From assembly GCF_007858475.1 (NCBI RefSeq), contig NZ_VIGX01000015.1, positions 31,485 to 95,484 of the forward strand: a stretch of DNA of 64,000 nt, in the 5' to 3' direction. A program made the translations under genes and the position numbers. Source of the stretch: Tsukamurella conjunctivitidis. GTDB taxonomy: Bacteria > Actinomycetota > Actinomycetes > Mycobacteriales > Mycobacteriaceae. How positions within the stretch are numbered: the stretch's first letter is position 1; every line of letters starts with the position of its first letter. The notes under the pieces are model-generated. The model ran no database searches. It was not told the DNA's origin and saw only the letters and a list, made by a program, of their open reading frames with translations. Shown one piece after another: positions 1 through 64,000 of the stretch.

Positions 1-1
1 C

Positions 2-541
2 GCGCTCTACGGCGCGCTGCTCGTCGTCGGCCTGGCGCTCCAGGACGTCCACGGCTTCTCCGTCCTGCAGACCGGCACGGCGATCCTGCCGATGACCGTC
101 GTGGTCGCGTTCGGCTCCATCGCCAGCGGCTTCGTCACCGCGCGGACCGGGCCCCGGGCGCCGATGGTCGCCGGCTTCACGAGCGCGGCGGTCGGGGCGG
201 TCGTCGTCGCCCTCGGGGCGGCGCACCCCGCCGCAGTCGTCATCGGGATGGGGTTGATCGGGCTCGGCTCCCTCGCGATGCCCGCCATGACCGCGGTCGC
301 GCTCAGCGCGGCCCCCGTCGACCACGCGGGTCTCGCGGGTGCCGTGCTCAACTGCGCCCGGCAGGCGGGTGGCGCGCTCGGCGTCGCCGGCTTCGGCGCG
401 TTGTACAACGCCGCGGGCCGGTCCTCGAGCGCACTGGCGCTGACCCTCGCGACGGTCGCGGCCATACTCGTGGTCGGGGTGTGCACCAGCATCGGCGCCA
501 CTGCGACGAATCGGACGGAGGCGGGCTGCGATGTCGGGTGA
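2..541 (+). CDS. MFS transporter, DHA2 drug-efflux type, C-terminal part
   Basis: Open from the window edge, so only the last ~179 residues are seen. Several hydrophobic helices alternate with short loops. The stretch QDVHGFSVLQTG followed by ILPMTV is typical of the late half of 14-helix EmrB/QacA-type proton-driven efflux pumps. It acts in the inner membrane; the substrate cannot be read. Its last codons overlap the start of the downstream ArsR-type regulator gene by 11 bases, which suggests that pump and regulator are co-transcribed and that the regulator may control the pump. The 5' end lies outside the window. Confidence 0.75.
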   Translation, partial: ALYGALLVVGLALQDVHGFSVLQTGTAILPMTVVVAFGSIASGFVTARTGPRAPMVAGFTSAAVGAVVVALGAAHPAAVVIGMGLIGLGSLAMPAMTAVALSAAPVDHAGLAGAVLNCARQAGGALGVAGFGALYNAAGRSSSALALTLATVAAILVVGVCTSIGATATNRTEAGCDVG

Positions 542-1268
542 CGCGGACCTGGCCGGCATCGGCGAGCTCTTCGCCGATCGCACGCGCAGTCGAATACTCC
601 TCTCGCTGCTGGGCGGTCGCGAGCTCGCCGCGGGCGTCCTGGCCGACGAGGCGGGCGTTTCCCGCCCGACCGCGAGCGGCCACCTCCGCAAACTGGTCGA
701 CGGTGGGCTGCTCGCCGTCCGCTCGGAGGGCCGCCACCGCTGGTACCGGATCGCCGGGCCCGAGGTCGCCGACCTCGTCGAGCGGCTCGCCGCCTTCGCC
801 CCGTCCCAGCCCGTCAGCTCACTGAAGGCGACCACGCGCGCGCAGCGGCTGCGCACCGCTCGCACCTGTTACGACCATTTCGCCGGCCGGCTCGGCGTCG
901 CGCTCATGGGCTCGCTCCTCGACCACGGCCGGATCACGGGCGGCGACGGCCTCTTCCACGACGACGGTGCCGACCGTCCCGCGTCCGCGGGACAGGAAGT
1001 GGACTACCGCCTCACCGACGACGGGCGCGCATTCCTCACCGACCTCGGGGTCGCGCTGCCCGACGGTGCCGGCCGCCCCCTCGTCCGGTACTGCATCGAT
1101 TGGACGGAGACCCGCCACCACCTCGCGGGCGGTGCCGGACGGGCGCTGTGCGATCGGTTCTTCGCCGCCGGCTGGGCGGAGCGCCTCCCCACCTACCGCG
1201 CCGTCCGGGTGACCCCGGCGGGCGAACGGGTGCTGGCGCGCCGCTTCGCGATCGACTGGCCGGCCTAG
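531..1268 (+). CDS. ArsR-family winged-helix transcriptional regulator
   Basis: A 245-residue protein. The N-terminal ~90 residues form an ArsR-type winged helix (ELFADRTRSRILLSLLGG, then VLADEAGVSRPTASGHLRKL and the wing EGRHRWYRIA). The C-terminal half is an effector region of the kind seen in longer ArsR-like regulators of efflux genes, containing a second winged-helix-like stretch near VDYRLTDDGRAFL. No clear cysteine metal site is visible, so metal sensing is unlikely. It starts inside the end of the MFS gene (11-bp overlap), consistent with translational coupling and local control of that pump. The ligand is unknown. Confidence 0.75.
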   Translation: MSGDADLAGIGELFADRTRSRILLSLLGGRELAAGVLADEAGVSRPTASGHLRKLVDGGLLAVRSEGRHRWYRIAGPEVADLVERLAAFAPSQPVSSLKATTRAQRLRTARTCYDHFAGRLGVALMGSLLDHGRITGGDGLFHDDGADRPASAGQEVDYRLTDDGRAFLTDLGVALPDGAGRPLVRYCIDWTETRHHLAGGAGRALCDRFFAAGWAERLPTYRAVRVTPAGERVLARRFAIDWPA

Positions 1269-1271
1269 CCA

Positions 1272-2060
1272 CTAGCGGAGCAGCGTCGCCGCCATCGCGA
1301 CGGTGACCACTACCAGCAGCCCGACGTACCAGCGCGCGTGCGCGCGATCGGACAGGCGCGGGCCGCGGCGGCGCAGCACCACGATCACGGGCAGGGAGCC
1401 CACCAGTAGGGCGAGTGCGGCGCGCACGTCCACGGCGCCCACGAATCCCGGCCCCGCGCCGACGGGCCGTCCGCCGGACAGGAGCAGGAAGACCGTCGTG
1501 GCGGGCAACGCCACGGCGAGGGTCAACGGGTTCGCCAGTGCCGTCGCCACCGCCATGCGGTGGCCGTTGCGCCGCATCATCGGCACCGTCACCACGCTGC
1601 CGCCCACGCCGAGGAACGACGCGACCGCCCCGATCGGAAGTCCCGCCACCGTGGGAACGGGCCGCGCCCCGTCGACGGCGGGCTCCAGGAAGCCGGGCCG
1701 AACGGTGACCGAGGCGATCGTCAGCAGCAGGTACGCGACGAAGCCCGCCGCGATGACGTCACCCGGCACGTGCCGCGCCGCCAGGGCTCCGAGCGCGCCG
1801 CCGAACGCCAGCAGGCCGAGCAGGCGCGCACTCCCCCGTAACGGGGCGAGCACGGCGGGCGGAGTGGACACCGTGGCCACCGCCGCGGCGATCACCATGA
1901 GAACCGAGGACGTGGCCACGGCGACGCGCGCCGCGTCCTCACCGAGCGCCGCGTCCGCCCACACGAGGACAGGGACCGCGACGAAGCCGCCGCCGAAGCC
2001 GAACAACGCCGTCGTCATCCCCGACGCGACGCCGACCAGAACCAGGATCAGTGCACTCAC
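1272..2060 (-). CDS. TSUP (TauE/SafE) family membrane permease
   Basis: A hydrophobic protein with about eight membrane helices and the glycine-rich repeats of the TauE/SafE family (TTALFGFGGGFVAVP near the N-terminus and GAVASFLGVGGSVVTVP in the middle). Members move sulfite, sulfoacetate or related organosulfur anions across the inner membrane; this substrate is not readable. The start is uncertain: the family N-terminus aligns with GTG at 2060, but its GGAGGA lies directly against the codon. A GTG at 2126 is also in frame but would extend into the promoter of the divergent AraC-type gene. It converges on the ArsR-type gene. Confidence 0.72.
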   Translation of the reverse strand: MSALILVLVGVASGMTTALFGFGGGFVAVPVLVWADAALGEDAARVAVATSSVLMVIAAAVATVSTPPAVLAPLRGSARLLGLLAFGGALGALAARHVPGDVIAAGFVAYLLLTIASVTVRPGFLEPAVDGARPVPTVAGLPIGAVASFLGVGGSVVTVPMMRRNGHRMAVATALANPLTLAVALPATTVFLLLSGGRPVGAGPGFVGAVDVRAALALLVGSLPVIVVLRRRGPRLSDRAHARWYVGLLVVVTVAMAATLLR

Positions 2061-2140
2061 TCCTCCGAGTCCACCCGACCGCACTTCCCCCGGCAATCGA
2101 TGGTCGGTGGACAACTTTCGAAACACGGCAGACTGGGGTC

Positions 2141-2902
2141 ATGCGGAACGTTCCCATCGACGATCTCGACACCCTCCCCCGCGACGTCCTCGCGATCGGC
2201 ACCGACTACCCGGACGGGCATCGCCAGGAGCGGCACACCCACCGCCGCGCGCAGTTCCTCTACGCCGCGACGGGCGTAATGGAGGTCGACACCGCGGACG
2301 GCGCGTGGACAGTGCCGACCGATCGCGCCGTCCTGATCCCGCCCGGGGTGCCGCACGGCGTCCGCTACTGCGGCGTCAGCACGCGCAGCCTCTACCTCGA
2401 GCCGGCCGCGGTGCCCTGGTGGCCCGCCCGGTGCACCGTCGTCGAGGTGACGCCGTTGCTCCGCGAACTCCTCCTCGCGGCCGTCGACATCGAGGCCGAC
2501 CGCGACGAGAGCGGTCGCGACGCCGCGATCACCACGCTGCTCCTGCACGAGATCACGGCGCTGACACCGCTCCCCCTGCACGTTCCGCTTCCGGCCGATC
2601 CGGAGCTGCGCGAGCTCTGTCGTGCGTACCTCGCCGCACCGGACGTCGCCGTGGACAACGCCGCATGGGCGGCCCGGTGCGGCCGCAGCGAACGGGCCTT
2701 CACCGCCCGTTTCCGCGCCGGGACGGGCTCCAGCCCCGCCATGTGGCGACGCCGCGCGCGGCTCCTCGCGGCCCTGCCCCTGCTCCGCACCGCGACCGTG
2801 ACGGAGACCGCGAGCCGCCTCGGCTACTCGACGCCCGCGGCCTTCACCGCCGCGTTCACGGCCGAGTTCGGCACGCCCCCGTCGCGGATCCCGAAGGCAT
2901 AG
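2141..2902 (+). CDS. AraC-family regulator with N-terminal cupin
   Basis: A 253-residue protein. The N-terminal half is a cupin sensor (ERHTHRRAQFLYAATG, then LIPPGVPHGVRY). The C-terminal half is a double-HTH AraC DNA-binding domain: the first helix pair lies near AWAARCGRSERAFTARFR and the second near TETASRLGYSTPAAFTAAF. The ATG at 2141 is preceded by a GGGG-containing Shine-Dalgarno. It is transcribed away from the TSUP permease gene through a short shared promoter region, so it may control that permease. The inducer is unknown. Confidence 0.78.
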   Translation: MRNVPIDDLDTLPRDVLAIGTDYPDGHRQERHTHRRAQFLYAATGVMEVDTADGAWTVPTDRAVLIPPGVPHGVRYCGVSTRSLYLEPAAVPWWPARCTVVEVTPLLRELLLAAVDIEADRDESGRDAAITTLLLHEITALTPLPLHVPLPADPELRELCRAYLAAPDVAVDNAAWAARCGRSERAFTARFRAGTGSSPAMWRRRARLLAALPLLRTATVTETASRLGYSTPAAFTAAFTAEFGTPPSRIPKA

Positions 2903-2912
2903 GGTCTCCCCC

Positions 2913-3713
2913 ATGACCGAACCACTCCTGATCGAGCGCGACGGCCCCGTCGTCACCTGGACGCTGAACGATCCCGCGGCCCGCAATCCCGTCTCGGACG
3001 AGGCGATGATCGCGGCGATCGAGCGCGCCGTCGACGACGTGAACTGCGACGACGAGGTGCGCGTGGCGATCCTGACCGGAGCCGGTTCGGCGTTCAGCTC
3101 CGGCGGCAACGTCAAGCACATGCGCGACAAGGAGGGCATGTTCGGCGGCACCGCGGCGCAGCAGCGCCAGGGCTACCGGCACGGGATCCAGCGCATCCCG
3201 CGCGCGCTGTACCACTGCGAGGTCCCGACGGTGGCCGCGGTGAACGGCCCCGCGATCGGCGCGGGCTGCGACCTGGCGATGATGTGCGACCTGCGGGTGG
3301 CGTCCACGAAGGCCGTCTTCGCGGAGAGCTTCGTCAAGGTGGGACTCATCCCGGGCGACGGCGGCGCGTGGCTGCTCCCGCGCATCGTCGGGATGGCGCG
3401 GGCCACGGAGATGGCCTTCACCGGCGATGCGGTGGATGCGCAGACCGCGCTCGACTGGGGCATGGTCTCCAGCGTCGTCGAACCCGACGAGTTGCTCGCC
3501 GCCGCCCGCACCCTCGCGGACCGCGTCGCAGCCAACCCGCCGCAGGCGCTGCGCATGACCACGCGTCTGCTGCGCGAGGGGCAGCACCAGAGCCTGGACG
3601 CGCTGCTCGAGCTCTCCGCGGCGATGCAGACGATCGCCCACTCCACGGCCGACCACCACGAAGCGGTCGCCGCGATGCTCGATAAACGCGCACCCCGGTT
3701 CACCGGCTCCTAG
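2913..3713 (+). CDS. Enoyl-CoA hydratase/isomerase (crotonase) family
   Basis: A 266-residue crotonase-fold protein of normal family length. The oxyanion-hole segment SSGGNVKHM and the second GPAIGAGCDLAMMCDLR segment are typical, as is the C-terminal helical region around NPPQALRMTTRLLREG. An acidic residue sits in the usual second position (ESFVKVGLIPGDGG). It likely hydrates enoyl-CoA thioesters in fatty-acid or amino-acid degradation in the cytosol; isomerase activity is equally possible. It lies 10 bases after the AraC-type gene and its stop overlaps the stop of the convergent XRE-cupin gene by four bases. Confidence 0.8.
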   Translation: MTEPLLIERDGPVVTWTLNDPAARNPVSDEAMIAAIERAVDDVNCDDEVRVAILTGAGSAFSSGGNVKHMRDKEGMFGGTAAQQRQGYRHGIQRIPRALYHCEVPTVAAVNGPAIGAGCDLAMMCDLRVASTKAVFAESFVKVGLIPGDGGAWLLPRIVGMARATEMAFTGDAVDAQTALDWGMVSSVVEPDELLAAARTLADRVAANPPQALRMTTRLLREGQHQSLDALLELSAAMQTIAHSTADHHEAVAAMLDKRAPRFTGS

Positions 3714-4303
3714 GTCTGACGTCTGGCGGGCAGCGCCGGCGCCATCACCCACAGCACGCGGGCCCCGTCGGCGCCGGCGGCGAAGGTGTGCGGCCGGCCG
3801 GGGTCGAAGGTCATCGCGTCCCCGACGGCCAGCTCGACTCCCGGTTCCGGCGGGAAGGCCAGGCGCAGCACGCCGCGCTGCACGAGGACGAACGAGACCT
3901 CGGCGGGCAGCGCGTAGGCCTCGTCGCCACTGCCGCCTCCCGGCTCGATCTCGCTGAGCAGCACCTGGACGCGCTGCTCCCCCGACGGCGTGAGCAGGAA
4001 CTCCGCCAGACCGTCGCCGCCGAACCGCACGGGCGGGTAGGCGTCGGCCCGCACGACCGAACCGGCCGCGCCACCGTCGAACAGCGAGCCGACGGGGACG
4101 TCGAGCACCTCGCACGTCCGGACGAGGACTGCCATCGACGGTGCCGCGAGCCCGCGCTCCACCTTCGACAGGTAGCCCTTGGTGACGCCCACGAGCTCCG
4201 CGACGTCCGCGAGCGTGAGGCGTCGGGAGCGACGGGCGGCCTTGAGCGCCGCGCCCACCTGATCCGGCACGGGGAGAACGGCATCCACACCCGGAGCAAT
4301 CAC
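3710..4303 (-). CDS. XRE-family regulator with C-terminal cupin domain
   Basis: About 198 residues. An N-terminal XRE helix-turn-helix (ALKAARRSRRLTLADVAELV, then TKGYLSKVERGLAAPS) is followed by a cupin (VLVQRGVLRLAF, then GDAMTFDPGRPHTFAAG). XRE-cupin proteins commonly repress polyamine and amino-acid catabolic genes. It is divergent from the ureohydrolase operon, with a perfect inverted repeat just upstream of both. The start is uncertain: TTG codons at 4312 and 4309 and a GTG at 4303 are in frame, and AAGGAAA upstream suits the TTG codons better by spacing while GTG is the commoner start. I infer that it controls the arginine operon and itself. Confidence 0.8.
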   Translation of the reverse strand: MIAPGVDAVLPVPDQVGAALKAARRSRRLTLADVAELVGVTKGYLSKVERGLAAPSMAVLVRTCEVLDVPVGSLFDGGAAGSVVRADAYPPVRFGGDGLAEFLLTPSGEQRVQVLLSEIEPGGGSGDEAYALPAEVSFVLVQRGVLRLAFPPEPGVELAVGDAMTFDPGRPHTFAAGADGARVLWVMAPALPARRQT

Positions 4304-4314
4304 ATCCAACAATT

Positions 4315-4331
4315 GTTTCCTTTCAGGAAAC
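4315..4331. promoter_or_regulatory. Inverted-repeat operator between XRE-cupin gene and arginine operon
   Basis: GTTTCCT-TTC-AGGAAAC is a perfect 7-bp inverted repeat with a 3-base spacer. It lies immediately upstream of the XRE-cupin start, in the divergent promoter region. Its right half also overlaps the Shine-Dalgarno-like AGGAAA of the regulator gene, so binding could block both transcription and its own expression. Assignment to this regulator is inferred from position. Confidence 0.6.
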
Positions 4332-4408
4332 TCGAGTTGACAAGTCGGTCGATGTCCCACACTATGTGATCCGGCCCACAAAAGCAGCCCCTGCGAGAGG
4401 ATCCATCC

Positions 4409-5389
4409 GTGCCTAACGACAATCAGCCCCAGCCCGGACCGCGGGGCCCGGTCGATGCGAGCCTCGTCCCGCGCTACTGCGGCCCCACCACCTTCGCCCG
4501 CCTGCCCCGCCTCGACGAGGTCGATTCCGCCGCCGTCGCGGTGCTCGGCATCCCCTTCGACTCCGGCGTGAGCTACCGCCCCGGCGCACGGTTCGGCCCC
4601 GGGCACATCCGGGCCTCGTCGAAGCTGCTGCGGCCCTACAACCCCGCGCTCGACGTCTCCCCGTTCGCCGTGCACCAGGTCGCCGACGCGGGCGACCTCG
4701 CGGTGAACCCCTTCGACATCGTCGAGGCGCTCGGCACCGTCGAGACCGAGATCGGACGCCTGCGCGGCGCCGGCTCGAAGGTGCTCACCCTCGGCGGCGA
4801 TCACACTCTCGCACTGCCGATCCTGCGCGCCGTGGCCGCTGATCGCGGGCCGGTCGCCGTCCTGCACTTCGACGCCCACCTCGACACCTGGGACACCTAC
4901 TTCGGCGCGCCGTACGCGCACGGCACCCCGTTCCGTCGGGCCAGCGAAGAGGGCCTGATCGACTTGGAACGCTCCATGCACATCGGCATCCGCGGCCCGC
5001 TCTACGGCGAGCAGGACCTCACCGCCGACGGCGTCCTCGGCTTCCAGGTGATCCGGTCCGACGACTACGAGAACGACGGACTCGACAGCGTGATCGAGCG
5101 CATGCGCCGACGCCTCGCCGGGCCCGACGGTGCCGGCGGCCCCGTCTACGTCTCCGTCGACATCGACGTCCTGGATCCCGCGCACGCCCCCGGCACCGGT
5201 ACGCCCGAGGCCGGCGGCATGACGAGCCGTGAGCTCCTGAACACGATCCGCGCACTGGTGGGCACCGACGTGGTGGGCGCCGACGTGGTGGAGGTCGCGC
5301 CGCCCTACGACCACGCCGAACTCACCGGCATCGCGGCCGCGCACGTGGCCTACGAGCTGCTCTCCGTGCTCGCGGTGAACGCCCGGTGA
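4409..5389 (+). CDS. Ureohydrolase: guanidinobutyrase/agmatinase family
   Basis: A 326-residue arginase-fold enzyme. The metal ligand motifs are all present: [14 protein letters not shown] and [19 protein letters not shown]. These hold the binuclear manganese centre that hydrolyses a guanidino group to an amine plus urea. The family includes agmatinase, guanidinobutyrase and guanidinopropionase. The downstream permease, amidase and amine oxidase favour 4-guanidinobutyrate (product GABA plus urea) over agmatine. The start is GTG at 4409. First gene of an operon: its stop overlaps the next start by four bases. Likely controlled by the divergent XRE-cupin protein. Confidence 0.85.
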
Positions 5390-6822
5390 GCCCGTTCACG
5401 GCGGGGCTCCTCGCCCGCAAGCCGGTCGACCGCATCCTGCGCGACAGCGCCGCGGAACACGAAGGCCCCCAGCTGAAGCGGTCGATGGGTCTCGGCCACC
5501 TGACGGCGCTGTCGATCGGCGCCTCGCTCGGCACCGGCATCTTCGTCATCCTCGGCGAGGCGACGCCGGACGCCGGACCCGCGGTGATCGTCGCGTTCAT
5601 CCTCGCGGCGGTGACCGCACTGTTCTCCGCTCTCTCGTACGCGGAGATGGCGGGCACCATCCCCGTCTCGGGCAGCTCCTACTCCTACGCCTACGCGACG
5701 ATCGGTGAGCTCTTCGCGTGGGTCTGCGGGTGGTGTCTGCTGCTCGAGTACGGGGTCTCCGTCGCCGCCGTCGCCGTCGGATGGGGCCAGTACATCAACG
5801 AGCTCCTGCGCACCCTGTTCGACGTCGAGCTGCCCACGGCGCTCGCCGCCCCGCCCGGCGACGGCGGCGTCGTCAACATCCCCGCGATGGTGATCGTCGC
5901 GCTCGCCTGCCTGGTGCTGGTGGGCGGTGCCACGGAGAGCGCGCGGCTCAACACCGCGATGGTGATCCTCAAGGTCTGCGTGCTGGTCTTCTTCTGCGCC
6001 ATCGCGTTCACCGCGTTCGACGCGGGCAACCTCGAGCCCTTCATGCCCTTCGGCGTCGGCGGGGTCACCGCTGCGGCCGCGATGGTCTTCTTCTCCTACA
6101 TCGGCTTCGACGCCGCCTCCACGGCGGGCAACGAGGCGAAGAATCCCACTCGCGATCTCCCGCGCGCGATCATCCTCTCGCTCGGCATCATCACCGTGCT
6201 CTACTGTCTCGTCGCGCTCGCCGCGGTCGGCGCGATGCCCTGGCAGGAGTTCGGCGGCACCGAGGCCTCGCTCGCGAAGATCCTGACCGACGTCACACAG
6301 AGCACCTGGCCGTCGGTGATCCTGTCGATCGGTGCGGTGATCGCCATCGCCAGCGTCGTGCTCGCCGTGATGTACGGCCAGACCCGCATCCTCTACACGA
6401 TGGGCAGCGACGGTCTCGTGCCGCCGGTCTTCGCCAAGGTCAACCCGCGCACCTTCGTGCCCGTCCGCAACATCCTCATCGTCGGCACCCTGGTCGCGCT
6501 GCTCGCGGGCCTCGTCCCGCTCGGCGAGCTGGCGAACGCCACCTCGATCGGCTCCCTGTTCGCGTTCGCGCTGGTCAACATCGGCGTGATCGTGCTCCGC
6601 TACAGCCGCCCCGAACTGCCCCGCACGTTCAAGACGCCGCTGTTCCCGCTCGTCCCCGTCCTCGGGGTCGTGTTCTGCGTCGTCCTGATGTTCCAGATGA
6701 AGGCGCCCACATGGATCGCCTTCGGGCTGTGGACCCTCGTCGGCCTCGCCGTGTACTTCGCGTACGGCTACCGGAACTCGCGGCTCCGCGGTGAGACGGA
6801 CCTCATGAAGGCCGCGCGATGA
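5386..6822 (+). CDS. APC-family amino acid permease
   Basis: A 478-residue protein with about twelve membrane helices. The N-terminal glycine-rich helix ([21 protein letters not shown]) and the SFIGFDA-like segment [20 protein letters not shown] mark the cationic amino acid transporter branch of the APC superfamily. Expected role: uptake of arginine or a related cationic amino acid at the inner membrane. It starts with GTG inside the stop of the ureohydrolase gene (GTGA overlap), and its own stop overlaps the amidase start (ATGA), so the three genes are translationally coupled. Confidence 0.85.
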
Positions 6823-7610
6823 CGATCACCGTCGGGATGTACCAGGGCCCGGAGGGACTCGGGCCCGAGCCGGACGTCGCGCGGAACCTGGCGGCGATCG
6901 ACGGCGCGGCCGCCCGCGCGGCGGCCGCCGGCGCGCAGATACTCATCACGCCCGAGCTGTCGGTCACCGGCTACGACATCGGCGCGGCCGCGAGGGAACT
7001 CGCCCGCCCGCGCGGCGGCGAGTACCACGACGCGATCGCCGCCATCGCGCGCCGCCACGGCATCACGGTCGTCGCCGGGTACCCCGAACGCGACGGGGAC
7101 CTGGTGTTCAACGCCGCCACCGTGATCGGGCCCGACGGGGCCGAGCTCGCGCACTATCGCAAGTCCCACCTGTTCGGGGATCTCGACCGCGCCGTCTTCG
7201 CCCCCGGCGCCGAGCTGCCCGTGCAGTTCGACCTCGGCGATCTGCGTTGTGGGCTGCTCATCTGCTACGACGTCGAGTTCCCCGAGGCCGTGCGGGCCCA
7301 CGCGGACGCCGGCGCCGACCTGCTGCTGATCCCGACCGGCCTGATGGAGCCCTTCGGCCGGATCGCCGAACAGGTCGTGCCGGTGCGCGCCTTCGAGAGC
7401 CAGCTGTACATCGCCTACACCAACCACTGCGGACGCGAGACCTCGCTCGAGTACTGCGGCCTGAGCACCGCGGCGGGGCCCGACGGCGACGTCGTGACCC
7501 GCGCGGGCCGCGGCGAGGAACTCCTGATCTTCTCCGCCGATGTCGAGGCCCTGCGCGAGGCCCGCATCGCGAACACCTACCTGCGCGACCGGCGCAGCGA
7601 CCTGTACTGA
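6819..7610 (+). CDS. Nitrilase-superfamily amidase (probable 4-guanidinobutyramide amidase)
   Basis: A 263-residue carbon-nitrogen hydrolase. The catalytic Glu-Lys-Cys triad is visible: E in LITPELSVTGYD, K in HYRKSHLFGD and C in GLLICYDVEFPEA. Nitrilase-superfamily amidases hydrolyse terminal amides. Between a flavin amine monooxygenase and a ureohydrolase, the fitting substrate is 4-guanidinobutyramide, giving 4-guanidinobutyrate and ammonia. The equivalent lysine-pathway enzyme is DavA (5-aminovaleramidase), so that specificity is the main alternative. It overlaps the permease gene by four bases; the oxidase gene starts 24 bases later. Confidence 0.8.
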   Translation: MTITVGMYQGPEGLGPEPDVARNLAAIDGAAARAAAAGAQILITPELSVTGYDIGAAARELARPRGGEYHDAIAAIARRHGITVVAGYPERDGDLVFNAATVIGPDGAELAHYRKSHLFGDLDRAVFAPGAELPVQFDLGDLRCGLLICYDVEFPEAVRAHADAGADLLLIPTGLMEPFGRIAEQVVPVRAFESQLYIAYTNHCGRETSLEYCGLSTAAGPDGDVVTRAGRGEELLIFSADVEALREARIANTYLRDRRSDLY

Positions 7611-7633
7611 GCACCGCCACCCGAGGAGCCCGC

Positions 7634-9334
7634 ATGACCCAACCCGCCATGCCCGCCCACGGCCCGTCCGGATCGGACGCGCCGCTGACCATGTTCGGCC
7701 CGGACTTCCCGTTCGCCTACGACGACTGGGTCACCCACCCCGACGGGCTCGGCACCGTCCCCGAGGCCGTGCGCGGCACCGAGGTCGCGGTGATCGGCGC
7801 GGGCCTCGCCGGCCTCACCGCCGCCTACGAGCTGGCCCGGATCGGCCTGAAACCCGTGGTGTACGAGGCAGACCGGATCGGCGGGCGGATGCGCAGCGAG
7901 CGCTTCGAGGGCTACGACGACGACCTCGTGGCGGAGATGGGCGCCATGCGCTTCCCGCCCTCGTCGACGACCCTGCAGCACTACCTGGACCTCGCCGGGC
8001 TGCGGACGGAGGACTTCCCGAACCCGCTGGCGGAGGCCACGCCCAGCACCGTCATCGACCTCAAGGGCCGCAGCCACTACGCACGCACCGCCGCCGACCT
8101 GCCGCCGGAGTTCGCCGAGGTCGCCCGCGCCTGGGACGCCACGCTCGCCGACTACGCCGACGCCGCCGAGCTCCAGGACGCGATCCGCGCCCGCGATGCC
8201 GGCCGCATCCGGGCCGTGTGGTCGCGGTTGGTCGAGGAACTCGACGACCAGACCTTCTACGGCTTCCTCACCGCGTCGAAGCACTTCCGTTCGTTCCGGC
8301 ACCGGGAACTGTTCGGACAGGTCGGATTCGGCACCGGCGGCTGGGACACCGACTACCCCAACTCGATGCTGGAAATCCTCCGCGTCACCTGCACCGCCGC
8401 CGACGACCACCACCGCGCCATCGTCGGCGGCGCCGACCGGCTGCCGAAGCACCTCTGGGAGGACACGTTCGACGGAGCGCGGTCCGTGCGGGACCTCAAC
8501 GGCGGCGCACACCGGCCCGCCGTGACGGAGATCCGCCGAACGGCCGGGCCCGGTGGCGCGCCGCGCTACACCCTCGTCGACGCGGGTGGCGAGACCCGCA
8601 CCTACCCGGCCGCGATCTTCACGGGCCAGGCGTGGATGCTGCTCAACACCATCGACTGCGACGACGACCTGCTCCCCATCGATCACTGGACCGCGGTGGA
8701 GCGCACCCACTACATGGGCAGCTCGAAAGTCTTCGCCCTCGTCGACCGCCCGTTCTGGCGCGACGTCGATCCGGCGACGGGCCGCGACACGATGTCGATG
8801 ACGCTCACCGACCGGATGAGCCGCGGCACCTATCTGCTCGACCACGGGCCGGATCGTCCCGGCGTGATCTGCTTGTCGTACACCTGGTCCGACGACTCGC
8901 TGAAGGTGCTGCCGCTGGACGTGAACGCGCGGCTGGACCTGATGCTCAAGTCGCTCGGCGAGATCTACCCGGGCGTGGACATCCGCAGCCACATCATCGC
9001 CACCCCGAAGACGGTCTCGTGGGAGACGGAGCGGTACTTCATGGGCGCCTTCAAGGCGAACCTGCCGGGGCACTACCGGTACCAGGAGCGGCTCTACACC
9101 CACTTCATGCAGGAGAAGCTCGATCCGCGACACCGCGGCTTCTTCCTCGCCGGCGACGACATCTCGTGGACCGCCGGGTGGGCCGAGGGCGCCCTGCAGA
9201 CCGCGCTGAACGCGGTCTGGGGCGTTGTGCACCACCTGGGCGGGAGCGCGCCGTCGACCAATCCCGGACCGGGCGACGTCTTCGCCGACATCGCCCCGAT
9301 CCGGCTCGGCGACGAGCGGGGAACGCGGGCCTAG
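7634..9334 (+). CDS. Flavin amine oxidase family, probable L-arginine/L-lysine 2-monooxygenase
   Basis: A 566-residue flavoenzyme. The FAD-binding dinucleotide fold VIGAGLAGLTAAYELARIG is near residue 55 and is followed by the GGRMRSE motif. The C-terminal AGDDISWTAGWAEGALQ is the second FAD-contact region of monoamine and L-amino acid oxidases. The N-terminal FPFAYDDWV block resembles the L-amino acid monooxygenase branch, which oxidatively decarboxylates arginine, lysine or tryptophan to an amide. With the amidase and ureohydrolase genes upstream, arginine 2-monooxygenase (EC 1.13.12.1) is the best fit. Simple L-amino acid oxidase activity cannot be excluded. Confidence 0.75.
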   Translation: MTQPAMPAHGPSGSDAPLTMFGPDFPFAYDDWVTHPDGLGTVPEAVRGTEVAVIGAGLAGLTAAYELARIGLKPVVYEADRIGGRMRSERFEGYDDDLVAEMGAMRFPPSSTTLQHYLDLAGLRTEDFPNPLAEATPSTVIDLKGRSHYARTAADLPPEFAEVARAWDATLADYADAAELQDAIRARDAGRIRAVWSRLVEELDDQTFYGFLTASKHFRSFRHRELFGQVGFGTGGWDTDYPNSMLEILRVTCTAADDHHRAIVGGADRLPKHLWEDTFDGARSVRDLNGGAHRPAVTEIRRTAGPGGAPRYTLVDAGGETRTYPAAIFTGQAWMLLNTIDCDDDLLPIDHWTAVERTHYMGSSKVFALVDRPFWRDVDPATGRDTMSMTLTDRMSRGTYLLDHGPDRPGVICLSYTWSDDSLKVLPLDVNARLDLMLKSLGEIYPGVDIRSHIIATPKTVSWETERYFMGAFKANLPGHYRYQERLYTHFMQEKLDPRHRGFFLAGDDISWTAGWAEGALQTALNAVWGVVHHLGGSAPSTNPGPGDVFADIAPIRLGDERGTRA

Positions 9335-9350
9335 CCCTCGCCCGCCACGC

Positions 9351-10848
9351 TCAATCGCGGGCGAGTGCGGTCACCAGGCCGCCGGCCCCCGGGATCATGG
9401 TGACGTTGCGGTGCTTCGGCTGTTCCGCGGGCGCGTCGGTCATCGCGAGGTCCACGCGCTTGAGGATCTGGGTGACCACCACCCGCAGCTCCGCCATCGC
9501 CAGCCCGGCGCCGAGGCAGCGGCGGTTGCCACCGCCGAAGGGCATCAGCTTCTGCGGCGAGGGCTTGACGCCGAGGAACCGCTCGGGATCGAAGGCGTAC
9601 GGCCGCGGGTACAGCTCCTCCCGGTGGTGCAGCAGCAGGATCGAGATCAGCGCGATCACGCCGCGATCGACGATGTAGGGCCCGAACTGCCAGTCCGACA
9701 GCAGCTCCCGCGCGACCACGGGCACCACCGGGCGACTGCGCATCGACTCGTTGATCAGCGCCTCGAGATAGGCCTCGTCGTCCTCGCGCGCGGCGAGGAC
9801 CGCGCGGCGGTACACCTCGGGGTTCCGGGTGAGACGCTCGAAGGTCCAGGCCACCGAGTTCGACGTCGTCTCGTGCCCCGCGAGCACGAGGGTGAGCAGC
9901 TCGTCCCGGATCTCGCTGTCGCCCAGGGGCGCACCGTCGTCCCCGCGCGCCGCCATGAGCACCGTCAGGATGTCGGAGCGGCCCCCGCCGTCCGGACCGT
10001 CGGCGCCCTCGCGACGCCGCTCGGCGATCACGGCGTAGATCGCCGCGTCCAGGGGGCGGAGCACCATCTTCAGGACTCCGCGCGGCTCTCGGCTGCGCGC
10101 GTTCACCAGTTGCACCACGGTCGCGAGCGGGTGCGTCGACAGGTGCAGCAGTCGGATCATGGACGACCGCACCGCGCTTTCGGCCCGAGTCGCGCCGGAT
10201 TCGTCGTCGATGCCGAAGACCGCCGACATGATCACGTCGAGCGTGATCTGCTGCCCGATGTCGGCCAGCGCCACCGGCTCCCCCCGGCGTCCACTCGTCG
10301 ATCCGGCGCGCGGTGGCCGCGTCGATGCGCTGGTGATACTCGATCACCGCGCGCCCGTGGAACTGCGGCAGCAGTAGGCCCCGCTGCTGCTTGTGCCGCG
10401 GGCCGACCGCCGTGAGCACCGAGTCCGGCCCCACGATGGGACGCAGCGGCGAGAACCGGGTCGCCGACGGCGCACCGTCGGGCCGTGACATCAGCGAGGC
10501 GATGTGCGCGGGATTGGACACCATGACGATCCGCCCCGGGCCGCCCGCGAACTCGGATCGGAAGACGTCGCCGTACCGGTCCACCGCGCGGAAGATCACG
10601 TCGCCCTCGCGCAGCGTGTAACTCAGTGACGCACGCAGCGGCCCCATCGGGAGCGCGGGCGCGGAGCACAGGTCGGCCGCGCCCGCCTCGTCGACCGGGC
10701 CCGCTTGGTCGGAGGTCCCGCCGCTGATGCCTTCGCGGGCGGGATCGCGGAGGTGCCAAGCGGGTTCCGGGATCGAGAGGGTGCGCGCGACGGTGCCGCC
10801 GAGCCCACTGCCGATGCCGGATCGGACGGTGCGTGTGATCGTGGTCAT
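9351..10848 (-). pseudogene. Cytochrome P450, interrupted by a +1 frameshift
   Basis: The N-terminal ~190 residues (starting MTTITRTVRSG, after a good AGGAGG at the ATG) and the C-terminal ~307 residues are in different frames. The C-terminal part has the I-helix AGHETTS, the K-helix ESMR and the haem loop FGGGNRRCLGAGLA. The frames join at a run of six C (G on the coding strand) at 10280-10285. Removing one base restores WTPGEPVALADIGQQ, a continuous P450 sequence. Either the gene is inactivated (perhaps phase-variable) or this is a homopolymer sequencing error. The substrate is unknown. A 50-residue membrane protein is encoded just upstream on the same strand. Confidence 0.8.
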
Positions 10849-10908
10849 ATCGTCCTCCTACGTCGATTGTGCACGTCGGGCACGACGTGCGGGCGGTGCA
10901 GCGGATCG

Positions 10909-11061
10909 TCAGGGAACGACGGTGCCGAGCGGCCCGGTCCGGTGGTCGCGCTCGGCCATCGCGCGGTGGATGTCGCGCGCGGCGAAGTCGAGGCCGTCGC
11001 TGTCGTGCGTGAGCCACACGATGCCGACGACGAACGCTGCGATGACGAGAACGGTGATCAT
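10909..11061 (-). CDS. Small single-pass membrane protein, 50 residues
   Basis: ATG at 11061 is preceded by a strong GGAGAAGG. The N-terminal ~17 residues (MITVLVIAAFVVGIVWL) form one membrane helix; the rest is polar and ends GPLGTVVP. I do not recognise a family. It is 60 bases upstream of the broken P450 gene on the same strand, so the two were probably co-transcribed; a role as a membrane anchor or partner of that P450 is only a guess. Confidence 0.55.
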   Translation of the reverse strand: MITVLVIAAFVVGIVWLTHDSDGLDFAARDIHRAMAERDHRTGPLGTVVP

Positions 11062-11235
11062 GGCCTTCTCCTTCTCCCGACGCCCGGTGTGTGTTCCGAG
11101 TCACTGTCGACGCTACGAAGACAGACCGCGCAGGTCAGCGTGCCCAGGACGGGATTCGGGTTCGCCCGGGGGCGGGCACCGGCCTCCGCCCACGGGTGGA
11201 GGACCCCACATCCCGGCGGGACTACGATCGGGCTC

Positions 11236-12429
11236 ATGCGCTGGCTGCGGTGGTTGGAGGCGCGGTACGCGCGCGCCTTCGCCGCGATCGGTTACGAATA
11301 CCCGCCGTACTACATGATGATCACCGAGGCGGCGATGCTCGCGCTCGTGGTCGAGGCGATCCTGCCGCGCGTCCTGGCGAGGCCGGAGGGCCTCCAATGG
11401 GTGTTCCTGGCCGTGGCGGCCGTGCTCTCGCTGACCCACTCGGTCGCCACGCTCGTGCGCACCGACCACCTCTCCCTCACCGCGCACTCCGTCGCCACCC
11501 TCGTCTCGGCCGCCCTCTTCTGGTCGGTACCCACGACCCTCGATGTGGTCCCCCTGATCCTGGTGGTCGCCATCACCCAGGTCGCGGCCGTGACACCGAT
11601 CCGGGTGACAGCCGTGCACCTCCTGGCGTACGAGGCCGTGGTCGTGACGGCCGGGGCGCTCGGCGCCATCCACCAGGCCTGGATGATCGCCCTCACCGTC
11701 GCCTTCGGTGCGGCCGTCGGTCAGTTGATGCAGAACCAGCTCCTCCTCCTGCGCGCCGAACGTCGAGCCCAGGCCACGCGATCGGCGCTCGATCGGGCGG
11801 CCATCGCCGGCGACGTGCACGACGTGGTCGCACATTCCCTCGCCGTCGTGCTGCTCAACGTCACGGCGGCCCGTCGGGCACTCGAATCCGGCGACGACCG
11901 GGACGAGGCCGTGGACGCTCTGCGCGACGCCGAGACCCAGGGCCGAGTCGCGATGAAGGACATCCGCACCACCATCGAGCTGCTCCGGTCCGACAGCGCC
12001 GACGCGGCGCAGCCCGGCCTCGACGACATCCCCGAGCTGGTCGCCTCGTTCGAGCGCGCCGGGCTCGCGGTCGGGTTGGAGCACCGGTCACCGTCGAGCG
12101 GGCTCACCGCGGGTGCCGGCCTCGCCGCGTTCCGGGTCGTGCAGGAGGCCCTCGCCAACGCCGTCAAACACGCGCCGGGTGCGCACGTGTCCGTCCGCGT
12201 CGGCCCCGACCCGGACGGACGGCTCGGCGTCCGGGTCGCGTGCCCTGTGCCCGACGGCGCGCGGCGCGCCCCCGGCGGTTCCGGCCTGGAGGGCATGCGG
12301 GCCCGTGTGGAGAGCGCGGGCGGCACCCTCGCGGCCGGACCGGTCGACGGGACATGGCTCGTCGCAGCGACGCTTCCCGCCGGGACCGGATCCCGTCCGG
12401 CCGATTCGATCCGAGGAGACCGCCCGTGA
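11236..12429 (+). CDS. NarL-type sensor histidine kinase
   Basis: A 397-residue protein. Five to six N-terminal membrane helices lie between about residues 30 and 160. A HisKA_3 dimerisation domain follows, with the phospho-acceptor His in GDVHDVVAHSLAVV, then a HATPase domain with the N-box AFRVVQEALANAVKHA and the G-box GGSGLEGMRARV. No extracellular sensor domain is visible, so the membrane part probably senses the signal. The response regulator start (GTG) overlaps its stop by four bases, so the pair are co-translated partners. Confidence 0.85.
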   Translation: MRWLRWLEARYARAFAAIGYEYPPYYMMITEAAMLALVVEAILPRVLARPEGLQWVFLAVAAVLSLTHSVATLVRTDHLSLTAHSVATLVSAALFWSVPTTLDVVPLILVVAITQVAAVTPIRVTAVHLLAYEAVVVTAGALGAIHQAWMIALTVAFGAAVGQLMQNQLLLLRAERRAQATRSALDRAAIAGDVHDVVAHSLAVVLLNVTAARRALESGDDRDEAVDALRDAETQGRVAMKDIRTTIELLRSDSADAAQPGLDDIPELVASFERAGLAVGLEHRSPSSGLTAGAGLAAFRVVQEALANAVKHAPGAHVSVRVGPDPDGRLGVRVACPVPDGARRAPGGSGLEGMRARVESAGGTLAAGPVDGTWLVAATLPAGTGSRPADSIRGDRP

Positions 12430-13094
12430 CCGATCGACCGATCCGCCTGCTGCTCGTCGACGATCAGGACCTGGTGCGCCTGGGGCTGCGCCGGATCCTG
12501 CGCCTCCGCGACGGATTCGAGGTGGTCGGCGAGTGCGCCGACGGCGACGAGGTACCCACCGCCGTCGCGGAGACCGCCCCCGACGTCGTGCTGATGGACC
12601 TGCGGATGAAGCGGGTCAGCGGGATGGAGGCCACGCGGCGACTCACCGCAACCGCCGACGCCCCGCCGGTGCTCGTGCTCACCACGTTCCGCGACGACGA
12701 CCTGCTGTCCGAGGCTCTCCGAGCGGGAGCGTCCGGCTTCGTCCTCAAGGACTCACCCGCGGAGGAGCTCATCCGCGCCGTGCGCCTCGTCGCGGCCGGG
12801 GAAGCGGTCCTCGACCCCGCCGTCACCGGCCGCGTACTCGAGACCTACCGGACCGCCGTACCGGCGGTCGCGGCAGCGTCGGGCGAACAGGCGCGGCTGA
12901 CCTCCCGGGAGGTGGACGTGCTCGCGCTCGTGGGGCGCGGGTTGTCGAACGACGACATCGCGGCCGAGCTCGTGATCTCGATCGTCACCGTGAAGAGCCA
13001 CATCGGCTCAATCTTCACCAAGCTCGGCGTGCGCAACCGCGCGGAGGCGATAGTCTTCGCGTTCGATCACGGCATCGTCCGCCCGGGCGGCTGA
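12426..13094 (+). CDS. NarL/FixJ-family response regulator
   Basis: A 222-residue protein. The receiver domain has the acidic pair in LLLVDDQD, the phospho-acceptor D in DVVLMDLRM, a switch T in VLVLTTFRDDD and K in GFVLKDSP. The C-terminal LuxR-type HTH reads LTSREVDVLALVGRGLSNDDIAAEL, then VTVKSHIGSIFTKLGV. It is partner to the preceding kinase (GTGA overlap). Its last codons (FDHGIVRPGG) form the first copy of a 64-bp tandem repeat running past the stop codon, so the 3' end has been locally amplified. Target genes are unknown. Confidence 0.87.
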   Translation: MTDRPIRLLLVDDQDLVRLGLRRILRLRDGFEVVGECADGDEVPTAVAETAPDVVLMDLRMKRVSGMEATRRLTATADAPPVLVLTTFRDDDLLSEALRAGASGFVLKDSPAEELIRAVRLVAAGEAVLDPAVTGRVLETYRTAVPAVAAASGEQARLTSREVDVLALVGRGLSNDDIAAELVISIVTVKSHIGSIFTKLGVRNRAEAIVFAFDHGIVRPGG

Positions 13095-13221
13095 CGGCCC
13101 GCAGGGGCGGGGCCAGGTTTTCGCCCCCGATCACGGCATCGTCCGCCCGGGCGGCTGACGGCCCGCAGGGGCGGGGCCAGGTCTTCGCGTTCGATCACGG
13201 CTGCGTCCGCCCGGGCGGCTG
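13053..13221. repeat. 64-bp tandem repeat, 2.6 copies, at the response-regulator 3' end
   Basis: Copies start at 13053, 13117 and 13181; the third ends after 41 bases. Each copy carries gtccgcccgggcggctg. The first holds the last codons and stop of the response regulator, and the second repeats that stop. Copies differ at a few bases (gttttcgccccc in copy 2, ggctgc in copy 3), so the array is not brand new. Because 64 is not divisible by 3, read-through would change frame. The CCCGGGCGG core could form hairpins and act as a terminator. Confidence 0.85.
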
Positions 13222-13304
13222 CCCCCCTGCGCAAGTGGACACCGTTCAGTGCGGCGGAACCGCAGGTCGCACTGGACGGAAACGGTGTTCGATCGGGAGG
13301 GGCG

Positions 13305-14096
13305 TTACTGGCGCTCGATGAAGACCGGCTTCTCCTTGTTCGCCGCCGCGGTGCGGGCGATCACGTGGTTCTTGCCGCGGATGAGCCCCAGCTGCAGGGC
13401 CTGCTCGACCGGGAAGGACAGGCGCGAGCCGCTGTACCAGGTGTTCTCGAACAACGCCTTCGACGCGGCCACCGCGTCGGGCGAGCGCTCCTTGAGCTTC
13501 TCGACCAGTTCCAGCGCGTCCTTCATCGGATCGGCGGAGACCCCCGTGACCAGCCCCCAGTCCAGGGCCTGCTTCGAGGTGAACATCTCCCCGGTCATGG
13601 TGAGGCGCTTGGCCACGTCGATGGTGGTGAGCTGGGCGATGGACGCCGAGATCGACATGTCGGGGATGAGGCCCCACTTGGCCTCGAGGACGGAGAAATC
13701 CGCCTCAGTCGAGGCGTAGCGGAAATCGGCACCCAGAGCGATCTGCAGGCCGCCGCCGTAGCAGTGGCCGTGCACCACGGCGATCACCGGCGCGGGCACG
13801 CTGCGCCACGCCCAACCGGCGGCCTGGAAGTTGTTGGCCGCCGAGATGCGCTTGGGCACGAAGTTCATGAGCAGGCGGCGCTGCTCCTTGCCGGCCGAGG
13901 CGAAGTCGAGACCCGAGCTGAACGAGCTGCCCTCGCCGGACAGGATCACCGCGCGGAGCGAGCGGTCGTTCTTCGCACGGTCGGCGGCTTTCGCGAGGTC
14001 GTCGATCATGTCCAGGGTGAGCCCGTTGTGCTTCTCAGGACGATTGATCCGCACGTGGGCGACCTCGTCGCGCACCTCGTAGTCGATGTTCGACAT
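13305..14096 (-). CDS. Enoyl-CoA hydratase/isomerase family protein
   Basis: A 263-residue crotonase-fold protein starting at ATG 14096 with GAGGAGAAG upstream. The oxyanion-hole segments are SSFSSGLDFAS and HGHCYGGGLQIALGADFR. The second acidic position is occupied by E in VLEAKWGLIPD. It resembles mycobacterial EchA proteins of unclear substrate and probably acts on fatty-acyl-CoA thioesters in the cytosol. It stands alone and converges on the two-component system, with the 64-bp repeat array between them. It is not a close copy of the enoyl-CoA hydratase gene at 2913. Confidence 0.78.
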   Translation of the reverse strand: MSNIDYEVRDEVAHVRINRPEKHNGLTLDMIDDLAKAADRAKNDRSLRAVILSGEGSSFSSGLDFASAGKEQRRLLMNFVPKRISAANNFQAAGWAWRSVPAPVIAVVHGHCYGGGLQIALGADFRYASTEADFSVLEAKWGLIPDMSISASIAQLTTIDVAKRLTMTGEMFTSKQALDWGLVTGVSADPMKDALELVEKLKERSPDAVAASKALFENTWYSGSRLSFPVEQALQLGLIRGKNHVIARTAAANKEKPVFIERQ

Positions 14097-14196
14097 CCGC
14101 TTCTCCTCGTTTCGCCTCGCCTTGGCCGTCACGTGCAACCCTAGCGGCCGCGTCGGTCCCCGTATGGGAAGGCACGGCTGAAGTAAAGTGACGCTC

Positions 14197-14772
14197 ATGG
14201 CGGTCACGTTGCACATCACGGGGGAACCCGAGTCGGACGCGGTGCTCTCGGAGCATCCGTTCGCGCTGCTCGCGGGCATGCTTCTCGATCAGCAGTTCCC
14301 CATGGAACGTGCGTTCGCGGGTCCGTGGAAGGTCCTCGACAGGTTCGGCAGTATCGACCCGCGCGACATCGCGGTCGCGGATCCGGTGCGGTTCGAGGAA
14401 CTCTGCACCACTCCCCCCGCGATCCACCGGTACGGCCGTGCCATGGCGGCGCGCCTGCAGACCCTCGCCCAGATCGTCGTCGACGAGTACGACGGGCACG
14501 CCGAGCGGATCTGGACCGAGGCGTCGTCCGGCGCCGATCTCGTCAAGCGGATCGAGGCGCTGCCCGGATTCGGCGCGCAGAAGGCCAAGATCTTCGCCGC
14601 ACTCGTCGGCAAGCAGCTCGGTGTGAAGCCGCGCGGCTGGGCGACGGCGGTCGGCGACTACGGCAAGGCCGGGTTCCGCTCGGTCGCGGACGTCGTCGAC
14701 GGCGAGTCCCTGCAGAAGGTGCGCGCCTACAAGAAGGAGATGAAGGCGGCCGGGAAGAAGGCGGGCGCATGA
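14197..14772 (+). CDS. HhH-GPD base-excision repair family protein
   Basis: About 191 residues. The helix-hairpin-helix reads IEALPGFGAQKAKIFAALVG, followed by the GPD-like region. The N-terminal MLLDQQFPMERAF is characteristic of an actinobacterial HhH-GPD family of unproven specificity. It is probably a DNA glycosylase for oxidised or alkylated bases, but the catalytic aspartate region (TAVGDYGKAGF) is divergent from classic AlkA/Nth proteins. A GTG at 14188 is an alternative in-frame start. Its stop overlaps the next start by four bases (ATGA). Confidence 0.75.
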   Translation: MAVTLHITGEPESDAVLSEHPFALLAGMLLDQQFPMERAFAGPWKVLDRFGSIDPRDIAVADPVRFEELCTTPPAIHRYGRAMAARLQTLAQIVVDEYDGHAERIWTEASSGADLVKRIEALPGFGAQKAKIFAALVGKQLGVKPRGWATAVGDYGKAGFRSVADVVDGESLQKVRAYKKEMKAAGKKAGA

Positions 14773-15437
14773 CCGGACCGGGTCCGTACGGCGGTCAGAA
14801 TCCGAATCAGCCGGGTCAGGCCTATTCCCAGGCGATCCCGCTGCCCACCCCGCCCCGGGGGCCCGCCGCGCCGGGCCCGGTGCCCGGAGCGGCCCCGCCC
14901 CCTCCGCAGAAGCCGAACAAGGGCCGCAACGTGATCGTGGCTCTCGTCGCCGTCGCGTCGGTGGTCGCCCTCATCGCCGCGATCGTGGTCGCCGCGCTCC
15001 TGAGCGACTCGAACGGCGCCGATCCGGGAAAGGACACCGCCTCGGCCACAACGGGGGCCGGCGCCGTCTTCCGCATCAACGACTGCCTCTACGACGTGCC
15101 CGAGGCGCCCAAGGTGGGCAACTGCGACGACGGTGGATCGCCGTACAAGGTGACGCAGGTGATGCCCGCCGGCGAGAAGTGCCGCGCGGAGCAGACCTCG
15201 ATCGCGCGGGGACGCTGGTACTGCCTCACGCCGAACCTCAACGTGAACTACTGCTACACCGCTCCCGTGCCCGGGACCTGGATCAAGGCGGCCGCACAGT
15301 GCGGCGCGCCGGGAACGATCACCGTGGTCTCCGTGGTCGGCGGACTCAAGGACTCCGGCCGGTGCTCCGGCGAGTGGGACCGCAGCTACTTCTTCGACGA
15401 CCCCGTCTACACGATCTGCGCGAAGTCCTACACGTAG
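14769..15437 (+). CDS. Secreted/membrane-anchored cysteine-rich protein with proline-rich N-terminus
   Basis: A 222-residue protein. Residues 1-50 are rich in Pro, Gly and Gln and probably cytoplasmic. Residues ~55-77 form one membrane helix (VIVALVAVASVVALIAAIVV). The rest is extracytoplasmic with eight cysteines (for example INDCLYDVPEAPKVGNC, then WYCLTPNLNVNYC), likely in disulfides. This architecture is common in mycobacterial LppU-like envelope proteins; the function is unknown. It overlaps the HhH-GPD gene by four bases, though a functional link is not obvious. Confidence 0.65.
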   Translation: MTGPGPYGGQNPNQPGQAYSQAIPLPTPPRGPAAPGPVPGAAPPPPQKPNKGRNVIVALVAVASVVALIAAIVVAALLSDSNGADPGKDTASATTGAGAVFRINDCLYDVPEAPKVGNCDDGGSPYKVTQVMPAGEKCRAEQTSIARGRWYCLTPNLNVNYCYTAPVPGTWIKAAAQCGAPGTITVVSVVGGLKDSGRCSGEWDRSYFFDDPVYTICAKSYT

Positions 15438-15501
15438 CCGCCCGCCCCGAGGACGCCGCCGGGCGGACGAGCCCGGATCGTCGTTGAACTAGGCTGGTCG
15501 C

Positions 15502-16416
15502 GTGCCCGTCACCATGCCCCACGACCTCCCCGCCAGGGCCGTCCTGGCCGCGGAGCAGGTCTTCGTCATGTCCGACGACCGAGCGGGACATCAGGACATC
15601 CGCCCCATGCGGATCGCCATCCTCAACCTGATGCCGATGAAGGTCACCACCGAGACCCAGCTGCTGCGCCTGCTCAGCAACAGCCCGCTGCAGATCGAGG
15701 CGACCCTGCTGCGGGTCGCGAGCCACGTCTCGCGGACCACCGCGTCGGAGCATCTCGACTCGTTCTACTCCACCTTCGACGAGGTGGCCGACCAGCACTT
15801 CGACGGCCTCATCATCACCGGTGCGCCGATCGAGCGTCTCGACTTCGAGGACGTCGACTACTGGCCCGAGATGACCCGGATCCTGGACTGGACCCGGTCC
15901 AACGTGCAATCGACCCTGCACGTGTGCTGGGGCGCGCAGGCCGCGCTCTACCATCACTACGGCGTCGGCAAACACGAACTGCCGCAGAAACTCTCCGGCG
16001 TCTTCCCGCACCGGCTCACCGATGCGCGGTCGCCGGTCGTCACTGGTTTCGACGACGAGTTCCTCGCTCCGCATTCGCGGCACACCGACGTCGCCGCGGC
16101 GGACATCGAATCGACCGGCCGGGTCGACGTGCTGGCCGTCAGCGAGGAGGCCGGCGTCTACCTGGCCGCCAGCCGGGACGGCCGCCAGGTCTACGTGACG
16201 GGCCACCCGGAGTACGACGCGGACACGCTGGCCCGCGAGTACGCGCGGGACAGCGAGCAGGGACTCCCCGTCGCGCCGCCGGCGCACTACTTCCCCGGCG
16301 ACGATCCCACCGCGCCTCCGGCCAACCGGTGGCGCGGCCACGGCAACCTGCTGTACAGCAACTGGCTGAACTACTGCGTGTACCAGGAGACGCCGTTCGA
16401 CCCGAGCGGCGCGTAG
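15502..16416 (+). CDS. metAA: Homoserine O-acetyltransferase, MetA type
   Basis: A 304-residue MetA-fold protein of full family length, starting with GTG. The catalytic Cys is in [16 protein letters not shown], and the His and Glu of the triad lie near [16 protein letters not shown]. It acylates homoserine in methionine synthesis. The specificity motif reads TGAPIE: glutamate at the position that is glycine in E. coli MetA (GAPLG) goes with acetyl-CoA rather than succinyl-CoA. Many mycolate actinomycetes use the unrelated MetX, so a MetA-type enzyme here is notable. No methionine riboswitch is evident in the 64 bases upstream. Confidence 0.85.
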
Positions 16417-16420
16417 CCGG

Positions 16421-17170
16421 TCAGTACCGCGCGTCCTCGTCGTCCGCCGCCGGCGCTCGGGACGGCTCGGAGGCCTCGACCTCGACGACCGGAGCGACGA
16501 CCACCGCGGGCGCGACGACCGCGGGCGGCACCGCGACCGTCGGAGCTGCGACGACGCGCGCCGGGCGCGGCTGGCGGGGCTGCGCCGCCTTCGCGACCTC
16601 GCTCGCGGTGCGCAGGGCGAACTTCGGCAGGCTGGACAGCAGATCGGTCACCGGCTCGGCGACGGTATTCGCCGCGCCGACCACGTTCTCGATGTCGCCC
16701 AGGCGCTGACCCATGGCGGCGATCGTCGGCGTGAGCTTGTTCATCGCCTCGGTCACCTCGGCGAGCTTCTGCACCACACCGTCCTCCGCGGTGAAGGCGT
16801 CGACGATGCCACCCTCGCGGGTGGCACGGTCGAGCGGACCGTCGGGCCGGATCACCCGGTCGACGGGGCCGCCCTCGTCGAACAGGTCCGCCACCCGATC
16901 GGCCGCGCCGCCGGGCCCCACGACGCGGTGGATGGCGCCGTCGTCACTGAGCAGGTCGGAGACGCGGTGCACTATGTGGGGGACGCGCTGCGCGGCGGTG
17001 ATCAGGTTCTCGTGGCGGGTGCCGCCGGCGGAGCCGGGATCGATCGTGTCCGCGGCCATCGCGACGGCGTCCCGCGCGACGCCCAAGGAGGCCTCGGCGG
17101 CGGCGAGACCCAGGCCCGCCGCAGCCAGCCCGAGACGGGCGGGGGCGAGCAGTGCTTTCGGAAACTCCAT
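16421..17170 (-). CDS. Uncharacterised actinobacterial protein with Ala/Val/Pro-rich tail
   Basis: About 249 residues from ATG 17170. An N-terminal amphipathic or hydrophobic region (LLAPARLGLAAAGLGLAAAEASLG) is followed by a helical middle with repeats of the type DRVxxPDGPLDRAT and a coiled-coil-like segment (VQKLAEVTEAMNKLTPTIAAMGQRLGDIENVV). The C-terminal ~55 residues are low-complexity (VAAPTVAVPPAVVAPAVV) and end with acidic residues. Similar proteins occur widely in mycolate actinomycetes and may be envelope- or PHA-granule-associated, but I cannot name a function. Confidence 0.6.
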   Translation of the reverse strand: MEFPKALLAPARLGLAAAGLGLAAAEASLGVARDAVAMAADTIDPGSAGGTRHENLITAAQRVPHIVHRVSDLLSDDGAIHRVVGPGGAADRVADLFDEGGPVDRVIRPDGPLDRATREGGIVDAFTAEDGVVQKLAEVTEAMNKLTPTIAAMGQRLGDIENVVGAANTVAEPVTDLLSSLPKFALRTASEVAKAAQPRQPRPARVVAAPTVAVPPAVVAPAVVVAPVVEVEASEPSRAPAADDEDARY

Positions 17171-17222
17171 GGATCCAGCGTAGCGCCGATCCGCGATACC
17201 GGAATCAGGAGAATCCCTGACG

Positions 17223-17609
17223 TCAACCACCGGACGCCGGGGTGACGACGTAGGTCACGTCGCCGTCGTCGGACGAGATACCGACGGTGAAGCCGTTGCC
17301 GCGGTACACGGCACCGACGCGTCCGGCGTCGAGCGGCACGCCCGGCGCGACGGGGACCAGACCGGCCGCGATCAGTGCACGGGCGGCCGCGACCGTGTCG
17401 CGCCCCTCGACGGTGACCCGCCACATCGTGTGGCCGACCTCGATGGTCTCCGCCTTGCGGACTTCGCCGACGATCGGGACCTGCTGCGCGGGGAAGGTCG
17501 CGGGCAGCACGACCGGCCTCGGCGCGGGGCCCCCGCAGCCGGCGGAGAGGACCGCGGAGACGACGAGGGCGGCGCCGATGCCGGCGCCGCCCTGCTTCGT
17601 GCGATGCAT
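17223..17609 (-). CDS. Putative lipoprotein
   Basis: A 128-residue protein with a short basic N-terminus, a hydrophobic signal core and the lipobox VLSAGC, so a diacylglyceryl-modified, membrane-anchored secreted protein is expected. The mature part is small, with PASTA-like alternation of short strands (VPIVGEVRKAETIEVGHTMW, then GLVPVAPGVPLDAGRVGAVY). No family is recognised. It sits six bases before the DUF3618 gene on the same strand reading downstream, so it is the second gene of that pair. Confidence 0.62.
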   Translation of the reverse strand: MHRTKQGGAGIGAALVVSAVLSAGCGGPAPRPVVLPATFPAQQVPIVGEVRKAETIEVGHTMWRVTVEGRDTVAAARALIAAGLVPVAPGVPLDAGRVGAVYRGNGFTVGISSDDGDVTYVVTPASGG

Positions 17610-17614
17610 GCGGG

Positions 17615-17890
17615 TCAGAGCGAGATCTTGCCCTCGGCGATCGCGCGGATGAGCTGCTTCTCGCGGCGGGCCCGCTTGAAGCGCGCGCCCACCACGAGCG
17701 CCGCCAGTACCGCGATGCCCGCCGCTGCGGCCAGCACCGGCGGCTTGGTCACGGTGGCGACCACCGACTGCTGCGCCTGCTCGGCGAGCTTGCGCGGATC
17801 CGCGCGCTCCCCCAGCTGGTCCAGCGTCGCCGCCAGCTGCTCCCGGGCGCGCTCGATGTCGCGCTCGATGCTCTCGGTGTCACGTGCCAC
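17615..17890 (-). CDS. DUF3618-family small membrane protein
   Basis: A 91-residue protein. The N-terminal amphipathic helix ESIERDIERAREQLAATLDQL is the DUF3618 signature, and a single membrane helix follows near residues 52-70 (PVLAAAAGIAVLAALVVGA), with a basic cytoplasmic tail. Such proteins are usual in actinobacteria next to DUF1469-type envelope proteins; their function is unknown. It is co-directional with the lipoprotein gene six bases downstream. Confidence 0.75.
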   Translation of the reverse strand: MARDTESIERDIERAREQLAATLDQLGERADPRKLAEQAQQSVVATVTKPPVLAAAAGIAVLAALVVGARFKRARREKQLIRAIAEGKISL

Positions 17891-17907
17891 TTCGCTCTAC
17901 CTCCGGG

Positions 17908-18909
17908 TCAGCCGGCCTGCAAATACTTCTCCGACTCTAGACCAGCGGCCGCGACGGCAGTGCTCTGCGGGGCCCGGGCGGCGCGATCCGGCTCCGCGGG
18001 CAGGGCGAAGGTGGCCTGGACCTGCAGCCATTGCGCCAGCACCTGGCAGCCGGTGAGTTCGTAGTCCTCGTGTCGCAGCCGGGCGAGCGGCTCGGTCGCG
18101 TAGGCGGTGTGGCGGTCACCGCGCAGGTTGTAGTCGCGGCCGCGGTAGCGCACGCGCGGCAGGTAGCCGAGGATCTCCCGGCCGGCCGTGCGGAGCCGGT
18201 CGACGTCGCGCCGCCACTGCCGGGTTCCGAAGGCGGTACGGGTGGCGTTCTGGAAGCGGTGCCCGAGGTACTCCCCGGCGGCGCGGGGCGCCCAGGTCGC
18301 CAGGTCGCGCAGCGCCAGGTAGGCGGTGGCGTCGGCGATGTCGCGGACGAAGGAGTCGACGCTGGCGTTGCAGATCACGTCCTGCGGGTGCGAGATCCAC
18401 TGCAGCGGCAGCCCGGCGGGCACCGACGGGCCGTCCCCGGCGACGCCGGAGCCGCACAGGGCCGGGTCGGTGCCGTGCGGACGCTCGGGATCCGAGATCA
18501 ATCCGACGGCGAGCACATGCGCCAGCACGGGCCCTCCGACGACAGAGTCCATCGCGCCGAGCACCCGGCGCACGACCGTGCACCCCTGTGAGTAGCCGAT
18601 GAGGACGACCGGCCCGTCGGCCTCCGTCATCGCGGTGAGCAGTCGCTCGACACCGATGGAGACGGATTCCGCGAAGGAGATGCCGTCGCGGGCCGGAACC
18701 GGGCCGTACGACGCGGGATAGCCGACCCAGCGCCCGGCGAAGCGGTCGTCGAGTTCGGCCACGACATGACTGAGCATGCCGGTCACCTCGGTGCGGGGAT
18801 CGTCGATCCAGGATTCGCCCGTGCCCCCGACCGCGAGCACGGTGATCCGGGCCCGGCCGGCGTCCGCCGGTCGCCGGGCCGCCCTGCTGTGGACGGTCAG
18901 CGTGTTCAT
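17908..18909 (-). CDS. Alpha/beta hydrolase, cutinase/PE-PPE-like
   Basis: A 333-residue protein. The nucleophile elbow is GYSQGCTVVRRVLG (Ser in GxSxG), with the oxyanion start near VLAVGGTGESW. A plausible acid lies in LGLIS-D (VGLISDPERPHGTDP) and a His near the C-terminal WISHPQDVICNAS block. The layout resembles cutinase-like and PE-PPE-domain serine hydrolases of mycolate actinomycetes and LysB-type mycolylarabinogalactan esterases. No classic signal peptide is seen, so localisation is unclear. Likely an esterase on wall lipids or fatty esters. Confidence 0.65.
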   Translation of the reverse strand: MNTLTVHSRAARRPADAGRARITVLAVGGTGESWIDDPRTEVTGMLSHVVAELDDRFAGRWVGYPASYGPVPARDGISFAESVSIGVERLLTAMTEADGPVVLIGYSQGCTVVRRVLGAMDSVVGGPVLAHVLAVGLISDPERPHGTDPALCGSGVAGDGPSVPAGLPLQWISHPQDVICNASVDSFVRDIADATAYLALRDLATWAPRAAGEYLGHRFQNATRTAFGTRQWRRDVDRLRTAGREILGYLPRVRYRGRDYNLRGDRHTAYATEPLARLRHEDYELTGCQVLAQWLQVQATFALPAEPDRAARAPQSTAVAAAGLESEKYLQAG

Positions 18910-18989
18910 GGAACAACCCTTGCGTCCCCGGATGAGAGGCAGCTGAAATCCATGTTAAGAAACCGGTGATGTGTCCGAGCTAACAGGGC

Positions 18990-19793
18990 TCAGCTCTGAC
19001 AAGTGGGACACCAGTACAGGTTCCGCGCCTCCATCACCTCGGTCCGCACCGGCGTGCCGCATACGCGGCACGGATCACCCGTGCGCCGGTAGACGTAGGT
19101 CCGGGGCCGATCCTCGGCGTACGACGGTGCGCCGTGGTCGTGTTCGGGGCGCACGACGTGCATGCGCCCTCGCGCGACGCCGATCGGCATGAGCGCGACC
19201 AGGTCCGCCCAGATCTCGTCGAACTCGGCGCGGGAGATCTCGCGACCCTCGCGGTGCGGGTCGATCCCGGCGCGGAAGAGCACCTCGGCCCGGTAGACGT
19301 TGCCGACGCCCGCCATGACCTTCTGGTCCATGAGCAGCGCGCCGATCGGTCGGCGGGAGCGCTCGATGCGCCGTCGCGCGTCCTCCGGATCGGAGTCCGG
19401 CCGCAGCGGGTCGGGCCCCAGGCGGGCGAGCACCCCGTCGACCTGCTCCTCGGTGACGAGCTCGCACGCGGTGGGGCCGCGCAGGTCGGTGCCCCCACGG
19501 GGCCCGACGATCCGCATGCGGACCTGCCCCACCGGAGCGGGCGGCGCACCGTCGGGCAGGTCGAAGTCGGTGAAGGCGCCGTACAGGCCGAGGTGGACGT
19601 GGACGATCGCGCCCCCGGAGTAGCGGTGCCACAGGTGCTTGCCCCAGGAATCGGCGCGCTCGAAGACGCGCCCGTCGAGTCGCTTCGCCTCCGGCGCGAA
19701 CCGTCCCTGCGGGCTGGAGACGCGGACGCCCTCGCCCGCGAACAGTGCGTCGTGGGCGAGGGCGAGCCGGTGGAGTGTGTGCCCCTCGGGCAT
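18990..19793 (-). CDS. nei: Fpg/Nei-family DNA glycosylase
   Basis: A 267-residue protein. It begins MPEGHTLHRLA: the proline and glutamate after the removed Met form the catalytic pair of the Fpg/Nei fold. The helix-two-turn-helix lies near LLMDQKVMAGVGNVYRAEVLF, and the zinc finger at the C-terminus reads CRVCGTP, then WCPTC. It excises oxidised pyrimidines or purines and nicks the abasic site. By gene order it corresponds to mycobacterial Nei1 (Rv2464c) beside rpiB. Confidence 0.87.
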   Translation of the reverse strand: MPEGHTLHRLALAHDALFAGEGVRVSSPQGRFAPEAKRLDGRVFERADSWGKHLWHRYSGGAIVHVHLGLYGAFTDFDLPDGAPPAPVGQVRMRIVGPRGGTDLRGPTACELVTEEQVDGVLARLGPDPLRPDSDPEDARRRIERSRRPIGALLMDQKVMAGVGNVYRAEVLFRAGIDPHREGREISRAEFDEIWADLVALMPIGVARGRMHVVRPEHDHGAPSYAEDRPRTYVYRRTGDPCRVCGTPVRTEVMEARNLYWCPTCQS

Positions 19794-19815
19794 CGTCGGC
19801 GGGTGGCCCGGCCGG

Positions 19816-20298
19816 TCAGGCCTCGGGCGCGCCCGGGACGGCGGGTGCGACGCCCGTGCGCTCGTACTCCGCGAGGATGTCGATGCGGCGCTGGTGCCGC
19901 TCCTCGTCCGACCACGGGGTCGACAGGAAGGCGTCGACGATCGCGAGTGCCTCGTCCTTGCTGTGCATGCGGCCGCCGATGCCGATGAGCTGCGCGTTGT
20001 TGTGCTGGCGCGCGAGCTGTGCGGTCTCGACGCTCCAGGCGAGGGCGCAGCGGGCGCCGGGCACCTTGTTCGCCGCGATCTGCTCGCCGTTGCCGCTGCC
20101 GCCGAGCACGATGCCGAGGCTGCCCGGGTCGGCGACGACCCGCTTGGCGGCGTCGATGCAGAACGCGGGGTAGTCGTCGAGGGCGTCGTAGGTGTGGGCG
20201 CCGCAGTCGACGACCTCGTGGCCGCCCGCCGTCAGGTGCTCGATGATCTGGGACTTCAGTTCGAATCCGGCGTGGTCGCCGCCGAGGTAAACGCGCAT
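19816..20298 (-). CDS. rpiB: Ribose-5-phosphate isomerase B
   Basis: A 160-residue protein from ATG 20298. The N-terminal MRVYLGGDHAGFELK and the GIVLGGSGNGEQIAANKV phosphate-binding segment are typical of RpiB, which interconverts ribose-5-phosphate and ribulose-5-phosphate in the pentose phosphate pathway. The base that usually initiates isomerisation in the mycobacterial enzyme is a glutamate, present here in GNGEQ. It is next to the Nei-type glycosylase gene (22-bp gap), the same pairing as in M. tuberculosis. Confidence 0.9.
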   Translation of the reverse strand: MRVYLGGDHAGFELKSQIIEHLTAGGHEVVDCGAHTYDALDDYPAFCIDAAKRVVADPGSLGIVLGGSGNGEQIAANKVPGARCALAWSVETAQLARQHNNAQLIGIGGRMHSKDEALAIVDAFLSTPWSDEERHQRRIDILAEYERTGVAPAVPGAPEA

Positions 20299-20360
20299 GG
20301 ACACAAGTCTGACACGCGTCGCGCGAGCATCCGAAGGCGGCACAGCCTACATTCGATGGC

Positions 20361-21938
20361 ATGGATGACAGCACCGAGCAGACACCGGGCCGGGAGCCGC
20401 AGGGCGACTCCTCCCCCTCTGCGTCCGCCCGCAGCGGGGCCTTCAGCACCGAACCCGACGAGACGTCGATGCCGAGCACCGGCTTCTTCCCCGTCGTGCA
20501 GCGCCCGGAGCCGGCCGCGACCGCGTCTCCGGCGCCGTCCGACGCGGCGACCTCAGCCATCCCCGCGGCGGACTTCCCGACCGAACGACACCATTCGGGC
20601 GGGCACCACGCACTGCCCGAGCTGGGCGCACACGACCCGTCGGTCACCGCGGGCCTGGGCGTACCGGGCGCGCCGTCGGACGGACCGCACGTCGGCGCGG
20701 GCCACTTCCACGGCGCCCACCTCCCCCGTGGGCAGTTCCCCGGCGGGCCGGGCGGCCCGGTCCCACCCGTGGCGCAGCCCCCGCTCTACGCGGGCGCGCC
20801 GCGGCGTCATCCCTGGGAGATCCCGCTGCTCGTGATCGTCATCCTGGTGACCGTCCTGATCTACGGCGGCGCACTCCTGCTGGCCGCCTTCGGTGTCGTC
20901 AACGAGTACCTGCTGCTGGCGCTGGTGGTGCCGATCCTCCTCTGGCTCGGTCGAGGCCTGACCTGGGCGTCGCCCCGCGTCCAGGGCGTGCAGATGACGC
21001 CGACGCAGTTCCCCGAGGGGTACCGCATGGTGCGCGAGGCGGCCGCCCGGTACGGCATGCGCGAGGTCCCCGACGCCTTCGTCGTGATCGGCAACGGGCA
21101 GATCAACGCCTTCGCCTCCGGTCACGGCTTCCGCCGCTTCGTGGTGGTCTACAGCGACCTGTTCGAGATCGGCGGCGAGGCGCGCGACCCCGACGCGCTG
21201 GCGTACATCATCGGCCACGAGGTCGGGCACATCGCCGCCGGCCACGTCTCCTACTGGCGGCAGGTCGGCTCCTTCGCGATGGGATATCTGCCGGTGATCG
21301 GCGCGGCGCTGTCCCGCTCGCAGGAGTACACCGCGGACAACTACGGCTACTTCAACCAGCCGGCGGGCACCCCCGGAGGCATGGGCGTCCTCGGCGCCGG
21401 TAAGTACCTCGGCAAGGAGGTCGACTTCGACCAGCTCGCCGACCGCGCGTCGACCGACAAGGGCTTCTTCACCTGGCTGGTGAACCTCACCGCCTCGCAC
21501 CCCGTGCTCACCTGGCGCGCGGCCGCGCTGCGCAACCGCACCAAGGCCGGCTCGCTCTGGTTCGCGCCCAGCGGCCCTCTGCGCGGCACCGGCGGCGGCG
21601 CGGTCGTGCCCGCCGGCCCGGTCCCGACGTACACCCAGCAGGAGGTGCTCGCCCCCGCGCCGGGCGCGGCACCGCAGGTTCCCGCCGCCCACGGGTTCGT
21701 GCACCACGGCCCCTCGCCCGCGTACCCGCCTGCACAGCCCGGTCAGCCCACTCAGCAGGCCTATCCGGGCCAGCAGCACCCGCAGGGCGGCCAGTCCCAG
21801 CCGTACCCGGAGGGCGGTTACTTCGCGCAACGCCATCAGCAGTCGCAGGACGACTCCGGGTCGCAGACGGAACCGGGCGCCGACGACCGTCCCGGCAACC
21901 CGGGCACGCCGCCGCCGAACGGCCCCGCCGGCTCCTGA
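20361..21938 (+). CDS. M48-family zinc metalloprotease with long disordered ends
   Basis: A 525-residue protein. Residues 1-150 are low-complexity (Pro, Gly, Ala, His). Two membrane helices follow (LLVIVILVTVLIYGGALLLAAF and YLLLALVVPILLWLG). The peptidase M48 domain has the zinc-binding HEVGHIAAGH near residue 286 and the downstream glutamate in SQEYTADNYG. The C-terminal ~120 residues are Pro/Gln/Gly-rich. HtpX-like proteases degrade damaged membrane proteins; the long tails are typical of actinobacterial members. Its stop codon is the first arm of a large palindromic terminator shared with the convergent gene. Confidence 0.82.
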   Translation: MDDSTEQTPGREPQGDSSPSASARSGAFSTEPDETSMPSTGFFPVVQRPEPAATASPAPSDAATSAIPAADFPTERHHSGGHHALPELGAHDPSVTAGLGVPGAPSDGPHVGAGHFHGAHLPRGQFPGGPGGPVPPVAQPPLYAGAPRRHPWEIPLLVIVILVTVLIYGGALLLAAFGVVNEYLLLALVVPILLWLGRGLTWASPRVQGVQMTPTQFPEGYRMVREAAARYGMREVPDAFVVIGNGQINAFASGHGFRRFVVVYSDLFEIGGEARDPDALAYIIGHEVGHIAAGHVSYWRQVGSFAMGYLPVIGAALSRSQEYTADNYGYFNQPAGTPGGMGVLGAGKYLGKEVDFDQLADRASTDKGFFTWLVNLTASHPVLTWRAAALRNRTKAGSLWFAPSGPLRGTGGGAVVPAGPVPTYTQQEVLAPAPGAAPQVPAAHGFVHHGPSPAYPPAQPGQPTQQAYPGQQHPQGGQSQPYPEGGYFAQRHQQSQDDSGSQTEPGADDRPGNPGTPPPNGPAGS

Positions 21939-21999
21939 GCCCCGAGCAGCGAAGAACCCCGCCGATCGATCGGCGGGGTTCTTCGCTGTTCGGGGCTCA
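21936..21999. terminator. 64-bp bidirectional terminator containing both stop codons
   Basis: A long inverted repeat with outer arms TGAGCCCCGA and TCGGGGCTCA and inner arms CAGCGAAGAACCCCGCCGAT and its complement; only one base pair at the junction is unmatched. The first TGA ends the M48 protease gene and the last TCA is the stop of the convergent DsbA-like gene, so each gene ends exactly at the stem base. Confidence 0.85.
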
Positions 22000-22626
22000 G
22001 TCGAACGTGGGCTCCTCGTGGCGGGAGCGCTTGAGCTCGAAGAAGTGCGGGTAGCTCGCGAGCAGGACCGCTCCGTCCCAGACCCGGCCGGCGTCGTCGC
22101 CGCGCGGGATGCGGGAGAGGACGGGGCCGAAGAACGCGGTGCCGTTGACGTGGATGGTCGGGGTGCCGACGTCATCACCGACCTTGTCCATACCGGCGTG
22201 GTGGCTCTCCCGCAGCGCAGCGTCGAAGTCGGTGCTGTTGGCCGCCGCGGCGAGGTCCGACTCCAGGCCGGTCTCGGCGAGGGATTCGGCGATCACCACG
22301 GCGAGATCCTTGTTCTGCTGGTTGTGGATCCGGGTGCCCATGGCCGTGTACAGCTTCGGCAGTACCTCCTCGCCGTGGCGCTGCGCGGCGGCGATGAGCA
22401 CGCGCACCGGCCCCCACGCCGTCTTCATCAGCTCCTGGTAGATCTCGGGCAGGTCCTCGCGGCCCTCGTTGAGGACGGCGAGGCTCATCACGTGGAACTG
22501 CACGTCGATGTCGCGCACCTGCTCGACCTCGAGGATCCAGCGCGAGGTGATCCAACACCACGGGCACAGCGGGTCGAACCAGAATTCGACGCGATCCTTG
22601 GCGGTGGACGGGGCGGTATCGGTCAC
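21997..22626 (-). CDS. DsbA-family oxidoreductase, mycothiol-dependent type
   Basis: A 209-residue thioredoxin-fold protein with a helical insert. The active site is CPWC in [18 protein letters not shown], and the cis-Pro loop is GTPTIHVNG. It corresponds by sequence and position to M. tuberculosis Rv2466c, a mycothiol-dependent nitroreductase/mycoredoxin-like enzyme, although that protein, as I recall, has CPWA rather than CPWC. Start GTG 22626 with GCAGGAGCC upstream. Cytosolic. Convergent with the M48 gene; pepN is divergent. Confidence 0.82.
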
Positions 22627-22801
22627 TGCGGCTCCTGCTCGTGGGACGGGGCGTTCGAAGTAGATCCTGCTCCTCGATGCAACGCCGCGCACGGCGATCT
22701 GCTTCCCGCGCGGGCACGGCGCGCCGCCGGGTGGCATTGTGGGACGGGTCGAGCCGGTCCGCCCGGCACCCTGTCCGTCGAGCCAAGAAGGAGCCTCACC
22801 T

Positions 22802-25369
22802 TTGTCCGCGCCCAATCTCACCCGGGTCCAGGCCGCCGAGCGCGCCGCGATCGTCGCCGTCTCGCGCTACGCCATCGACCTCGACCTCACCGACGGGGCG
22901 GACGCCCCCGGCGAGAAGACCTTCGGGTCGACCACGACGATCACCTTCACGGCGACGCCGGGCGCGGAGACCTTCATCGACCTCATCGCCAGCGGCATCA
23001 CCGCCACGCTCAACGGCCGTCCGGTGGACACCTCCGGCTACACCGAGGAGGGCGGACTCGCTCTGCACGGCCTCGCCGCCGAGAACGAGCTCGTGGTCTC
23101 CGGCCGGTTCTTCTACTCCAACACCGGCGAGGGACTGCACCGGTTCGTCGATCCGACCGACGCCGCGGTGTACCTGTACTCCCAGTTCGAGACGGCCGAC
23201 GCCAAGCGCATGTTCGCGTGCTTCGACCAGCCCGATCTCAAGGCCGTCTTCGACGTGAGCGTCACGGCACCGTCGGCCTGGACCGTGGTGACGGGCGGCG
23301 CGGAGGCGACGCGCGAGCCGCTGCCGACCGGTGCGCACCGCTGGACCTTCGTCACGACCGAGCCGATGTCGACCTACCTGGTGGCGCTCATCGCCGGGCC
23401 GTACGCGGTGTGGAGCGACGCCTACACGGACGAGCACGGCACGATCGACCTGCGCCTGTTCTGCCGCGCGAGCCTCGCGGAGTACATGGACGCCGAGCGC
23501 CTGTTCACCGAGACCAAGCAGGGTTTCGGCTTCTACCACAAGAACTTCGGCATCCCCTACGCCTTCGGCAAGTACGACCAGCTGTTCGTCCCCGAGTTCA
23601 ACGCCGGCGCCATGGAGAACGCCGGCGCCGTCACCTTCCTGGAGGACTACGTCTTCCGGTCGAAGGTCACGCGCTACCTGTACGAGCGCCGCTGCGAGAC
23701 GGTGCTGCACGAGATGGCGCACATGTGGTTCGGCGATCTGGTCACCATGCGTTGGTGGGACGACCTCTGGCTGAACGAGTCCTTCGCGACCTTCGCCTCC
23801 GTCCTCAGCCAGGCCGAGGCCACCGAGTACACCGCCGCGTGGACCACCTTCGCGAACGTCGAGAAGTCGTGGGCGTACCGCCAGGATCAACTGCCCTCGA
23901 CGCACCCCGTCGCGGCCGACATCCCCGACCTGCAGGCCGTGGAGGTCAACTTCGACGGCATCACCTACGCCAAGGGCGCGTCGGTGCTCAAGCAGCTGGT
24001 CGCCTACGTGGGCCTCGAACCCTTCCTCGCGGGCCTGCGCACGTACTTCGTGGAGCACAAGTTCGGTAACGCCACCTTCGACGACCTCCTGCGCGCGCTG
24101 GAGGCCTCGTCGGGCCGCGACCTGTCGGACTGGGGCGCGCAGTGGCTCAAGACCACCGGCATCAACATCCTGCGCCCCGACTTCGACGTCGACGAGGCAG
24201 GGAACTTCACCCGGTTCACCATCGTCCAGGAGGGCGCGCAGCCCGGCGCGGGCGAGCTCCGCACGCATCGCCTGGCCGTGGGCGTCTACGCCGACGAGGA
24301 CGGGAAGCTGGTGCGTACGCAGCGCGTTGAGCTCGACGTCGCCGGCGAGCGCACCGACGTTCCGGAGTTGGTCGGCGTGCACCGCGGCGAGCTGGTGCTC
24401 ATCAACGACGACGACCTCACCTACTGCTCGGTGCGGCTGGACCCGGTCTCGCTCGCGACGGTCACGAGCCGGATCGCCGACATCGCCGAGTCGCTCCCCC
24501 GCACCCTCGGGTGGTCGGCGGCGTGGGAGATGACACGGCAGGCCGAGATGCGGGCCCGCGACTTCGTGGAGCTGGTGCTGGGCGGCATCGGCGCCGAAAC
24601 CGAGGTGGGCGTGGTGCAGCGCGTCGTGCTGCAGGCGCAGACGGCCGTCGAGTCCTACGCCGATCCGGCATGGGCCGCGGCGGAGGGCCGCGAGCGGCTC
24701 GCCTCCGGCCTGCTGCGGCTGGCCCGCGAGGCCGAGGCCGGCTCCGACTTCCAGCTCGCGTTCGTCAACGCCCTGGCGGCGTCCGCCCTGGGCCGCGCCG
24801 AGGTCGAGGCACTGCGCGCACTGTACGACGGTGCCGAGCCCGGCTCCGTGGGGCTGGACGGGCTGACCGTCGACACCGATCTGCGGTGGCGCCTGCTGAC
24901 GGCCCTGGCGCGCGCCGGTGCCGCCGGCGCCGAGGAGATCGAGGCCGAAGCACTCCGTGACCCGACCGCCGCCGGCGAGCGTTCCGCGGCCGCCGCGCTG
25001 GCCGCGCGACCGGACGTCCGGGTCAAGGAGGAGGCCTGGGAGAAGGTCTTCGGCGACGACTCGCTGTCGAACACGTTGACCCGTGCGATCGCGGCCGGCA
25101 TCGTCGCACCGGGCCAGGGCGAGCTCCTGGCTCCGTTCACGGCGCGCTATTTCGCGGCGATCGACGAGGTGTGGGGCCGCCGCTCCTCCGAGGTCGCGCA
25201 GACGGTGGTCGTGGGCCTGTACCCGTCGTGGGACATCTCCGACGAGGCCGTGGCCGCCGCGGACGCGTGGCTCGCGGGCGAGCACCCGTCGGCGCTGCGC
25301 CGCCTGGTGCTCGAGGGACGCGCCGGCATCGTCCGCTCGCTCGCAGCGCGGGCCTTCGATCGGGTCTGA
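22802..25369 (+). CDS. pepN: Aminopeptidase N, M1 family
   Basis: An 855-residue protein. The exopeptidase motif GAMENAGAV is near residue 269 and the zinc motif [12 protein letters not shown] near residue 302, with the third ligand E in [10 protein letters not shown]-terminal ERAP1-like helical domain follows. It removes N-terminal residues from peptides in the cytosol. Start TTG 22802, chosen because AAGGAG lies eight bases upstream and [14 protein letters not shown] matches the family N-terminus. It is divergent from the DsbA-like gene and followed by a strong terminator, as in the mycobacterial locus. Confidence 0.92.
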
Positions 25370-25382
25370 CGGCGCAACGACC

Positions 25383-25414
25383 GCGGCCCCGGGATCATCC
25401 GATCCCGGGGCCGC
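25383..25414. terminator. Bidirectional terminator after pepN
   Basis: Perfect 14-bp stem GCGGCCCCGGGATC / GATCCCGGGGCCGC with the loop ATCC, between the ends of pepN and the convergent SnoaL-like gene. Confidence 0.85.
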
Positions 25415-25427
25415 GTCGTCGTGCGGG

Positions 25428-25904
25428 TCAGCTGATGAACGGGTGACCGCTCACGGTCTTGCCGGGATCGTCCTGGATCACGTCCCAGTGCTCGACGATC
25501 TTGCCGTTCGCGACGCGGAAGATGTCGGCGACCGCCTGCGCCTTGCCGTCGTAGACCGACTTCGCGTAGACGACCACGACGTCGCCGTCCGCGACGACGC
25601 GCACGATGGACGTGCTGTACTTCGGGTCCTTCACGACCGGCCCGAGCACGGCGACGAATGCGTCCCGGCCGTCGGCGACGCCCGGATTGTGCTGGATGTA
25701 GTGGTCGCCGATGTAGCGCTGCGCCGCGCCGGCGATGTCGCGTTGCACGAAGCCCTCGGTGTAGAACGCGGTGACCACCTCCTTCGGCGTCGACGGGGCG
25801 GCGCTCGCCTGCGCGGCGACGCCGAGCACCAGGGCGCCGACCGTGAGCACCGCGGCGACGGCGTTGCGGATCGTCCGGTTGAGGTTCATACCGTGTCCAT
25901 TCAT
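25428..25904 (-). CDS. Secreted SnoaL-like (NTF2-fold) protein
   Basis: A 158-residue protein. An N-terminal signal peptide (NRTIRNAVAAVLTVGALVLGVAAQASA) has an AxA cleavage site. The mature domain is a SnoaL-like NTF2 fold with the typical IGDHYIQHNPGVADGRDAF and VAHGD-like VADGDVVVVYAKSV pattern. SnoaL folds include polyketide cyclases, epoxide hydrolases and many enzymes of unknown role. ATG 25889 (MNLNRT) is an alternative start. No link to a neighbouring pathway is visible. Confidence 0.72.
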   Translation of the reverse strand: MNGHGMNLNRTIRNAVAAVLTVGALVLGVAAQASAAPSTPKEVVTAFYTEGFVQRDIAGAAQRYIGDHYIQHNPGVADGRDAFVAVLGPVVKDPKYSTSIVRVVADGDVVVVYAKSVYDGKAQAVADIFRVANGKIVEHWDVIQDDPGKTVSGHPFIS

Positions 25905-25985
25905 TGAAACTTCAATACTTCGATTCGATCAGAACACGACTGAGCCGCGTGCACAACGTGACGGCCATCGCCGTACGCTGCACGA

Positions 25986-26309
25986 ATGGACGAGCACCAC
26001 ATCCCCGACACCGCGGAGGCCTTGATGCGCTCCCGGTTCGCCGCCTTCCGCGACGGCGACGCGGCGTGGTTGCTCGCGTCCTGGCACCCGAGCACCCGCC
26101 CGGCGGAGCTCGATCTCGACGAGGACGTGCGCTGGCGCGGCCTGCAGATCGTCGACACCGTCGCCGGCGGAGCGACCGACCGGACGGGCGTCGTGGAGTT
26201 CCGCGCCACCTACCTGGCCGACGGCGAGTTCGGCGTGCTGCACGAGCGGTCCCGATTCGTGCGCGAGGACGGTCGATGGTGGTACGTCGACGGGGAGCAC
26301 TTCGACTGA
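25986..26309 (+). CDS. YchJ-like NTF2-fold protein (UPF0225-type core)
   Basis: A 107-residue protein. The sequence AEALMRSRFAAFRDGDAAWLLASWHPSTRP, followed by VEFRATY and HERSRFVREDGRWWYVDG, is the central YchJ domain. Classic YchJ proteins carry flanking SEC-C zinc motifs with CxC; these are absent here, so this is the short form. Function unknown. It stands alone between the SnoaL-like gene and the MHS transporter gene. Confidence 0.72.
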   Translation: MDEHHIPDTAEALMRSRFAAFRDGDAAWLLASWHPSTRPAELDLDEDVRWRGLQIVDTVAGGATDRTGVVEFRATYLADGEFGVLHERSRFVREDGRWWYVDGEHFD

Positions 26310-26401
26310 CCCCGGCGCGATACCGCCGCATACCGGTGCATACCAGCCGCCGTTCCCGAACCCCGCGCGTCATAGTTAGAGGATCTTGTTAGCGTGGAGA
26401 A

Positions 26402-27910
26402 ATGGACAGGACGCGGACGGAATCGGGCGAACTGCACATAGCCGGCTGGGGTGCCGAGAACGTTCGGTCCTCGCGCCGCCGCACCCTCGCAGGGCTCTTC
26501 CGGCGCAAACCGCCCCTCACCGAGGAGTCCATCACCGTCGTCGACCAGCCGATGCTCAAGCGGGCGATCACCGCGGCGGCGCTCGGGAACATGATGGAGT
26601 GGTTCGACTTCGGCGTCTACGCCTACCTCGCCACGACGCTGGGCACGGTGTTCTTCGAGGGCCTCTCCCACACGGGCCAGTTGCTCGCGACCTTCGGCAC
26701 CTTCGCGGCCGCGTTCTTCGTCCGCCCGCTGGGCGGCATCGTCTTCGGACTGATGGGCGATCGCGTCGGCCGGCAGAAGGTGCTCGCGGCCACCATGATC
26801 ATGATGTCGGTCGGCACCTTCGCCGTGGGCCTGATCCCGTCGTACGCCGCGATCGGCGTCTGGGCGCCGATCCTGCTGCTCTGCGCCCGGCTCGTTCAGG
26901 GCTTCTCCACGGGCGGGGAGTACGGCGGCGCGACCACCTTCATCGCCGAGTACTCCCCCGACAAGCGCCGCGGATTCCTCGGCAGCTGGCTCGACTTCGG
27001 CACCTTCATCGGGTACTCCTGCGCCTCGCTGCTGGTCACGGTCCTCAATGCGACGCTCTCCGAGGCGGACATGCTCTCCTGGGGCTGGCGCATCCCGTTC
27101 TTCATCGCGGGCCCGATGGGCCTGATCGGCCTGTATCTGCGCCTCAAGCTCGAGGACACCCCCGCCTTCCAGGCGCAACTGGACGCGCACGAGAGCGCGC
27201 TGAAGGCGGTCGAGAAGCCCCAGCACGAGCTCCTCATGATCATCACGAAGCTCTGGCGCCCGCTGCTGGTGTGCATGGGCCTGGTGATCCTGTACAACGT
27301 GACCAACTACATGATCACGGCGTACCTGCCGACCTACCTCACCGAGGTGGCGCACCGCAGCCAGCTGACCGCGGACATGCTGGTGCTCCTGGCGATGCTG
27401 GTCGTGGTCGCCCTGATCCTGCTGATGGGGCACGTGAGCGACATCGTCGGCCGGAGGGCGGTCTTCGCGACCGCGGCCGTCGTGCAGATCGTCGTCGCGG
27501 TGCCCGCGTTCTGGCTCTTCAGCCACGGTTCGCTGTGGGGCCCGGTCGTTGCGTGCATCGTCTTCGGCGCGGTGCTCGCGTGCTTCGCGGCGCCCACGGC
27601 CTCGACCCTGCCAGCCCTGTTCCCGACGGCCGTCCGCTACGGCGCGCTGGGGCTCGGCTTCAACGTGGCCGTCTCGGCGTTCGGCGGCACGACCCCGCTC
27701 ATCACGTCAGCGCTCGTCGACGCCACGGAGAACGACCTGGTCCCGGGCTTCTACCTGATCGTCAGCGCCATCGTCGGTCTGATCGCCGTCGTTGCGATGC
27801 GGGAGACCGCGACCCAGCCCCTGCTCGGCTCCGCGCCCCAGGTGGACACCCCGGAAGAGGCCACCGAGCTGTACCAGGAGGCCCGCGGTTTCGCGGCCGC
27901 CGAGCGCTGA
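26402..27910 (+). CDS. MFS transporter of the metabolite:H+ symporter (ProP-like) family
   Basis: A 502-residue protein with twelve predicted helices. The motif NMMEWFDFGVYAYLATTLG in helix 1, the loop GLMGDRVGRQKVL and the STGGEYGGATTFIAEY segment are diagnostic of the MHS family (proline/betaine, alpha-ketoglutarate, shikimate transporters). Expected role: proton-coupled uptake of an osmoprotectant or organic acid. It has an unusual N-terminal cytoplasmic extension of ~45 residues. A C-terminal coiled-coil, found in osmosensing ProP, is not evident. A strong terminator follows. Confidence 0.83.
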   Translation: MDRTRTESGELHIAGWGAENVRSSRRRTLAGLFRRKPPLTEESITVVDQPMLKRAITAAALGNMMEWFDFGVYAYLATTLGTVFFEGLSHTGQLLATFGTFAAAFFVRPLGGIVFGLMGDRVGRQKVLAATMIMMSVGTFAVGLIPSYAAIGVWAPILLLCARLVQGFSTGGEYGGATTFIAEYSPDKRRGFLGSWLDFGTFIGYSCASLLVTVLNATLSEADMLSWGWRIPFFIAGPMGLIGLYLRLKLEDTPAFQAQLDAHESALKAVEKPQHELLMIITKLWRPLLVCMGLVILYNVTNYMITAYLPTYLTEVAHRSQLTADMLVLLAMLVVVALILLMGHVSDIVGRRAVFATAAVVQIVVAVPAFWLFSHGSLWGPVVACIVFGAVLACFAAPTASTLPALFPTAVRYGALGLGFNVAVSAFGGTTPLITSALVDATENDLVPGFYLIVSAIVGLIAVVAMRETATQPLLGSAPQVDTPEEATELYQEARGFAAAER

Positions 27911-27936
27911 CGCGCACCCTCGCCCCCGAACGCGGA

Positions 27937-27971
27937 AACGGCCCACCGGATTCGGAATCCGGTGGGCCGTT
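27937..27971. terminator. Bidirectional terminator after the MHS transporter gene
   Basis: Stem ACGGCCCACCGGATT / AATCCGGTGGGCCGT with a three-base loop CGG, followed by TTCCTT on the + strand. It sits between two convergent genes. Confidence 0.85.
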
Positions 27972-27984
27972 CCTTCGACTGGAG

Positions 27985-28467
27985 TTACGCCGTGGGCGGC
28001 TTCACGGCCGAGGCCATGACGCGCAGCGCTGCGATGAGTCCGTCGATCAGGTCGCCGGCCTGGAAGGGCGGAATGGCGGCGGTGACGCCGAGCTGCGCGA
28101 CCTTGTCGCCCAGGCGGTCGGCGACGCCACTGCCGGTGAGCACCACGATGTCGCGGGAGTTCGGCGAGACCGCGATCAGTGCCGCGTACTCGGGCTCGGG
28201 GGCCTGGCGGAGCACGGCCTCGGCACCGGCGTGCGGGTCGTCGCCCAGGTCGCCGATGTAGACCGAGAACCGGGCGCCGGCGTCGCGGGTGGCACGGATC
28301 AGGGCCTCGTCGAGGCCGATGAGCTCCTCGCGCGAGAAGGGCGGATTCGCGGGGCTGTCGCTCGCCTGGCGCGCGGCCGAGATCCGGCCGCTCGACGTGA
28401 TGGCCGTGCCGATGGGCAGTTCGCCCTGCGGAACGGCGACGGTCTGCGTGTGATCACCACTTGCCAC
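27985..28467 (-). CDS. ctaJ: DUF5130 protein, probable respiratory supercomplex subunit CtaJ
   Basis: About 160 residues. The core FSVYIGDLGDDPHAGAEAVL, followed by ALIAVSPNSRDIVVLTG, is the DUF5130 pattern. By family and place (between pepN and the HNH gene, paired with a small membrane protein) it matches the mycobacterial gene that I recall as CtaJ, a subunit of the cytochrome bcc-aa3 supercomplex. No membrane helix is evident, so it would bind from the cytoplasmic side. GTG codons at 28476 and 28467 are possible starts; both overlap the upstream gene. The CtaJ identity rests on memory of synteny. Confidence 0.6.
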   Translation of the reverse strand: MASGDHTQTVAVPQGELPIGTAITSSGRISAARQASDSPANPPFSREELIGLDEALIRATRDAGARFSVYIGDLGDDPHAGAEAVLRQAPEPEYAALIAVSPNSRDIVVLTGSGVADRLGDKVAQLGVTAAIPPFQAGDLIDGLIAALRVMASAVKPPTA

Positions 28468-28711
28468 GAGCGGCACCCCCGATCAGGTTCTCGTTGTCAT
28501 GGTCGCCGTGATGGGCGCCGTGCGGGCCCACCGGGGCCTCGTCGACCGCGCTGAACAGCATGGGCTCGCGGGTCCACGGCTCACCGAGCTTGTACTCGCC
28601 CGGCTGCTGGTACTTCTCGTTGCGGCCGGTGGCCATCGAGATGACACACAGGACGACGATCACGATCGTCGCAACGACGGTGATCCCGCCGACGATGTTG
28701 AGCAAGCTCAC
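28454..28711 (-). CDS. ctaI: Small membrane protein, probable supercomplex subunit CtaI
   Basis: About 85 residues from GTG 28711, preceded by GGAAAGGGG. One N-terminal membrane helix (LLNIVGGITVVATIVIVVLCVISMA) is followed by a polar tail with EYKLGEPWTREPMLFSAVDE and a His/Asp-rich end. The tail motif and the position upstream of the DUF5130 gene match the small subunit that I recall as CtaI of the mycobacterial bcc-aa3 supercomplex. The genes overlap and are co-transcribed. Identity is by synteny and architecture only. Confidence 0.58.
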   Translation of the reverse strand: MSLLNIVGGITVVATIVIVVLCVISMATGRNEKYQQPGEYKLGEPWTREPMLFSAVDEAPVGPHGAHHGDHDNENLIGGAARGKW

Positions 28712-28776
28712 TGTGGGCCCCTTTCCTGTCTGCGCCAACGTCCGAGACGCGCTGGTCGATCAGTGAACAACTTAGC

Positions 28777-29367
28777 CTATGCCGCATCCAGGTCGAGATA
28801 CCGACTCCACATCGGGTCGACCTCCTTGAGCGTGGACAGCAGCCGCCAGTGCCGCCCCTGCGGCGCCCGGGGCTCGGTGCGCAGCGTCCACCCGATTTCG
28901 GACAGGAGACGGTCGGCCTTGCGATGGTTGCAGGAGGCGCAGCACGCGACGCAGTTCTCCCACCCGTGGCCGCCGCCGCGGGACCGGGGCTGCACGTGAT
29001 CGATGGTGTCCGCCTTGCCGCCGCAGTAGCCGCAGCGGAACCGGTCCCGGTGCATCAGCGCGGCGCGGGTCATGGGCACCTGCGCCCGGTACGGGACCCG
29101 CACATAGGTCCGCAACCGGATCACCGAGGGCACAGACAGCGAACGGTCCGCTGAATGCACCAGCGGACCGTTCGGATCGTCGTGGACCACGTCGGCCCTA
29201 TCCCTGAGCATCAGGACTATCGCCCTGCGCATCGATATCGCGGTCAGCGGCTCGTAGGTCGCGTTGAGCAGCAGCACGCGCCGCTTGCCCCACACCGCAC
29301 CGCCGGAACGGGAGTCGTCGGCGAGCGCCGTGGTCGCGGTGCCACCCGCGGCGTGCGTTCGCTTCAT
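28777..29367 (-). CDS. HNH endonuclease family protein
   Basis: A 196-residue protein from ATG 29367 (AGGAG upstream). A zinc-binding HNH fold is present: RCGYCGGKADTIDHVQPRSRGG, then NCVACCASCNHRKADR, with two CxxC pairs and the His-Asn-His core. The N-terminal half (VLLLNATYEPLTAISMRRAIVLML) is conserved in actinobacterial homologues of Rv2469c. Possible roles are DNA repair or RNA/DNA processing; it is chromosomal and conserved, so not obviously mobile. Confidence 0.83.
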   Translation of the reverse strand: MKRTHAAGGTATTALADDSRSGGAVWGKRRVLLLNATYEPLTAISMRRAIVLMLRDRADVVHDDPNGPLVHSADRSLSVPSVIRLRTYVRVPYRAQVPMTRAALMHRDRFRCGYCGGKADTIDHVQPRSRGGGHGWENCVACCASCNHRKADRLLSEIGWTLRTEPRAPQGRHWRLLSTLKEVDPMWSRYLDLDAA

Positions 29368-29515
29368 CGACACTCCTCACCGTCGCGGACCCGCCCGGGG
29401 TCGGCCGAGGTCCGTATCGCCTCTAGTAGTGCACCACGACGGCCGACGATTCGCACGCCGATTTCAGCGCATTTCCCGAGGCGAATCGGCGGATAGCGGG
29501 TGAACGTGAGGTGAC

Positions 29516-31342
29516 CTACCCCGCTACGACCCGGTTCCGGCCGTCCGCCTTCGCCCGGTACAGGCGGCGGTCCGCCTCGTGCAGCAGCAGTCCCGGGGCG
29601 GTGGTGGCGGCCGCCGCGGAGACGCCGCCGATGCTGACGGAGACCGGCAGCCCGTTCGGTGCGAGACCGAGCGCGAGGATGTCGCGCCGGGCGGCGTCGA
29701 GCACCGCGGCGAGGTCGACGTCGCCGACGAGGAGCAGCGCGAGTTCGTCGCCGCCGTACCGTGCGGCGACCTCGCCGCGGCGAGCCGGGATGCGCGCGAT
29801 GACCGCCGCCAACTCGCGGAGCACGTGGTCCCCGCCGACGTGTCCGTGGGTGTCGTTGTAGCTCTTGAAGCCGTCGACGTCGATGAGGGCGAGGTGCACC
29901 GTGTCCCCCGTGTCCGCCGCATCGCGCAGCGCCGCCTCGAGCGCGCGACCGAAGCCGCGCCGGTTCGCGATCCCCGTCAGCTCGTCGATCTCGGCGAGCC
30001 GCCCCAGCTCGTGCGCCGCGTCCTGCAGCGCGCGCCGCTCGTTGACCTCGGCGGTGACGTCGGTCTGGCTTCCGATGATCCGCACGATCGCACCGTCCGC
30101 GGAGCGCTCGATGACCCGGCCCCGGCCGCGCACCCACAGATAGTCGCCCGACCTGGTGCGGATCCGGTGCTCGCAGTGGTATTCCGCCGTCTCACCGCGC
30201 ATGTGCCGGTTCAGCGCGCGGAGGGCGGACTCCAGATCGTCGGGGTGCACCCGCCGCTCCCACTCCAGGGTGGTGTCCCCGATCTCGTCGGCCGAGTAGC
30301 CGAGCATGCTCTTCCAGCGGGGCGAGTAGTACACCTCGCGCGAGGCGAGATCCCAGTCCCAAATGCCCTCTCCGACGGTGTCGAGCGCGAACTGCCATCG
30401 CGCCTCGGCGCGCAGCAGCCGGGCCTCCAGCTGCCGGGTGGTCGTGACGTCGCGCGAGATCCCGACCAGACCGATGACGCGGCCCGATTCATCGCGGTAC
30501 GGCGCCTTGAGGGAGCGGACGGTCCGCGGCCGGCCGTCGACGACGGCCGCCTCGTCGACCTCCTGCGCGATGCCCGTCGCCATGACCTCGCGGTCGGTGT
30601 CCATGATCCGGGCGGCGACGCCCGCGTCGAGGAAGTCGTCGTCGGTGCTCCCGAGGACCTCTCCGATCGGCAGCTCGGTCGCCTGGAGCACCCGCACCGC
30701 CGCGCGGTTGAGGAACATGAACCGCCCCTGCCGGTCCTTGACGTAGACCGAGTCGGGCGCCGCGTCGGCGATCGCCTGGAAGGTGCGGAAGGTCGTGAGA
30801 TCGGCCACGTCGGCCGAGTCCGCGGTCGCCGCCGCGGTCGCGGCGGCCTGCAGCGCCCGCAGGTGGGCGACCTGCTCGGCGGTGCTGCGGGTGTCGGTGA
30901 TGTCGCGGGACACCCCGATCAGACCGACGACCTCGCCGTCCGCGTCGCGGTACGGGGACTTCGTGGACAGGAAGGTGCGGGCGAGCCCGTCGACGGTCGT
31001 CGACTCCTCGAGCTCCTGTGGGGTCCCGCTGCGCATGATCGCCCGGTCGGTCTCCCGCAGCTGCGCGGCGGCGGCCGGGTCGAACATCTGCCGGTCGTCG
31101 TTGCCGAGGAAGTCGCTCACCCGGAGCCCGTAGAGCCGGGCGACCGCCTCGTTGACGAACACGTACCGTCCGGCGAGGTCCTTGACGTAGATGAGGTCGG
31201 TCGCCGCCTCGGCGATCGCCCGGAACATCGGCAGGGTCCGACGGGCCTCCTCGAGTTCGGCGGTCAGCGAGGCGACGCGCTCGCGCAGACACCGGACCTC
31301 GGCATCGTCGGCGCGCTCGCTCGGCTCCCTGCTCACGGCCAC
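29516..31342 (-). CDS. Diguanylate cyclase with three PAS domains
   Basis: A 608-residue protein. A short coiled coil ([22 protein letters not shown]) is followed by three PAS/PAC units, roughly residues 40-165, 185-310 and 315-440. The third has the PAS_3 pattern [16 protein letters not shown]. The C-terminal GGDEF domain has [12 protein letters not shown] and the active loop [15 protein letters not shown] keeps the essential catalytic residues, so cyclic-di-GMP synthesis is expected. No transmembrane segment or EAL domain is seen, so it is a cytosolic sensor. The start is GTG 31342 or 31336. The first two PAS units are close repeats of each other (VSRDIT and ISRDVT ends), suggesting duplication. 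Confidence 0.85.
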
Positions 31343-31415
31343 GACACTAATGCGGGCCCGGCGCGACGCCGAACCTCGGACGGGGCGCACGACGCGCCGT
31401 GCGAGACTGGAGGGC

Positions 31416-31820
31416 GTGAGCACGCCGGACCAGCAGAGCTTCTACGACGCCGTCGGCGGCGCGGACACCTTCGAGGAGTTGATCCATCGCTTCTACCAGG
31501 AGGTCGCGCGCGACGAGCTGCTGCGGCCGCTGTACCCGGAGGAGGATCTCGGCCCGGCGGAGGTGCGGCTGCGGATGTTCTTCGAGCAGTACTGGGGCGG
31601 CCCGCGCACGTACTCCGAGCAGCGCGGACACCCGCGACTGCGGATGCGGCACGTGCCCTTCCGGATCACGGAGATCGAACGCGACGCGTGGCTGCGGTGC
31701 ATGGACGTCGCCATCGCGTCGATCGACGACGCGCGCATGAGCCCCGACCACAAAGCGCAGCTCAGGGCCTACTGTGAAATGGCCGCACAGATGCTCGTGA
31801 ACACCCCCATGGGCGCTTGA
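31416..31820 (+). CDS. glbO: Group II truncated haemoglobin (trHbO)
   Basis: A 134-residue protein from GTG 31416. Group II features are visible: [22 protein letters not shown], the [24 protein letters not shown] block with B10/E-helix Tyr and Trp residues, and the proximal His in [10 protein letters not shown]. It binds oxygen in the cytosol or at the membrane and is thought to aid respiration or detoxify NO and peroxides. It lies between a divergently read GGDEF gene and aglA, as in the mycobacterial glbO-aglA pair. Confidence 0.9.
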
Positions 31821-31830
31821 CAGGAGTGAG

Positions 31831-33429
31831 ATGACGCCACCCGCCCGTACGCCCCACTACACCGAGGCACCGTGGTGGAAGGACGCGATCTTCTACCAGG
31901 TCTACCCCCGCTCGTTCTCCGACGCGAACGGCGACGGGGTGGGTGACCTGCGCGGTGTGATCGACCGGTTGGGATACCTGGAACTGCTCGGGGTCGACGC
32001 GCTGTGGCTCTCGCCCGTGATGCGCTCCCCGATGGCGGACCACGGCTACGACGTCTCCGATCCCCGCGACATCGACCCGCTGTTCGGCACCCTGGCAGAC
32101 ATGGACGAGCTGATCGCGGCCGCGCACGCGCATCGCATCCGCGTGACCATGGACCTGGTGCCGAACCACACGTCGGACCAGCACCCGTGGTTCCAGGCAG
32201 CGCTGGCGGCGGGCCCGGGCAGCCCGGAGCGCGATCGCTACGTCTTCCGCGACGGGCGGGGACCGAACGGCGACGAGCCGCCGAACAACTGGCCCAGCAT
32301 CTTCGGCGGGCCGGCATGGCACCGGGTCACCGAGGCCGACGGCACGCCCGGCCAGTGGTACCTGCACATCTTCGCCCCCGAGCAGCCCGACCTGAACTGG
32401 CAGAACGAGGACGTCTTCCAGGATCTGGCGCAGACTCTCCGGTTCTGGCTCGACCGCGGCGTGGACGGCTTCCGCATCGACGTGGCGCACGGCATGGCCA
32501 AGCCCCCGGGCCTGCCCGACATGGATCTGGCGAACAACCAGATCATGGACAACGACGAGAACGACCTGCGGTTCAACAACCCCGGCGTGCATGCGATCCA
32601 CCGGCGCATCCGCCGGGTGGTGGACGAGTTCCCCGGTCGCGTGACGGTCGGCGAGATCTGGGTCAAGGACAACGACCGGTTCGCCGAGTACATCCGGCCC
32701 GACGAACTGCACCTCGGCTTCAACTTCCGGCTGGCCGAGGCGAAGTGGGACGCGCGCGAGATCCGCGAGGCGATCGACAACTCGCTGATCGCGGTCGAAG
32801 CGGTGACCGGGATCCCGACGTGGACCCTGTCCAACCACGACGTTCCGCGCGAGGTGACGCGCTTCGGCGGCGGCGAGCTGGGGACGGCCCGCGCACGGGC
32901 GATGATCCTGGTGGAGCTGGCGCTGCCCGGCACCGTCTTCCTGTACAACGGCTCCGAGCTGGGTCTGCCGAACGTCGACCTGCCCGACGAGGCGCTGCAG
33001 GACCCGACCTGGGAGCGCTCCGGGCACACCGAACGCGGCCGCGACGGCTGCCGGGTGCCGCTGCCCTGGCAGGGAACGCTGCCCCCGTACGGCTTCTCGA
33101 CGAACGCCGACACCTGGCTCCCCATGCCGGACGACTGGAAGGCCCTCACGGCGGAGGCCGAGCTCGAGGACCTCGATTCGACGCTGACGCTCTACCGCAC
33201 CGCCATCGAGCTGCGCCGGATGCGGCCGGAGTTCCGGGGCGACGCCATCGAGTGGTACGGCGCGCCCCGCCCCGGCGCGCTCGCCTTCCGCCGGACGGAC
33301 GGCCGCCTGACGTGCGTGCTCAACGCCTCGGACGGCCCGGTCGAGCTGCCGGGCGGCGAGGTCATCCTCTCCAGTGCCGCGCTGGTCGACGGCCTGCTGC
33401 CGCCGAACGCGGCCTGCTGGCTGGCCTGA
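31831..33429 (+). CDS. aglA: Alpha-glucosidase, GH13 family
   Basis: A 532-residue protein. GH13 conserved regions: DLVPNHTSDQHPWF (region I), GFRIDVAHGMAK with the catalytic nucleophile Asp (II), VGEIWVKDN with the acid/base Glu (III) and LSNHDVPREVTRFGGG (IV). The N-terminal WWKDAIFYQVYPRSFSDANGDG is typical of oligo-1,6-glucosidase/alpha-glucosidase. It hydrolyses alpha-linked glucosides in the cytosol, and likely products feed central sugar metabolism. It starts 10 bases after glbO and is probably co-transcribed with it. Confidence 0.9.
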   Translation: MTPPARTPHYTEAPWWKDAIFYQVYPRSFSDANGDGVGDLRGVIDRLGYLELLGVDALWLSPVMRSPMADHGYDVSDPRDIDPLFGTLADMDELIAAAHAHRIRVTMDLVPNHTSDQHPWFQAALAAGPGSPERDRYVFRDGRGPNGDEPPNNWPSIFGGPAWHRVTEADGTPGQWYLHIFAPEQPDLNWQNEDVFQDLAQTLRFWLDRGVDGFRIDVAHGMAKPPGLPDMDLANNQIMDNDENDLRFNNPGVHAIHRRIRRVVDEFPGRVTVGEIWVKDNDRFAEYIRPDELHLGFNFRLAEAKWDAREIREAIDNSLIAVEAVTGIPTWTLSNHDVPREVTRFGGGELGTARARAMILVELALPGTVFLYNGSELGLPNVDLPDEALQDPTWERSGHTERGRDGCRVPLPWQGTLPPYGFSTNADTWLPMPDDWKALTAEAELEDLDSTLTLYRTAIELRRMRPEFRGDAIEWYGAPRPGALAFRRTDGRLTCVLNASDGPVELPGGEVILSSAALVDGLLPPNAACWLA

Positions 33430-33465
33430 TACGCCGCCGGCGCCGCGCCGTCACGCGCCGCGCCG

Positions 33466-33951
33466 TCACGCCCCGATCCGCTCCCGCGAGGTCCGGCCCC
33501 GCCGGGAGAGTGGTTGCGCGCCGACGGCCGCGGCCAGCCCGACGGGCGCCGACAGGTCCGCGTAGATCGACTCGTGCGCCCCTGCCGGGACCCGGTAGGT
33601 CTCATGCCAGATGCCGACGGTCGAGCGTCCCTCGGCGTGGGCCATCGTGTAGAACCGCAGCCACGCCGGACGGTGTGCGAAATCGGTCGAGTGCGAGTAC
33701 CGCTCGAGCTCCTCGAAGCTGCGCCAGTACTGCACGAGGAGCGGCCCGCCGGGCGCGATCGCCGCGAAGCCGCCCAGGTATCCCAGGGCGCCTCCGTTCA
33801 CGCGGTCGCGCTCGATCTCGGCCTGCATCCGGCGCAGCGAGCGCCCGACGAACGCCGCCTGCCCCAGGCGCCAGGTGCGCCGCGGGCGCATTCCCAGCAG
33901 GAACACGACCAGGTCGCCCTCGTGGGTGTCGGTCTGCAGATCGTGGTTCAT
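33466..33951 (-). CDS. DUF4188 protein
   Basis: A 161-residue protein from ATG 33951. The HEGDLVVFLLGMRPRRTWRL start and LLVQYWRSFEELERYSHS, then IWHETYRVPAG, fit the DUF4188 family, which has a dimeric alpha/beta-barrel fold similar to monooxygenase/dehalogenase-like proteins. No catalytic role is established. It is divergent from a MerR gene, and a palindromic operator lies between them, so it is likely the regulated target. Confidence 0.75.
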   Translation of the reverse strand: MNHDLQTDTHEGDLVVFLLGMRPRRTWRLGQAAFVGRSLRRMQAEIERDRVNGGALGYLGGFAAIAPGGPLLVQYWRSFEELERYSHSTDFAHRPAWLRFYTMAHAEGRSTVGIWHETYRVPAGAHESIYADLSAPVGLAAAVGAQPLSRRGRTSRERIGA

Positions 33952-33979
33952 GAGTCTCTTCCCTGCCGGAGCCAGCTTG

Positions 33980-34016
33980 GATAGTGCCACTACCCATATT
34001 GGAGAGTGGGGCTATC
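33980..34016. promoter_or_regulatory. MerR-type operator between the DUF4188 and MerR genes
   Basis: An imperfect inverted repeat: GATAGTGCCACT and AGTGGGGCTATC (10 of 12 positions match) with a 13-base spacer. It overlaps the divergent promoter of both genes. The GATAGxxxCACT half-site could bind the adjacent MerR-family dimer. Confidence 0.62.
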
Positions 34017-34034
34017 CCATGTCAAGATCGAGGG

Positions 34035-34664
34035 ATGAAATTGTCGGAACTCTCCACGGAGACCGGCGTGAGCACCGCCTCGCTCAAGTACTACCTCCGG
34101 GAGTCGCTGCTCGCGCCCGGCGAGCCCGTGACCCGTACGCAGTCCGAGTACGGCCCCGCACATGTCGAGCGGGTCCGCCTCATCCGCGCACTGGTGGAGT
34201 CGGGCGGACTCTCGCTGGCGCAGGTGCGGCGTGTCATCGACGCACTCGACAGCCCGACGGTGCCGCGCCACGAGTTGCTCGGGGTGGCGCAGGAGGCGCT
34301 GATGGACTCGGAACGGTTCGAGGCGGACGCCGACTGGACCGCCGTGGCGACGGAGTTCGTCGAGCGGCGCGGCTGGCGGATCGAGGACGGCGAGGTGCTG
34401 CTCCCCCAGCTCGGCGCCCAGCTCAAGGCGCTCGCCGACACCTGCGACGTGGGCGGCCGGGACACCGTGGAACGGTGGGCGGACGCCGCGGAGATCGTGG
34501 CGGCCTCCGACCTCGACACCCTCACCGAGGACGACGCACAGGCGCTGCGGACCGCCATCGTCGGCACGGTCCTGTCGGACAAGGTGCTGCAGACCCTGCG
34601 GCGGCTCGCGCAACAGAACCGCACCGCCCAGCTCTACGAGGCGGCGAAGCGCTCAGACCAGTAG
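34035..34664 (+). CDS. MerR-family transcriptional regulator
   Basis: A 209-residue protein. The N-terminal MerR winged HTH reads MKLSELSTETGVSTASLKYYLRE, followed by RTQSEYGPAHVERVRLIRALV. The C-terminal ~110 residues form a helical ligand- or dimer-related region without the cysteines of metal-sensing members. ATG 34035 has GAGGG upstream. It likely represses or activates itself and the divergent DUF4188 gene through the inverted repeat between them. Its 3' end overlaps the convergent gene by 12 bases. Confidence 0.8.
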   Translation: MKLSELSTETGVSTASLKYYLRESLLAPGEPVTRTQSEYGPAHVERVRLIRALVESGGLSLAQVRRVIDALDSPTVPRHELLGVAQEALMDSERFEADADWTAVATEFVERRGWRIEDGEVLLPQLGAQLKALADTCDVGGRDTVERWADAAEIVAASDLDTLTEDDAQALRTAIVGTVLSDKVLQTLRRLAQQNRTAQLYEAAKRSDQ

Positions 34665-35297
34665 GCCCGGCCCCGCCTCGCGCCGCTGGTAGAGCGAGCC
34701 GAATCGAGCGTCCACACGCACCCACGTCGCCGACGCCGACACCCGGACCGGTTCGTCGGCACCGTCGGCGGCGAATCCCATCGCCTCCAGGGCGAATGCC
34801 GTCCGCAGGCTGATCGGCACGGTCGTACCACCCGAGCGCACGCTCACCACCTCCGAGTCGAGGAGGGACGGGGGCGGGCCCGCCGGACCGCCCGCCTCAC
34901 GCCCCACTTCGACGCCCCGCGCCGCGACCGCGCGCAGCGCCTGCGCCGGCACGTCGTCCAGGTGCGCGAAGCCCGTCACGGGCGGCAGGGCGCCGCGCCA
35001 CGCGGAGTCGAGGGCGAAGCCCACATCCACGTAGCCGCCCTCGTCCGACGGTGCCAGGCGCAGCGAGTCGAGCACGGTCGCGGCGCTGCACACCAGGGAC
35101 TCGGGGGCCACGGCACCGCTGAGCACCCGCACGGCGAGCACCCCGAATCCGGTCCGGCCCCAGACCTCCAGGTGTTCCTCGCCGCGGCGGCGCACCCGGA
35201 TGACAGCCGAGTCGTCGGTGCGGAGCAGACGGGTGACGAACGCCGCGAGGTTCGCGCGCGGTCCGGCTCCCGCGACCGTCAGTCGCCGATCACTCAC
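34653..35297 (-). CDS. Conserved actinobacterial protein, Rv2474c-like
   Basis: About 214 residues from GTG 35297, which overlaps the stop of the thioesterase gene (GTGA). The fold looks like repeated alpha/beta units similar to ESX-associated EspG proteins (RRRGEEHLEVWGRTGFGVLAVRVL, then VRVSASATWVRVDARFGSLYQRRE), but I cannot confirm this. The same pair (this gene, thioesterase) precedes gdh in M. tuberculosis (Rv2474c-Rv2475c). Function unknown. Confidence 0.62.
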   Translation of the reverse strand: MSDRRLTVAGAGPRANLAAFVTRLLRTDDSAVIRVRRRGEEHLEVWGRTGFGVLAVRVLSGAVAPESLVCSAATVLDSLRLAPSDEGGYVDVGFALDSAWRGALPPVTGFAHLDDVPAQALRAVAARGVEVGREAGGPAGPPPSLLDSEVVSVRSGGTTVPISLRTAFALEAMGFAADGADEPVRVSASATWVRVDARFGSLYQRREAGPGLLV

Positions 35298-35767
35298 CGG
35301 GAGAACGACTTCAGGTAGTCGCGCTGCTCCCCCGACAGGCGGCGCACGCGCTGCTCCGCGACATCGAAGGCCGCGAGCCGCACGTGAGCGACCACCGCGG
35401 GAGCGGTGTCGAGCGCGGCGCCCGCCGGTCGCACCTCGTGGTGCACCACGAAGTCGGCGGCGCGCACCGCGGAGGTCCACAGCGTGATCTGCAGCGGCGA
35501 ATCCTGATGCCGCAGTTGTCCGCGGTACTCGACCTCGAGCTTCGCGAGCAGCAACCCGTCGAGCAGGTCACGGGTGGGCGCGTCCGGTGCGAACAGCAGC
35601 GGAATCCGCGCCTCCTCCAGCAGCGTCACCATGCGGGCGTTGTTGATGTGCTGGTAGACGTCCATGTCGGACCAGCGCACGTCCACCGGCACCGTGAGAA
35701 CGGCACCGTCGTCGGAGACGGTGCGCACTCCCGTGACGCCCGCCGCGGTGAAGCTGTAATCGGTCAC
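35294..35767 (-). CDS. Acyl-CoA thioesterase, hotdog fold
   Basis: A 157-residue protein starting GTG 35767. The 4HBT signature reads VRWSDMDVYQHINNARMVTLLEEAR, with the catalytic aspartate in DMDVYQHINN. It hydrolyses acyl-CoA thioesters in the cytosol; chain-length preference is unreadable. It is downstream of gdh on the same strand with a 28-bp gap and overlaps the next gene by four bases, so gdh, thioesterase and the Rv2474c-like gene probably form one operon. Confidence 0.82.
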   Translation of the reverse strand: MTDYSFTAAGVTGVRTVSDDGAVLTVPVDVRWSDMDVYQHINNARMVTLLEEARIPLLFAPDAPTRDLLDGLLLAKLEVEYRGQLRHQDSPLQITLWTSAVRAADFVVHHEVRPAGAALDTAPAVVAHVRLAAFDVAEQRVRRLSGEQRDYLKSFSR

Positions 35768-35795
35768 GACTCCACGCTAGCGGACCGTCCCGCCG

Positions 35796-38700
35796 CTACC
35801 CCACGTGCCGCAGCAGCGAGCGCAGCGCCCGGGTCGCCACCGAGAGCCGCGACTCGTCGTTGGCGATGGGGCTCGTGCCGTCGGCGGGATCGAGGATCTC
35901 GCCGAGCAGTGCACCGACGCGCTCGAGCCGACGCGCGTTGTGCGAGGCCCAGTCGCCGATCTTCTGCGTCGCCGGTTCGGCCGGATCGGTGAAGTTGAGC
36001 ACCTCGATCGTCAGGCCTCGCAGCGCGCCGTACAGGTCGTCGCGCAGCGCGAGCCGCGCCATCTCGCTCCACCGGTCACCGCGGGGCAGTTCGGCGACGG
36101 CGGCCAGCATCTCGTCCACCCGCAGGCGCTCCATGAGGGCGAAGTACAGCCGGCCCACCTCGTCGTCCTCCCGCTCGGCGATGTCCGCGATGTCCACCAC
36201 GTCCAGCAGGCTGAACCGGTACAGCGCGCGGCCCACGGTGTACGCGAGTTCCGCTGGCACGCCCGCGGCGATCGCGCGGTCGGACGAGGCGCACGCGTGC
36301 CGGTCGTAGCGCAGGTCCCAGGAGCCCATGGCGGCCGACAGCGCGGCGATCCGATCGGCGTAGCGGTTGACCTCGGCACCGATCGCGATCGGCTGCGGCC
36401 GATTGGTGAGCATCCACCGGGCCCCGCGGTCGAGCACGCGGCGGCTCTCCGCGAGAAGTGCCGCGGTCTCGCTCGCCGAGACGGGCACCTCCTTGAGTTC
36501 CGCCCACGTGCGGGGCAGATCGAAGACGCGGCTCACCGCGACGAAGGCGCGCACGGCGTCGGAGGCGCCGGCGCCCGTCTCCTCCGCAAGGCGGTAGACG
36601 AAGCTGACGCCTGCGTTGTCGACCATCTCGTTCACGGTCTGCGTGGCCACGATCTCGCGGCGCAGCGGGTGCGCGAAGACGGCCTCGCCCGCCCGCTCAC
36701 GCAGCCGGTCCGGGAAGTACTCGGGCAGCTTGGCGACGAGGACGTCGTTGTCGGGCAGGTCGCCGGACAGCACGTCGTCCTTGACGGCCAGCTTGACGTG
36801 CGCCATGAGGTTCGCCAGCTCCGGCGAGCTGAGCCCCAGCCCGGCGGCCTGGAGCCTGTCGGTCTCCTTGCGGGTCGGCAGCGCCTCGAGTCGCAGGTCG
36901 ACGCCGCGGTTGCGGGACAGGTCCGCGAGGATCCGCGCGTGCACGTCGACCATCTTCGGGGCGAGCGAGCGCTCGACCGAGAGGGCCGTGTTCTGCGAGA
37001 CGTTGTCGGCGAGCACGAGTCGCGAGACGTCGTCGGTCATGCTGACGAGCAGGTCGTGGCGTTCGCCCTCGGGGATCGCGCCCGCGGTGATCTGCCGGTC
37101 GAGCAGGATCTTGATGTTCACCTCGTGGTCGGAGCAGTCCACCCCCGCCGAGTTGTCCATCGCGTCCGTGTTGATCCGGCCGCCGGCGCGGTCGAACTCG
37201 ATGCGGCCGAGTGGGGTGACGCCCAGGTTGCCGCCCTCACCCACTACCTTCGCCCGCAACTGCTGTCCGTCCACCCGGATCGCGTCGTTGGCGCGGTCGC
37301 CGACGTCCAGGTTCGTCTCCGTGGAGGCCTTGATGTACGTACCGATGCCGCCGTTCCACAGCAGGTCGACGGGGGCCAGGAGCACGGCCCGCATCAGCTC
37401 CGGCGGCGTCAGCTCGGTGACGTCGTCGGCGAGGCCCAGTGCTGCCCGCACCTGCGGGCTGATCGGCACCGACTTCGCATCGCGGCTGAAGACGCCGCCG
37501 CCCTCGCTGATCTTCGTGGTGTCGTAGTCCTTCCACGACGACCGCGGCAGGTCGAAGAGCCGCTGCCGTTCGGCGAAACCGGTGGCGGCGTCGGGATTCG
37601 GGTCGAGGAAGATGTCGCGGTGGTCGAACGCCGCGACCAGCCGGATGTGCTCGGAGAGCAGCATGCCGTTGCCGAAGACGTCGCCGCTCATGTCGCCCAC
37701 GCCGACCGTCGTGAAGTCCTCGGACTGGGTATCGACGCCCATCTCGCGGAAGTGCATCTTCACCGACTCCCAGGCGCCGCGGGCGGTGATGCCCATGCCC
37801 TTGTGGTCGTAGCCCTCGGAGCCGCCCGAGGCGAAGGCGTCGCCGAGCCAGAAGCCGTAGCCGGCGGCGACGTCGTTGGCGATGTCGGAGAAGGACGCCG
37901 TGCCCTTGTCCGCGGCGACCACGAGGTAGGTGTCATCGGCGTCCCGGCGCACGACGCGCTCGGGCGGGAGGACCGCACCGTCGGGGCCGAGGTTGTCGGT
38001 CACGTCCAGCAGGCCCGAGATGAACATGCGGTAGCACGCGACGCCCTCGGCGCGCTGCGCATCGCGGTCGGCCGCGGCGTCGCCGGTCAGCTGCGGGGCC
38101 TGCTTGACGACGAAGCCGCCCTTGGCGCCGACGGGCACGATGACGGCGTTCTTGACCGCCTGGGCCTTGACCAGGCCGAGGATCTCCGTGCGGAAGTCCT
38201 CGCGGCGGTCCGACCAGCGCAGGCCACCGCGCGCGACCATGCCGAAGCGCAGGTGCACACCCTCGACGCGGGGCGAGTACACGAAGATCTCGAAGCGCGG
38301 CCGCGGCTTGGGCGCCTCGGGGATGCGGCCCGGCTCCAGCTTCATGGAGATGACCGGCTTGTCGGCGTAGAAGTTGGTGCGCACGGTCGCCTGGATGACG
38401 TGCAGGTAGGCGCGCAGGATCCGGTCGGCGTCGAGGCTGGTCACCGCGGCGAAGGCGGCCTTGAGGTCGGCCTCGGCGGCCTCCGCCGCGTCGGAATCGG
38501 CCGCGATCGGGTCGAAGGTGGCCGTCCACAGCCGGCCCAGTGCGAGGACCGCGTCACGGTGCTCGAGCAGCACCTGCGCCATGTGGCCCGGGCTGTACGG
38601 GAAGCCGCACTGGCGCAGGTACTGGCCGACGGCGCGCAGCAGCGCGACGCTCCGCCAATCCAGGCCGAAGGCGAAGATCAGCTCGTTGAACCTGTCGACC

Positions 38701-40016
38701 TCGGCCTCGCCGCGCCACACGGCGGCGGCGCCCTCGCTCGCCAGGCCCCGCAGCCGTGCCAGGTGAGCGGGGAGGTCCGCCTCGGCGACGCCCTCCGCGG
38801 CGGTCGCGCGCAGGACCGGCGAGACCCGCAGCCCGAAGTCGTAGACCGAGCACAGCGCACCGTCGGGCCGGCGCACCGTGTACGGCCGCTCGTCCAGGAC
38901 GTCGACGCCCAGGGACTGCAGAACCGGCAGCACCTGGGACAACGTGACCTGACCGCCGGTCATGTACATGGTGAAACCGAGGTTCGCGCCGCGGTCCCCG
39001 GGCGGGTCGTAGAAGACCAGGTCGCTGCCCTGCGCCGGCAGGGCCGCGATCCGACGGATGTCGAGCAGCGCCACCTCCGGGGACTGGTCCTCCTTGTAGT
39101 TGGGCGAGATGCCCGGGAGGTACGCCGAGACGGTCGCGGCATCGGCGCCCGTGGCCGCGGCCGCCGACAGCACGTCCTCGTCCCAGGTCCGGCTCACGTC
39201 GCCGAGCCGCGCGCGGATGCGGGCCTCGTCGCCCGCCTGGAAGACGGGTACGGCGTCCTCACCGCGGGGCAGCAGCACGAATTGGATCCGAGCGATCGCC
39301 GACTCGGTGACGCGCGCGGTGAACCGGTCGACGTGCATGCCGGTCTCGTCCTCGAGCACGTCGATGAGCACACCGCGCGCACGCGAGGTGTACCGGTCCC
39401 GGGGAAGGTAGACGAGGGCGCGGGCGAACCGCGCGAGCTTGTCGGTCCGCAGGAAGAGTGCGAGGTCGTCGTCCCCCAGATCGCGCAGGGCGCCGAAGAC
39501 ACGGGCGAGCTCGTCCTCGTCGGCGACGACGAGCCGCAGGCGCGGGTAGGTCTGGATGTACTCCATCAGGCGCTGGTTGGCCGGATCGGAGCGGTCCACG
39601 CCGATGCGGGCGAGCACGCGCTCGATCTTCGCGCCGACCATGGGGATACCGAAGACGTTGTGGTGCAGGCCGAGCACGGTGAGCGCCATCGCGAACAGCT
39701 CCACCGGGCCGCCGTCCGCGGGCGCCGCGGCCAGGAGGAACGGCGAGCCGGCGGCATCACCGAGCGGCTGCGCCAGCTCCACCACCGAGACGGCCCCGGG
39801 CTCGGGCGCGGGCATCGCGTCGATGACGGCCCGCAGGTTCGCGCCGGGTTCGGCGAGGACGCCGGTCCCGTCACCGTCCACCCGGGCCCCGAGGATGCGG
39901 GCGTTGTCCTCGGACAGCCAGGTCACGAAGTCCGACGGTGACTTTCCGGGCGGCTGCGCGGCCACGACGGACGCGACGCGAGTGAAGACGGACGGATCGA
40001 TCGCGGACTGCGCCAC
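35796..40016 (-). CDS. gdh: NAD-specific glutamate dehydrogenase, large form
   Basis: About 1406 residues from GTG 40016 (GGAGG eight bases upstream). The catalytic segment has LRFGMVARGGLRWSDRREDF and KNAVIVPVGAKGGFVVKQ with the substrate lysine, and the cofactor region has GGSEGYDHKGMGITARGAW. The long N-terminal regulatory part and C-terminal domain are those of the GDH-L180 family. Family members are often about 1,600 residues, so the N-terminal ACT-like portion may be shorter here. It deaminates glutamate to 2-oxoglutarate and ammonia with NAD; in mycobacteria it is controlled by GarA. It lies just downstream of ettA, as in M. tuberculosis. Confidence 0.9.
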   Translation of the reverse strand: MAQSAIDPSVFTRVASVVAAQPPGKSPSDFVTWLSEDNARILGARVDGDGTGVLAEPGANLRAVIDAMPAPEPGAVSVVELAQPLGDAAGSPFLLAAAPADGGPVELFAMALTVLGLHHNVFGIPMVGAKIERVLARIGVDRSDPANQRLMEYIQTYPRLRLVVADEDELARVFGALRDLGDDDLALFLRTDKLARFARALVYLPRDRYTSRARGVLIDVLEDETGMHVDRFTARVTESAIARIQFVLLPRGEDAVPVFQAGDEARIRARLGDVSRTWDEDVLSAAAATGADAATVSAYLPGISPNYKEDQSPEVALLDIRRIAALPAQGSDLVFYDPPGDRGANLGFTMYMTGGQVTLSQVLPVLQSLGVDVLDERPYTVRRPDGALCSVYDFGLRVSPVLRATAAEGVAEADLPAHLARLRGLASEGAAAVWRGEAEVDRFNELIFAFGLDWRSVALLRAVGQYLRQCGFPYSPGHMAQVLLEHRDAVLALGRLWTATFDPIAADSDAAEAAEADLKAAFAAVTSLDADRILRAYLHVIQATVRTNFYADKPVISMKLEPGRIPEAPKPRPRFEIFVYSPRVEGVHLRFGMVARGGLRWSDRREDFRTEILGLVKAQAVKNAVIVPVGAKGGFVVKQAPQLTGDAAADRDAQRAEGVACYRMFISGLLDVTDNLGPDGAVLPPERVVRRDADDTYLVVAADKGTASFSDIANDVAAGYGFWLGDAFASGGSEGYDHKGMGITARGAWESVKMHFREMGVDTQSEDFTTVGVGDMSGDVFGNGMLLSEHIRLVAAFDHRDIFLDPNPDAATGFAERQRLFDLPRSSWKDYDTTKISEGGGVFSRDAKSVPISPQVRAALGLADDVTELTPPELMRAVLLAPVDLLWNGGIGTYIKASTETNLDVGDRANDAIRVDGQQLRAKVVGEGGNLGVTPLGRIEFDRAGGRINTDAMDNSAGVDCSDHEVNIKILLDRQITAGAIPEGERHDLLVSMTDDVSRLVLADNVSQNTALSVERSLAPKMVDVHARILADLSRNRGVDLRLEALPTRKETDRLQAAGLGLSSPELANLMAHVKLAVKDDVLSGDLPDNDVLVAKLPEYFPDRLRERAGEAVFAHPLRREIVATQTVNEMVDNAGVSFVYRLAEETGAGASDAVRAFVAVSRVFDLPRTWAELKEVPVSASETAALLAESRRVLDRGARWMLTNRPQPIAIGAEVNRYADRIAALSAAMGSWDLRYDRHACASSDRAIAAGVPAELAYTVGRALYRFSLLDVVDIADIAEREDDEVGRLYFALMERLRVDEMLAAVAELPRGDRWSEMARLALRDDLYGALRGLTIEVLNFTDPAEPATQKIGDWASHNARRLERVGALLGEILDPADGTSPIANDESRLSVATRALRSLLRHVG

Positions 40017-40156
40017 GGGCGTGCTCCTCCTGCGGGGTCGTGGCAGCGGCACGCCAAATGCGGGGTCAGCACGCGGCGCCGTTGCCATGGTGTGACGGAG
40101 CCAGTGAGCTCCGGGCACCACATTACGTCCGGGGTGGGGGCTACGGGCGAGTAATG

Positions 40157-40196
40157 AACGACGACGCCCCCGGCGCGGGCCGGGGGCGTCGTCGTT
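40157..40196. terminator. Terminator downstream of ettA
   Basis: Perfect 18-bp stem AACGACGACGCCCCCGGC / complement with a four-base loop GCGG. It lies just past the ettA stop and upstream of gdh, separating their transcription. Confidence 0.85.
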
Positions 40197-40207
40197 CGCG
40201 GAGGGGC

Positions 40208-41881
<1,674 letters not shown>

Positions 41882-41888
41882 CGCAATA

Positions 41889-41893
41889 CCTCC
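41889..41893 (-). promoter_or_regulatory. Element-supplied ribosome-binding site for ettA
   Basis: GGAGG on the minus strand, seven bases upstream of GTG 41881. It lies outside the att core, so it belongs to the element, and it is a better Shine-Dalgarno than the one left at the original start (AGGG before GTG 53499). No clear -35/-10 pair is obvious in the 150 bases upstream. Confidence 0.72.
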
Positions 41894-42031
41894 GTGACCT
41901 GGTGTTACTTCGCCTCGTGCGGGCTGCGGGTTACTGATCTGCTACTGCGCTGCTCCGCGACCTGTCCATAAGTTGACCCTCGGAGCGCTGCCACGCTCAC
42001 GAGGGCCACAAGCAGAACGGATCTCCCCGTC

Positions 42032-42175
42032 ATGCCCATTGACCCCAGTCTACCCACCGCTGGTTCTGCGGCCCGCCTGGCATTGCGCAGGTTCCTCGGC
42101 GCGCTCACCTTCGTTACAGGCACCTACGTCGCCCTCTACGCGTTCGTATGGCTCGCCTGGGCGTGGTTCGCATGA
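42032..42175 (+). CDS. Small membrane protein, 47 residues
   Basis: ATG 42032 to TGA 42175. A polar N-terminus (MPIDPSLPTAGSAARLALRR) is followed by one long hydrophobic helix of about 25 residues ending LAWAWFA. No family is recognised. It reads rightward from the ettA end of the element and would be the first gene of the + strand unit that includes the Lsr2-like gene. The ribosome-binding site is weak, so expression is uncertain. Confidence 0.45.
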   Translation: MPIDPSLPTAGSAARLALRRFLGALTFVTGTYVALYAFVWLAWAWFA

Positions 42176-42225
42176 GCCTGCCCCTATCCCCCGCACCGAC
42201 CACCATCACCTCGAAAGGAACCGTC

Positions 42226-42558
42226 ATGACCACCACACCCGAGATCTCCTCCGCCGCGGACTCCCAGCTTCACGACGCCCTCGATGCCCTCATGCCGCAG
42301 CCCTACAACCTCACCCAGGAACAGATCGCGACCATCCGGGCTCAGGTCACCACATGGCTGGACGATGCGTGCGCACGGCTTACGCGCGAACTGCGCATCG
42401 AGCGCGACGGCGTGAAAGTCGCTCATTTCGGCGACGGGATGGTACACATCCTGATTGACGACACGCACGAGATATACGGCGTTCCGGTGCAAACGCTCCG
42501 CACTCTGGTCGAAGTCGGCGGTGAAATCCTGGCGATGTTGGACAAGTCGACCCAGTGA
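42226..42558 (+). CDS. Hypothetical protein, 110 residues
   Basis: ATG 42226 is chosen because AAAGGA lies seven bases upstream; a longer reading from 42148 lacks such a site and has a proline-rich N-terminus. The protein is soluble: an N-terminal helical region (QLHDALDALMPQPYNLTQEQ) and an alpha/beta part (ELRIERDGVKVAHFGDGMVHILIDDTHEIYGVPVQTLRTLVEVG). I do not recognise a family. It is 33 bases upstream of the Lsr2-like gene and probably co-transcribed. Confidence 0.6.
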   Translation: MTTTPEISSAADSQLHDALDALMPQPYNLTQEQIATIRAQVTTWLDDACARLTRELRIERDGVKVAHFGDGMVHILIDDTHEIYGVPVQTLRTLVEVGGEILAMLDKSTQ

Positions 42559-42591
42559 GTCGTTTCAGGCGCGGCTTGTACAGTTCACTGC

Positions 42592-42927
42592 ATGGCCCGC
42601 AAAGTAGTAGTCACCCTCACCGACGACATCGACGACACCCTCTCGGCAGACGAGACGGTGACCTTCGCAATCGACGGCGTTGAGTACGAGATCGACCTGA
42701 GCAAGAAGAATGCCGACAAGCTCCGCAAGGCCGTGGCCCCGTTCGTAGAGGCCGGCAGGAAGGTCAGCAGCCGCAAGCCGCGCGCCCGCACCAGCTCCAG
42801 CAGCAGCACACCTCTGGATCGCAAGCAGTCGAACGCGATTCGGCAGTGGGCGCGGGAGAATGGGCATACGGTGTCCGATCGTGGGCGTATCGCTCAGCCG
42901 GTGATTGACGCGTACAACGCCCGGTAG
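42592..42927 (+). CDS. Lsr2-family nucleoid-associated protein
   Basis: A 111-residue protein of normal Lsr2 length. The N-terminal dimerisation domain reads [25 protein letters not shown], then [28 protein letters not shown] serine-rich linker follows, and the C-terminal DNA-binding domain reads [29 protein letters not shown] with the RGR AT-hook-like minor-groove contact. Lsr2 silences AT-rich foreign DNA in actinobacteria. A copy on the element could keep its own AT-richer genes silent or interfere with helper-phage or host Lsr2 by mixed oligomers. A terminator follows directly. Confidence 0.88.
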
Positions 42928-42954
42928 CGTCGGGAGATCCCGATAACGACGAAT

Positions 42955-42987
42955 AGCGCCCCGCTCTGACTAACTGAGCGGGGCGCT
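42955..42987. terminator. Bidirectional terminator after the Lsr2-like gene
   Basis: Perfect 12-bp stem AGCGCCCCGCTC / GAGCGGGGCGCT with a 9-base loop, followed by TTCCGT. It separates the + strand Lsr2 unit from the convergent minus-strand operon ending at 42995. Confidence 0.88.
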
Positions 42988-42994
42988 TCCGTGT

Positions 42995-43216
42995 CTAGTT
43001 ACATGAAACTGACGACTTGTACGTGACGCATGACTTTGTCGTCGTGAAGGTGTCGTGCACCCTCAGGTGATCGGGCTTCGCGAACGGCTGCCACACCATC
43101 AATCCCGCGAAGATCAGGCCCGCGAACACGATCAGGGCTGCGACTACTACCGGCTGACGGTACAGAGGTACGGGGAGCATCTGCGGCGGGATGAACGGCG
43201 TGTTCGGGTTCGTCAT
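42995..43216 (-). CDS. Small single-pass membrane protein, 73 residues
   Basis: Proline-rich N-terminus (MTNPNTPFIPPQMLPVPLYR), one membrane helix (PVVVAALIVFAGLIFAGLMVW), then an extracytoplasmic-type tail with two cysteines (SCVTYKSSVSC) that could form a disulfide. Last gene of the minus-strand nucleotidyltransferase operon, 22 bases after the 44-residue ORF. No family is recognised. As the terminal gene of a possible defence operon it could be a membrane effector, but this is inference only. Confidence 0.6.
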   Translation of the reverse strand: MTNPNTPFIPPQMLPVPLYRQPVVVAALIVFAGLIFAGLMVWQPFAKPDHLRVHDTFTTTKSCVTYKSSVSCN

Positions 43217-43238
43217 GCGTGGAGATTACCAGCGTGCA

Positions 43239-43373
43239 TCACGAGTCGGGCCACTCCTCCGCGGTCACCTTCCGCCCCAACCACAGCGCAAGCCGCATAC
43301 GGTCATCCGCTCCTGGGTGAGCGCGTTCGAAGGCGTCGACCAGCTCATCGTCGGTTGGTTCCCGCTCGGTCAT
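43239..43373 (-). CDS. Small acidic protein, 44 residues
   Basis: ATG 43373 overlaps the stop of the upstream 297-residue gene (ATGA), a strong sign of translational coupling. The product begins MTEREPTDDELVDAFERA and ends TAEEWPDS; it is helical and acidic with one basic patch (RMRLALWLGRK). No family is recognised. Its place between the nucleotidyltransferase pair and the membrane protein makes it part of the same operon. Confidence 0.5.
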   Translation of the reverse strand: MTEREPTDDELVDAFERAHPGADDRMRLALWLGRKVTAEEWPDS

Positions 43374-44263
43374 TCGACGGCTGCGTCCGCCCTGATGGTC
43401 AAGAGTTTTCGCACCACCGAAACGTGTGCACGCATGGGGTGACTAGTGGACGTCTCCGCCCAGGTTGCAACAACATTCTCCGCCCACAAGGTGCGCAACT
43501 CCGTCGGCGACCATTTCCGGGCGTCGACCTTCACCGCCGTCTTCTTCCCTTGGGGCACGATCGCGATCTCACCGCCGGTCGAGATCGATGTAAGCTGGCC
43601 GCGCATTTCGACATCGATCGTCTTGACTGTGTCCACATCAAGCGTGTCTCGGAGTGCCCGAGCCGATTCCCGATCGAATCCCAACTTTCGCCTCGCGCCA
43701 CGAGGACGGGTCCAAGTCAGCTCCAAATCGACACGGCCGTCGATGATGCTCTTGGACAGCGCGTAGAGCTTCTTTCCAAGAGCCCCAGGAACCTCAAGCT
43801 GATCCGAATCGCTTGCCAAAACATCCAATAGTGCATCGATTGCCCCGTCGACCGGGGTGTCATCGATCTCGATGTCCAGTCTTTCCGCAGAAGGCGCCGG
43901 AGCGCTGTACAGCTCCAAGATCGTCGACCCGGCTTCGACTGTCGGGGAAAGGTACAATTTCGTTTCGGCACTGCTAAGATTGCGAAGGCTCGACCCTGCC
44001 TCGCTTACGGATTCAGAAATCGCTCCAATCACGTCAGCCGCGACGTCACCCTCAAGCGAGTTGCCGTTCACTCCCTCGCCGGTGAAGCGCAGCTTCAGAG
44101 AAGACCTGAACGACGGTTGCGCGAAGCCGAAATGTCTGGCAGCCCGCGCAACCTCAGACCGCGCGACTTCCTCAGACGACTCGAACGTCGGAAGGTCGAG
44201 GTCCTCGATCCGGCGTGCCAGCTCCGCGAGGTGGCGAGGGTCGGACGATCTACCTGTAGCCAT
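43370..44263 (-). CDS. Uncharacterised partner protein of the nucleotidyltransferase, 297 residues
   Basis: No family is recognised. The N-terminal ~50 residues are helical (PRHLAELARRIEDLDLPTF). The middle has a conserved-looking SLKLRFTGEGVNG strand pair and a GSTILELYSAPAPS strand. The C-terminal third looks like a small beta barrel (VDVEMRGQLTSISTGG, then IAIVPQGKKTAVKVDA). It starts 14 bases inside the end of the nucleotidyltransferase gene, so the two are made together, as toxin-antitoxin or defence pairs often are. A nucleic-acid- or partner-binding role is plausible but unproven. Confidence 0.6.
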   Translation of the reverse strand: MATGRSSDPRHLAELARRIEDLDLPTFESSEEVARSEVARAARHFGFAQPSFRSSLKLRFTGEGVNGNSLEGDVAADVIGAISESVSEAGSSLRNLSSAETKLYLSPTVEAGSTILELYSAPAPSAERLDIEIDDTPVDGAIDALLDVLASDSDQLEVPGALGKKLYALSKSIIDGRVDLELTWTRPRGARRKLGFDRESARALRDTLDVDTVKTIDVEMRGQLTSISTGGEIAIVPQGKKTAVKVDARKWSPTELRTLWAENVVATWAETSTSHPMRAHVSVVRKLLTIRADAAVE

Positions 44264-44780
44264 CGACTGTCACCTCCAAGTAGCCCCTCAACGGCATGGC
44301 GTGATGCCGCTGAGGGGGGTTGCGGTCAGGCTTCGGCACGTAGCGTTGCCAGAAGTCGTCCCACACGCCCCGCAGCTCGACGTAAGCGGGCTCCTGGCCG
44401 TACTGGGTCCCATCAGGGTGCCACGGGATCATGAACCCGTCCACGGCCAGCCCTGCACGCTTAGCTCCCGCAATCGTATTGGCAACCCGTTGTAGAGTTT
44501 CGGGTCGCCTTATGCGGGACGTGTCTACGATGATCGCCGCGTCGACATCGCTGGGTTCCATGGCGTCGGTCACGAAGCTCCCGCCAAGAAACACGGCAGG
44601 CACCTTCGCCTTCAAGTCCGCGATCAACGCCAGCAATGACTTGAAGTCCTCCCAGACCTCGGGACGCCTCGCCGAGTCACCGAACTCGCCGCTGAGTACA
44701 AACCGCTCTTCCACCTCATCCAGGCCAGCGCAGAACCGACCGCGCGGGAGCCAACCGTTGGCTTCGAGAGCAGGGATCAT
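44250..44780 (-). CDS. DUF6932-type nucleotidyltransferase-fold protein
   Basis: A 176-residue protein from ATG 44780 (AGGA seven bases upstream; a longer start at 44831 is possible). The N-terminus MIPALEANGWLPRGRF, the RRPEVWEDFKSLLALI helix and the active loop FLGGSFVTDAMEPSDVDAAIIVD match the DUF6932 pattern: GGS plus DxD of the polymerase-beta nucleotidyltransferase superfamily. Such enzymes may transfer nucleotides to tRNA or proteins, as in MNT-type antitoxins and AbiEii-like toxins. First of four co-directional overlapping genes; the partner gene overlaps it by 14 bases. Best candidate cargo of the element. Confidence 0.72.
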   Translation of the reverse strand: MIPALEANGWLPRGRFCAGLDEVEERFVLSGEFGDSARRPEVWEDFKSLLALIADLKAKVPAVFLGGSFVTDAMEPSDVDAAIIVDTSRIRRPETLQRVANTIAGAKRAGLAVDGFMIPWHPDGTQYGQEPAYVELRGVWDDFWQRYVPKPDRNPPQRHHAMPLRGYLEVTVDGYR

Positions 44781-44847
44781 GAGCAGAATCCTGCCATGAT
44801 CACCGCCCAAACTCATACAAACCGGGAGCAAGTCGACCTCCCAGGCT

Positions 44848-45585
44848 CTACTTGAGGGCGACCAACGACATGTTCGAGTTCGCGTCCGTCACTCCATCGC
44901 CCGCACCCTCCAACTTCTCCGCAGCAACCGCATACGCAACCGGCGCGAGGTCGTCCTCGATGCGCAGGTCAAACAGCCCCGAGTACCGCTGCCACACGTC
45001 GTGCCCCTTGCGGACCCGACCACCGCCGGCAGAGTTCCGCCCCCGCTCCGACGGCAGCGCATTAACCCGCAGGAGAGCGTTCTCCCAGACACGGACAGTG
45101 CTCCACTGGCCTGCCAACGTCCGGAACTCCTGCCACAGGTCCACCCGATCGTGAGTGATCGCATCCTCAGCGCTGAAGTGACCAACTTCTGGCGACAGCT
45201 CCAACCAGCGCGCATGAAGGTCGGCGCGGACCTTATCGATCGCCGAGCACGCAGCCTCCCCGTGGACAGCCAGACCCTGCCGCAACTCATGGAGGTGCGT
45301 ACCGGACACACGCGCAGCGATCTCGTCCAGCTTCGGAGCGTCCTCGCGAGCCTCGCGCAGAACATCATCGACATTCAGCTCGGTCGCCTTGAACTTGCTG
45401 ATCGCTGCGATCTCGCCCGCGAAATTGCGGATCTTGTTGAACTTGTCCTTCTCCGCCTTCACGCGGATTCCCAGCTGGTCGAGGGCATCGACGGCCTTGC
45501 GCACTTCACCGAGGTTAGTCGCGGTGACCTCGTAGACGGCGCGCGCGTGGTCCTGCGCGGTAATTACGTTGTGTCCCATGTCCAT
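44848..45585 (-). CDS. Uncharacterised helical protein, 245 residues
   Basis: ATG 45585 with AAGGA eight bases upstream. The product is mostly helical with long coiled-coil-like stretches (NLGEVRKAVDALDQLGIRVKAEKDKFNKIRNFAGEI) and a C-terminal region containing HDVWQRYSGLFDLRIEDDLAPVAYAVAAEKL. No family is recognised. It is 16 bases after the terminase-like gene on the same strand, so it belongs to that unit. Such a position could suit a packaging- or capsid-size-modifying protein in a satellite, but no sequence evidence supports this. Confidence 0.6.
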   Translation of the reverse strand: MDMGHNVITAQDHARAVYEVTATNLGEVRKAVDALDQLGIRVKAEKDKFNKIRNFAGEIAAISKFKATELNVDDVLREAREDAPKLDEIAARVSGTHLHELRQGLAVHGEAACSAIDKVRADLHARWLELSPEVGHFSAEDAITHDRVDLWQEFRTLAGQWSTVRVWENALLRVNALPSERGRNSAGGGRVRKGHDVWQRYSGLFDLRIEDDLAPVAYAVAAEKLEGAGDGVTDANSNMSLVALK

Positions 45586-45601
45586 ATTTCAATCCTTCTT
45601 G

Positions 45602-46030
45602 TTAGTCGAGGTTGCCGGCGAGGAAGTCTTCCATCCGCTGCCGATCCTCTAGTTCTTTCTGCAACTCTGCGATATGGTTCTGAATATCAATCCGCTCGCG
45701 GTGTTTATCAATCAGTTGTCCAGCTGGGCCGCGCTGTCGAGCTGACCGGTATTGTTCGAGCTTTGACACACCCAGGCTGTTGAAGATCCCTCGCAACGCC
45801 GTCGAAAGCTGCCGGAGTTCAGGGACAAGCGGGTTGCAAATCGTGTCCCCGCGCGCGTTCACCACAGTCAGCGGAGCACCCTCAAGAGCATCATTGATCC
45901 GTGCAGTCTGCTGCACAATCCTGCACGCTTCCAGCACCAGCGCAAGGTTCACATCATCAATAACGTAATGGGCGCTGAGAGCCACGTAGAGCGACTTTCC
46001 AGCCTCGCCCATGGTATCGGTTGGGTCCAT
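45602..46030 (-). CDS. Terminase small subunit-like protein (P27-type pattern)
   Basis: A 142-residue protein. The pattern GKSLYVALSAHYVIDDVNLALVLEACRIV, then VVNARGDTICNPLVPELRQL and a following FNSLGVSKLEQYRSARQR, matches P27-like small terminases (aromatic-rich first helix, ACR-type second helix, NPLVxELR, LGL-type end). A C-terminal coiled coil (DKHRERIDIQNHIAELQKELEDRQ) would support ring assembly. TerS selects the DNA to be packaged. There is no large-terminase gene nearby; satellites use exactly this arrangement to redirect helper packaging. It starts directly after the stop of the upstream HTH gene (TAG-ATG). Confidence 0.62.
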   Translation of the reverse strand: MDPTDTMGEAGKSLYVALSAHYVIDDVNLALVLEACRIVQQTARINDALEGAPLTVVNARGDTICNPLVPELRQLSTALRGIFNSLGVSKLEQYRSARQRGPAGQLIDKHRERIDIQNHIAELQKELEDRQRMEDFLAGNLD

Positions 46031-46276
46031 CTATGTGAGCCTCCAGATCGGCGCACACCACGTATCCGAGATGCGCACGATGAAGCCGTCACGCTCCAAC
46101 TCCGCCGCCGCGCGGAAAGCAGATGACCGAGACATGCCCGATATTCGCCCTACGTCCGTGAAGTCAGTCTCAGGCGTCACCCGATCCACCGCGATAGTCG
46201 CGAGCCCCAAATAGAGGCGCACCGCATTCGCAGTCAAAGGAGACCGCACCACATTCTTCAATCGATCATTCATCAT
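46031..46276 (-). CDS. Winged-helix DNA-binding protein, 81 residues
   Basis: ATG 46276 or 46273. The core SPLTANAVRLYLGLATIAVD, then TDFTDVGRISGMSRSSAFRAAAELERDGFIVRI, is a compact winged helix with recognition helix SRSSAFRAAAELER. Longer in-frame starts to 46396 would add an unlikely proline/arginine-rich N-terminus. It is immediately upstream of the terminase-like gene, with the start of one abutting the stop of the other, so it probably controls that operon or acts as a small initiator-like protein. Confidence 0.65.
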   Translation of the reverse strand: MMNDRLKNVVRSPLTANAVRLYLGLATIAVDRVTPETDFTDVGRISGMSRSSAFRAAAELERDGFIVRISDTWCAPIWRLT

Positions 46277-46538
46277 CGTTCCACTTCTTAAGTCCAATTC
46301 ATTCTTCCGCCCGAATACCGTTTTCCGCTTCGAAGCCGCAGGTGAATCGTCCCAGCTCCAAGGGCTGAATCCTGGCGTGCGGGGGCAGGCCGACACGCAA
46401 AGGAGTCGGTCACGAGGTTGGGGTCATGCCCTCCCCCCACCCATTCCCGTGACGGTCTTTTAGTGCTTGTGTTTGCGTGTGCCGGTGGGCTATTGTTGAT
46501 GTATTCCCATTCGCTTCTCCATCTCGGAGGTTCTTGCT
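46277..46538. promoter_or_regulatory. Divergent intergenic region
   Basis: About 260 bases between the minus-strand HTH-terminase operon and the + strand membrane-protein gene. It should hold both promoters. It includes the AT-rich stretch ttcttaagtccaattcattctt near 46282 and the Shine-Dalgarno TCGGAGG before 46539. No convincing longer gene is seen in it. Confidence 0.5.
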
Positions 46539-46784
46539 ATGCGCGCTATCATCGCCCTGGTTGTGGTCATCGCCGGCATCACGCTCACTCCCGATCTGGG
46601 CGCGTTCCTGCTTGGTGGTCTGGTGTTCGCTGGCGCGGGGTTCCTGCTGTTGCTCAGCGCCGGTGAGCGTCAAGAACGAGCCATCGTAAAGCGGACGCAG
46701 GAACAGTGTGTCGAGGATCTGAAAAACTACGCGGAAGGTTTTGCTGCCGGTCTTGCCGACGAGGGCGAACCGGTCGCCGCTTAG
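46539..46784 (+). CDS. Small two-helix membrane protein, 81 residues
   Basis: ATG 46539 with CGGAGG seven bases upstream. The first ~42 residues are hydrophobic, with a helical hairpin (AIIALVVVIAGITL and FLLGGLVFAGAGFLLLL). The C-terminal half is a charged cytoplasmic helix (GERQERAIVKRTQEQCVEDLKNYAEGF). No family is recognised; the size and layout recall holin-like or superinfection-exclusion proteins of phages. It converges on the minus-strand chain; the stop codons overlap by four bases. Confidence 0.6.
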   Translation: MRAIIALVVVIAGITLTPDLGAFLLGGLVFAGAGFLLLLSAGERQERAIVKRTQEQCVEDLKNYAEGFAAGLADEGEPVAA

Positions 46785-46933
46785 TCGATATCCCAGTCCT
46801 CGAAATAGCTCGGCCCCGGCCTGGGCTGGCGCAATCTGACATGCTCAGCGCCGAGGGATTCGAGCCATTCATATTCGGCCTTCATGACCTCGTCGATGGT
46901 CTTGTCGATATCGATTGGTTTCGGATTTCTCAT
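46781..46933 (-). CDS. Small acidic protein, 50 residues; last gene of the overlapping chain
   Basis: ATG 46933 lies inside the stop of the previous ORF (ATGA) and has AAAGGA upstream. The product begins MRNPKPIDIDKTIDEVMKAE and ends PSYFEDWDID. The WLESLGAEHVRLRQPRPG centre is conserved-looking, but I do not recognise it. Final gene of a minus-strand chain that starts at 49309. Confidence 0.55.
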   Translation of the reverse strand: MRNPKPIDIDKTIDEVMKAEYEWLESLGAEHVRLRQPRPGPSYFEDWDID

Positions 46934-47040
46934 CTGTTCCTTTCGAAGACTTCAAGCGCATCGCTCAAGGTGTCGATCAGCTTCCATGCTTCGGCGTAGG
47001 TGAGGGTTGTGCGTGCGTGCTGGGCCGTGATGGTGACCAT
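46930..47040 (-). CDS. Tiny protein, 36 residues
   Basis: ATG 47040 to TGA 46930. The product MVTITAQHARTTLTYAEAWK continues LIDTLSDALEVFERNR: a short strand plus one amphipathic helix. Its stop overlaps the next start by four bases, which supports it as real despite its size. There is a 20-base gap to the ORF before it. No function can be assigned. Confidence 0.45.
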   Translation of the reverse strand: MVTITAQHARTTLTYAEAWKLIDTLSDALEVFERNR

Positions 47041-47060
47041 GTGAGGGTGTTGGCTCAGAC

Positions 47061-47210
47061 CTACTGTGAGCAGTCGTGGTGCTGTACGTGTGCTGGAGAG
47101 GTGTTGTCCTCCGTGCGGATTCGTGAGTTGGATTGTTCTTCCTTTCCGCGCGAATTGAGGTTGTCAAGGAGCTGCGCCACGAGGGTGTGGAGCACCTGTG
47201 CGTCGGTCAC
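47061..47210 (-). CDS. Tiny protein, 49 residues
   Basis: GTG 47210 overlaps the stop of the preceding gene (GTGA). The product begins VTDAQVLHTLVAQLLDNLNS (helical) and has a polar, His-rich tail ending HVQHHDCSQ. No family is recognised. Support is positional: the coupling overlap and common direction within the chain. Confidence 0.42.
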   Translation of the reverse strand: MTDAQVLHTLVAQLLDNLNSRGKEEQSNSRIRTEDNTSPAHVQHHDCSQ

Positions 47211-47377
47211 TGGTCGCCGCGCTGGTCGTGCCTGCGCTGTGCGTCAAGAGCGGCCTGAAGCAGGTCGATGAGCCGAGGCACATCGTCGATGTGGACGACC
47301 GCCTTGCGGGTGGTGTCGATGGCTAGGGTGCGTTGTTCGCAGGAGTGCATGACTCGGGGCATGGGGTAGATGTTCAC
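47207..47377 (-). CDS. Small protein, 56 residues
   Basis: GTG 47377 overlaps the stop of the upstream gene (TGGTGAAC: stop TGA, start GTG). Product VNIYPMPRVMHSCEQRTLAI, then AVVHIDDVPRLIDLLQAALDAQRRHDQ: two strands and a helix. Resembles the compact proteins encoded either side of it (pattern strand-strand-helix of ~60 residues), so the small genes may be related by duplication. Function unknown. Confidence 0.5.
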   Translation of the reverse strand: MNIYPMPRVMHSCEQRTLAIDTTRKAVVHIDDVPRLIDLLQAALDAQRRHDQRGDQ

Positions 47378-47580
47378 CAGGTGCGTCCGGTGCGTGCGGG
47401 CGTGGAGATGTTCGGCGCGTCTGGCGGATGGAGGGCGTCTACGGCCGCGCGGAGCGTGTCCCACGAGGCCCCCGGCAGGTACACGGTCACTCCGTCCTGC
47501 GACAGCGCGATCCTCCCACTGGCGGTGAGGGCTACCGCGATGGGTTCGGTGTCAGTCTGTATTAGATACGAATACGTCAT
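47374..47580 (-). CDS. Small protein, 68 residues
   Basis: ATG 47580 overlaps the stop of the gene before (ATGA). Product MTYSYLIQTDTEPIAVALTA, then GRIALSQDGVTVYLPGASWDTLRAAVDAL: a beta-rich front and one helix, with a proline-rich C-terminus. Its GxTVYL-PGASWDTLRAAVDALH end parallels the VVHIDDVPRLIDLLQAAL end of the next small protein, suggesting shared ancestry. Function unknown. Confidence 0.52.
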   Translation of the reverse strand: MTYSYLIQTDTEPIAVALTASGRIALSQDGVTVYLPGASWDTLRAAVDALHPPDAPNISTPARTGRTW

Positions 47581-48065
47581 CGGAGGTTTCCAGTTCTACG
47601 TTGCAGCTTGGCTATATCAGCAAGGTCCGAGGCTCGCCACGAGCGCGAATTGCGTAGGTGTCCGTGCGTCCACCCGATTGTTACGCAGCCGTATTTGGTG
47701 CCAACAGTCTTAACGAGGTCAGAGCGTATGAGGATGCCCGATATTGTGTAAGTTTCGGAGCGTTTCGCAGTCGGCCACTGTTCGGTGTCAACATCGCTGA
47801 GGATGATGCCGCTTGCGGTGCCTATTGTGAGCGCGTGTACATGTCGTGAAATGTGCGGGAGTAGCGGCGTGTATTCGGGTACGAAGTGGATTCCGCAGGC
47901 GCAATCGATGCTGATTCCGCCGTGGGCACACTCAGCATTATTTATGCGCTGGGGGTTGTTGAAGGCGGATTGGCGGTCTAGGCGTTGTTGTGGAGTCGGT
48001 TCTGTTCGGTAGGCCGGCGGCACGAGAGCCGTTCCGTCGACTAGCCAGATTCTCCACCCGATCAC
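47577..48065 (-). CDS. Cys/His-motif protein, second of a tandem pair (162 residues)
   Basis: Starts MIGWRIWLVDGTALVPPAYR. The centre has NNAECAHGGISIDCACGIHFV, a Cys-x-His...Cys-x-Cys-x2-His cluster that could bind zinc. After it comes a region ending SETYTISGILIRSDLVKTV that pairs with RTERYTITGMIAPERFQKAL of the upstream gene. The two are paralogues. A similar C-x-CG motif occurs in actinobacterial and actinophage proteins that I cannot name. Start and stop overlap both neighbours by four bases. Confidence 0.6.
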   Translation of the reverse strand: MIGWRIWLVDGTALVPPAYRTEPTPQQRLDRQSAFNNPQRINNAECAHGGISIDCACGIHFVPEYTPLLPHISRHVHALTIGTASGIILSDVDTEQWPTAKRSETYTISGILIRSDLVKTVGTKYGCVTIGWTHGHLRNSRSWRASDLADIAKLQRRTGNLR

Positions 48066-48544
48066 TGGATTGCCGTGAGCTGGTCAACGATCGTTGCGAG
48101 CTGCGGGACACTGTTGGGTAGAATGCCCATAATGTGCGGCCTGCCCGTTATCCCTGGCAGTACCGGCACAGCGAACCGCGACATGAGGGCTTTCTGAAAT
48201 CGTTCGGGGGCGATCATTCCGGTTATTGTGTAGCGTTCGGTGCGGTATTCGTGTCCCCCGTAGAGTTGAATGGGGATTGCGCCGGGCAGGACGATGTCGC
48301 CTGGGATTCCTGAGGTGAGCACAACATCATCTTGCAGTGCTACGAATCCGCCGAGTAGTACCCATGGGTCGTCCATGTAGTGAAGCCCGCATTTGCAGTT
48401 TTCGGTGATGCCGCCGTGTTCGCATTCGGCGTATGCTGTCGGGTTTGCGAGGTGGTCGACGATGTTGCCTTCGAGTTGTCGGACGGGTGATGAGAGGTGT
48501 CCGGTTTCGTCGACGTTCCAGAGTCGCCATGCGTGGGTTGTCAT
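48062..48544 (-). CDS. Cys/His-motif protein, first of a tandem pair (160 residues)
   Basis: ATG 48544 overlaps the stop of the HTH gene before it (ATGA). The product starts MTTHAWRLWNVDETGHLSSP, and the motif is AYAECEHGGITENCKCGLHYM followed by a beta-rich region (GDIVLPGAIPIQLYGGHEYRTERYTITGMI). It aligns along its length with the next gene product, so the pair arose by tandem duplication and has diverged. Possible zinc-binding or nucleic-acid-related role; not established. Confidence 0.6.
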   Translation of the reverse strand: MTTHAWRLWNVDETGHLSSPVRQLEGNIVDHLANPTAYAECEHGGITENCKCGLHYMDDPWVLLGGFVALQDDVVLTSGIPGDIVLPGAIPIQLYGGHEYRTERYTITGMIAPERFQKALMSRFAVPVLPGITGRPHIMGILPNSVPQLATIVDQLTAIQ

Positions 48545-48762
48545 TGTGTTGCTCCTTCGGTCTGGTGCCATGCGATCCCGGCGGGTGTGGCGATGTAGCC
48601 GTGCGCGTCGAGGTGCACGGCGTATCCGTGGAGTCGGAGCCAGCCCAGCACGGTTGCCGTCACGATGTCGGAGATACCGAGGATGTCGGCTAGCTCGGCG
48701 AGGTGGCGCGGTCGGGTAGCGATGAGCGGTATCAACTCACGGCGGTGATCTCGGGTAGTCAT
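48541..48762 (-). CDS. Winged-helix DNA-binding protein, 73 residues
   Basis: Starts MTTRDHRRELIPLIATRP. The core RHLAELADILGISDIVTATVLGWLRLHGYAVHLDAHGYIATPAG has a helix-turn-helix followed by a wing and is similar in layout to the 78-residue protein at the head of the chain. ATGA overlap with the gene before it and 4-bp overlap with the gene after it. Likely a small regulator of the chain or of helper-phage genes. Confidence 0.6.
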   Translation of the reverse strand: MTTRDHRRELIPLIATRPRHLAELADILGISDIVTATVLGWLRLHGYAVHLDAHGYIATPAGIAWHQTEGATQ

Positions 48763-49076
48763 AGTTCCTCCGGCGCAGCGCTGCCTTCAGCGATATCCAC
48801 GAGCATGTTCGCGAGCGGCACCAGCTCGGAATGCTGGACCTTGACGTGGAAATCTCCTCGGCGCAGTTCGTAGTCCGTATCGCCGCGAGTGATCCTCAAA
48901 GGAAAAACGTTCTCCCTGAGGGCGTCGTTTTTTTCCGCGCGTCGGATGTGATGGCCAAGGAGGAGGCGAGCGACTTGCTCGGCTTCTGTTCGGGTTCTGG
49001 TGATGAGGTGTCGGCCGTCGGGGTGTTCGACTCGGCAGCCGCGTCCTCGGTTGGCGGCGGACACGGTGAAGGTCAC
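48759..49076 (-). CDS. Uncharacterised protein, 105 residues
   Basis: Starts MTFTVSAANRGRGCRVEHPD. The sequence is beta-rich with basic residues (DGRHLITRTRTEAEQVARLLLGHHIRRAEK, then YELRRGDFHVKVQHSELVPLANMLVDIAEG). No family is recognised. Its basic character would suit nucleic-acid binding. Overlaps both neighbouring genes by four bases. Confidence 0.55.
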   Translation of the reverse strand: MTFTVSAANRGRGCRVEHPDGRHLITRTRTEAEQVARLLLGHHIRRAEKNDALRENVFPLRITRGDTDYELRRGDFHVKVQHSELVPLANMLVDIAEGSAAPEEL

Positions 49077-49309
49077 CGGCTCAGCTCCGAGAGGTGTGCG
49101 CGACCCGCGTCAGTGATGACGTAGCGTCCCCGCACGACGCGCTCAGCCAGACGCTCCCTCACCAACAGGGCGAGAATGGAAGGCACCGAGCCGTGAGCGA
49201 GGACCACCGCCGCCGCTACATCATCGGTCGTGAAGACCGTGCCAGGCGGATGCGCTGCAAGAGCGGCCAGAACATGCCGAGGCCCGCTCTGATCGATGTT
49301 CAAGCTCAT
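49073..49309 (-). CDS. Winged-helix DNA-binding protein, 78 residues; first gene of the chain
   Basis: ATG 49309 with TTGGAGA upstream. The product reads MSLNIDQSGPRHVLAALAAH, then FTTDDVAAAVVLAHGSVPSILALLVRERLAERVVRGRYVITDAG: a three-helix HTH and a short wing. It heads the chain of overlapping genes and lies just past two hairpins that separate the chain from repA. It could autoregulate the chain. Confidence 0.62.
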   Translation of the reverse strand: MSLNIDQSGPRHVLAALAAHPPGTVFTTDDVAAAVVLAHGSVPSILALLVRERLAERVVRGRYVITDAGRAHLSELSR

Positions 49310-49349
49310 GATGGATCTCCAAATCTACTGAATAAGAAGGTTTCTCACC

Positions 49350-49403
49350 CCCTAAGCTCGCTTAGGGTCGAGGGGGTCCAGGGGGCGGCGATCCGCCCCC
49401 TGG
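49350..49403. terminator. Two hairpins between repA-like gene and the small-gene chain
   Basis: CCCTAAG-CTCG-CTTAGGG at 49350-49367 and the stronger CCAGGGGGCGG-CGAT-CCGCCCCCTGG (11-bp perfect stem) at 49378-49403. Both lie downstream of the repA-like gene on the minus strand, so they likely end its transcript; the chain must then have its own promoter near 49310-49350. Confidence 0.7.
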
Positions 49404-49467
49404 AATGCGCTCGCCGCGCGGGCGTTCACCCGCAAGAGCAGCGGGCGAACAGTGTGTTCTTCTCGAT

Positions 49468-49520
49468 GTACCTGTACCCGTGCACACCCGCCTATCGGAT
49501 GTACCCGGGTACACGAGTAC
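49468..49520. repeat. Iteron cluster B (GTACCCG family), downstream of the repA-like gene
   Basis: GTACC at 49468, GTACCCG at 49474, and the perfect 14-bp palindrome TGTACCCGGGTACA at 49500-49513, with a further GTAC at 49517. The same 7-mer recurs on the other side of the repA-like gene. Adjacent to the repA-like stop codon at 49528. Confidence 0.7.
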
Positions 49521-49527
49521 GTGGGGT

Positions 49528-50508
49528 CTACGCAGCCTCTTGATCGACACCAAGTCGGTACGCGTCCAAAGCTTTCTGGGCGCGTGCCTGCCCCACGTGC
49601 AGATACTCCTTGACTTCGCGAACGGTGTTGAAGTCGAAACCTGCGTCCCGGAGCTTGGCGGCATCGCCGGTGGCTCGGTCACGTACCGGACGGTCCTGCT
49701 TGGCCGCTGCCTTCGTGGTCATGCTCTCGATCTCCCAATCGACGCCTTCATGGCCGTCTGCTGCCGGGGTGAGGGTGAAGCGTCCGACTACCGGTTCCCC
49801 GCCGCCGGCATCTGTGGCGAAGTTCCTCCGAACGCCGCCGTGGCGGTCCTTGTTCAGCTGCAACTTGGCGGAGCCGCCCATACCTGGCGCGAACGGGCGT
49901 TCAACGGTGACGCGGACTGAGAGGCCGCCGACAGCGCGGCGCTTCGCAGCCGTTCCGCCAGGTCCCATCGCACGAGAGTCAGCGTTCTTCGCGAGGTGAT
50001 CCACGACCACTACGGCAATGCCAGCAGCGGTGAGCGGCTTGATGACGTCCTTGTGGACAAGGGTGAAGTCGTCGGCGGAGTTCGAGGACGCCCCGTAGAG
50101 GGGCATGATCTCGCCGAGGCTGTCGAGAACAACCAGTTCCGGTTCCCAGTCGAGGAGATCCTGAACCACGGCATCGAGATCGATCTTGTCGAGTGGCTCG
50201 TAGAGGCGGAAGAGGTCGGGGTCGCTGAGGTCGGATGCATCGGTGCCGAGGTTGAGAAGGCGGGACAGGGTGGAGTCGGCTCCGTTGTGGTCCAGGTCGA
50301 TCACTGCTGCCCCGTCACCGTTGGTGAGGGTTTCGGTCACAGCGGCTAGGCACAGCCAGGTCTTCCCGCACTCAGCGTCACCGTAAACGAGGTTCAGTTC
50401 TCCCGAATAGAAGAGGGGGTGTCCGCCCGCGGTGGTCAGGATCGTCGGCGCGGGCGGGTTGAAGTTGCCCGCGAGGCGTCGGGCGACATCGACGTAAACA
50501 GAAGTCAT
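49528..50508 (-). CDS. RepA/RecA-like hexameric helicase-type ATPase
   Basis: A 326-residue protein. Walker A is GDAECGKT (residues 43-50), preceded by the ELNLVYG strand; Walker B is ELVVLDSLGEIM; a motif-3-type strand is AGIAVVVVDHLAKN. This is the AAA_25/RepA RecA-fold family used by plasmids and phages as replicative helicase or loader. The C-terminal ~50 residues add a helix-turn-helix-like domain (DFNTVREVKEYLHVGQARAQKALDAY). GAGGGA lies before ATG 50508. Iterons on both sides suggest that it works at an adjacent origin, as satellite Rep proteins do. Confidence 0.78.
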   Translation of the reverse strand: MTSVYVDVARRLAGNFNPPAPTILTTAGGHPLFYSGELNLVYGDAECGKTWLCLAAVTETLTNGDGAAVIDLDHNGADSTLSRLLNLGTDASDLSDPDLFRLYEPLDKIDLDAVVQDLLDWEPELVVLDSLGEIMPLYGASSNSADDFTLVHKDVIKPLTAAGIAVVVVDHLAKNADSRAMGPGGTAAKRRAVGGLSVRVTVERPFAPGMGGSAKLQLNKDRHGGVRRNFATDAGGGEPVVGRFTLTPAADGHEGVDWEIESMTTKAAAKQDRPVRDRATGDAAKLRDAGFDFNTVREVKEYLHVGQARAQKALDAYRLGVDQEAA

Positions 50509-50544
50509 TGTTGTCCCTCATGAAAAGTTCGAGTTGGAAGCCTT

Positions 50545-50603
50545 GTACCCGTGTACTCGGGTACGCCCGAAGCCCGGGTTGACACGGGTACGGGTACAGG
50601 TAC
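50545..50603. repeat. Iteron cluster A (CGGGTAC / GTACCCG), upstream of the repA-like gene
   Basis: Copies: GTACCCG 50545, GTACTCG 50553, CGGGTAC 50558, CGGGTAC 50585, CGGGTAC 50591 (sharing one base with the previous copy) and AGGTAC 50598. They form inverted and direct arrays within 59 bases, just upstream of the repA-like start. Confidence 0.78.
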
Positions 50604-50765
50604 GAAGCCTGATTAGGGAGTATGATTCGGCGATGGCCGAGAATTGGACGCCTTTCGAAAACGTCCTTACATACTAAGTATATCAGTTCCCACTGTAAGC
50701 GATATCTGCTAGCAAATTCGGCGATACTGAACCCTCACAGACCAGGTCGGGAGCATCATCAGAGC
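50604..50765. other. AT-rich stretch next to iterons: putative unwinding region of an origin
   Basis: The stretch around 50667-50685 (cttacatactaagtatatc) and the following 50 bases are clearly more AT-rich than anything nearby. It includes the near-palindrome ATACTAAGTAT. Iterons on one side and AT-rich DNA on the other is the layout of a Rep-dependent origin. It must also contain the promoter of the + strand gene at 50766 and possibly that of the repA-like gene. Confidence 0.5.
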
Positions 50766-51008
50766 ATGAACAGAAACGACCTCAAACCACTCAAGCCCGA
50801 ACCACCACACAAGCCACGAGCACAGGCCCACGGAGGCGAACTATTCCAGATCCTCCAATGGGTCTTCGTCGCAATTGCAGCGATCACCGCGATCACAAGC
50901 CAGGGCAACGAGATGCAGATCTACTCGGCGATCGGCATCCTCTTCATCGCGCTCTGGTGCGCCGCCGTCTTCCAGATCATCCGCGCTATCACGGGGAGCC
51001 GGTCATGA
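50766..51008 (+). CDS. Small two-helix membrane protein, 80 residues
   Basis: ATG 50766. A polar, proline/lysine-rich N-terminus (MNRNDLKPLKPEPPHKPRAQ) precedes two hydrophobic helices (LFQILQWVFVAIAAITAI and IYSAIGILFIALWCAAVFQIIRAI) with a short QGNEMQ loop. No family is recognised. It is one of four small membrane proteins on the element and is read in the direction opposite to the replication genes. The next ORF overlaps its stop by four bases. Confidence 0.62.
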   Translation: MNRNDLKPLKPEPPHKPRAQAHGGELFQILQWVFVAIAAITAITSQGNEMQIYSAIGILFIALWCAAVFQIIRAITGSRS

Positions 51009-51121
51009 CGATCAGATTCACTGCCCGCGAGATGACGCCGCCTGGAACCCGCGCGCACGAGGCCATCACACGCCTGCACTGGGTGGGGTCCGGTAAATTT
51101 ACCGGACCCCTCAAGCGGTGA
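51005..51121 (+). CDS. Short DUF3892-like protein, 38 residues
   Basis: ATG 51005 overlaps the stop of the membrane protein gene (ATGA). The product MTIRFTAREMTPPGTRAHEA, then ITRLHWVG, resembles the first half of DUF3892 proteins found in phages (HExITxLxW). It then ends early with SGKFTGPLKR, encoded by a large perfect palindrome. It is either a natural short form or a gene truncated by a terminator-like insertion. Confidence 0.48.
   Translation: MTIRFTAREMTPPGTRAHEAITRLHWVGSGKFTGPLKR
51085..51110. repeat. Perfect 26-bp palindrome
   Basis: GGGGTCCGGTAAA followed directly by its exact complement; there is no spacer. It overlaps the last codons of the DUF3892-like gene and precedes TCAAGCGG. 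It could be a transcription terminator for the two + strand genes or a binding site for a dimeric protein. Confidence 0.88.
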
Positions 51122-51148
51122 CGCCCGCGATAAGGCCGCCGAGACGCT

Positions 51149-51337
51149 TCAACGCCCCTGCATCCAGGCATGCACATCGGATTCGAGGTACCGGTAGTCA
51201 CCGTGACGTCCCTGCCGGCAGGACTTGAGCCCCTTGCGTCCGCGGGTCGACTTGTACTGCCTCGCCGCGTTGTGAATGGTCTTCTCGTGATACCCGGTGA
51301 GTGCGCAGACCTCCCGCGTCGTCAGGTACCGATCCAT
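51149..51337 (-). CDS. Small HTH protein (AlpA/MerR-like), 62 residues
   Basis: ATG 51337 with AGGGGGC upstream; longer in-frame starts to 51544 look non-coding. The product MDRYLTTREVCALTGYHEKT, then IHNAARQYKSTRGRKGLKSCRQGRHGDYRYLESDVHAWM, is a one-domain winged HTH of the type used as excisionase or phage regulator; the final RYLESDVHAWM is the usual strand-helix end. It differs from the usual pattern by a basic insert (STRGRKGLKSCRQGRHG). Likely a regulator or recombination directionality factor. Confidence 0.7.
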   Translation of the reverse strand: MDRYLTTREVCALTGYHEKTIHNAARQYKSTRGRKGLKSCRQGRHGDYRYLESDVHAWMQGR

Positions 51338-51426
51338 GCACGCCCCCTGCTCTGCTGCCGCCACGATCCTCGTCAGCATGAACGCCCGGTAGCGGCCCGT
51401 CAAGCCCCACCGTCTCGAATTGACCA

Positions 51427-51512
51427 GTATGGCAACAACTTCCATACGAGTGGGGCACGGCGGATACCGCCGTTGTGGTTGGCTGCCGTAAGCGCCTTCC
51501 GCAACGCGTTGC
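51427..51512. promoter_or_regulatory. Inverted repeats upstream of the small HTH gene
   Basis: GTATGG at 51427-51432 pairs with CCATAC at 51442-51447, and GCAACGCGTTGC at 51501-51512 is a perfect 12-bp palindrome. Both lie in the 241-base gap between the two small HTH genes and are plausible operators. No gene is convincingly present in this gap. Confidence 0.45.
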
Positions 51513-51578
51513 GACACTTCCGCCTCCGTCGCCATAGTGCGCAAAATCCAGAAGTTGGAAACTTGCGCGACCGGTTGA

Positions 51579-51746
51579 TCACCTCAGCAAGTGGGCCGTC
51601 TCCCATCGCCTAAGCCCCTCAAACGGATACCTGTACGCCCGCCCGATCTTCACACACGGTATGCGCCCCGCCTTCGCCATGCCGAGAACGGTCGCAGGAT
51701 TGACCTGCCAACGACCGGCCACCTGCTCCGTCGTCAAGAACTCCAA
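51579..51746 (-). CDS. AlpA/excisionase-type HTH_17 protein, 55 residues
   Basis: Start TTG 51746, chosen because AAGGGG lies seven bases upstream and LEFLTTEQVAGRWQVNPATV is the usual N-terminus of helix-turn-helix excisionase-family proteins; longer in-frame starts extend through a tryptophan-poor, basic stretch. The rest reads LGMAKAGRIPCVKIGRAYRYPFEGLRRW, the canonical recognition helix and wing. It probably serves as Xis or as a regulator of the integrase region. It is 480 bases downstream of the integrase stop on the same strand. Confidence 0.75.
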   Translation of the reverse strand: MEFLTTEQVAGRWQVNPATVLGMAKAGRIPCVKIGRAYRYPFEGLRRWETAHLLR

Positions 51747-51980
51747 AGCTGTTCCCCTTGTGCTCAACTCGACTCGAATGCCGATGAGGAGAACGCTATA
51801 CCCGGCTACGCCCTCCAGCCGTCCACACAACGTCTTGCGGCTGTCATGTTCGCGAACACGCCGTTACGGGGCGGGGAAACCGCAGGACACGCCGTAGGTG
51901 CGACACGCCGACGATGGCTGCTCCAGACCGCGGGTATGCCGGGTGACAATCTTTCCAGCTCCGGAAGTGATCGCCACACC

Positions 51981-52062
51981 CCAGGAAGTGTTGATAGCAC
52001 TTCCTGGCCGAGCACAGGTGCGTCATTGTACGCACCTGTTTCAGGTGGCCCAGTTTGGGCCA
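51981..52062. repeat. Three successive perfect inverted repeats
   Basis: CCAGGAAGTG-7 nt-CACTTCCTGG (51981-52007), ACAGGTGCGT-6 nt-ACGCACCTGT (52014-52039) and TGGCCCA-3 nt-TGGGCCA (52046-52062). They fill most of 82 bases upstream of the AlpA-like gene. They could be operators, excisionase or integrase arm sites, or an RNA leader with stacked hairpins. Confidence 0.85.
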
Positions 52063-52246
52063 GGTGAGGCCACATCCCGATTCACAGTCTCCCGTGAGAC
52101 GTTCGAGGCGTCCGCGATGGCGCGGCTAGTCCGCAGTAGCCCCGCGCACAGTGCTCAATCAACTGGGGAAATCGGAAGCGTATTCCGAAATCCCACTCGA
52201 CAGCAGAAGCGAGTTCAACGACAGCCTCACGACAGGTCCAGCGCAT
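52041..52246 (-). pseudogene. Possible degraded HTH gene
   Basis: Downstream of the integrase, a frame from ATG 52246 (MRWTCREAVVELASAVEW) overlaps the integrase 3' end. In the next frame the sequence TSRAIADASNVSRETVNRDV, a clear helix-turn-helix recognition pattern, runs to a stop at 52041. The two would join by a one-base shift near 52125. It may be a broken regulator gene; no intact start leads into the HTH frame. Confidence 0.3.
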
Positions 52247-53303
52247 CGACAGCAGCCCTCGTAGCCGCGTGCTCCCCCGGCCAAAGATGCGAATACACCT
52301 CCAACGTAATCGTCGGCGACGAATGCCCCAACAACTCCGACACAGCCACCGGCGACCGCCCAGCCTCAATCAACGCGCTCGCGTAGAAGTGCCGCAGCGA
52401 CTTCAGACTGTGTCCCTCAACGCCCGCTTTCTTCGCGGCACGCCGCCACAACGCCCCCAGCCTCGGCGTCGAGTACATCCGACCAAGCTCCGTCAAGAAC
52501 AACGGCTCCCCCGCCGTCCCATCCTCCACGCGCGACCGCAGCAGCTCAATCGTTGCCTGCCCAAGCGGCACAACCCGCCGAGCCTGCGGAGTCTTAGGAG
52601 CCTTCCACCCCCAGTCGCCGTAATGTCCGTCGGCCTGCTCGGTGATCCGAACAACCCCCTTGTCCAGATCAACTGATCGCACTCGAAGACCGCAGACCTC
52701 CCCCGGCCTCAAGCCGGTCAGCGCCATCATCCTGATCATCGTCCGAACCGGTTCCTCTGCCGCCCCTGCAACAGCACGAACTTCTGCCGCCGTGATTAGC
52801 TCGTGCGGCTCCACCGTTATCGACGCACCCGGCACCCGTCGAACTCCCTTCACGGGGTTCCGGGGTATGTGCCCCTTCGAGACCGCTTCGTTGAAGATCG
52901 CGGAGAGGATCGACATCAGTGTGTTGACGGTGGTCCTTGCGAGTGGCTTTCCGTCTGCCCAGGGGCGGCCTGTCACAAGCGTGTCTCGCCATCTGGTCAC
53001 GTCTTCCGGGCGGACTGTGTCGAGCGGCTTCCACTCAAGGTCACCGAGGTTTTCGAGCAGGTGCTTTCGTGTGAGCCTCGCTCCGGTTGTAGCGGCGTCC
53101 GACAGGTGCGCCTCGACGGCCTTACGGACGGGGTCGCGATCGGGCCTTCCGGTCAGGTCGCTCTTCGCGGCTTCACGCTCTCGAATCCATGTCTTGGCCG
53201 CCCTCTCGTTGGTGAAGCTCTTGGCTGTCTGCTTGCCGGCGAGGGAGACGCGTGCGACGTATCGGACGTTCCCGTTGCGTTCCGTGCGACTGATTGAACC
53301 CAT
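52227..53303 (-). CDS. int: Tyrosine recombinase (phage integrase)
   Basis: A 358-residue protein. N-terminal arm-binding region (RTERNGNVRYVARVSLAGKQ), SAM-like core-binding domain (about residues 60-150) and catalytic domain. Active-site residues: R199 in LTGLRPGEVC, R304 in KSLRHFYASA (the usual histidine three residues before it is K301), H327 in LLGHSSP and the nucleophile Y337 in TITLEVYSHL. It recombines the element with the ettA attachment site. It is the rightmost gene, 172 bases from the right att core and read away from it, as is usual for integrative elements. Confidence 0.92.
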   Translation of the reverse strand: MGSISRTERNGNVRYVARVSLAGKQTAKSFTNERAAKTWIREREAAKSDLTGRPDRDPVRKAVEAHLSDAATTGARLTRKHLLENLGDLEWKPLDTVRPEDVTRWRDTLVTGRPWADGKPLARTTVNTLMSILSAIFNEAVSKGHIPRNPVKGVRRVPGASITVEPHELITAAEVRAVAGAAEEPVRTMIRMMALTGLRPGEVCGLRVRSVDLDKGVVRITEQADGHYGDWGWKAPKTPQARRVVPLGQATIELLRSRVEDGTAGEPLFLTELGRMYSTPRLGALWRRAAKKAGVEGHSLKSLRHFYASALIEAGRSPVAVSELLGHSSPTITLEVYSHLWPGEHAATRAAVDALDLS

Positions 53304-53312
53304 GGAGGGAGT

Positions 53313-53340
53313 GTAGTAACGGTTCCTGTCTGGTTACTAC
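53313..53340. promoter_or_regulatory. Inverted repeat at the integrase promoter
   Basis: GTAGTAAC-12 nt-GTTACTAC, perfect, 10-37 bases upstream of the integrase start codon. The spacing suits an operator for an autoregulating integrase, excisionase or repressor. Confidence 0.6.
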
Positions 53341-53454
53341 CCTCAGTTGCGATCGGTTGAAGCAAACCGCTGTCGGATCAGTAGATGGATCTCGCCAAAG
53401 AGTGTGTTGAACTGGGGCTTAATGCCAGCCTATTGACGTTCAGGCTGCAGGCTG

Positions 53455-53499
53455 TTAAGACTGTTCTAGGAGCTGCATGGTGTAGATGAACTCAGCCAC
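53455..53499 (-). pseudogene. Orphaned 5' end of ettA (14-codon remnant ORF)
   Basis: GTG GCT at 53499-53494 followed by the att core encodes VAEFIYTM, the standard EttA start. It then runs into element sequence as QLLEQS and stops at TAA 53455. This is the original host start with its host leader upstream (53500 onwards), now cut off from the gene body. It may still be transcribed and translated as a 14-residue leader-like peptide toward the integrase. Confidence 0.8.
53476..53494. repeat. Right attachment-site core
   Basis: catggtgtagatgaactca, identical to 41858-41876. Right of it lies host DNA: the natural codon 2 (GCT, Ala) and GTG start of ettA and its leader. Left of it begins element DNA (agctg before the core). 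Confidence 0.92.
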
Positions 53500-53734
53500 A
53501 GTCCCTGCCCTGTCTCACGCGAAAACGACCCACCGGTGTGCCGGGGGCAAACGACTCCAGACTACCGACACCTGTCCGCGCGCGGCCACGGGACCGGCGC
53601 GCGGACCGGGCTCCGCGGCCGCGCCGATGCCTCATCGCATCGATTGGCACGTAACAAGCGGGCCTTAAGGACCGAACGACACAGTAGGAGCACGGTGACT
53701 GGGGAGTGACCGTCGGACCGTATTCGGCCATGGG
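53500..53734. promoter_or_regulatory. Host intergenic DNA: old ettA leader and polyketide gene promoter
   Basis: About 235 bases between the stranded ettA start and the polyketide synthase. The left part is the former ettA upstream region (read leftward); the right part should hold the promoter of the biosynthetic operon. No gene or clear hairpin is seen. Confidence 0.5.
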
Positions 53735-56700
53735 ATGGGGGAAATCGCCGTGAAGGATGACGAGCTACTGGGCCGCGGGCGCCCGGACGGGGCCCGCCGC
53801 GATCCGATCGCCGTCGTCGGGATCGGCTGCCGCCTGCCGGGCGGCGTACGCTCCGCCGAGGACTTCTGGGAACTGCTCGACGAGGGCCGCGACGCCGTCG
53901 TCGACATCCCCGCCGACCGGTGGAGCACCGACCGCTACTACGAGTCCGAGCGCACACCGGGCAAGAGCCGCGTGCGCCGCGGCGGCTTCCTCACCGACCC
54001 GGTCGACGCGTTCGACCCCGCCTTCTTCGGGATCTCCCCGGTCGAGGCGAGCTCGATGGACCCGCAGCAACGGCTGCTGCTCGAGGTCGCGTGGGAGTCC
54101 ATCGAGGACGCGGGCCTGCGGGCGGAGGACCTCGAGCGCTCGCGGACCGCGGTCTTCACCGGCGGCTTCACCCTCGACTACAGCCAGATGCAGTTCTCCA
54201 CCTCCGCCGCGGAGCCGCCCACCGTCGCCGCCCACACGGCGACGGGCGTCGTGATGACGATGCTGTCCAACCGCATCTCCCACGCCTTCGATCTGCTCGG
54301 CCCCAGCATGTCCATCGACACCGCGTGCTCGTCCTCGCTGGTGGCGATCCACCTGGCGTGCCAGTCGATCTGGAACGGCGAGAGCGAGCTCGCCCTCGCC
54401 GGCGGCGTCAACCTGATGCTCAGCCCGAACTTCACGGTCGCCGCGTCGACGGGCGGCTTCCTCTCCCCCACCAGCACCTCCCGCGCGTTCGACGCGGCGG
54501 CCAACGGGTACGTCCGCGGCGAGGGCGCCGCGCTCGTCGTCCTCAAGCCCCTCGCTCGGGCCCGGGCCGACGGCGACCGGATCTACGCGACGGTGCTCGG
54601 CACCGCCGTCAGCCAGGACGGGCGGACGAACGGCATCACGGTCCCCAACGGCGCGAGCCAGAAGCGCGCCATCGAGGCCGCGTTGGCGACCGCGGGCATC
54701 GCCCCGGACACGGTCGACTACGTGGAGGCGCACGGCACCGGCACCCCGGTGGGCGATCCGATCGAGGCGAACGCGATCGGCGAGGTCTACCGCGACGATC
54801 GCCCGGCGGACCGTCCGCTCGTGATCGGCTCGGTCAAGACGAACCTGGGCCACCTCGAAGCCGCCGCCGGCGTGGTCGGATTCATCAAATCCGCTCTCGC
54901 CCTGGGTCACCGCCGCGTCCCGCGGCACCTCCACCTCGACGCCCTCAACCCCGCCATCGACCTCGACGAGCTGCGGATCGAGATCGCCACCGAGCCGAGG
55001 TCGCTGCGTCCCGAGGGCACCGTGCGGGCGGGCGTCAACTCCTTCGGCTTCGGCGGCACGAACGCCCACGCGATCCTCGAATCCGCCCCCGTCGACCTGC
55101 CCGTGCGCCACGCCCCGGCGGTGGAGCCCGCGCGGGACGGGATCGCGACCGTCCTCCCGCTCGCGGCGCGCAGCGACTCCGCCCTCGCGCAGCTCGCGGG
55201 CGCCTACGCGGGACTGGTCGAGTCCGAGGGTCCGGTCCCGCTCGCCGGTGCGCTCGCACACCGGCGCAGCGCCCACCGCACCGCACGACTCGCGGTGGTC
55301 GCCGCCGACGCCGGCGAGGCCGCGGACGCCCTGCGCGCCGCCGCCGAGGGCATCCCGCACCAGGCCGTCCGGGCCGGCTCGGCGCTCGCCGACGCCCGGC
55401 CGCTCGTCTTCGTCTACACCGGAATGGGCCCGCAGTGGTGGGGAATGGCCCGCGGCCTACTGCAGCACGATTCGGTGTTCCGCGCTGCGATCGACCGCTG
55501 CGACGCCGCGATCGCACCGCTCGCCGGCTGGTCGCTGACCGCCGAACTCCTGGCCCCCGAGTCCGAGTCGCGCATGGCCGAGTCGGTGGTCGCGCAGATC
55601 GCGAATTTCGGCGTGCAGTACGCGCTGACCCGGCTGTGGGAGGCGTTCGGCGTCCGGCCCGACCTCGTCGTCGGGCACAGCGCCGGCGAGGTCGCCGCCG
55701 CACTCGAGGCGGGCGCACTGACCTTCGAGGACGCGATCACCGTGATCGTGCACCGCGCCCGTATCCAGCACACCGCGAGCGGAGGCGGGCGACTGCTCGC
55801 CGTCGCGCTCGGCGAGGCCACCGCCGGCGAGCTTCCCGAGGTGACGCGCGGCGAGGTGGAGTTCGCCGCGATCAACGGGCCCGACTCGGTCGCACTCGTG
55901 GGCGCCCTCCCGGCGCTGGAGTCCCTCGCGGAGCGGCTCGGCGCCGACGGCGTCTTCGCGCGTCTCGTCCCCGGCGACGTCCCGTACCACAGCCGCGCGA
56001 TGGATCCCCTCGAAGCGGAGGTCCGCAGTGCCCTCGCCGGACTCGCCCCGAGCGCACCGTCGATCCCGCTCTACTCGACGGTGACCGGCGCGACGATCCC
56101 GACCGACGGCTCCCAACCGCACGACGCCGAGTACTGGTGGCGCAACATCCGCCGCCCCGTGCTGTTCGGCGCAGCGACGGACGCGCTGCTCGACGCCGGT
56201 GCCGCGACCTTCGTCGAGATCGGACCCAGCCCGGTGCTGGGCCGGGCGATCGCGGAGGCCGCAGCGGCCCGTGGGCGATCGGTGTCGACGACGGCGTCGC
56301 TGCGCCGCGACGGCGAGGACGCCGTCTCCTTCGCCGCGGCGCTGGCCGACCTGTGGATCCGGGGGGTCGACGTCGACTTCGGCCCGCTCGCGCCGCGCGC
56401 CCCGATGCGGCCGCTGCCCGCCTACCCGTGGCAGACCGGCCGGTACTGGTCCGAGGGCGCTGCGGGACGCCGGGAGCGGCTCGCGGACACCGTCGAGCCC
56501 TACCTCGGCAACCGCACCGACGGCGCCCTCCCCGCCTGGCGGCGGCTGCTCGACGGCACCGCACCGCGGTCCCTCGGCGACCACGTGGTGCACGGCTCGA
56601 CGCTCTTCCCCGGCGCCGGATACCTCGAGATCGCGGCGGAGGTCGCGCGTGACGAGTACGGCGCCACGGCCTGCACCCTGCTCGACGTCGCGTTCGAGAC

Positions 56701-59230
56701 GGCGCTGGTGCACGGCGGCGGCGGGACCTACCTGATCGACACGAGCCTCGACCCCGAGTCCGGCCGGATCGCCATGCACGGCAGGGTTCCGGGAGCCGGG
56801 CGGTGGGCCCGGCACGCAACGGCCACCTTGCGGCCCGCACCGTCCGTCCGACCGCACATCGACGTCGCGCCCGCCGTGGGCGCGTCGATCGCCACCGACA
56901 CCCTGTACGCGGGATTCCGGGACACGGGATTCGCGTACGGGCCCGCGTACCGACTGCTGCACGACGTGATCGTCGGCGATGGCGTCGCGAGCGCACGGAT
57001 CCGCGCCGCCGCCGCGGAACCGGTCGCCGACCGGTCGCCGGTCCTCGAGCCGAGTGTGCTCGACGCGGCCTTCCAACTGCTCCTACCGCTCGCCTTCCAG
57101 CGGGCCGCGGGCGCCAAGTTGATCCCCGTCGGCGTCGACCGCGTCGTGATCCACGCCCGGCCCGAGGGCCCCGTACTCGCACGGGCCGTCGCCCGCACCT
57201 CGGACGATTCCGCCACGATCAGCGGCGACGTGGTCCTGGCCGGCGAGGACGGCCGGGTGGTCGCCGAGGTGGAGGGCTTCACCGTTCGCATCCTCGACGA
57301 CGTGGCCGCTTCGCCGCGGGTGGGCACCGACTGGGTGTACGAGCAGGCGTGGGAGCCGCAGCCGGCGGACGACGCGGACCGCGCCCGCGCCGAGGGCGTC
57401 TGGCTGATCCTCGCGGACGGATCCGGCGTCGCGGACGACCTGGCCGAGCGGCTCTCGGCGGCCGGCGGAACCCCCGTACTGCTCCGCGCGGGTGCCGCGG
57501 ACGGCGGCACCCCGCCCGCCGATCGTGACGCCCTGGCGGCGGCCCTCGATCGCGCCGTCCCCGCCGAGGGACTGCGCGGCGTCGTCCACCTCTGGTCGCT
57601 CGACGTCCGGGCCGGGGCGACCGACGCGCTCCGCTGGGCGGCACACGACGCCGTCCTCTCCGTGGTGCACCTGGCGGCCGAGCTCGAGCAGCGCGGCCTC
57701 GCGGCACCGACGTTCCTCGTCACGGACGGCGCGCAGCCCGTCGCCGGCGGTGTTGGCGAGCAGGGCCTGCTGCAGGCGCCCCTGCTCGGCGTCGGCCGGG
57801 TCCTGCACCACGAACTGATGGGGCTGCAGGCCCGGCTGGTGGACCTCGACCCCCGGGACCGCGACGGCAGCGCCGCACTGCTGTTCGACGAGCTCACGGT
57901 CGCCGCCACCGACGAGGACCAGGTCGCCTTCCGCGGCGGCGAGCGCCTGGTCGCACGCCTGCACCCGTCGGCGCGGTCCGGCGGCCGGATCCCCGCCCGG
58001 ATGCGCGGTGACGGCGCCTATCTCGTCACCGGTGGGCTGGGCGCGCTCGGCCGGCTCGTGCTCGCCGCGCTCGCGGAACGCGGCGCCGGACACCTGATCG
58101 TCACCAGCCGGACCGGGCTCCCCGCGCGGGACGCGTGGGACGAGCTCACCGATCCCGCGCAGCGCGACGCCGTGGCGGCGGTCCGGGCCGCGGAGACCGC
58201 GGGTGCGACGGTGCACATCGTGACCGTCGACGTGACGGACGCCGGGGCGCTCGCCGAGCGCCTCACCGTCCTGCACGGCGCCGGCGTTCCGCCGCTGCGC
58301 GGCGTGATCCACTCCGCCGGCGCCGTCGACGACCAGATCCTCGTGCGGATGACGCAGGAGCAGGTCGAGCGAGTGGTCCGGCCGAAGGTCCTCGGCGGCT
58401 GGGCACTGCACGAGGCGACGGCGGGCGAGCCGCTCGACTTCTTCACGCTGTTCTCCTCGATCTCCGCGGTGATCCCGTCACCCGGGCAGGGCAATTACGC
58501 CGCCGGGAACGCCTTCCTCGACTCCCTGGCCCACTACCGGCGTGCGCTGGGTCTGCCCGCGCTGTCCATCAACTGGGGCCCGTGGGACGCCGGGATGATC
58601 GCGAGCCTCGGCCTGCGAGAGCTCTACGGGCAGCGCGGCATCGACCTCATCGATCCCGCGACGGGCATGACGCTGCTCGCGGAGCTGCTCGGTTCCTCCG
58701 AGGTGCAGCAGGGCGTCGTCTCGGCGCACTGGCCGACGGTGATCGACAGCTACGCGCTCACCCCGATCCTCGTCGCCCACCTCGGTCGCGGGGAGGACGA
58801 GGAGGACGACGGGTCCGAGTCGATCCTCGACCGGATCGGCTCCGCGACCGCCGAGGACCGTACGCCGATAGCGGTCGACGGGGTGCGGCTCACCGTCTCC
58901 CGCGTGCTGCGGATGGCGGAGGAGCACATCCCCGACGACGAGCCCCTCGGCCGCCTCGGCGTCGACTCGATGCTCGCCACCGAACTGCGCATCCGGGTGG
59001 AGCAGCAGTTCCGCACCGCCCCGTCGATCGCCTTCCTGCTCGACGGCGCGACGGTGGCGACCATCGCGGCCGAGCTCCTCGCCACCCTCGACGTCCCTGC
59101 GGGAGACACAGATCCCGACGCCGAGGTCGACGACCTCGCGGCACTGCTCGCGGACCTGGACGGCGACGCGGTCGCCGCCCTGCTCGCGCAGTCCGAGACC
59201 ACCGAACCGAACGCCGGAGGCCCCCGATGA
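53735..59230 (+). CDS. Modular type I polyketide synthase, KS-AT-DH-KR-ACP
   Basis: A 1831-residue protein. KS with DTACSSSLVAIHLA (Cys near residue 197) and the two His motifs EAHGTGTPVGDPIE and GSVKTNLGHLEAAAG. AT with VGHSAGEVAAALEAG (Ser near 647) and VPYHSRAMDP. DH with HVVHGSTLFPGAGYL (His near 950) and VLDAAFQLLLP. KR with YLVTGGLGALGRLVL (near 1432), catalytic GQGNYAAGNAF and VDD, as in B-type KRs. ACP with LGVDSMLATEL (Ser near 1741). There is no ER domain and no loading domain, so one extension gives a beta-hydroxy or alpha,beta-unsaturated acyl chain on a starter supplied in trans. GTG 53750, behind GGGGG, is an alternative start. The stop overlaps the NRPS start by four bases. Confidence 0.9.
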   Translation: MGEIAVKDDELLGRGRPDGARRDPIAVVGIGCRLPGGVRSAEDFWELLDEGRDAVVDIPADRWSTDRYYESERTPGKSRVRRGGFLTDPVDAFDPAFFGISPVEASSMDPQQRLLLEVAWESIEDAGLRAEDLERSRTAVFTGGFTLDYSQMQFSTSAAEPPTVAAHTATGVVMTMLSNRISHAFDLLGPSMSIDTACSSSLVAIHLACQSIWNGESELALAGGVNLMLSPNFTVAASTGGFLSPTSTSRAFDAAANGYVRGEGAALVVLKPLARARADGDRIYATVLGTAVSQDGRTNGITVPNGASQKRAIEAALATAGIAPDTVDYVEAHGTGTPVGDPIEANAIGEVYRDDRPADRPLVIGSVKTNLGHLEAAAGVVGFIKSALALGHRRVPRHLHLDALNPAIDLDELRIEIATEPRSLRPEGTVRAGVNSFGFGGTNAHAILESAPVDLPVRHAPAVEPARDGIATVLPLAARSDSALAQLAGAYAGLVESEGPVPLAGALAHRRSAHRTARLAVVAADAGEAADALRAAAEGIPHQAVRAGSALADARPLVFVYTGMGPQWWGMARGLLQHDSVFRAAIDRCDAAIAPLAGWSLTAELLAPESESRMAESVVAQIANFGVQYALTRLWEAFGVRPDLVVGHSAGEVAAALEAGALTFEDAITVIVHRARIQHTASGGGRLLAVALGEATAGELPEVTRGEVEFAAINGPDSVALVGALPALESLAERLGADGVFARLVPGDVPYHSRAMDPLEAEVRSALAGLAPSAPSIPLYSTVTGATIPTDGSQPHDAEYWWRNIRRPVLFGAATDALLDAGAATFVEIGPSPVLGRAIAEAAAARGRSVSTTASLRRDGEDAVSFAAALADLWIRGVDVDFGPLAPRAPMRPLPAYPWQTGRYWSEGAAGRRERLADTVEPYLGNRTDGALPAWRRLLDGTAPRSLGDHVVHGSTLFPGAGYLEIAAEVARDEYGATACTLLDVAFETALVHGGGGTYLIDTSLDPESGRIAMHGRVPGAGRWARHATATLRPAPSVRPHIDVAPAVGASIATDTLYAGFRDTGFAYGPAYRLLHDVIVGDGVASARIRAAAAEPVADRSPVLEPSVLDAAFQLLLPLAFQRAAGAKLIPVGVDRVVIHARPEGPVLARAVARTSDDSATISGDVVLAGEDGRVVAEVEGFTVRILDDVAASPRVGTDWVYEQAWEPQPADDADRARAEGVWLILADGSGVADDLAERLSAAGGTPVLLRAGAADGGTPPADRDALAAALDRAVPAEGLRGVVHLWSLDVRAGATDALRWAAHDAVLSVVHLAAELEQRGLAAPTFLVTDGAQPVAGGVGEQGLLQAPLLGVGRVLHHELMGLQARLVDLDPRDRDGSAALLFDELTVAATDEDQVAFRGGERLVARLHPSARSGGRIPARMRGDGAYLVTGGLGALGRLVLAALAERGAGHLIVTSRTGLPARDAWDELTDPAQRDAVAAVRAAETAGATVHIVTVDVTDAGALAERLTVLHGAGVPPLRGVIHSAGAVDDQILVRMTQEQVERVVRPKVLGGWALHEATAGEPLDFFTLFSSISAVIPSPGQGNYAAGNAFLDSLAHYRRALGLPALSINWGPWDAGMIASLGLRELYGQRGIDLIDPATGMTLLAELLGSSEVQQGVVSAHWPTVIDSYALTPILVAHLGRGEDEEDDGSESILDRIGSATAEDRTPIAVDGVRLTVSRVLRMAEEHIPDDEPLGRLGVDSMLATELRIRVEQQFRTAPSIAFLLDGATVATIAAELLATLDVPAGDTDPDAEVDDLAALLADLDGDAVAALLAQSETTEPNAGGPR

Positions 59231-62200
59231 CCGAGATCGCAGACCGCCTCGCGGCGCTGAGTCCCAGCCAGCGCCGCGCGCTGCTGGCCCGGCTGGGGAG
59301 GGCACCGTCGACCGCTCGGGCCGCGCCTCCGATCGCGGCCCGCGTGCGCGACGGCGACGCCGTACGGCTCTCGGCCACCCAGGAGAACATGTGGTTCCTG
59401 GAGCAGTTCCACCCCGGCACGAGCATGCACGTCATGTCCGGGGTCGCGCGCCTGCCGATCGACGTCCCGCACGGCGTCCTCACCGACTGCCTGGAGGAGG
59501 TCATCGAGCGGCACGCGGTGCTGCGCACGCGGTTCGGCGTCGAGGACGGCGAACCGGTCGGGCGCATCGCCCCCGCGGAGCGGCCCGAGGTCGCCCTGCT
59601 CGACGGGATCGACGAGGCGCGGATGTGGGACCGGTTCGGCGAGGACGCGCGCACGCCGTTCGACGTCGAGCGGGATCCACTGCTGCGGGCGACGCTGGCG
59701 CGCACGGACTCCGGCGGCACGTGGGTGCAGATCACGCTGCATCACATGGTGGCGGACGGCTACTCCACCGGCATCCTCTTCGCCGAGCTGGGCCGGCTCG
59801 CGACCGGCCGGCTGGTGGGCCGGCTGCAGCAGCTCCCCGCCGTCCCCTTCCAGTACGCCGACGTGGCCCTGTGGGAGCGGGAGCGGGCGGACGCGGGCGA
59901 AGACGCCGGGGACATCGCGTACTGGACGGAGCGGCTCGACGGTGCGCCGACCGCGCTGACCCTGCCGACCGATCGCCCCCGGCCGGCCCGGCAGGCCTAT
60001 CGGGGACGCCGGACGGGGTTCGCGCTCTCCGCAGAGCTGGCCGCGGCCGTCCGCACGTTCAGCGCCGAGCACGGTGTCACCCCGTTCGTGACGGTGCTCA
60101 GCGCCTACGCGACGGTGCTGGCCCGGTGGTCCGCGCAGGACGGCGTCGTGGTCGGCGTCCCGGTGGCGCAGCGCTCCCAGCCGGGCACCGAGCGCGTGAT
60201 CGGCCCGTTCCTCAACACCCTCGCACTGCCGGTGGAACTCCCGGAGGGTGAGACGGTGAAGGGGCTGATCGCCCAGGTGAACACCACCGTCCGCGCAGGC
60301 TTCTCACACCAGGACGCCCGGTTCGATCGCGTGCTGTCGGCGCTCGACCTCGGCCGCGACCCCGCGCGCCCGCCGCTGTTCCAGGCGATCCTCAACATGC
60401 AGGAGGACCGCAGCGCGCCCGAGATGGAGATGCGCGATCTGTACAACGGCTGCGCCAAGTTCGACGTCCTGCTCAACATCACGACCACGCCGGGCTCGAT
60501 GACCGGGACCCTCGACGTCGCGGCCGACTTGTTCGACCAGGAGACCGCCGACGCCCTGATCGACGGCTTCACGGCCGTGCTCGGTGCTCTCACCGCCCCC
60601 GGGGCTCCCCTCGGGAGACCGGTCTCCACTCTGCCGCTGTCGAGCTCCGCGCCCGCGATCGAACCGCCGGTCCGACAGCCGGAGACCCCTGCATTGGACG
60701 AGTACGTGCTCGCCGCGGCGCACGACTCCGCGGACCGCACGGCGATCGTCGCGGGCACGGAGCGGATCACGTACGCCGAGTTGGACACCCGCGTCGGGCG
60801 CCTCGCCGCGCGGATCGCGCAGCACCTCGACGCTCCGCCCGGAACACCGGTGGGACTGCTCCTGCCGCGGTCCGCGGAGGTCATCGTCGCCATGCTCGCG
60901 ACGATGCGCGCCGGGTACTCGTTCGTGCCGCTCGATCCCGCCTACCCGGCGGAGCGCCTCGCGTTCATCTGCACCGATGCGGGCATCCCGGTACTGATCA
61001 CGACCGCCGGGGATCTCGCCGAGGTGCCGGGCCTGGACCTCCCGTGGATCGACGTCGCCGACGCGCCCGCGGGTCCGGTACCGGACCCGCCGACGGGCGA
61101 CCCGGCGACGCGGACCGCCTACATGCTGTACACCTCCGGGTCCACGGGCCGCCCGAAGGGCGTGCGGGTCTCCCACCGCAACGTCGTCACCTTCCTGGAG
61201 GCGATGCGCGCCGAGCCGGGGATGACCCCGTCGGACACCCTGCTGGCCGTCACGAGCCCGTCGTTCGACATCGCCGTCCTCGAACTGCTGCTCCCGCTCG
61301 CCACCGGGGCACGGGTGGTCATCGCGAACGGTGACGACGCCCGTGACGGCGACCGGCTCGCGGCCCTGCTCGACGAGCATGCGGTGACCGTCATGCAGGC
61401 CACCCCCACCACATGGCACCTGCTGCTCGACGCCGGTTGGCCGGGTACCCGCGGGCTGCGCGCGCTCTGCGGCGGCGAGGCGATGCCGGCCGTGCTCGCG
61501 GGCCGGCTCCTGGTCGCGGCCGACGAGCTGTGGAACATGTACGGCCCCACGGAGACCACCATCTGGTCGACCGTGCACCGCGTCACCCACGCCGACGTCG
61601 CCGCCGGCACGATCCCCATCGGCCACCCGATCCGCGGAACCGGGATAGTCGTCACCGACGCCACCGCCGCGCCCGTACCCCACGGCGTCTTCGGCGAGCT
61701 GTGCATCATCGGCGACGGAGTGACTCTGGGCTACCACGAACGGCCCGACCTCACCGCCGACCGGTTCGTGACCCTGGCCGGCTCCGAGCCGGTGCGCGCC
61801 TACCGGACGGGCGATGCGGTACGCCGGTTCCGCGACGGGCGGATCGAATTCGGCGGCCGCATCGACACCCAGGTGAAGGTGCGCGGCTTCCGGGTCGAGC
61901 TCGGTGAGATCGAGAGCGCACTCGAGACCGCGGTACCCGGCGTCCGGGCGATCGCCGCGGTCGACGCCGAGGGATCCGCCATCACCGCCTATCTCGAGTG
62001 CTCCGCAGAGGCACTGGGAGATGCCGCCGCCCTGCTGGGACACCTCCGCGAGACCCTGCCGCCGTACATGGTGCCGAGCGCGTTCGCCGTCGTCGACGCC
62101 TTCCCGTTGACGCCGAACCGCAAGATCGACCGCAAGGCACTCGCGGCCCGCGGCGGTGCGTCCGTCGAGCTCTCCGCCGTGAGCGGCACGGAGTACATCG

Positions 62201-63663
62201 CCGCCCGCACCGACCTGGAGCGCGACCTGACCGCGATCTGGAGCGACCTGCTCGGCCTGCCGACCGCTCCCGGCGTCCGCGACGACTTCTTCCTCCTCGG
62301 CGGGCACTCGCTACTCGCGACGAAACTGGTCTTCCGGATCCGGGAGAAGCTCGGCCGGGTGGTTCCCCTACCGGCCCTGTTCGCCGGCGAGCTCACCATC
62401 GAGCGGCTGGCGGCGATCCTCGAGCGGGGCGGCGCAGGTTTCGAAAGCCCCCTGGTCCTCGCAGACGAGGTGGTTCTCCCCGACGAGATCCGGCCCGCGC
62501 CGGGCGCACCGGTGCGGAGCGTCGTCGACCCGCGGAACCTGTTCGTCACGGGCGCGACGGGTTTCGTCGGCTCCTTCCTCCTCGCTGAGCTGATCCGCAC
62601 CTCGGGGGCCACCATGCACTGCCTGGTCCGGGCCGGCGATCCCCGGGAGGGCATGGAACGGATCCGGTCCACGATGCGCGGCTACGGCATCTGGGACGAC
62701 TCCTACGCGGACCGGATCGTCCCGGTCGTCGGCGACCTGACGCGCGAGCGCCTCGGGCTGAGCCCCTCGGCCTGGGCGGACCTGGCATCCACCACGGACG
62801 GCATCATGCACTGCGGCGCCGACGTGAACTTCCTCCGGCCCTACCCGACCCTGAAGTCCGCGAACGTCGACGGCACCGTGCAGGTGCTCGCCCTGGCCTG
62901 CGACGGTCCCGTCAAACCCGTCCACTTCGTCTCGACGACCTACGTCTTCTCCCGGTTCTCCTACCCGCAGGACACGATCTTCGCGGAGGACGACCGCAGC
63001 CCGGTCCAGGACCCGCGATTCACCTTCGGCTACACCCAGTCCAAGTGGGTCGGTGAACAATTGGTCTTCGAGGCGCGCGCACGGGGCGTGCCGACGTACG
63101 TCTACCGGACCGGCCGCGTCGCGGGGCACAGCCTGACCGGCGCGTGCCAGCAGTCGGACTTCCTGTGGCAGACCATCCGCCTGGGAGTCGCCCTCGGCGC
63201 GGCCCCGACGATGGACATGTCCACCGACATCACGCCCGTGGACTACCTGGTCGGCGCGATCGCGCACCTCGCACGCCGGCAGGAACTCGCCGGGCGCACG
63301 TTCCACGTCGTCTCCCGGGAGACCGTCGCCGTGCCGGACCTGGTGCGGTGGATGTCCGACTTCGGCTACGCCGGCGAGGAGCTCCCGTTCGGGCAGTGGT
63401 GCGAGCGCGCGGCGGACATGGCCGAGCGTGAGGGAGACGAGACCGCCGCGGCGCTGGCGCCGTTCCTCTCGTCCACCCCGCTGGACAACATGCCCGACGC
63501 CACCTTCGACGACGCGAACGTGCGGGAGGGCCTGGCCGGTACCGGCATCGTCTGCCCGCCGATCGACGGTGCACTGCTCCGCCGGTACTTCGAGTGGTTC
63601 ATCGACAGCGGGTACCTTCCCGCACCGTCGTCCCTGGATCTCTCGGAGAGCGCGGCCTCATGA
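59227..63663 (+). CDS. NRPS module C-A-PCP with terminal thioester reductase; predicted glycine
   Basis: A 1478-residue protein. Condensation domain with TLHHMVADGYS (HHxxxDG near 171). Adenylation domain with YMLYTSGSTGRPKGV (near 634); the pocket residues I read by alignment to PheA are D-I-L-Q-L-G-M-I-W-K, very close to the known glycine code DILQLGLIWK. PCP with DFFLLGGHSLLATKL (Ser near 1025). Reductase with FVTGATGFVGSFLL (NADPH fold) and the YTQSK catalytic Tyr/Lys, so release should be reductive. It couples the acyl chain from the upstream PKS to glycine and frees an aldehyde or alcohol. ATGA overlap with the PKS, and again with the next gene. Confidence 0.9.
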   Translation: MTEIADRLAALSPSQRRALLARLGRAPSTARAAPPIAARVRDGDAVRLSATQENMWFLEQFHPGTSMHVMSGVARLPIDVPHGVLTDCLEEVIERHAVLRTRFGVEDGEPVGRIAPAERPEVALLDGIDEARMWDRFGEDARTPFDVERDPLLRATLARTDSGGTWVQITLHHMVADGYSTGILFAELGRLATGRLVGRLQQLPAVPFQYADVALWERERADAGEDAGDIAYWTERLDGAPTALTLPTDRPRPARQAYRGRRTGFALSAELAAAVRTFSAEHGVTPFVTVLSAYATVLARWSAQDGVVVGVPVAQRSQPGTERVIGPFLNTLALPVELPEGETVKGLIAQVNTTVRAGFSHQDARFDRVLSALDLGRDPARPPLFQAILNMQEDRSAPEMEMRDLYNGCAKFDVLLNITTTPGSMTGTLDVAADLFDQETADALIDGFTAVLGALTAPGAPLGRPVSTLPLSSSAPAIEPPVRQPETPALDEYVLAAAHDSADRTAIVAGTERITYAELDTRVGRLAARIAQHLDAPPGTPVGLLLPRSAEVIVAMLATMRAGYSFVPLDPAYPAERLAFICTDAGIPVLITTAGDLAEVPGLDLPWIDVADAPAGPVPDPPTGDPATRTAYMLYTSGSTGRPKGVRVSHRNVVTFLEAMRAEPGMTPSDTLLAVTSPSFDIAVLELLLPLATGARVVIANGDDARDGDRLAALLDEHAVTVMQATPTTWHLLLDAGWPGTRGLRALCGGEAMPAVLAGRLLVAADELWNMYGPTETTIWSTVHRVTHADVAAGTIPIGHPIRGTGIVVTDATAAPVPHGVFGELCIIGDGVTLGYHERPDLTADRFVTLAGSEPVRAYRTGDAVRRFRDGRIEFGGRIDTQVKVRGFRVELGEIESALETAVPGVRAIAAVDAEGSAITAYLECSAEALGDAAALLGHLRETLPPYMVPSAFAVVDAFPLTPNRKIDRKALAARGGASVELSAVSGTEYIAARTDLERDLTAIWSDLLGLPTAPGVRDDFFLLGGHSLLATKLVFRIREKLGRVVPLPALFAGELTIERLAAILERGGAGFESPLVLADEVVLPDEIRPAPGAPVRSVVDPRNLFVTGATGFVGSFLLAELIRTSGATMHCLVRAGDPREGMERIRSTMRGYGIWDDSYADRIVPVVGDLTRERLGLSPSAWADLASTTDGIMHCGADVNFLRPYPTLKSANVDGTVQVLALACDGPVKPVHFVSTTYVFSRFSYPQDTIFAEDDRSPVQDPRFTFGYTQSKWVGEQLVFEARARGVPTYVYRTGRVAGHSLTGACQQSDFLWQTIRLGVALGAAPTMDMSTDITPVDYLVGAIAHLARRQELAGRTFHVVSRETVAVPDLVRWMSDFGYAGEELPFGQWCERAADMAEREGDETAAALAPFLSSTPLDNMPDATFDDANVREGLAGTGIVCPPIDGALLRRYFEWFIDSGYLPAPSSLDLSESAAS

Positions 63664-64000
63664 CCGGTTCGAACCCCCGGGGCTCGGTGGATCGGACCAC
63701 CACGACGCTCCGCGAGCGACGCCGCCGGACGCCCGTACCGCAGGGCACCCCGTCCACGCTGCCGCTTCGCACGCGGGCGTCGCGGCCGTCCGTCACCGCG
63801 TCGCGCCCCCTCCCCGTGGCCCGCCCGGCGGTGCCCGCGACGCGGAAGGCGCCGCCCGCCGCGCGCGGGACGCTGCCCGTGGCTCCGCCGAAGCCCACGC
63901 CCACACCGGTCGCCCCCGCCGCGCCGCCGGCACCGGCCGCCCCGGCCGTCCTCGGGCCTCCGACGGCGCCGCCAGCACAAGCCGACCGGGCCTCGGCGCC
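63660..64000 (+). CDS. Proline/alanine/arginine-rich protein, N-terminal part
   Basis: ATG 63660 overlaps the NRPS stop (ATGA), so this is the third gene of the operon. The visible 113 residues are low-complexity: MTGSNPRGSVDRTTTTLRER, then many Pro, Ala, Thr and Arg residues (APPKPTPTPVAPAAPP). It continues past the window. Such tails often precede a transporter or enzyme domain in actinobacteria; the function cannot be read. Confidence 0.6.
   Translation, partial: MTGSNPRGSVDRTTTTLRERRRRTPVPQGTPSTLPLRTRASRPSVTASRPLPVARPAVPATRKAPPAARGTLPVAPPKPTPTPVAPAAPPAPAAPAVLGPPTAPPAQADRASA

Follow-up and report, generated by a model that had tools for sequence, protein, structure and literature searches.

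The ettA locus and its repeated start

The window analysed here, a 64-kb stretch of Tsukamurella DNA, carries a gene for the ABC-F protein EttA together with an element of 11.6 kb whose features are collected in Table 1. The initial annotation had described a perfect 19-bp direct repeat, CATGGTGTAGATGAACTCA, spanning these 11.6 kb; the two copies are indeed exact at both positions, no third copy was found in the window at up to 3 mismatches, and none of 100 dinucleotide shuffles contained two matches. On the coding strand the near copy is preceded by GTG AGT (start base 41881, the first start codon after the upstream in-frame stop of ettA) and the far copy by GTG GCT (start base 53499), with a tyrosine integrase gene adjoining the latter.

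Table 1. Annotated features of the ettA locus, in window coordinates
Feature	Position	Strand	Remark
ettA (ABC-F protein EttA), 557 aa	40208..41881	-	start GTG AGT GAG; element gives first codons
Near att core, ettA codons 3-8	41858..41876	-	repeat and alignment
Element-supplied Shine-Dalgarno GGAGGT	41888..41893	-	6 nt from ettA GTG
44-codon ORF in element DNA, candidate leaderless first cistron	41905..42039	-	predicted; ends 23 nt before ettA
GGTAGACTGG, candidate -10 (TAGACT) of putative element promoter for ettA	42045..42054	-
136-aa ORF, divergent from ettA	42148..42558	+	relative in G010; no family match
Lsr2-family nucleoid protein, element-borne	42592..42927	+
Weakly similar to PDC-M63B, a candidate defence protein	43370..44263	-	E 4e-4
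DUF6932 nucleotidyltransferase-like, match to candidate defence protein PDC-M63A	44250..44831	-	E 1.1e-8
Terminase small subunit, phrog_1496	45602..46030	-	E 8.6e-15; Pfam match weak
AAA_25 (RecA-like) ATPase	49528..50508	-	E 3.9e-11
HTH_17 protein, excisionase-like	51149..51544	-
Second excisionase-like HTH	51579..51830	-	relatives in G010, G054, G133, G168, G177
Tyrosine integrase (int)	52227..53303	-
Native ettA start after displacement, closed as a 14-codon minigene, MAEFIYTMQLLEQS then stop	53455..53499	-
Far att core	53476..53494	-	repeat and alignment
Native ettA leader, now reading toward int	53500..53570	-	resembles leader at 10 sister species' empty sites

The native leader shows a -10-like TAGTCT at 53564-53559. 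On the element side, transcription of ettA may start from a candidate promoter recognised by the -10 motif TANNNT (PMC3898074); its pattern GGTAGRCTGG occurs once in the window, and 13 of 100 shuffles also contain one. A scan limited to sigma-70 promoters found no element promoter, and neither the native nor the element leader folds better than its shuffles (z 0.94 and 0.84).

Empty and occupied ettA sites

In 10 of the 16 species genomes of the genus an uninterrupted ettA starts with GTG-GCT under one conserved leader, which are the empty sites with a single core that had been predicted for sister species. Five of these ten loci were compared over longer flanks, and in them the two flanks of the window lie side by side with no 11.6-kb insert. 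The idea that the repeat is a chance or old duplication enclosing ordinary host DNA, to which we assign a virtually nil probability, is at odds with the shuffles and was counted as already refuted by these five loci, which rule out ordinary host DNA for the 11.6 kb. Four of the 16 sites are occupied (this window, G010, G001 and G004) by three different elements, and in every one of them ettA restarts in element DNA while the native start lies 10-12 kb off. Two more genomes (G006 and G007) have other DNA upstream of ettA and were counted neither as empty nor as occupied. The comparison of empty and occupied loci bears out the proposed swap of start codon, ribosome-binding site and upstream DNA at codons 3-8, as well as the rebuilding of EttA with Ala2 to Ser as its only change. 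The locus combines a tyrosine integrase beside one att site, flanking direct repeats and an empty site in relatives, and the element supplies an in-frame start for its target gene; in element B, unlike this att-adjacent placement, the integrase sits mid-element.

A pattern for the ettA-start core was then run over 401 genomes of the family, revealing six more occupied genomes, all in other genera. Two or more matches were present in 16 genomes, 7 of which were rejected: G080, G161, G198 and G386, where 128 kb to 2 Mb separate the matches, G273 with matches 57 kb apart of which the second is not a start, G289 with matches on opposite strands, and G401 with matches on different contigs (the loci opened were those of G080, G273 and G401). 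A reversed control pattern matched one row (G197). Since the pattern found no match in 66 of the 401 genomes and caught only one of the two copies of G001, both of which were found by alignment, the number of occupied genomes is a minimum. A contig end truncates the ettA copy of G293 after 36 codons. Nine of the ten elements measure 10-13 kb, the remaining one (F, in G177) reaching 44.6 kb, and their gene content varies widely.

Similar attachment sequences were found in phages. The Gordonia phages Octobien14 and Kudefre and the Rhodococcus phage ReT1v-1 carry, beside related integrases (46% and 37% identical), an ettA-like in-frame start followed by an early stop, and judging from this attP they would be expected to integrate at ettA. 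They differ from the elements described here in being phages of 42-77 kb; moreover, Octobien14 and Kudefre encode MEYIYTM instead of MxEFIYTM, whereas in ReT1v-1 the core has int on its opposite side, and this integrase branches elsewhere in the tree. Twelve integrases form one group in this tree (support 96/93). A search with the integrase alignment returned T. sputi and one distant match among genome contigs, and one distant match among viral contigs. No ettA-like core was present in the 5.1-kb stretches examined of two phages with related integrases, SamW of Corynebacterium and Sleepyhead of Rhodococcus. Sleepyhead, whose integrase is 36% identical, is also predicted to rebuild its target gene, but the site predicted for it lies at the 3' end of a gene for an acyl-CoA dehydrogenase (PMC13313380). 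Altogether, the occupancy in the genus and in the family and the attP of the phages make ettA codons ~3-8 a recurrent attachment site, for which attP carries an in-frame start.

Reading frame, closing stops and the attachment sequence

When element-supplied and native codons 3-7 were compared, 8 of 9 differences fell at third positions (P 0.001), in an alignment made by hand that excludes codons 1-2 and skips a single additional codon on the element side in B and I and on the native side in D. Such a bias fits a translated frame. It also bears on whether EttA is made from the internal ATG 41860 regardless of the upstream DNA, the start swap being then irrelevant, a condition that the initial annotation had set against its own reading. 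The core ends with this ATG, which is left intact, yet the mostly synonymous differences in codons 3-7, the in-frame start codon in 10 of 10 integrated cases and a Shine-Dalgarno match that reaches 5 or 6 bases in 7 of these 10 make an internal start highly improbable; in elements B, C and I the match is of 4 bases only, a length easily reached by chance.

A second regularity concerns the other end of the supplied codons. Reading on from the displaced or free start, an in-frame stop is reached within 0-9 codons in 14 of the 19 rows examined. These 14 are made up of the ten integrated elements, without exception, and of four sites in phages or viral contigs; the other five viral contigs with the core run 19-24 codons to their stop. 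Under composition-based nulls the probability of such early stops was 1.5e-5 for ten representatives, 2.5e-5 and 5e-6 for nine, 0.0013 when three families of later-stopping viral contigs were added, and 0.002 for the six integrated representatives alone, values to be read knowing that the pattern was noticed before testing and that a single integrase group accounts for most of the elements. Such early stops make a simple signature by which 5'-end attachment sites might be recognised in other places.

On these grounds we think it very probable that the 11.6-kb integrative element recombines its attP with ettA codons ~3-8, and that attP acts as a portable translation start. In the mechanism that we propose from the sequences, the tyrosine integrase would recombine the attP of the element with an attB at these codons. 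The order of attP would be element leader, Shine-Dalgarno, start codon, in-frame M-x-E-F-I-Y-T-M codons, crossover and early in-frame stop, so that in the circular form, presumably produced by excision, attP would be a short closed ORF. Integration would swap the closing stop for the body of ettA, and through this exchange the start signals of the element would drive EttA. The native promoter, leader and start end up 11.6 kb from the gene, where an in-frame stop closes the start into a minigene ahead of int.

What the element may gain from this arrangement can be read in two ways. Adaptive rewiring, in which the element profits from its own control of a translation throttle and EttA is decoupled from host regulation, would agree with the loss of the conserved native leader on integration, with the predicted change in G293, G177, G168 and G054 from an apparently leaderless ettA start to a Shine-Dalgarno-led one, and with a reporter study in M. 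tuberculosis where, under stress, leaderless translation was maintained better (PMC8485053). We regard it as rather improbable, given that plain preservation of ettA yields the same anatomy, that the four leaderless-to-Shine-Dalgarno hosts belong to one genus and one integrase subgroup, and that element-supplied signals at dusA reduced expression in E. coli (PMC8409611). That the element controls ettA is an inference, and the preservation of a useful gene, with selection possibly acting to keep EttA made, accounts for the data as well as a benefit to the element does. A broader proposal, which we offer only tentatively, is that phages and satellites, by way of several integrase lineages, widely use the first codons of ettA for docking, with attP as an evolved closed-minigene toggle giving a peptide of ~7-18 residues in the circle and EttA in the lysogen; in leaderless hosts the energy-sensing EttA would become Shine-Dalgarno-led under element control, and the host ettA promoter would feed int.

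Nature of the element and related systems

The 11.6-kb element (A) is probably a phage satellite. It carries a packaging gene, the small terminase, without a full set of virion genes: phrog_2 and PF05065 had no match inside A, other virion families being covered by the 20 ORFs scanned. The small size, integrase, excisionase-like HTH proteins, ATPase and small terminase liken it to phage-inducible chromosomal islands, though gene content differs widely between the elements. For small actinobacterial elements, shorter than 15 kb, a satellite nature has been proposed (PMC10023795). A chromosomal island or a conjugative element of the AICE type would fit the small size of A, its RecA-like ATPase and its lack of a capsid match; in element B, protein-kinase matches were found and the integrase was the sole phage gene among five ORFs scanned against Pfam. 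We consider this origin unlikely for A, as small terminases occur in A and H, a capsid and a weak scaffold match occur in C, and no relaxase or FtsK/TraB was seen among the scanned ORFs of A; in particular, the Pfam scan of 10 ORFs of A, among them all five picked ORFs of 190 aa or more, gave no FtsK/TraB-like translocase. The same genome holds two other small terminases, one of them next to a large terminase, an observation that is only suggestive of a possible helper phage.

The principle of taking over the 5' end of a gene is already known. SXT/R391 ICEs integrate into the 5' end of prfC, encoding release factor RF3 (PMC4344509), and resemble our element in entering a gene for a translation factor at its 5' end, but are conjugative elements of ~100 kb with another target gene and another host group. 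Islands and prophages at dusA, and IMEVchUSA3, have imperfect direct repeats and replace the 5' gene end by element sequence, providing a new promoter and a restored frame that were tested by lacZ fusion (PMC4482086, PMC8409611). Direct repeats, a replaced 5' end and a restored frame are thus common to both, whereas the gene is another one and the passages on these elements describe no closing-stop pattern. Our literature search did not find ettA as an integration target. With ettA, prfC is joined by a second translation-factor gene at which mobile elements take over the start; many examples and laboratory phages are available for it. It can now be asked in a testable way whether translation-control genes are chosen for the regulatory advantage they offer or simply as conserved genes that have to be rebuilt. 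In seven gammaproteobacterial IMG/VR contigs the end of an int gene and ettA are separated by 28 nt (none of six such records searched had a second core at up to 3 mismatches), which we mention as a lead only.

Exchange of the ettA start in Tsukamurella

The perfect 19-bp direct repeat proposed by the initial annotation was confirmed, with no other copy within the window. Its near copy (the near core) comprises codons 3-8 of ettA, the gene of an ABC-F translation factor, whereas its far copy (the far core) marks the other end of an 11.6-kb element, A, with a tyrosine integrase gene (int) adjoining it. The two annotated starts also held: GTG AGT on ettA, with the ribosome-binding site as GGAGGT six bases 5′ of the start, and GTG GCT before the far core. 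Moreover, the empty ettA sites predicted for sister strains were found when the 16 Tsukamurella genomes were all queried with EttA. Ten of them (G002, G003, G005, G008, G009, G011, G012, G021, G022 and G023) show a single conserved leader running into GTG GCT GA(A/G) TTC, the same leader that sits past the far core in the window, and in the five retrieved with longer flanks (G003, G011, G021, G022 and G023) the sequences that border the element on its left and right in the window adjoin. Occupied sites occur in four genomes, with variants of A in the genome of the window (G000) and in G010, element B in G001 and element C in G004, while G006 and G007 have different DNA upstream of ettA and were counted neither as empty nor as occupied. 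Large ORFs resembling polyketide/nonribosomal peptide synthases by eye lie immediately past element A (53735-63663), a flank that is alike in sister species.

In every occupied genome of the genus, the far end retains the native leader and start, and ettA carries another start (Table). A hand alignment of codons 3-7 in eight element-host pairs, which excluded codons 1-2 and three one-codon insertions, revealed nine differences, eight of them at third positions (P 0.001). The segment supplied by the element thus appears to behave as translated sequence, which argues against the alternative that ettA is translated from the internal ATG 41860.

Table. Features of the ettA locus and of the integrated elements
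Feature	Location	Detail
ettA	window 40208-41881	minus strand
Near core	window 41858-41876
Far core	window 53476-53494
Tyrosine integrase	window 52227-53303	between both cores
Lsr2 xenogeneic silencer, element A	window 42592-42927
Candidate defence pair PDC-M63A/B, element A	window 43370-44831	one member a weak match
PDC-M63A/B-matching pair, element H (another genus)	L125 4711-6290
HK97-type major capsid gene, element C	L055 12475-14382	with a weak scaffold match
Start on ettA, element A		GTG AGT GAG TTC ATC
Start on ettA, element B		ATG TCA GAG CGT TTC ATT
Start on ettA, element C		GTG GCA GAG TTT ATC

Recurrence of the site and its integrases

The pattern SARTWYATHTAYWSNATG was run against 401 family genomes and matched in 335, with two or more matches in 16. 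In nine genomes (G000, G004, G010 and six of other genera: G350, G293, G177, G168, G054 and G133) both copies share a strand at a distance of 10-45 kb, and ettA follows one of them. Counting G001, which was found by alignment, at least 10 of the 401 genomes have occupied sites. In G350, what looks by eye like an IS3-like transposase (L120 13001-13822) lies immediately before ettA, which starts there with TTG.

An integrase 95% identical to that of the window is carried by T. sputi HKU70, and the nearest phage integrases (46% identical) are those of the Gordonia phages Octobien14, Kudefre, Sephiroth and Syleon. The two of these four that were opened, Octobien14 and Kudefre, have ATG GAA TAC ATC TAC ACG ATG 5′ of int, and Rhodococcus phage ReT1v-1 has GTG GCT GAG TTT ATC TAC ACG ATG after it, from which we infer that the three phages integrate at ettA. 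Similar cores adjoin an integrase in the IMG/VR contigs L092 and L103. In seven gammaproteobacterial virus contigs (L093, L094, L097, L099, L104, L106 and L108) the end of an integrase gene lies 28 nt ahead of the ettA start, possibly an independent use of the same site; a second core was absent in all six gammaproteobacterial virus records searched.

A tree was built from 34 integrases, of which 17 carried the ettA-site label and 17 were controls (to our knowledge, Sleepyhead is the only control whose own attachment site is known). Twelve ettA-site sequences group together with support 96/93 and zero controls inside, namely A, its variant, B to I, Octobien14 and Kudefre. Outside remain ReT1v-1 with L092, L103, and two gammaproteobacterial sequences; the label requires five changes on the tree, and the placement of the two gammaproteobacterial sequences is unsure (long branches). 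A likely arm site of the integrase is GTCAA, beginning 35-39 bases past the core. Six of the seven group representatives have it; B has TTGAC in its place, and neither motif follows the core in ReT1v-1 and L103.

Closing stops and start signals

In 14 of 19 far-side or free cores the ettA frame closes 0-9 codons past the core ATG: at 6, 4, 4, 2, 0, 2, 2, 1, 1 and 9 codons in the ten integrated elements, 1 in Octobien14, 0 in Kudefre, 0 in ReT1v-1 and 1 in L103. The other five, all viral contigs, close at 19 (L098, L105) or 24 codons (L095, L101, L102). The pattern was noticed first and tested afterwards, by summed distance against each stretch's own base composition, which gave P 1.5e-5 with ten representatives and, in two simulations with nine, 2.5e-5 or 5e-6; P was 0.0013 once L098 and two gammaproteobacterial contigs join and 0.002 for six integrated representatives alone. 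Mean distance, capped at 24, was 2.7 codons in the ettA frame versus 12 and 19 in the other two. We read these stops as preventing the displaced or free start from reading into int or other element genes.

In 7 of the 10 integrated cases the Shine-Dalgarno (SD) match upstream of ettA spans 5 or 6 bases; in B, C and I it is weak, with 4 bases. Seven of nine native starts lack any SD match. In G293, G177, G168 and G054, TAGGCT lies six or seven bases before the native ATG. The spacing agrees with leaderless mycobacterial genes, whose TANNNT is centred 7-12 bases 5′ of the start site (PMC3898074), and in these four genomes the element swaps an apparently leaderless start for an SD-led GTG. As for promoters, a candidate in element A is TAGACT (42052-42047), seven bases 5′ of a 44-codon ORF that stops 23 bases short of ettA, in a stretch almost identical in G010; sigma-70 scans yielded no promoter. 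In nine of the ten elements, B being the exception, the far core is flanked by an int that reads the same way as the displaced ettA promoter (in G the longest int ORF overlaps the core), and therefore host ettA transcription may feed int, judging from gene order. An int adjoining attP is in any case a common arrangement, and ReT1v-1, L092 and L103 show the reverse one, with int before the core.

Rebuilding of a 5′ gene end by an element that also brings a new promoter has precedents in SXT, which integrates at prfC, and in the islands found at dusA (PMC8409611, PMC4482086 and PMC4344509). Our search, which covered few subscription journals, found no paper on ettA as an integration site of prophages or elements, nor on Octobien14. 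As far as this literature shows, the novelties are the target gene and the breadth of its use, together with the closing stops and the switch from leaderless to SD-led starts.

Cargo of the elements

The integrase is the only gene common to all ten elements. An excisionase-like protein recurs in six, further genes are shared within pairs (A and its variant, E and I, G and H), and other cargo is mostly different. Element A encodes a small terminase (phrog_1496), a RecA-like ATPase, a pair of excisionase-like HTH proteins and Lsr2; H likewise has a small terminase. No large terminase (phrog_2) matched inside any of the ten at E 0.001, and at the same threshold capsid family PF05065 had a single match inside them, in C. 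Phage satellites are our best reading of the elements, C possibly being a capsid-bearing satellite in Tsukamurella, while B, whose ORFs include protein-kinase matches, could be an ordinary island. The Lsr2 region of A (42548-42964) is 95% identical in G010, where the element's central part is divergent. Elsewhere in the genome of the window, a large and a small terminase lie side by side (G000:C221:573641-574865), a possible helper prophage.
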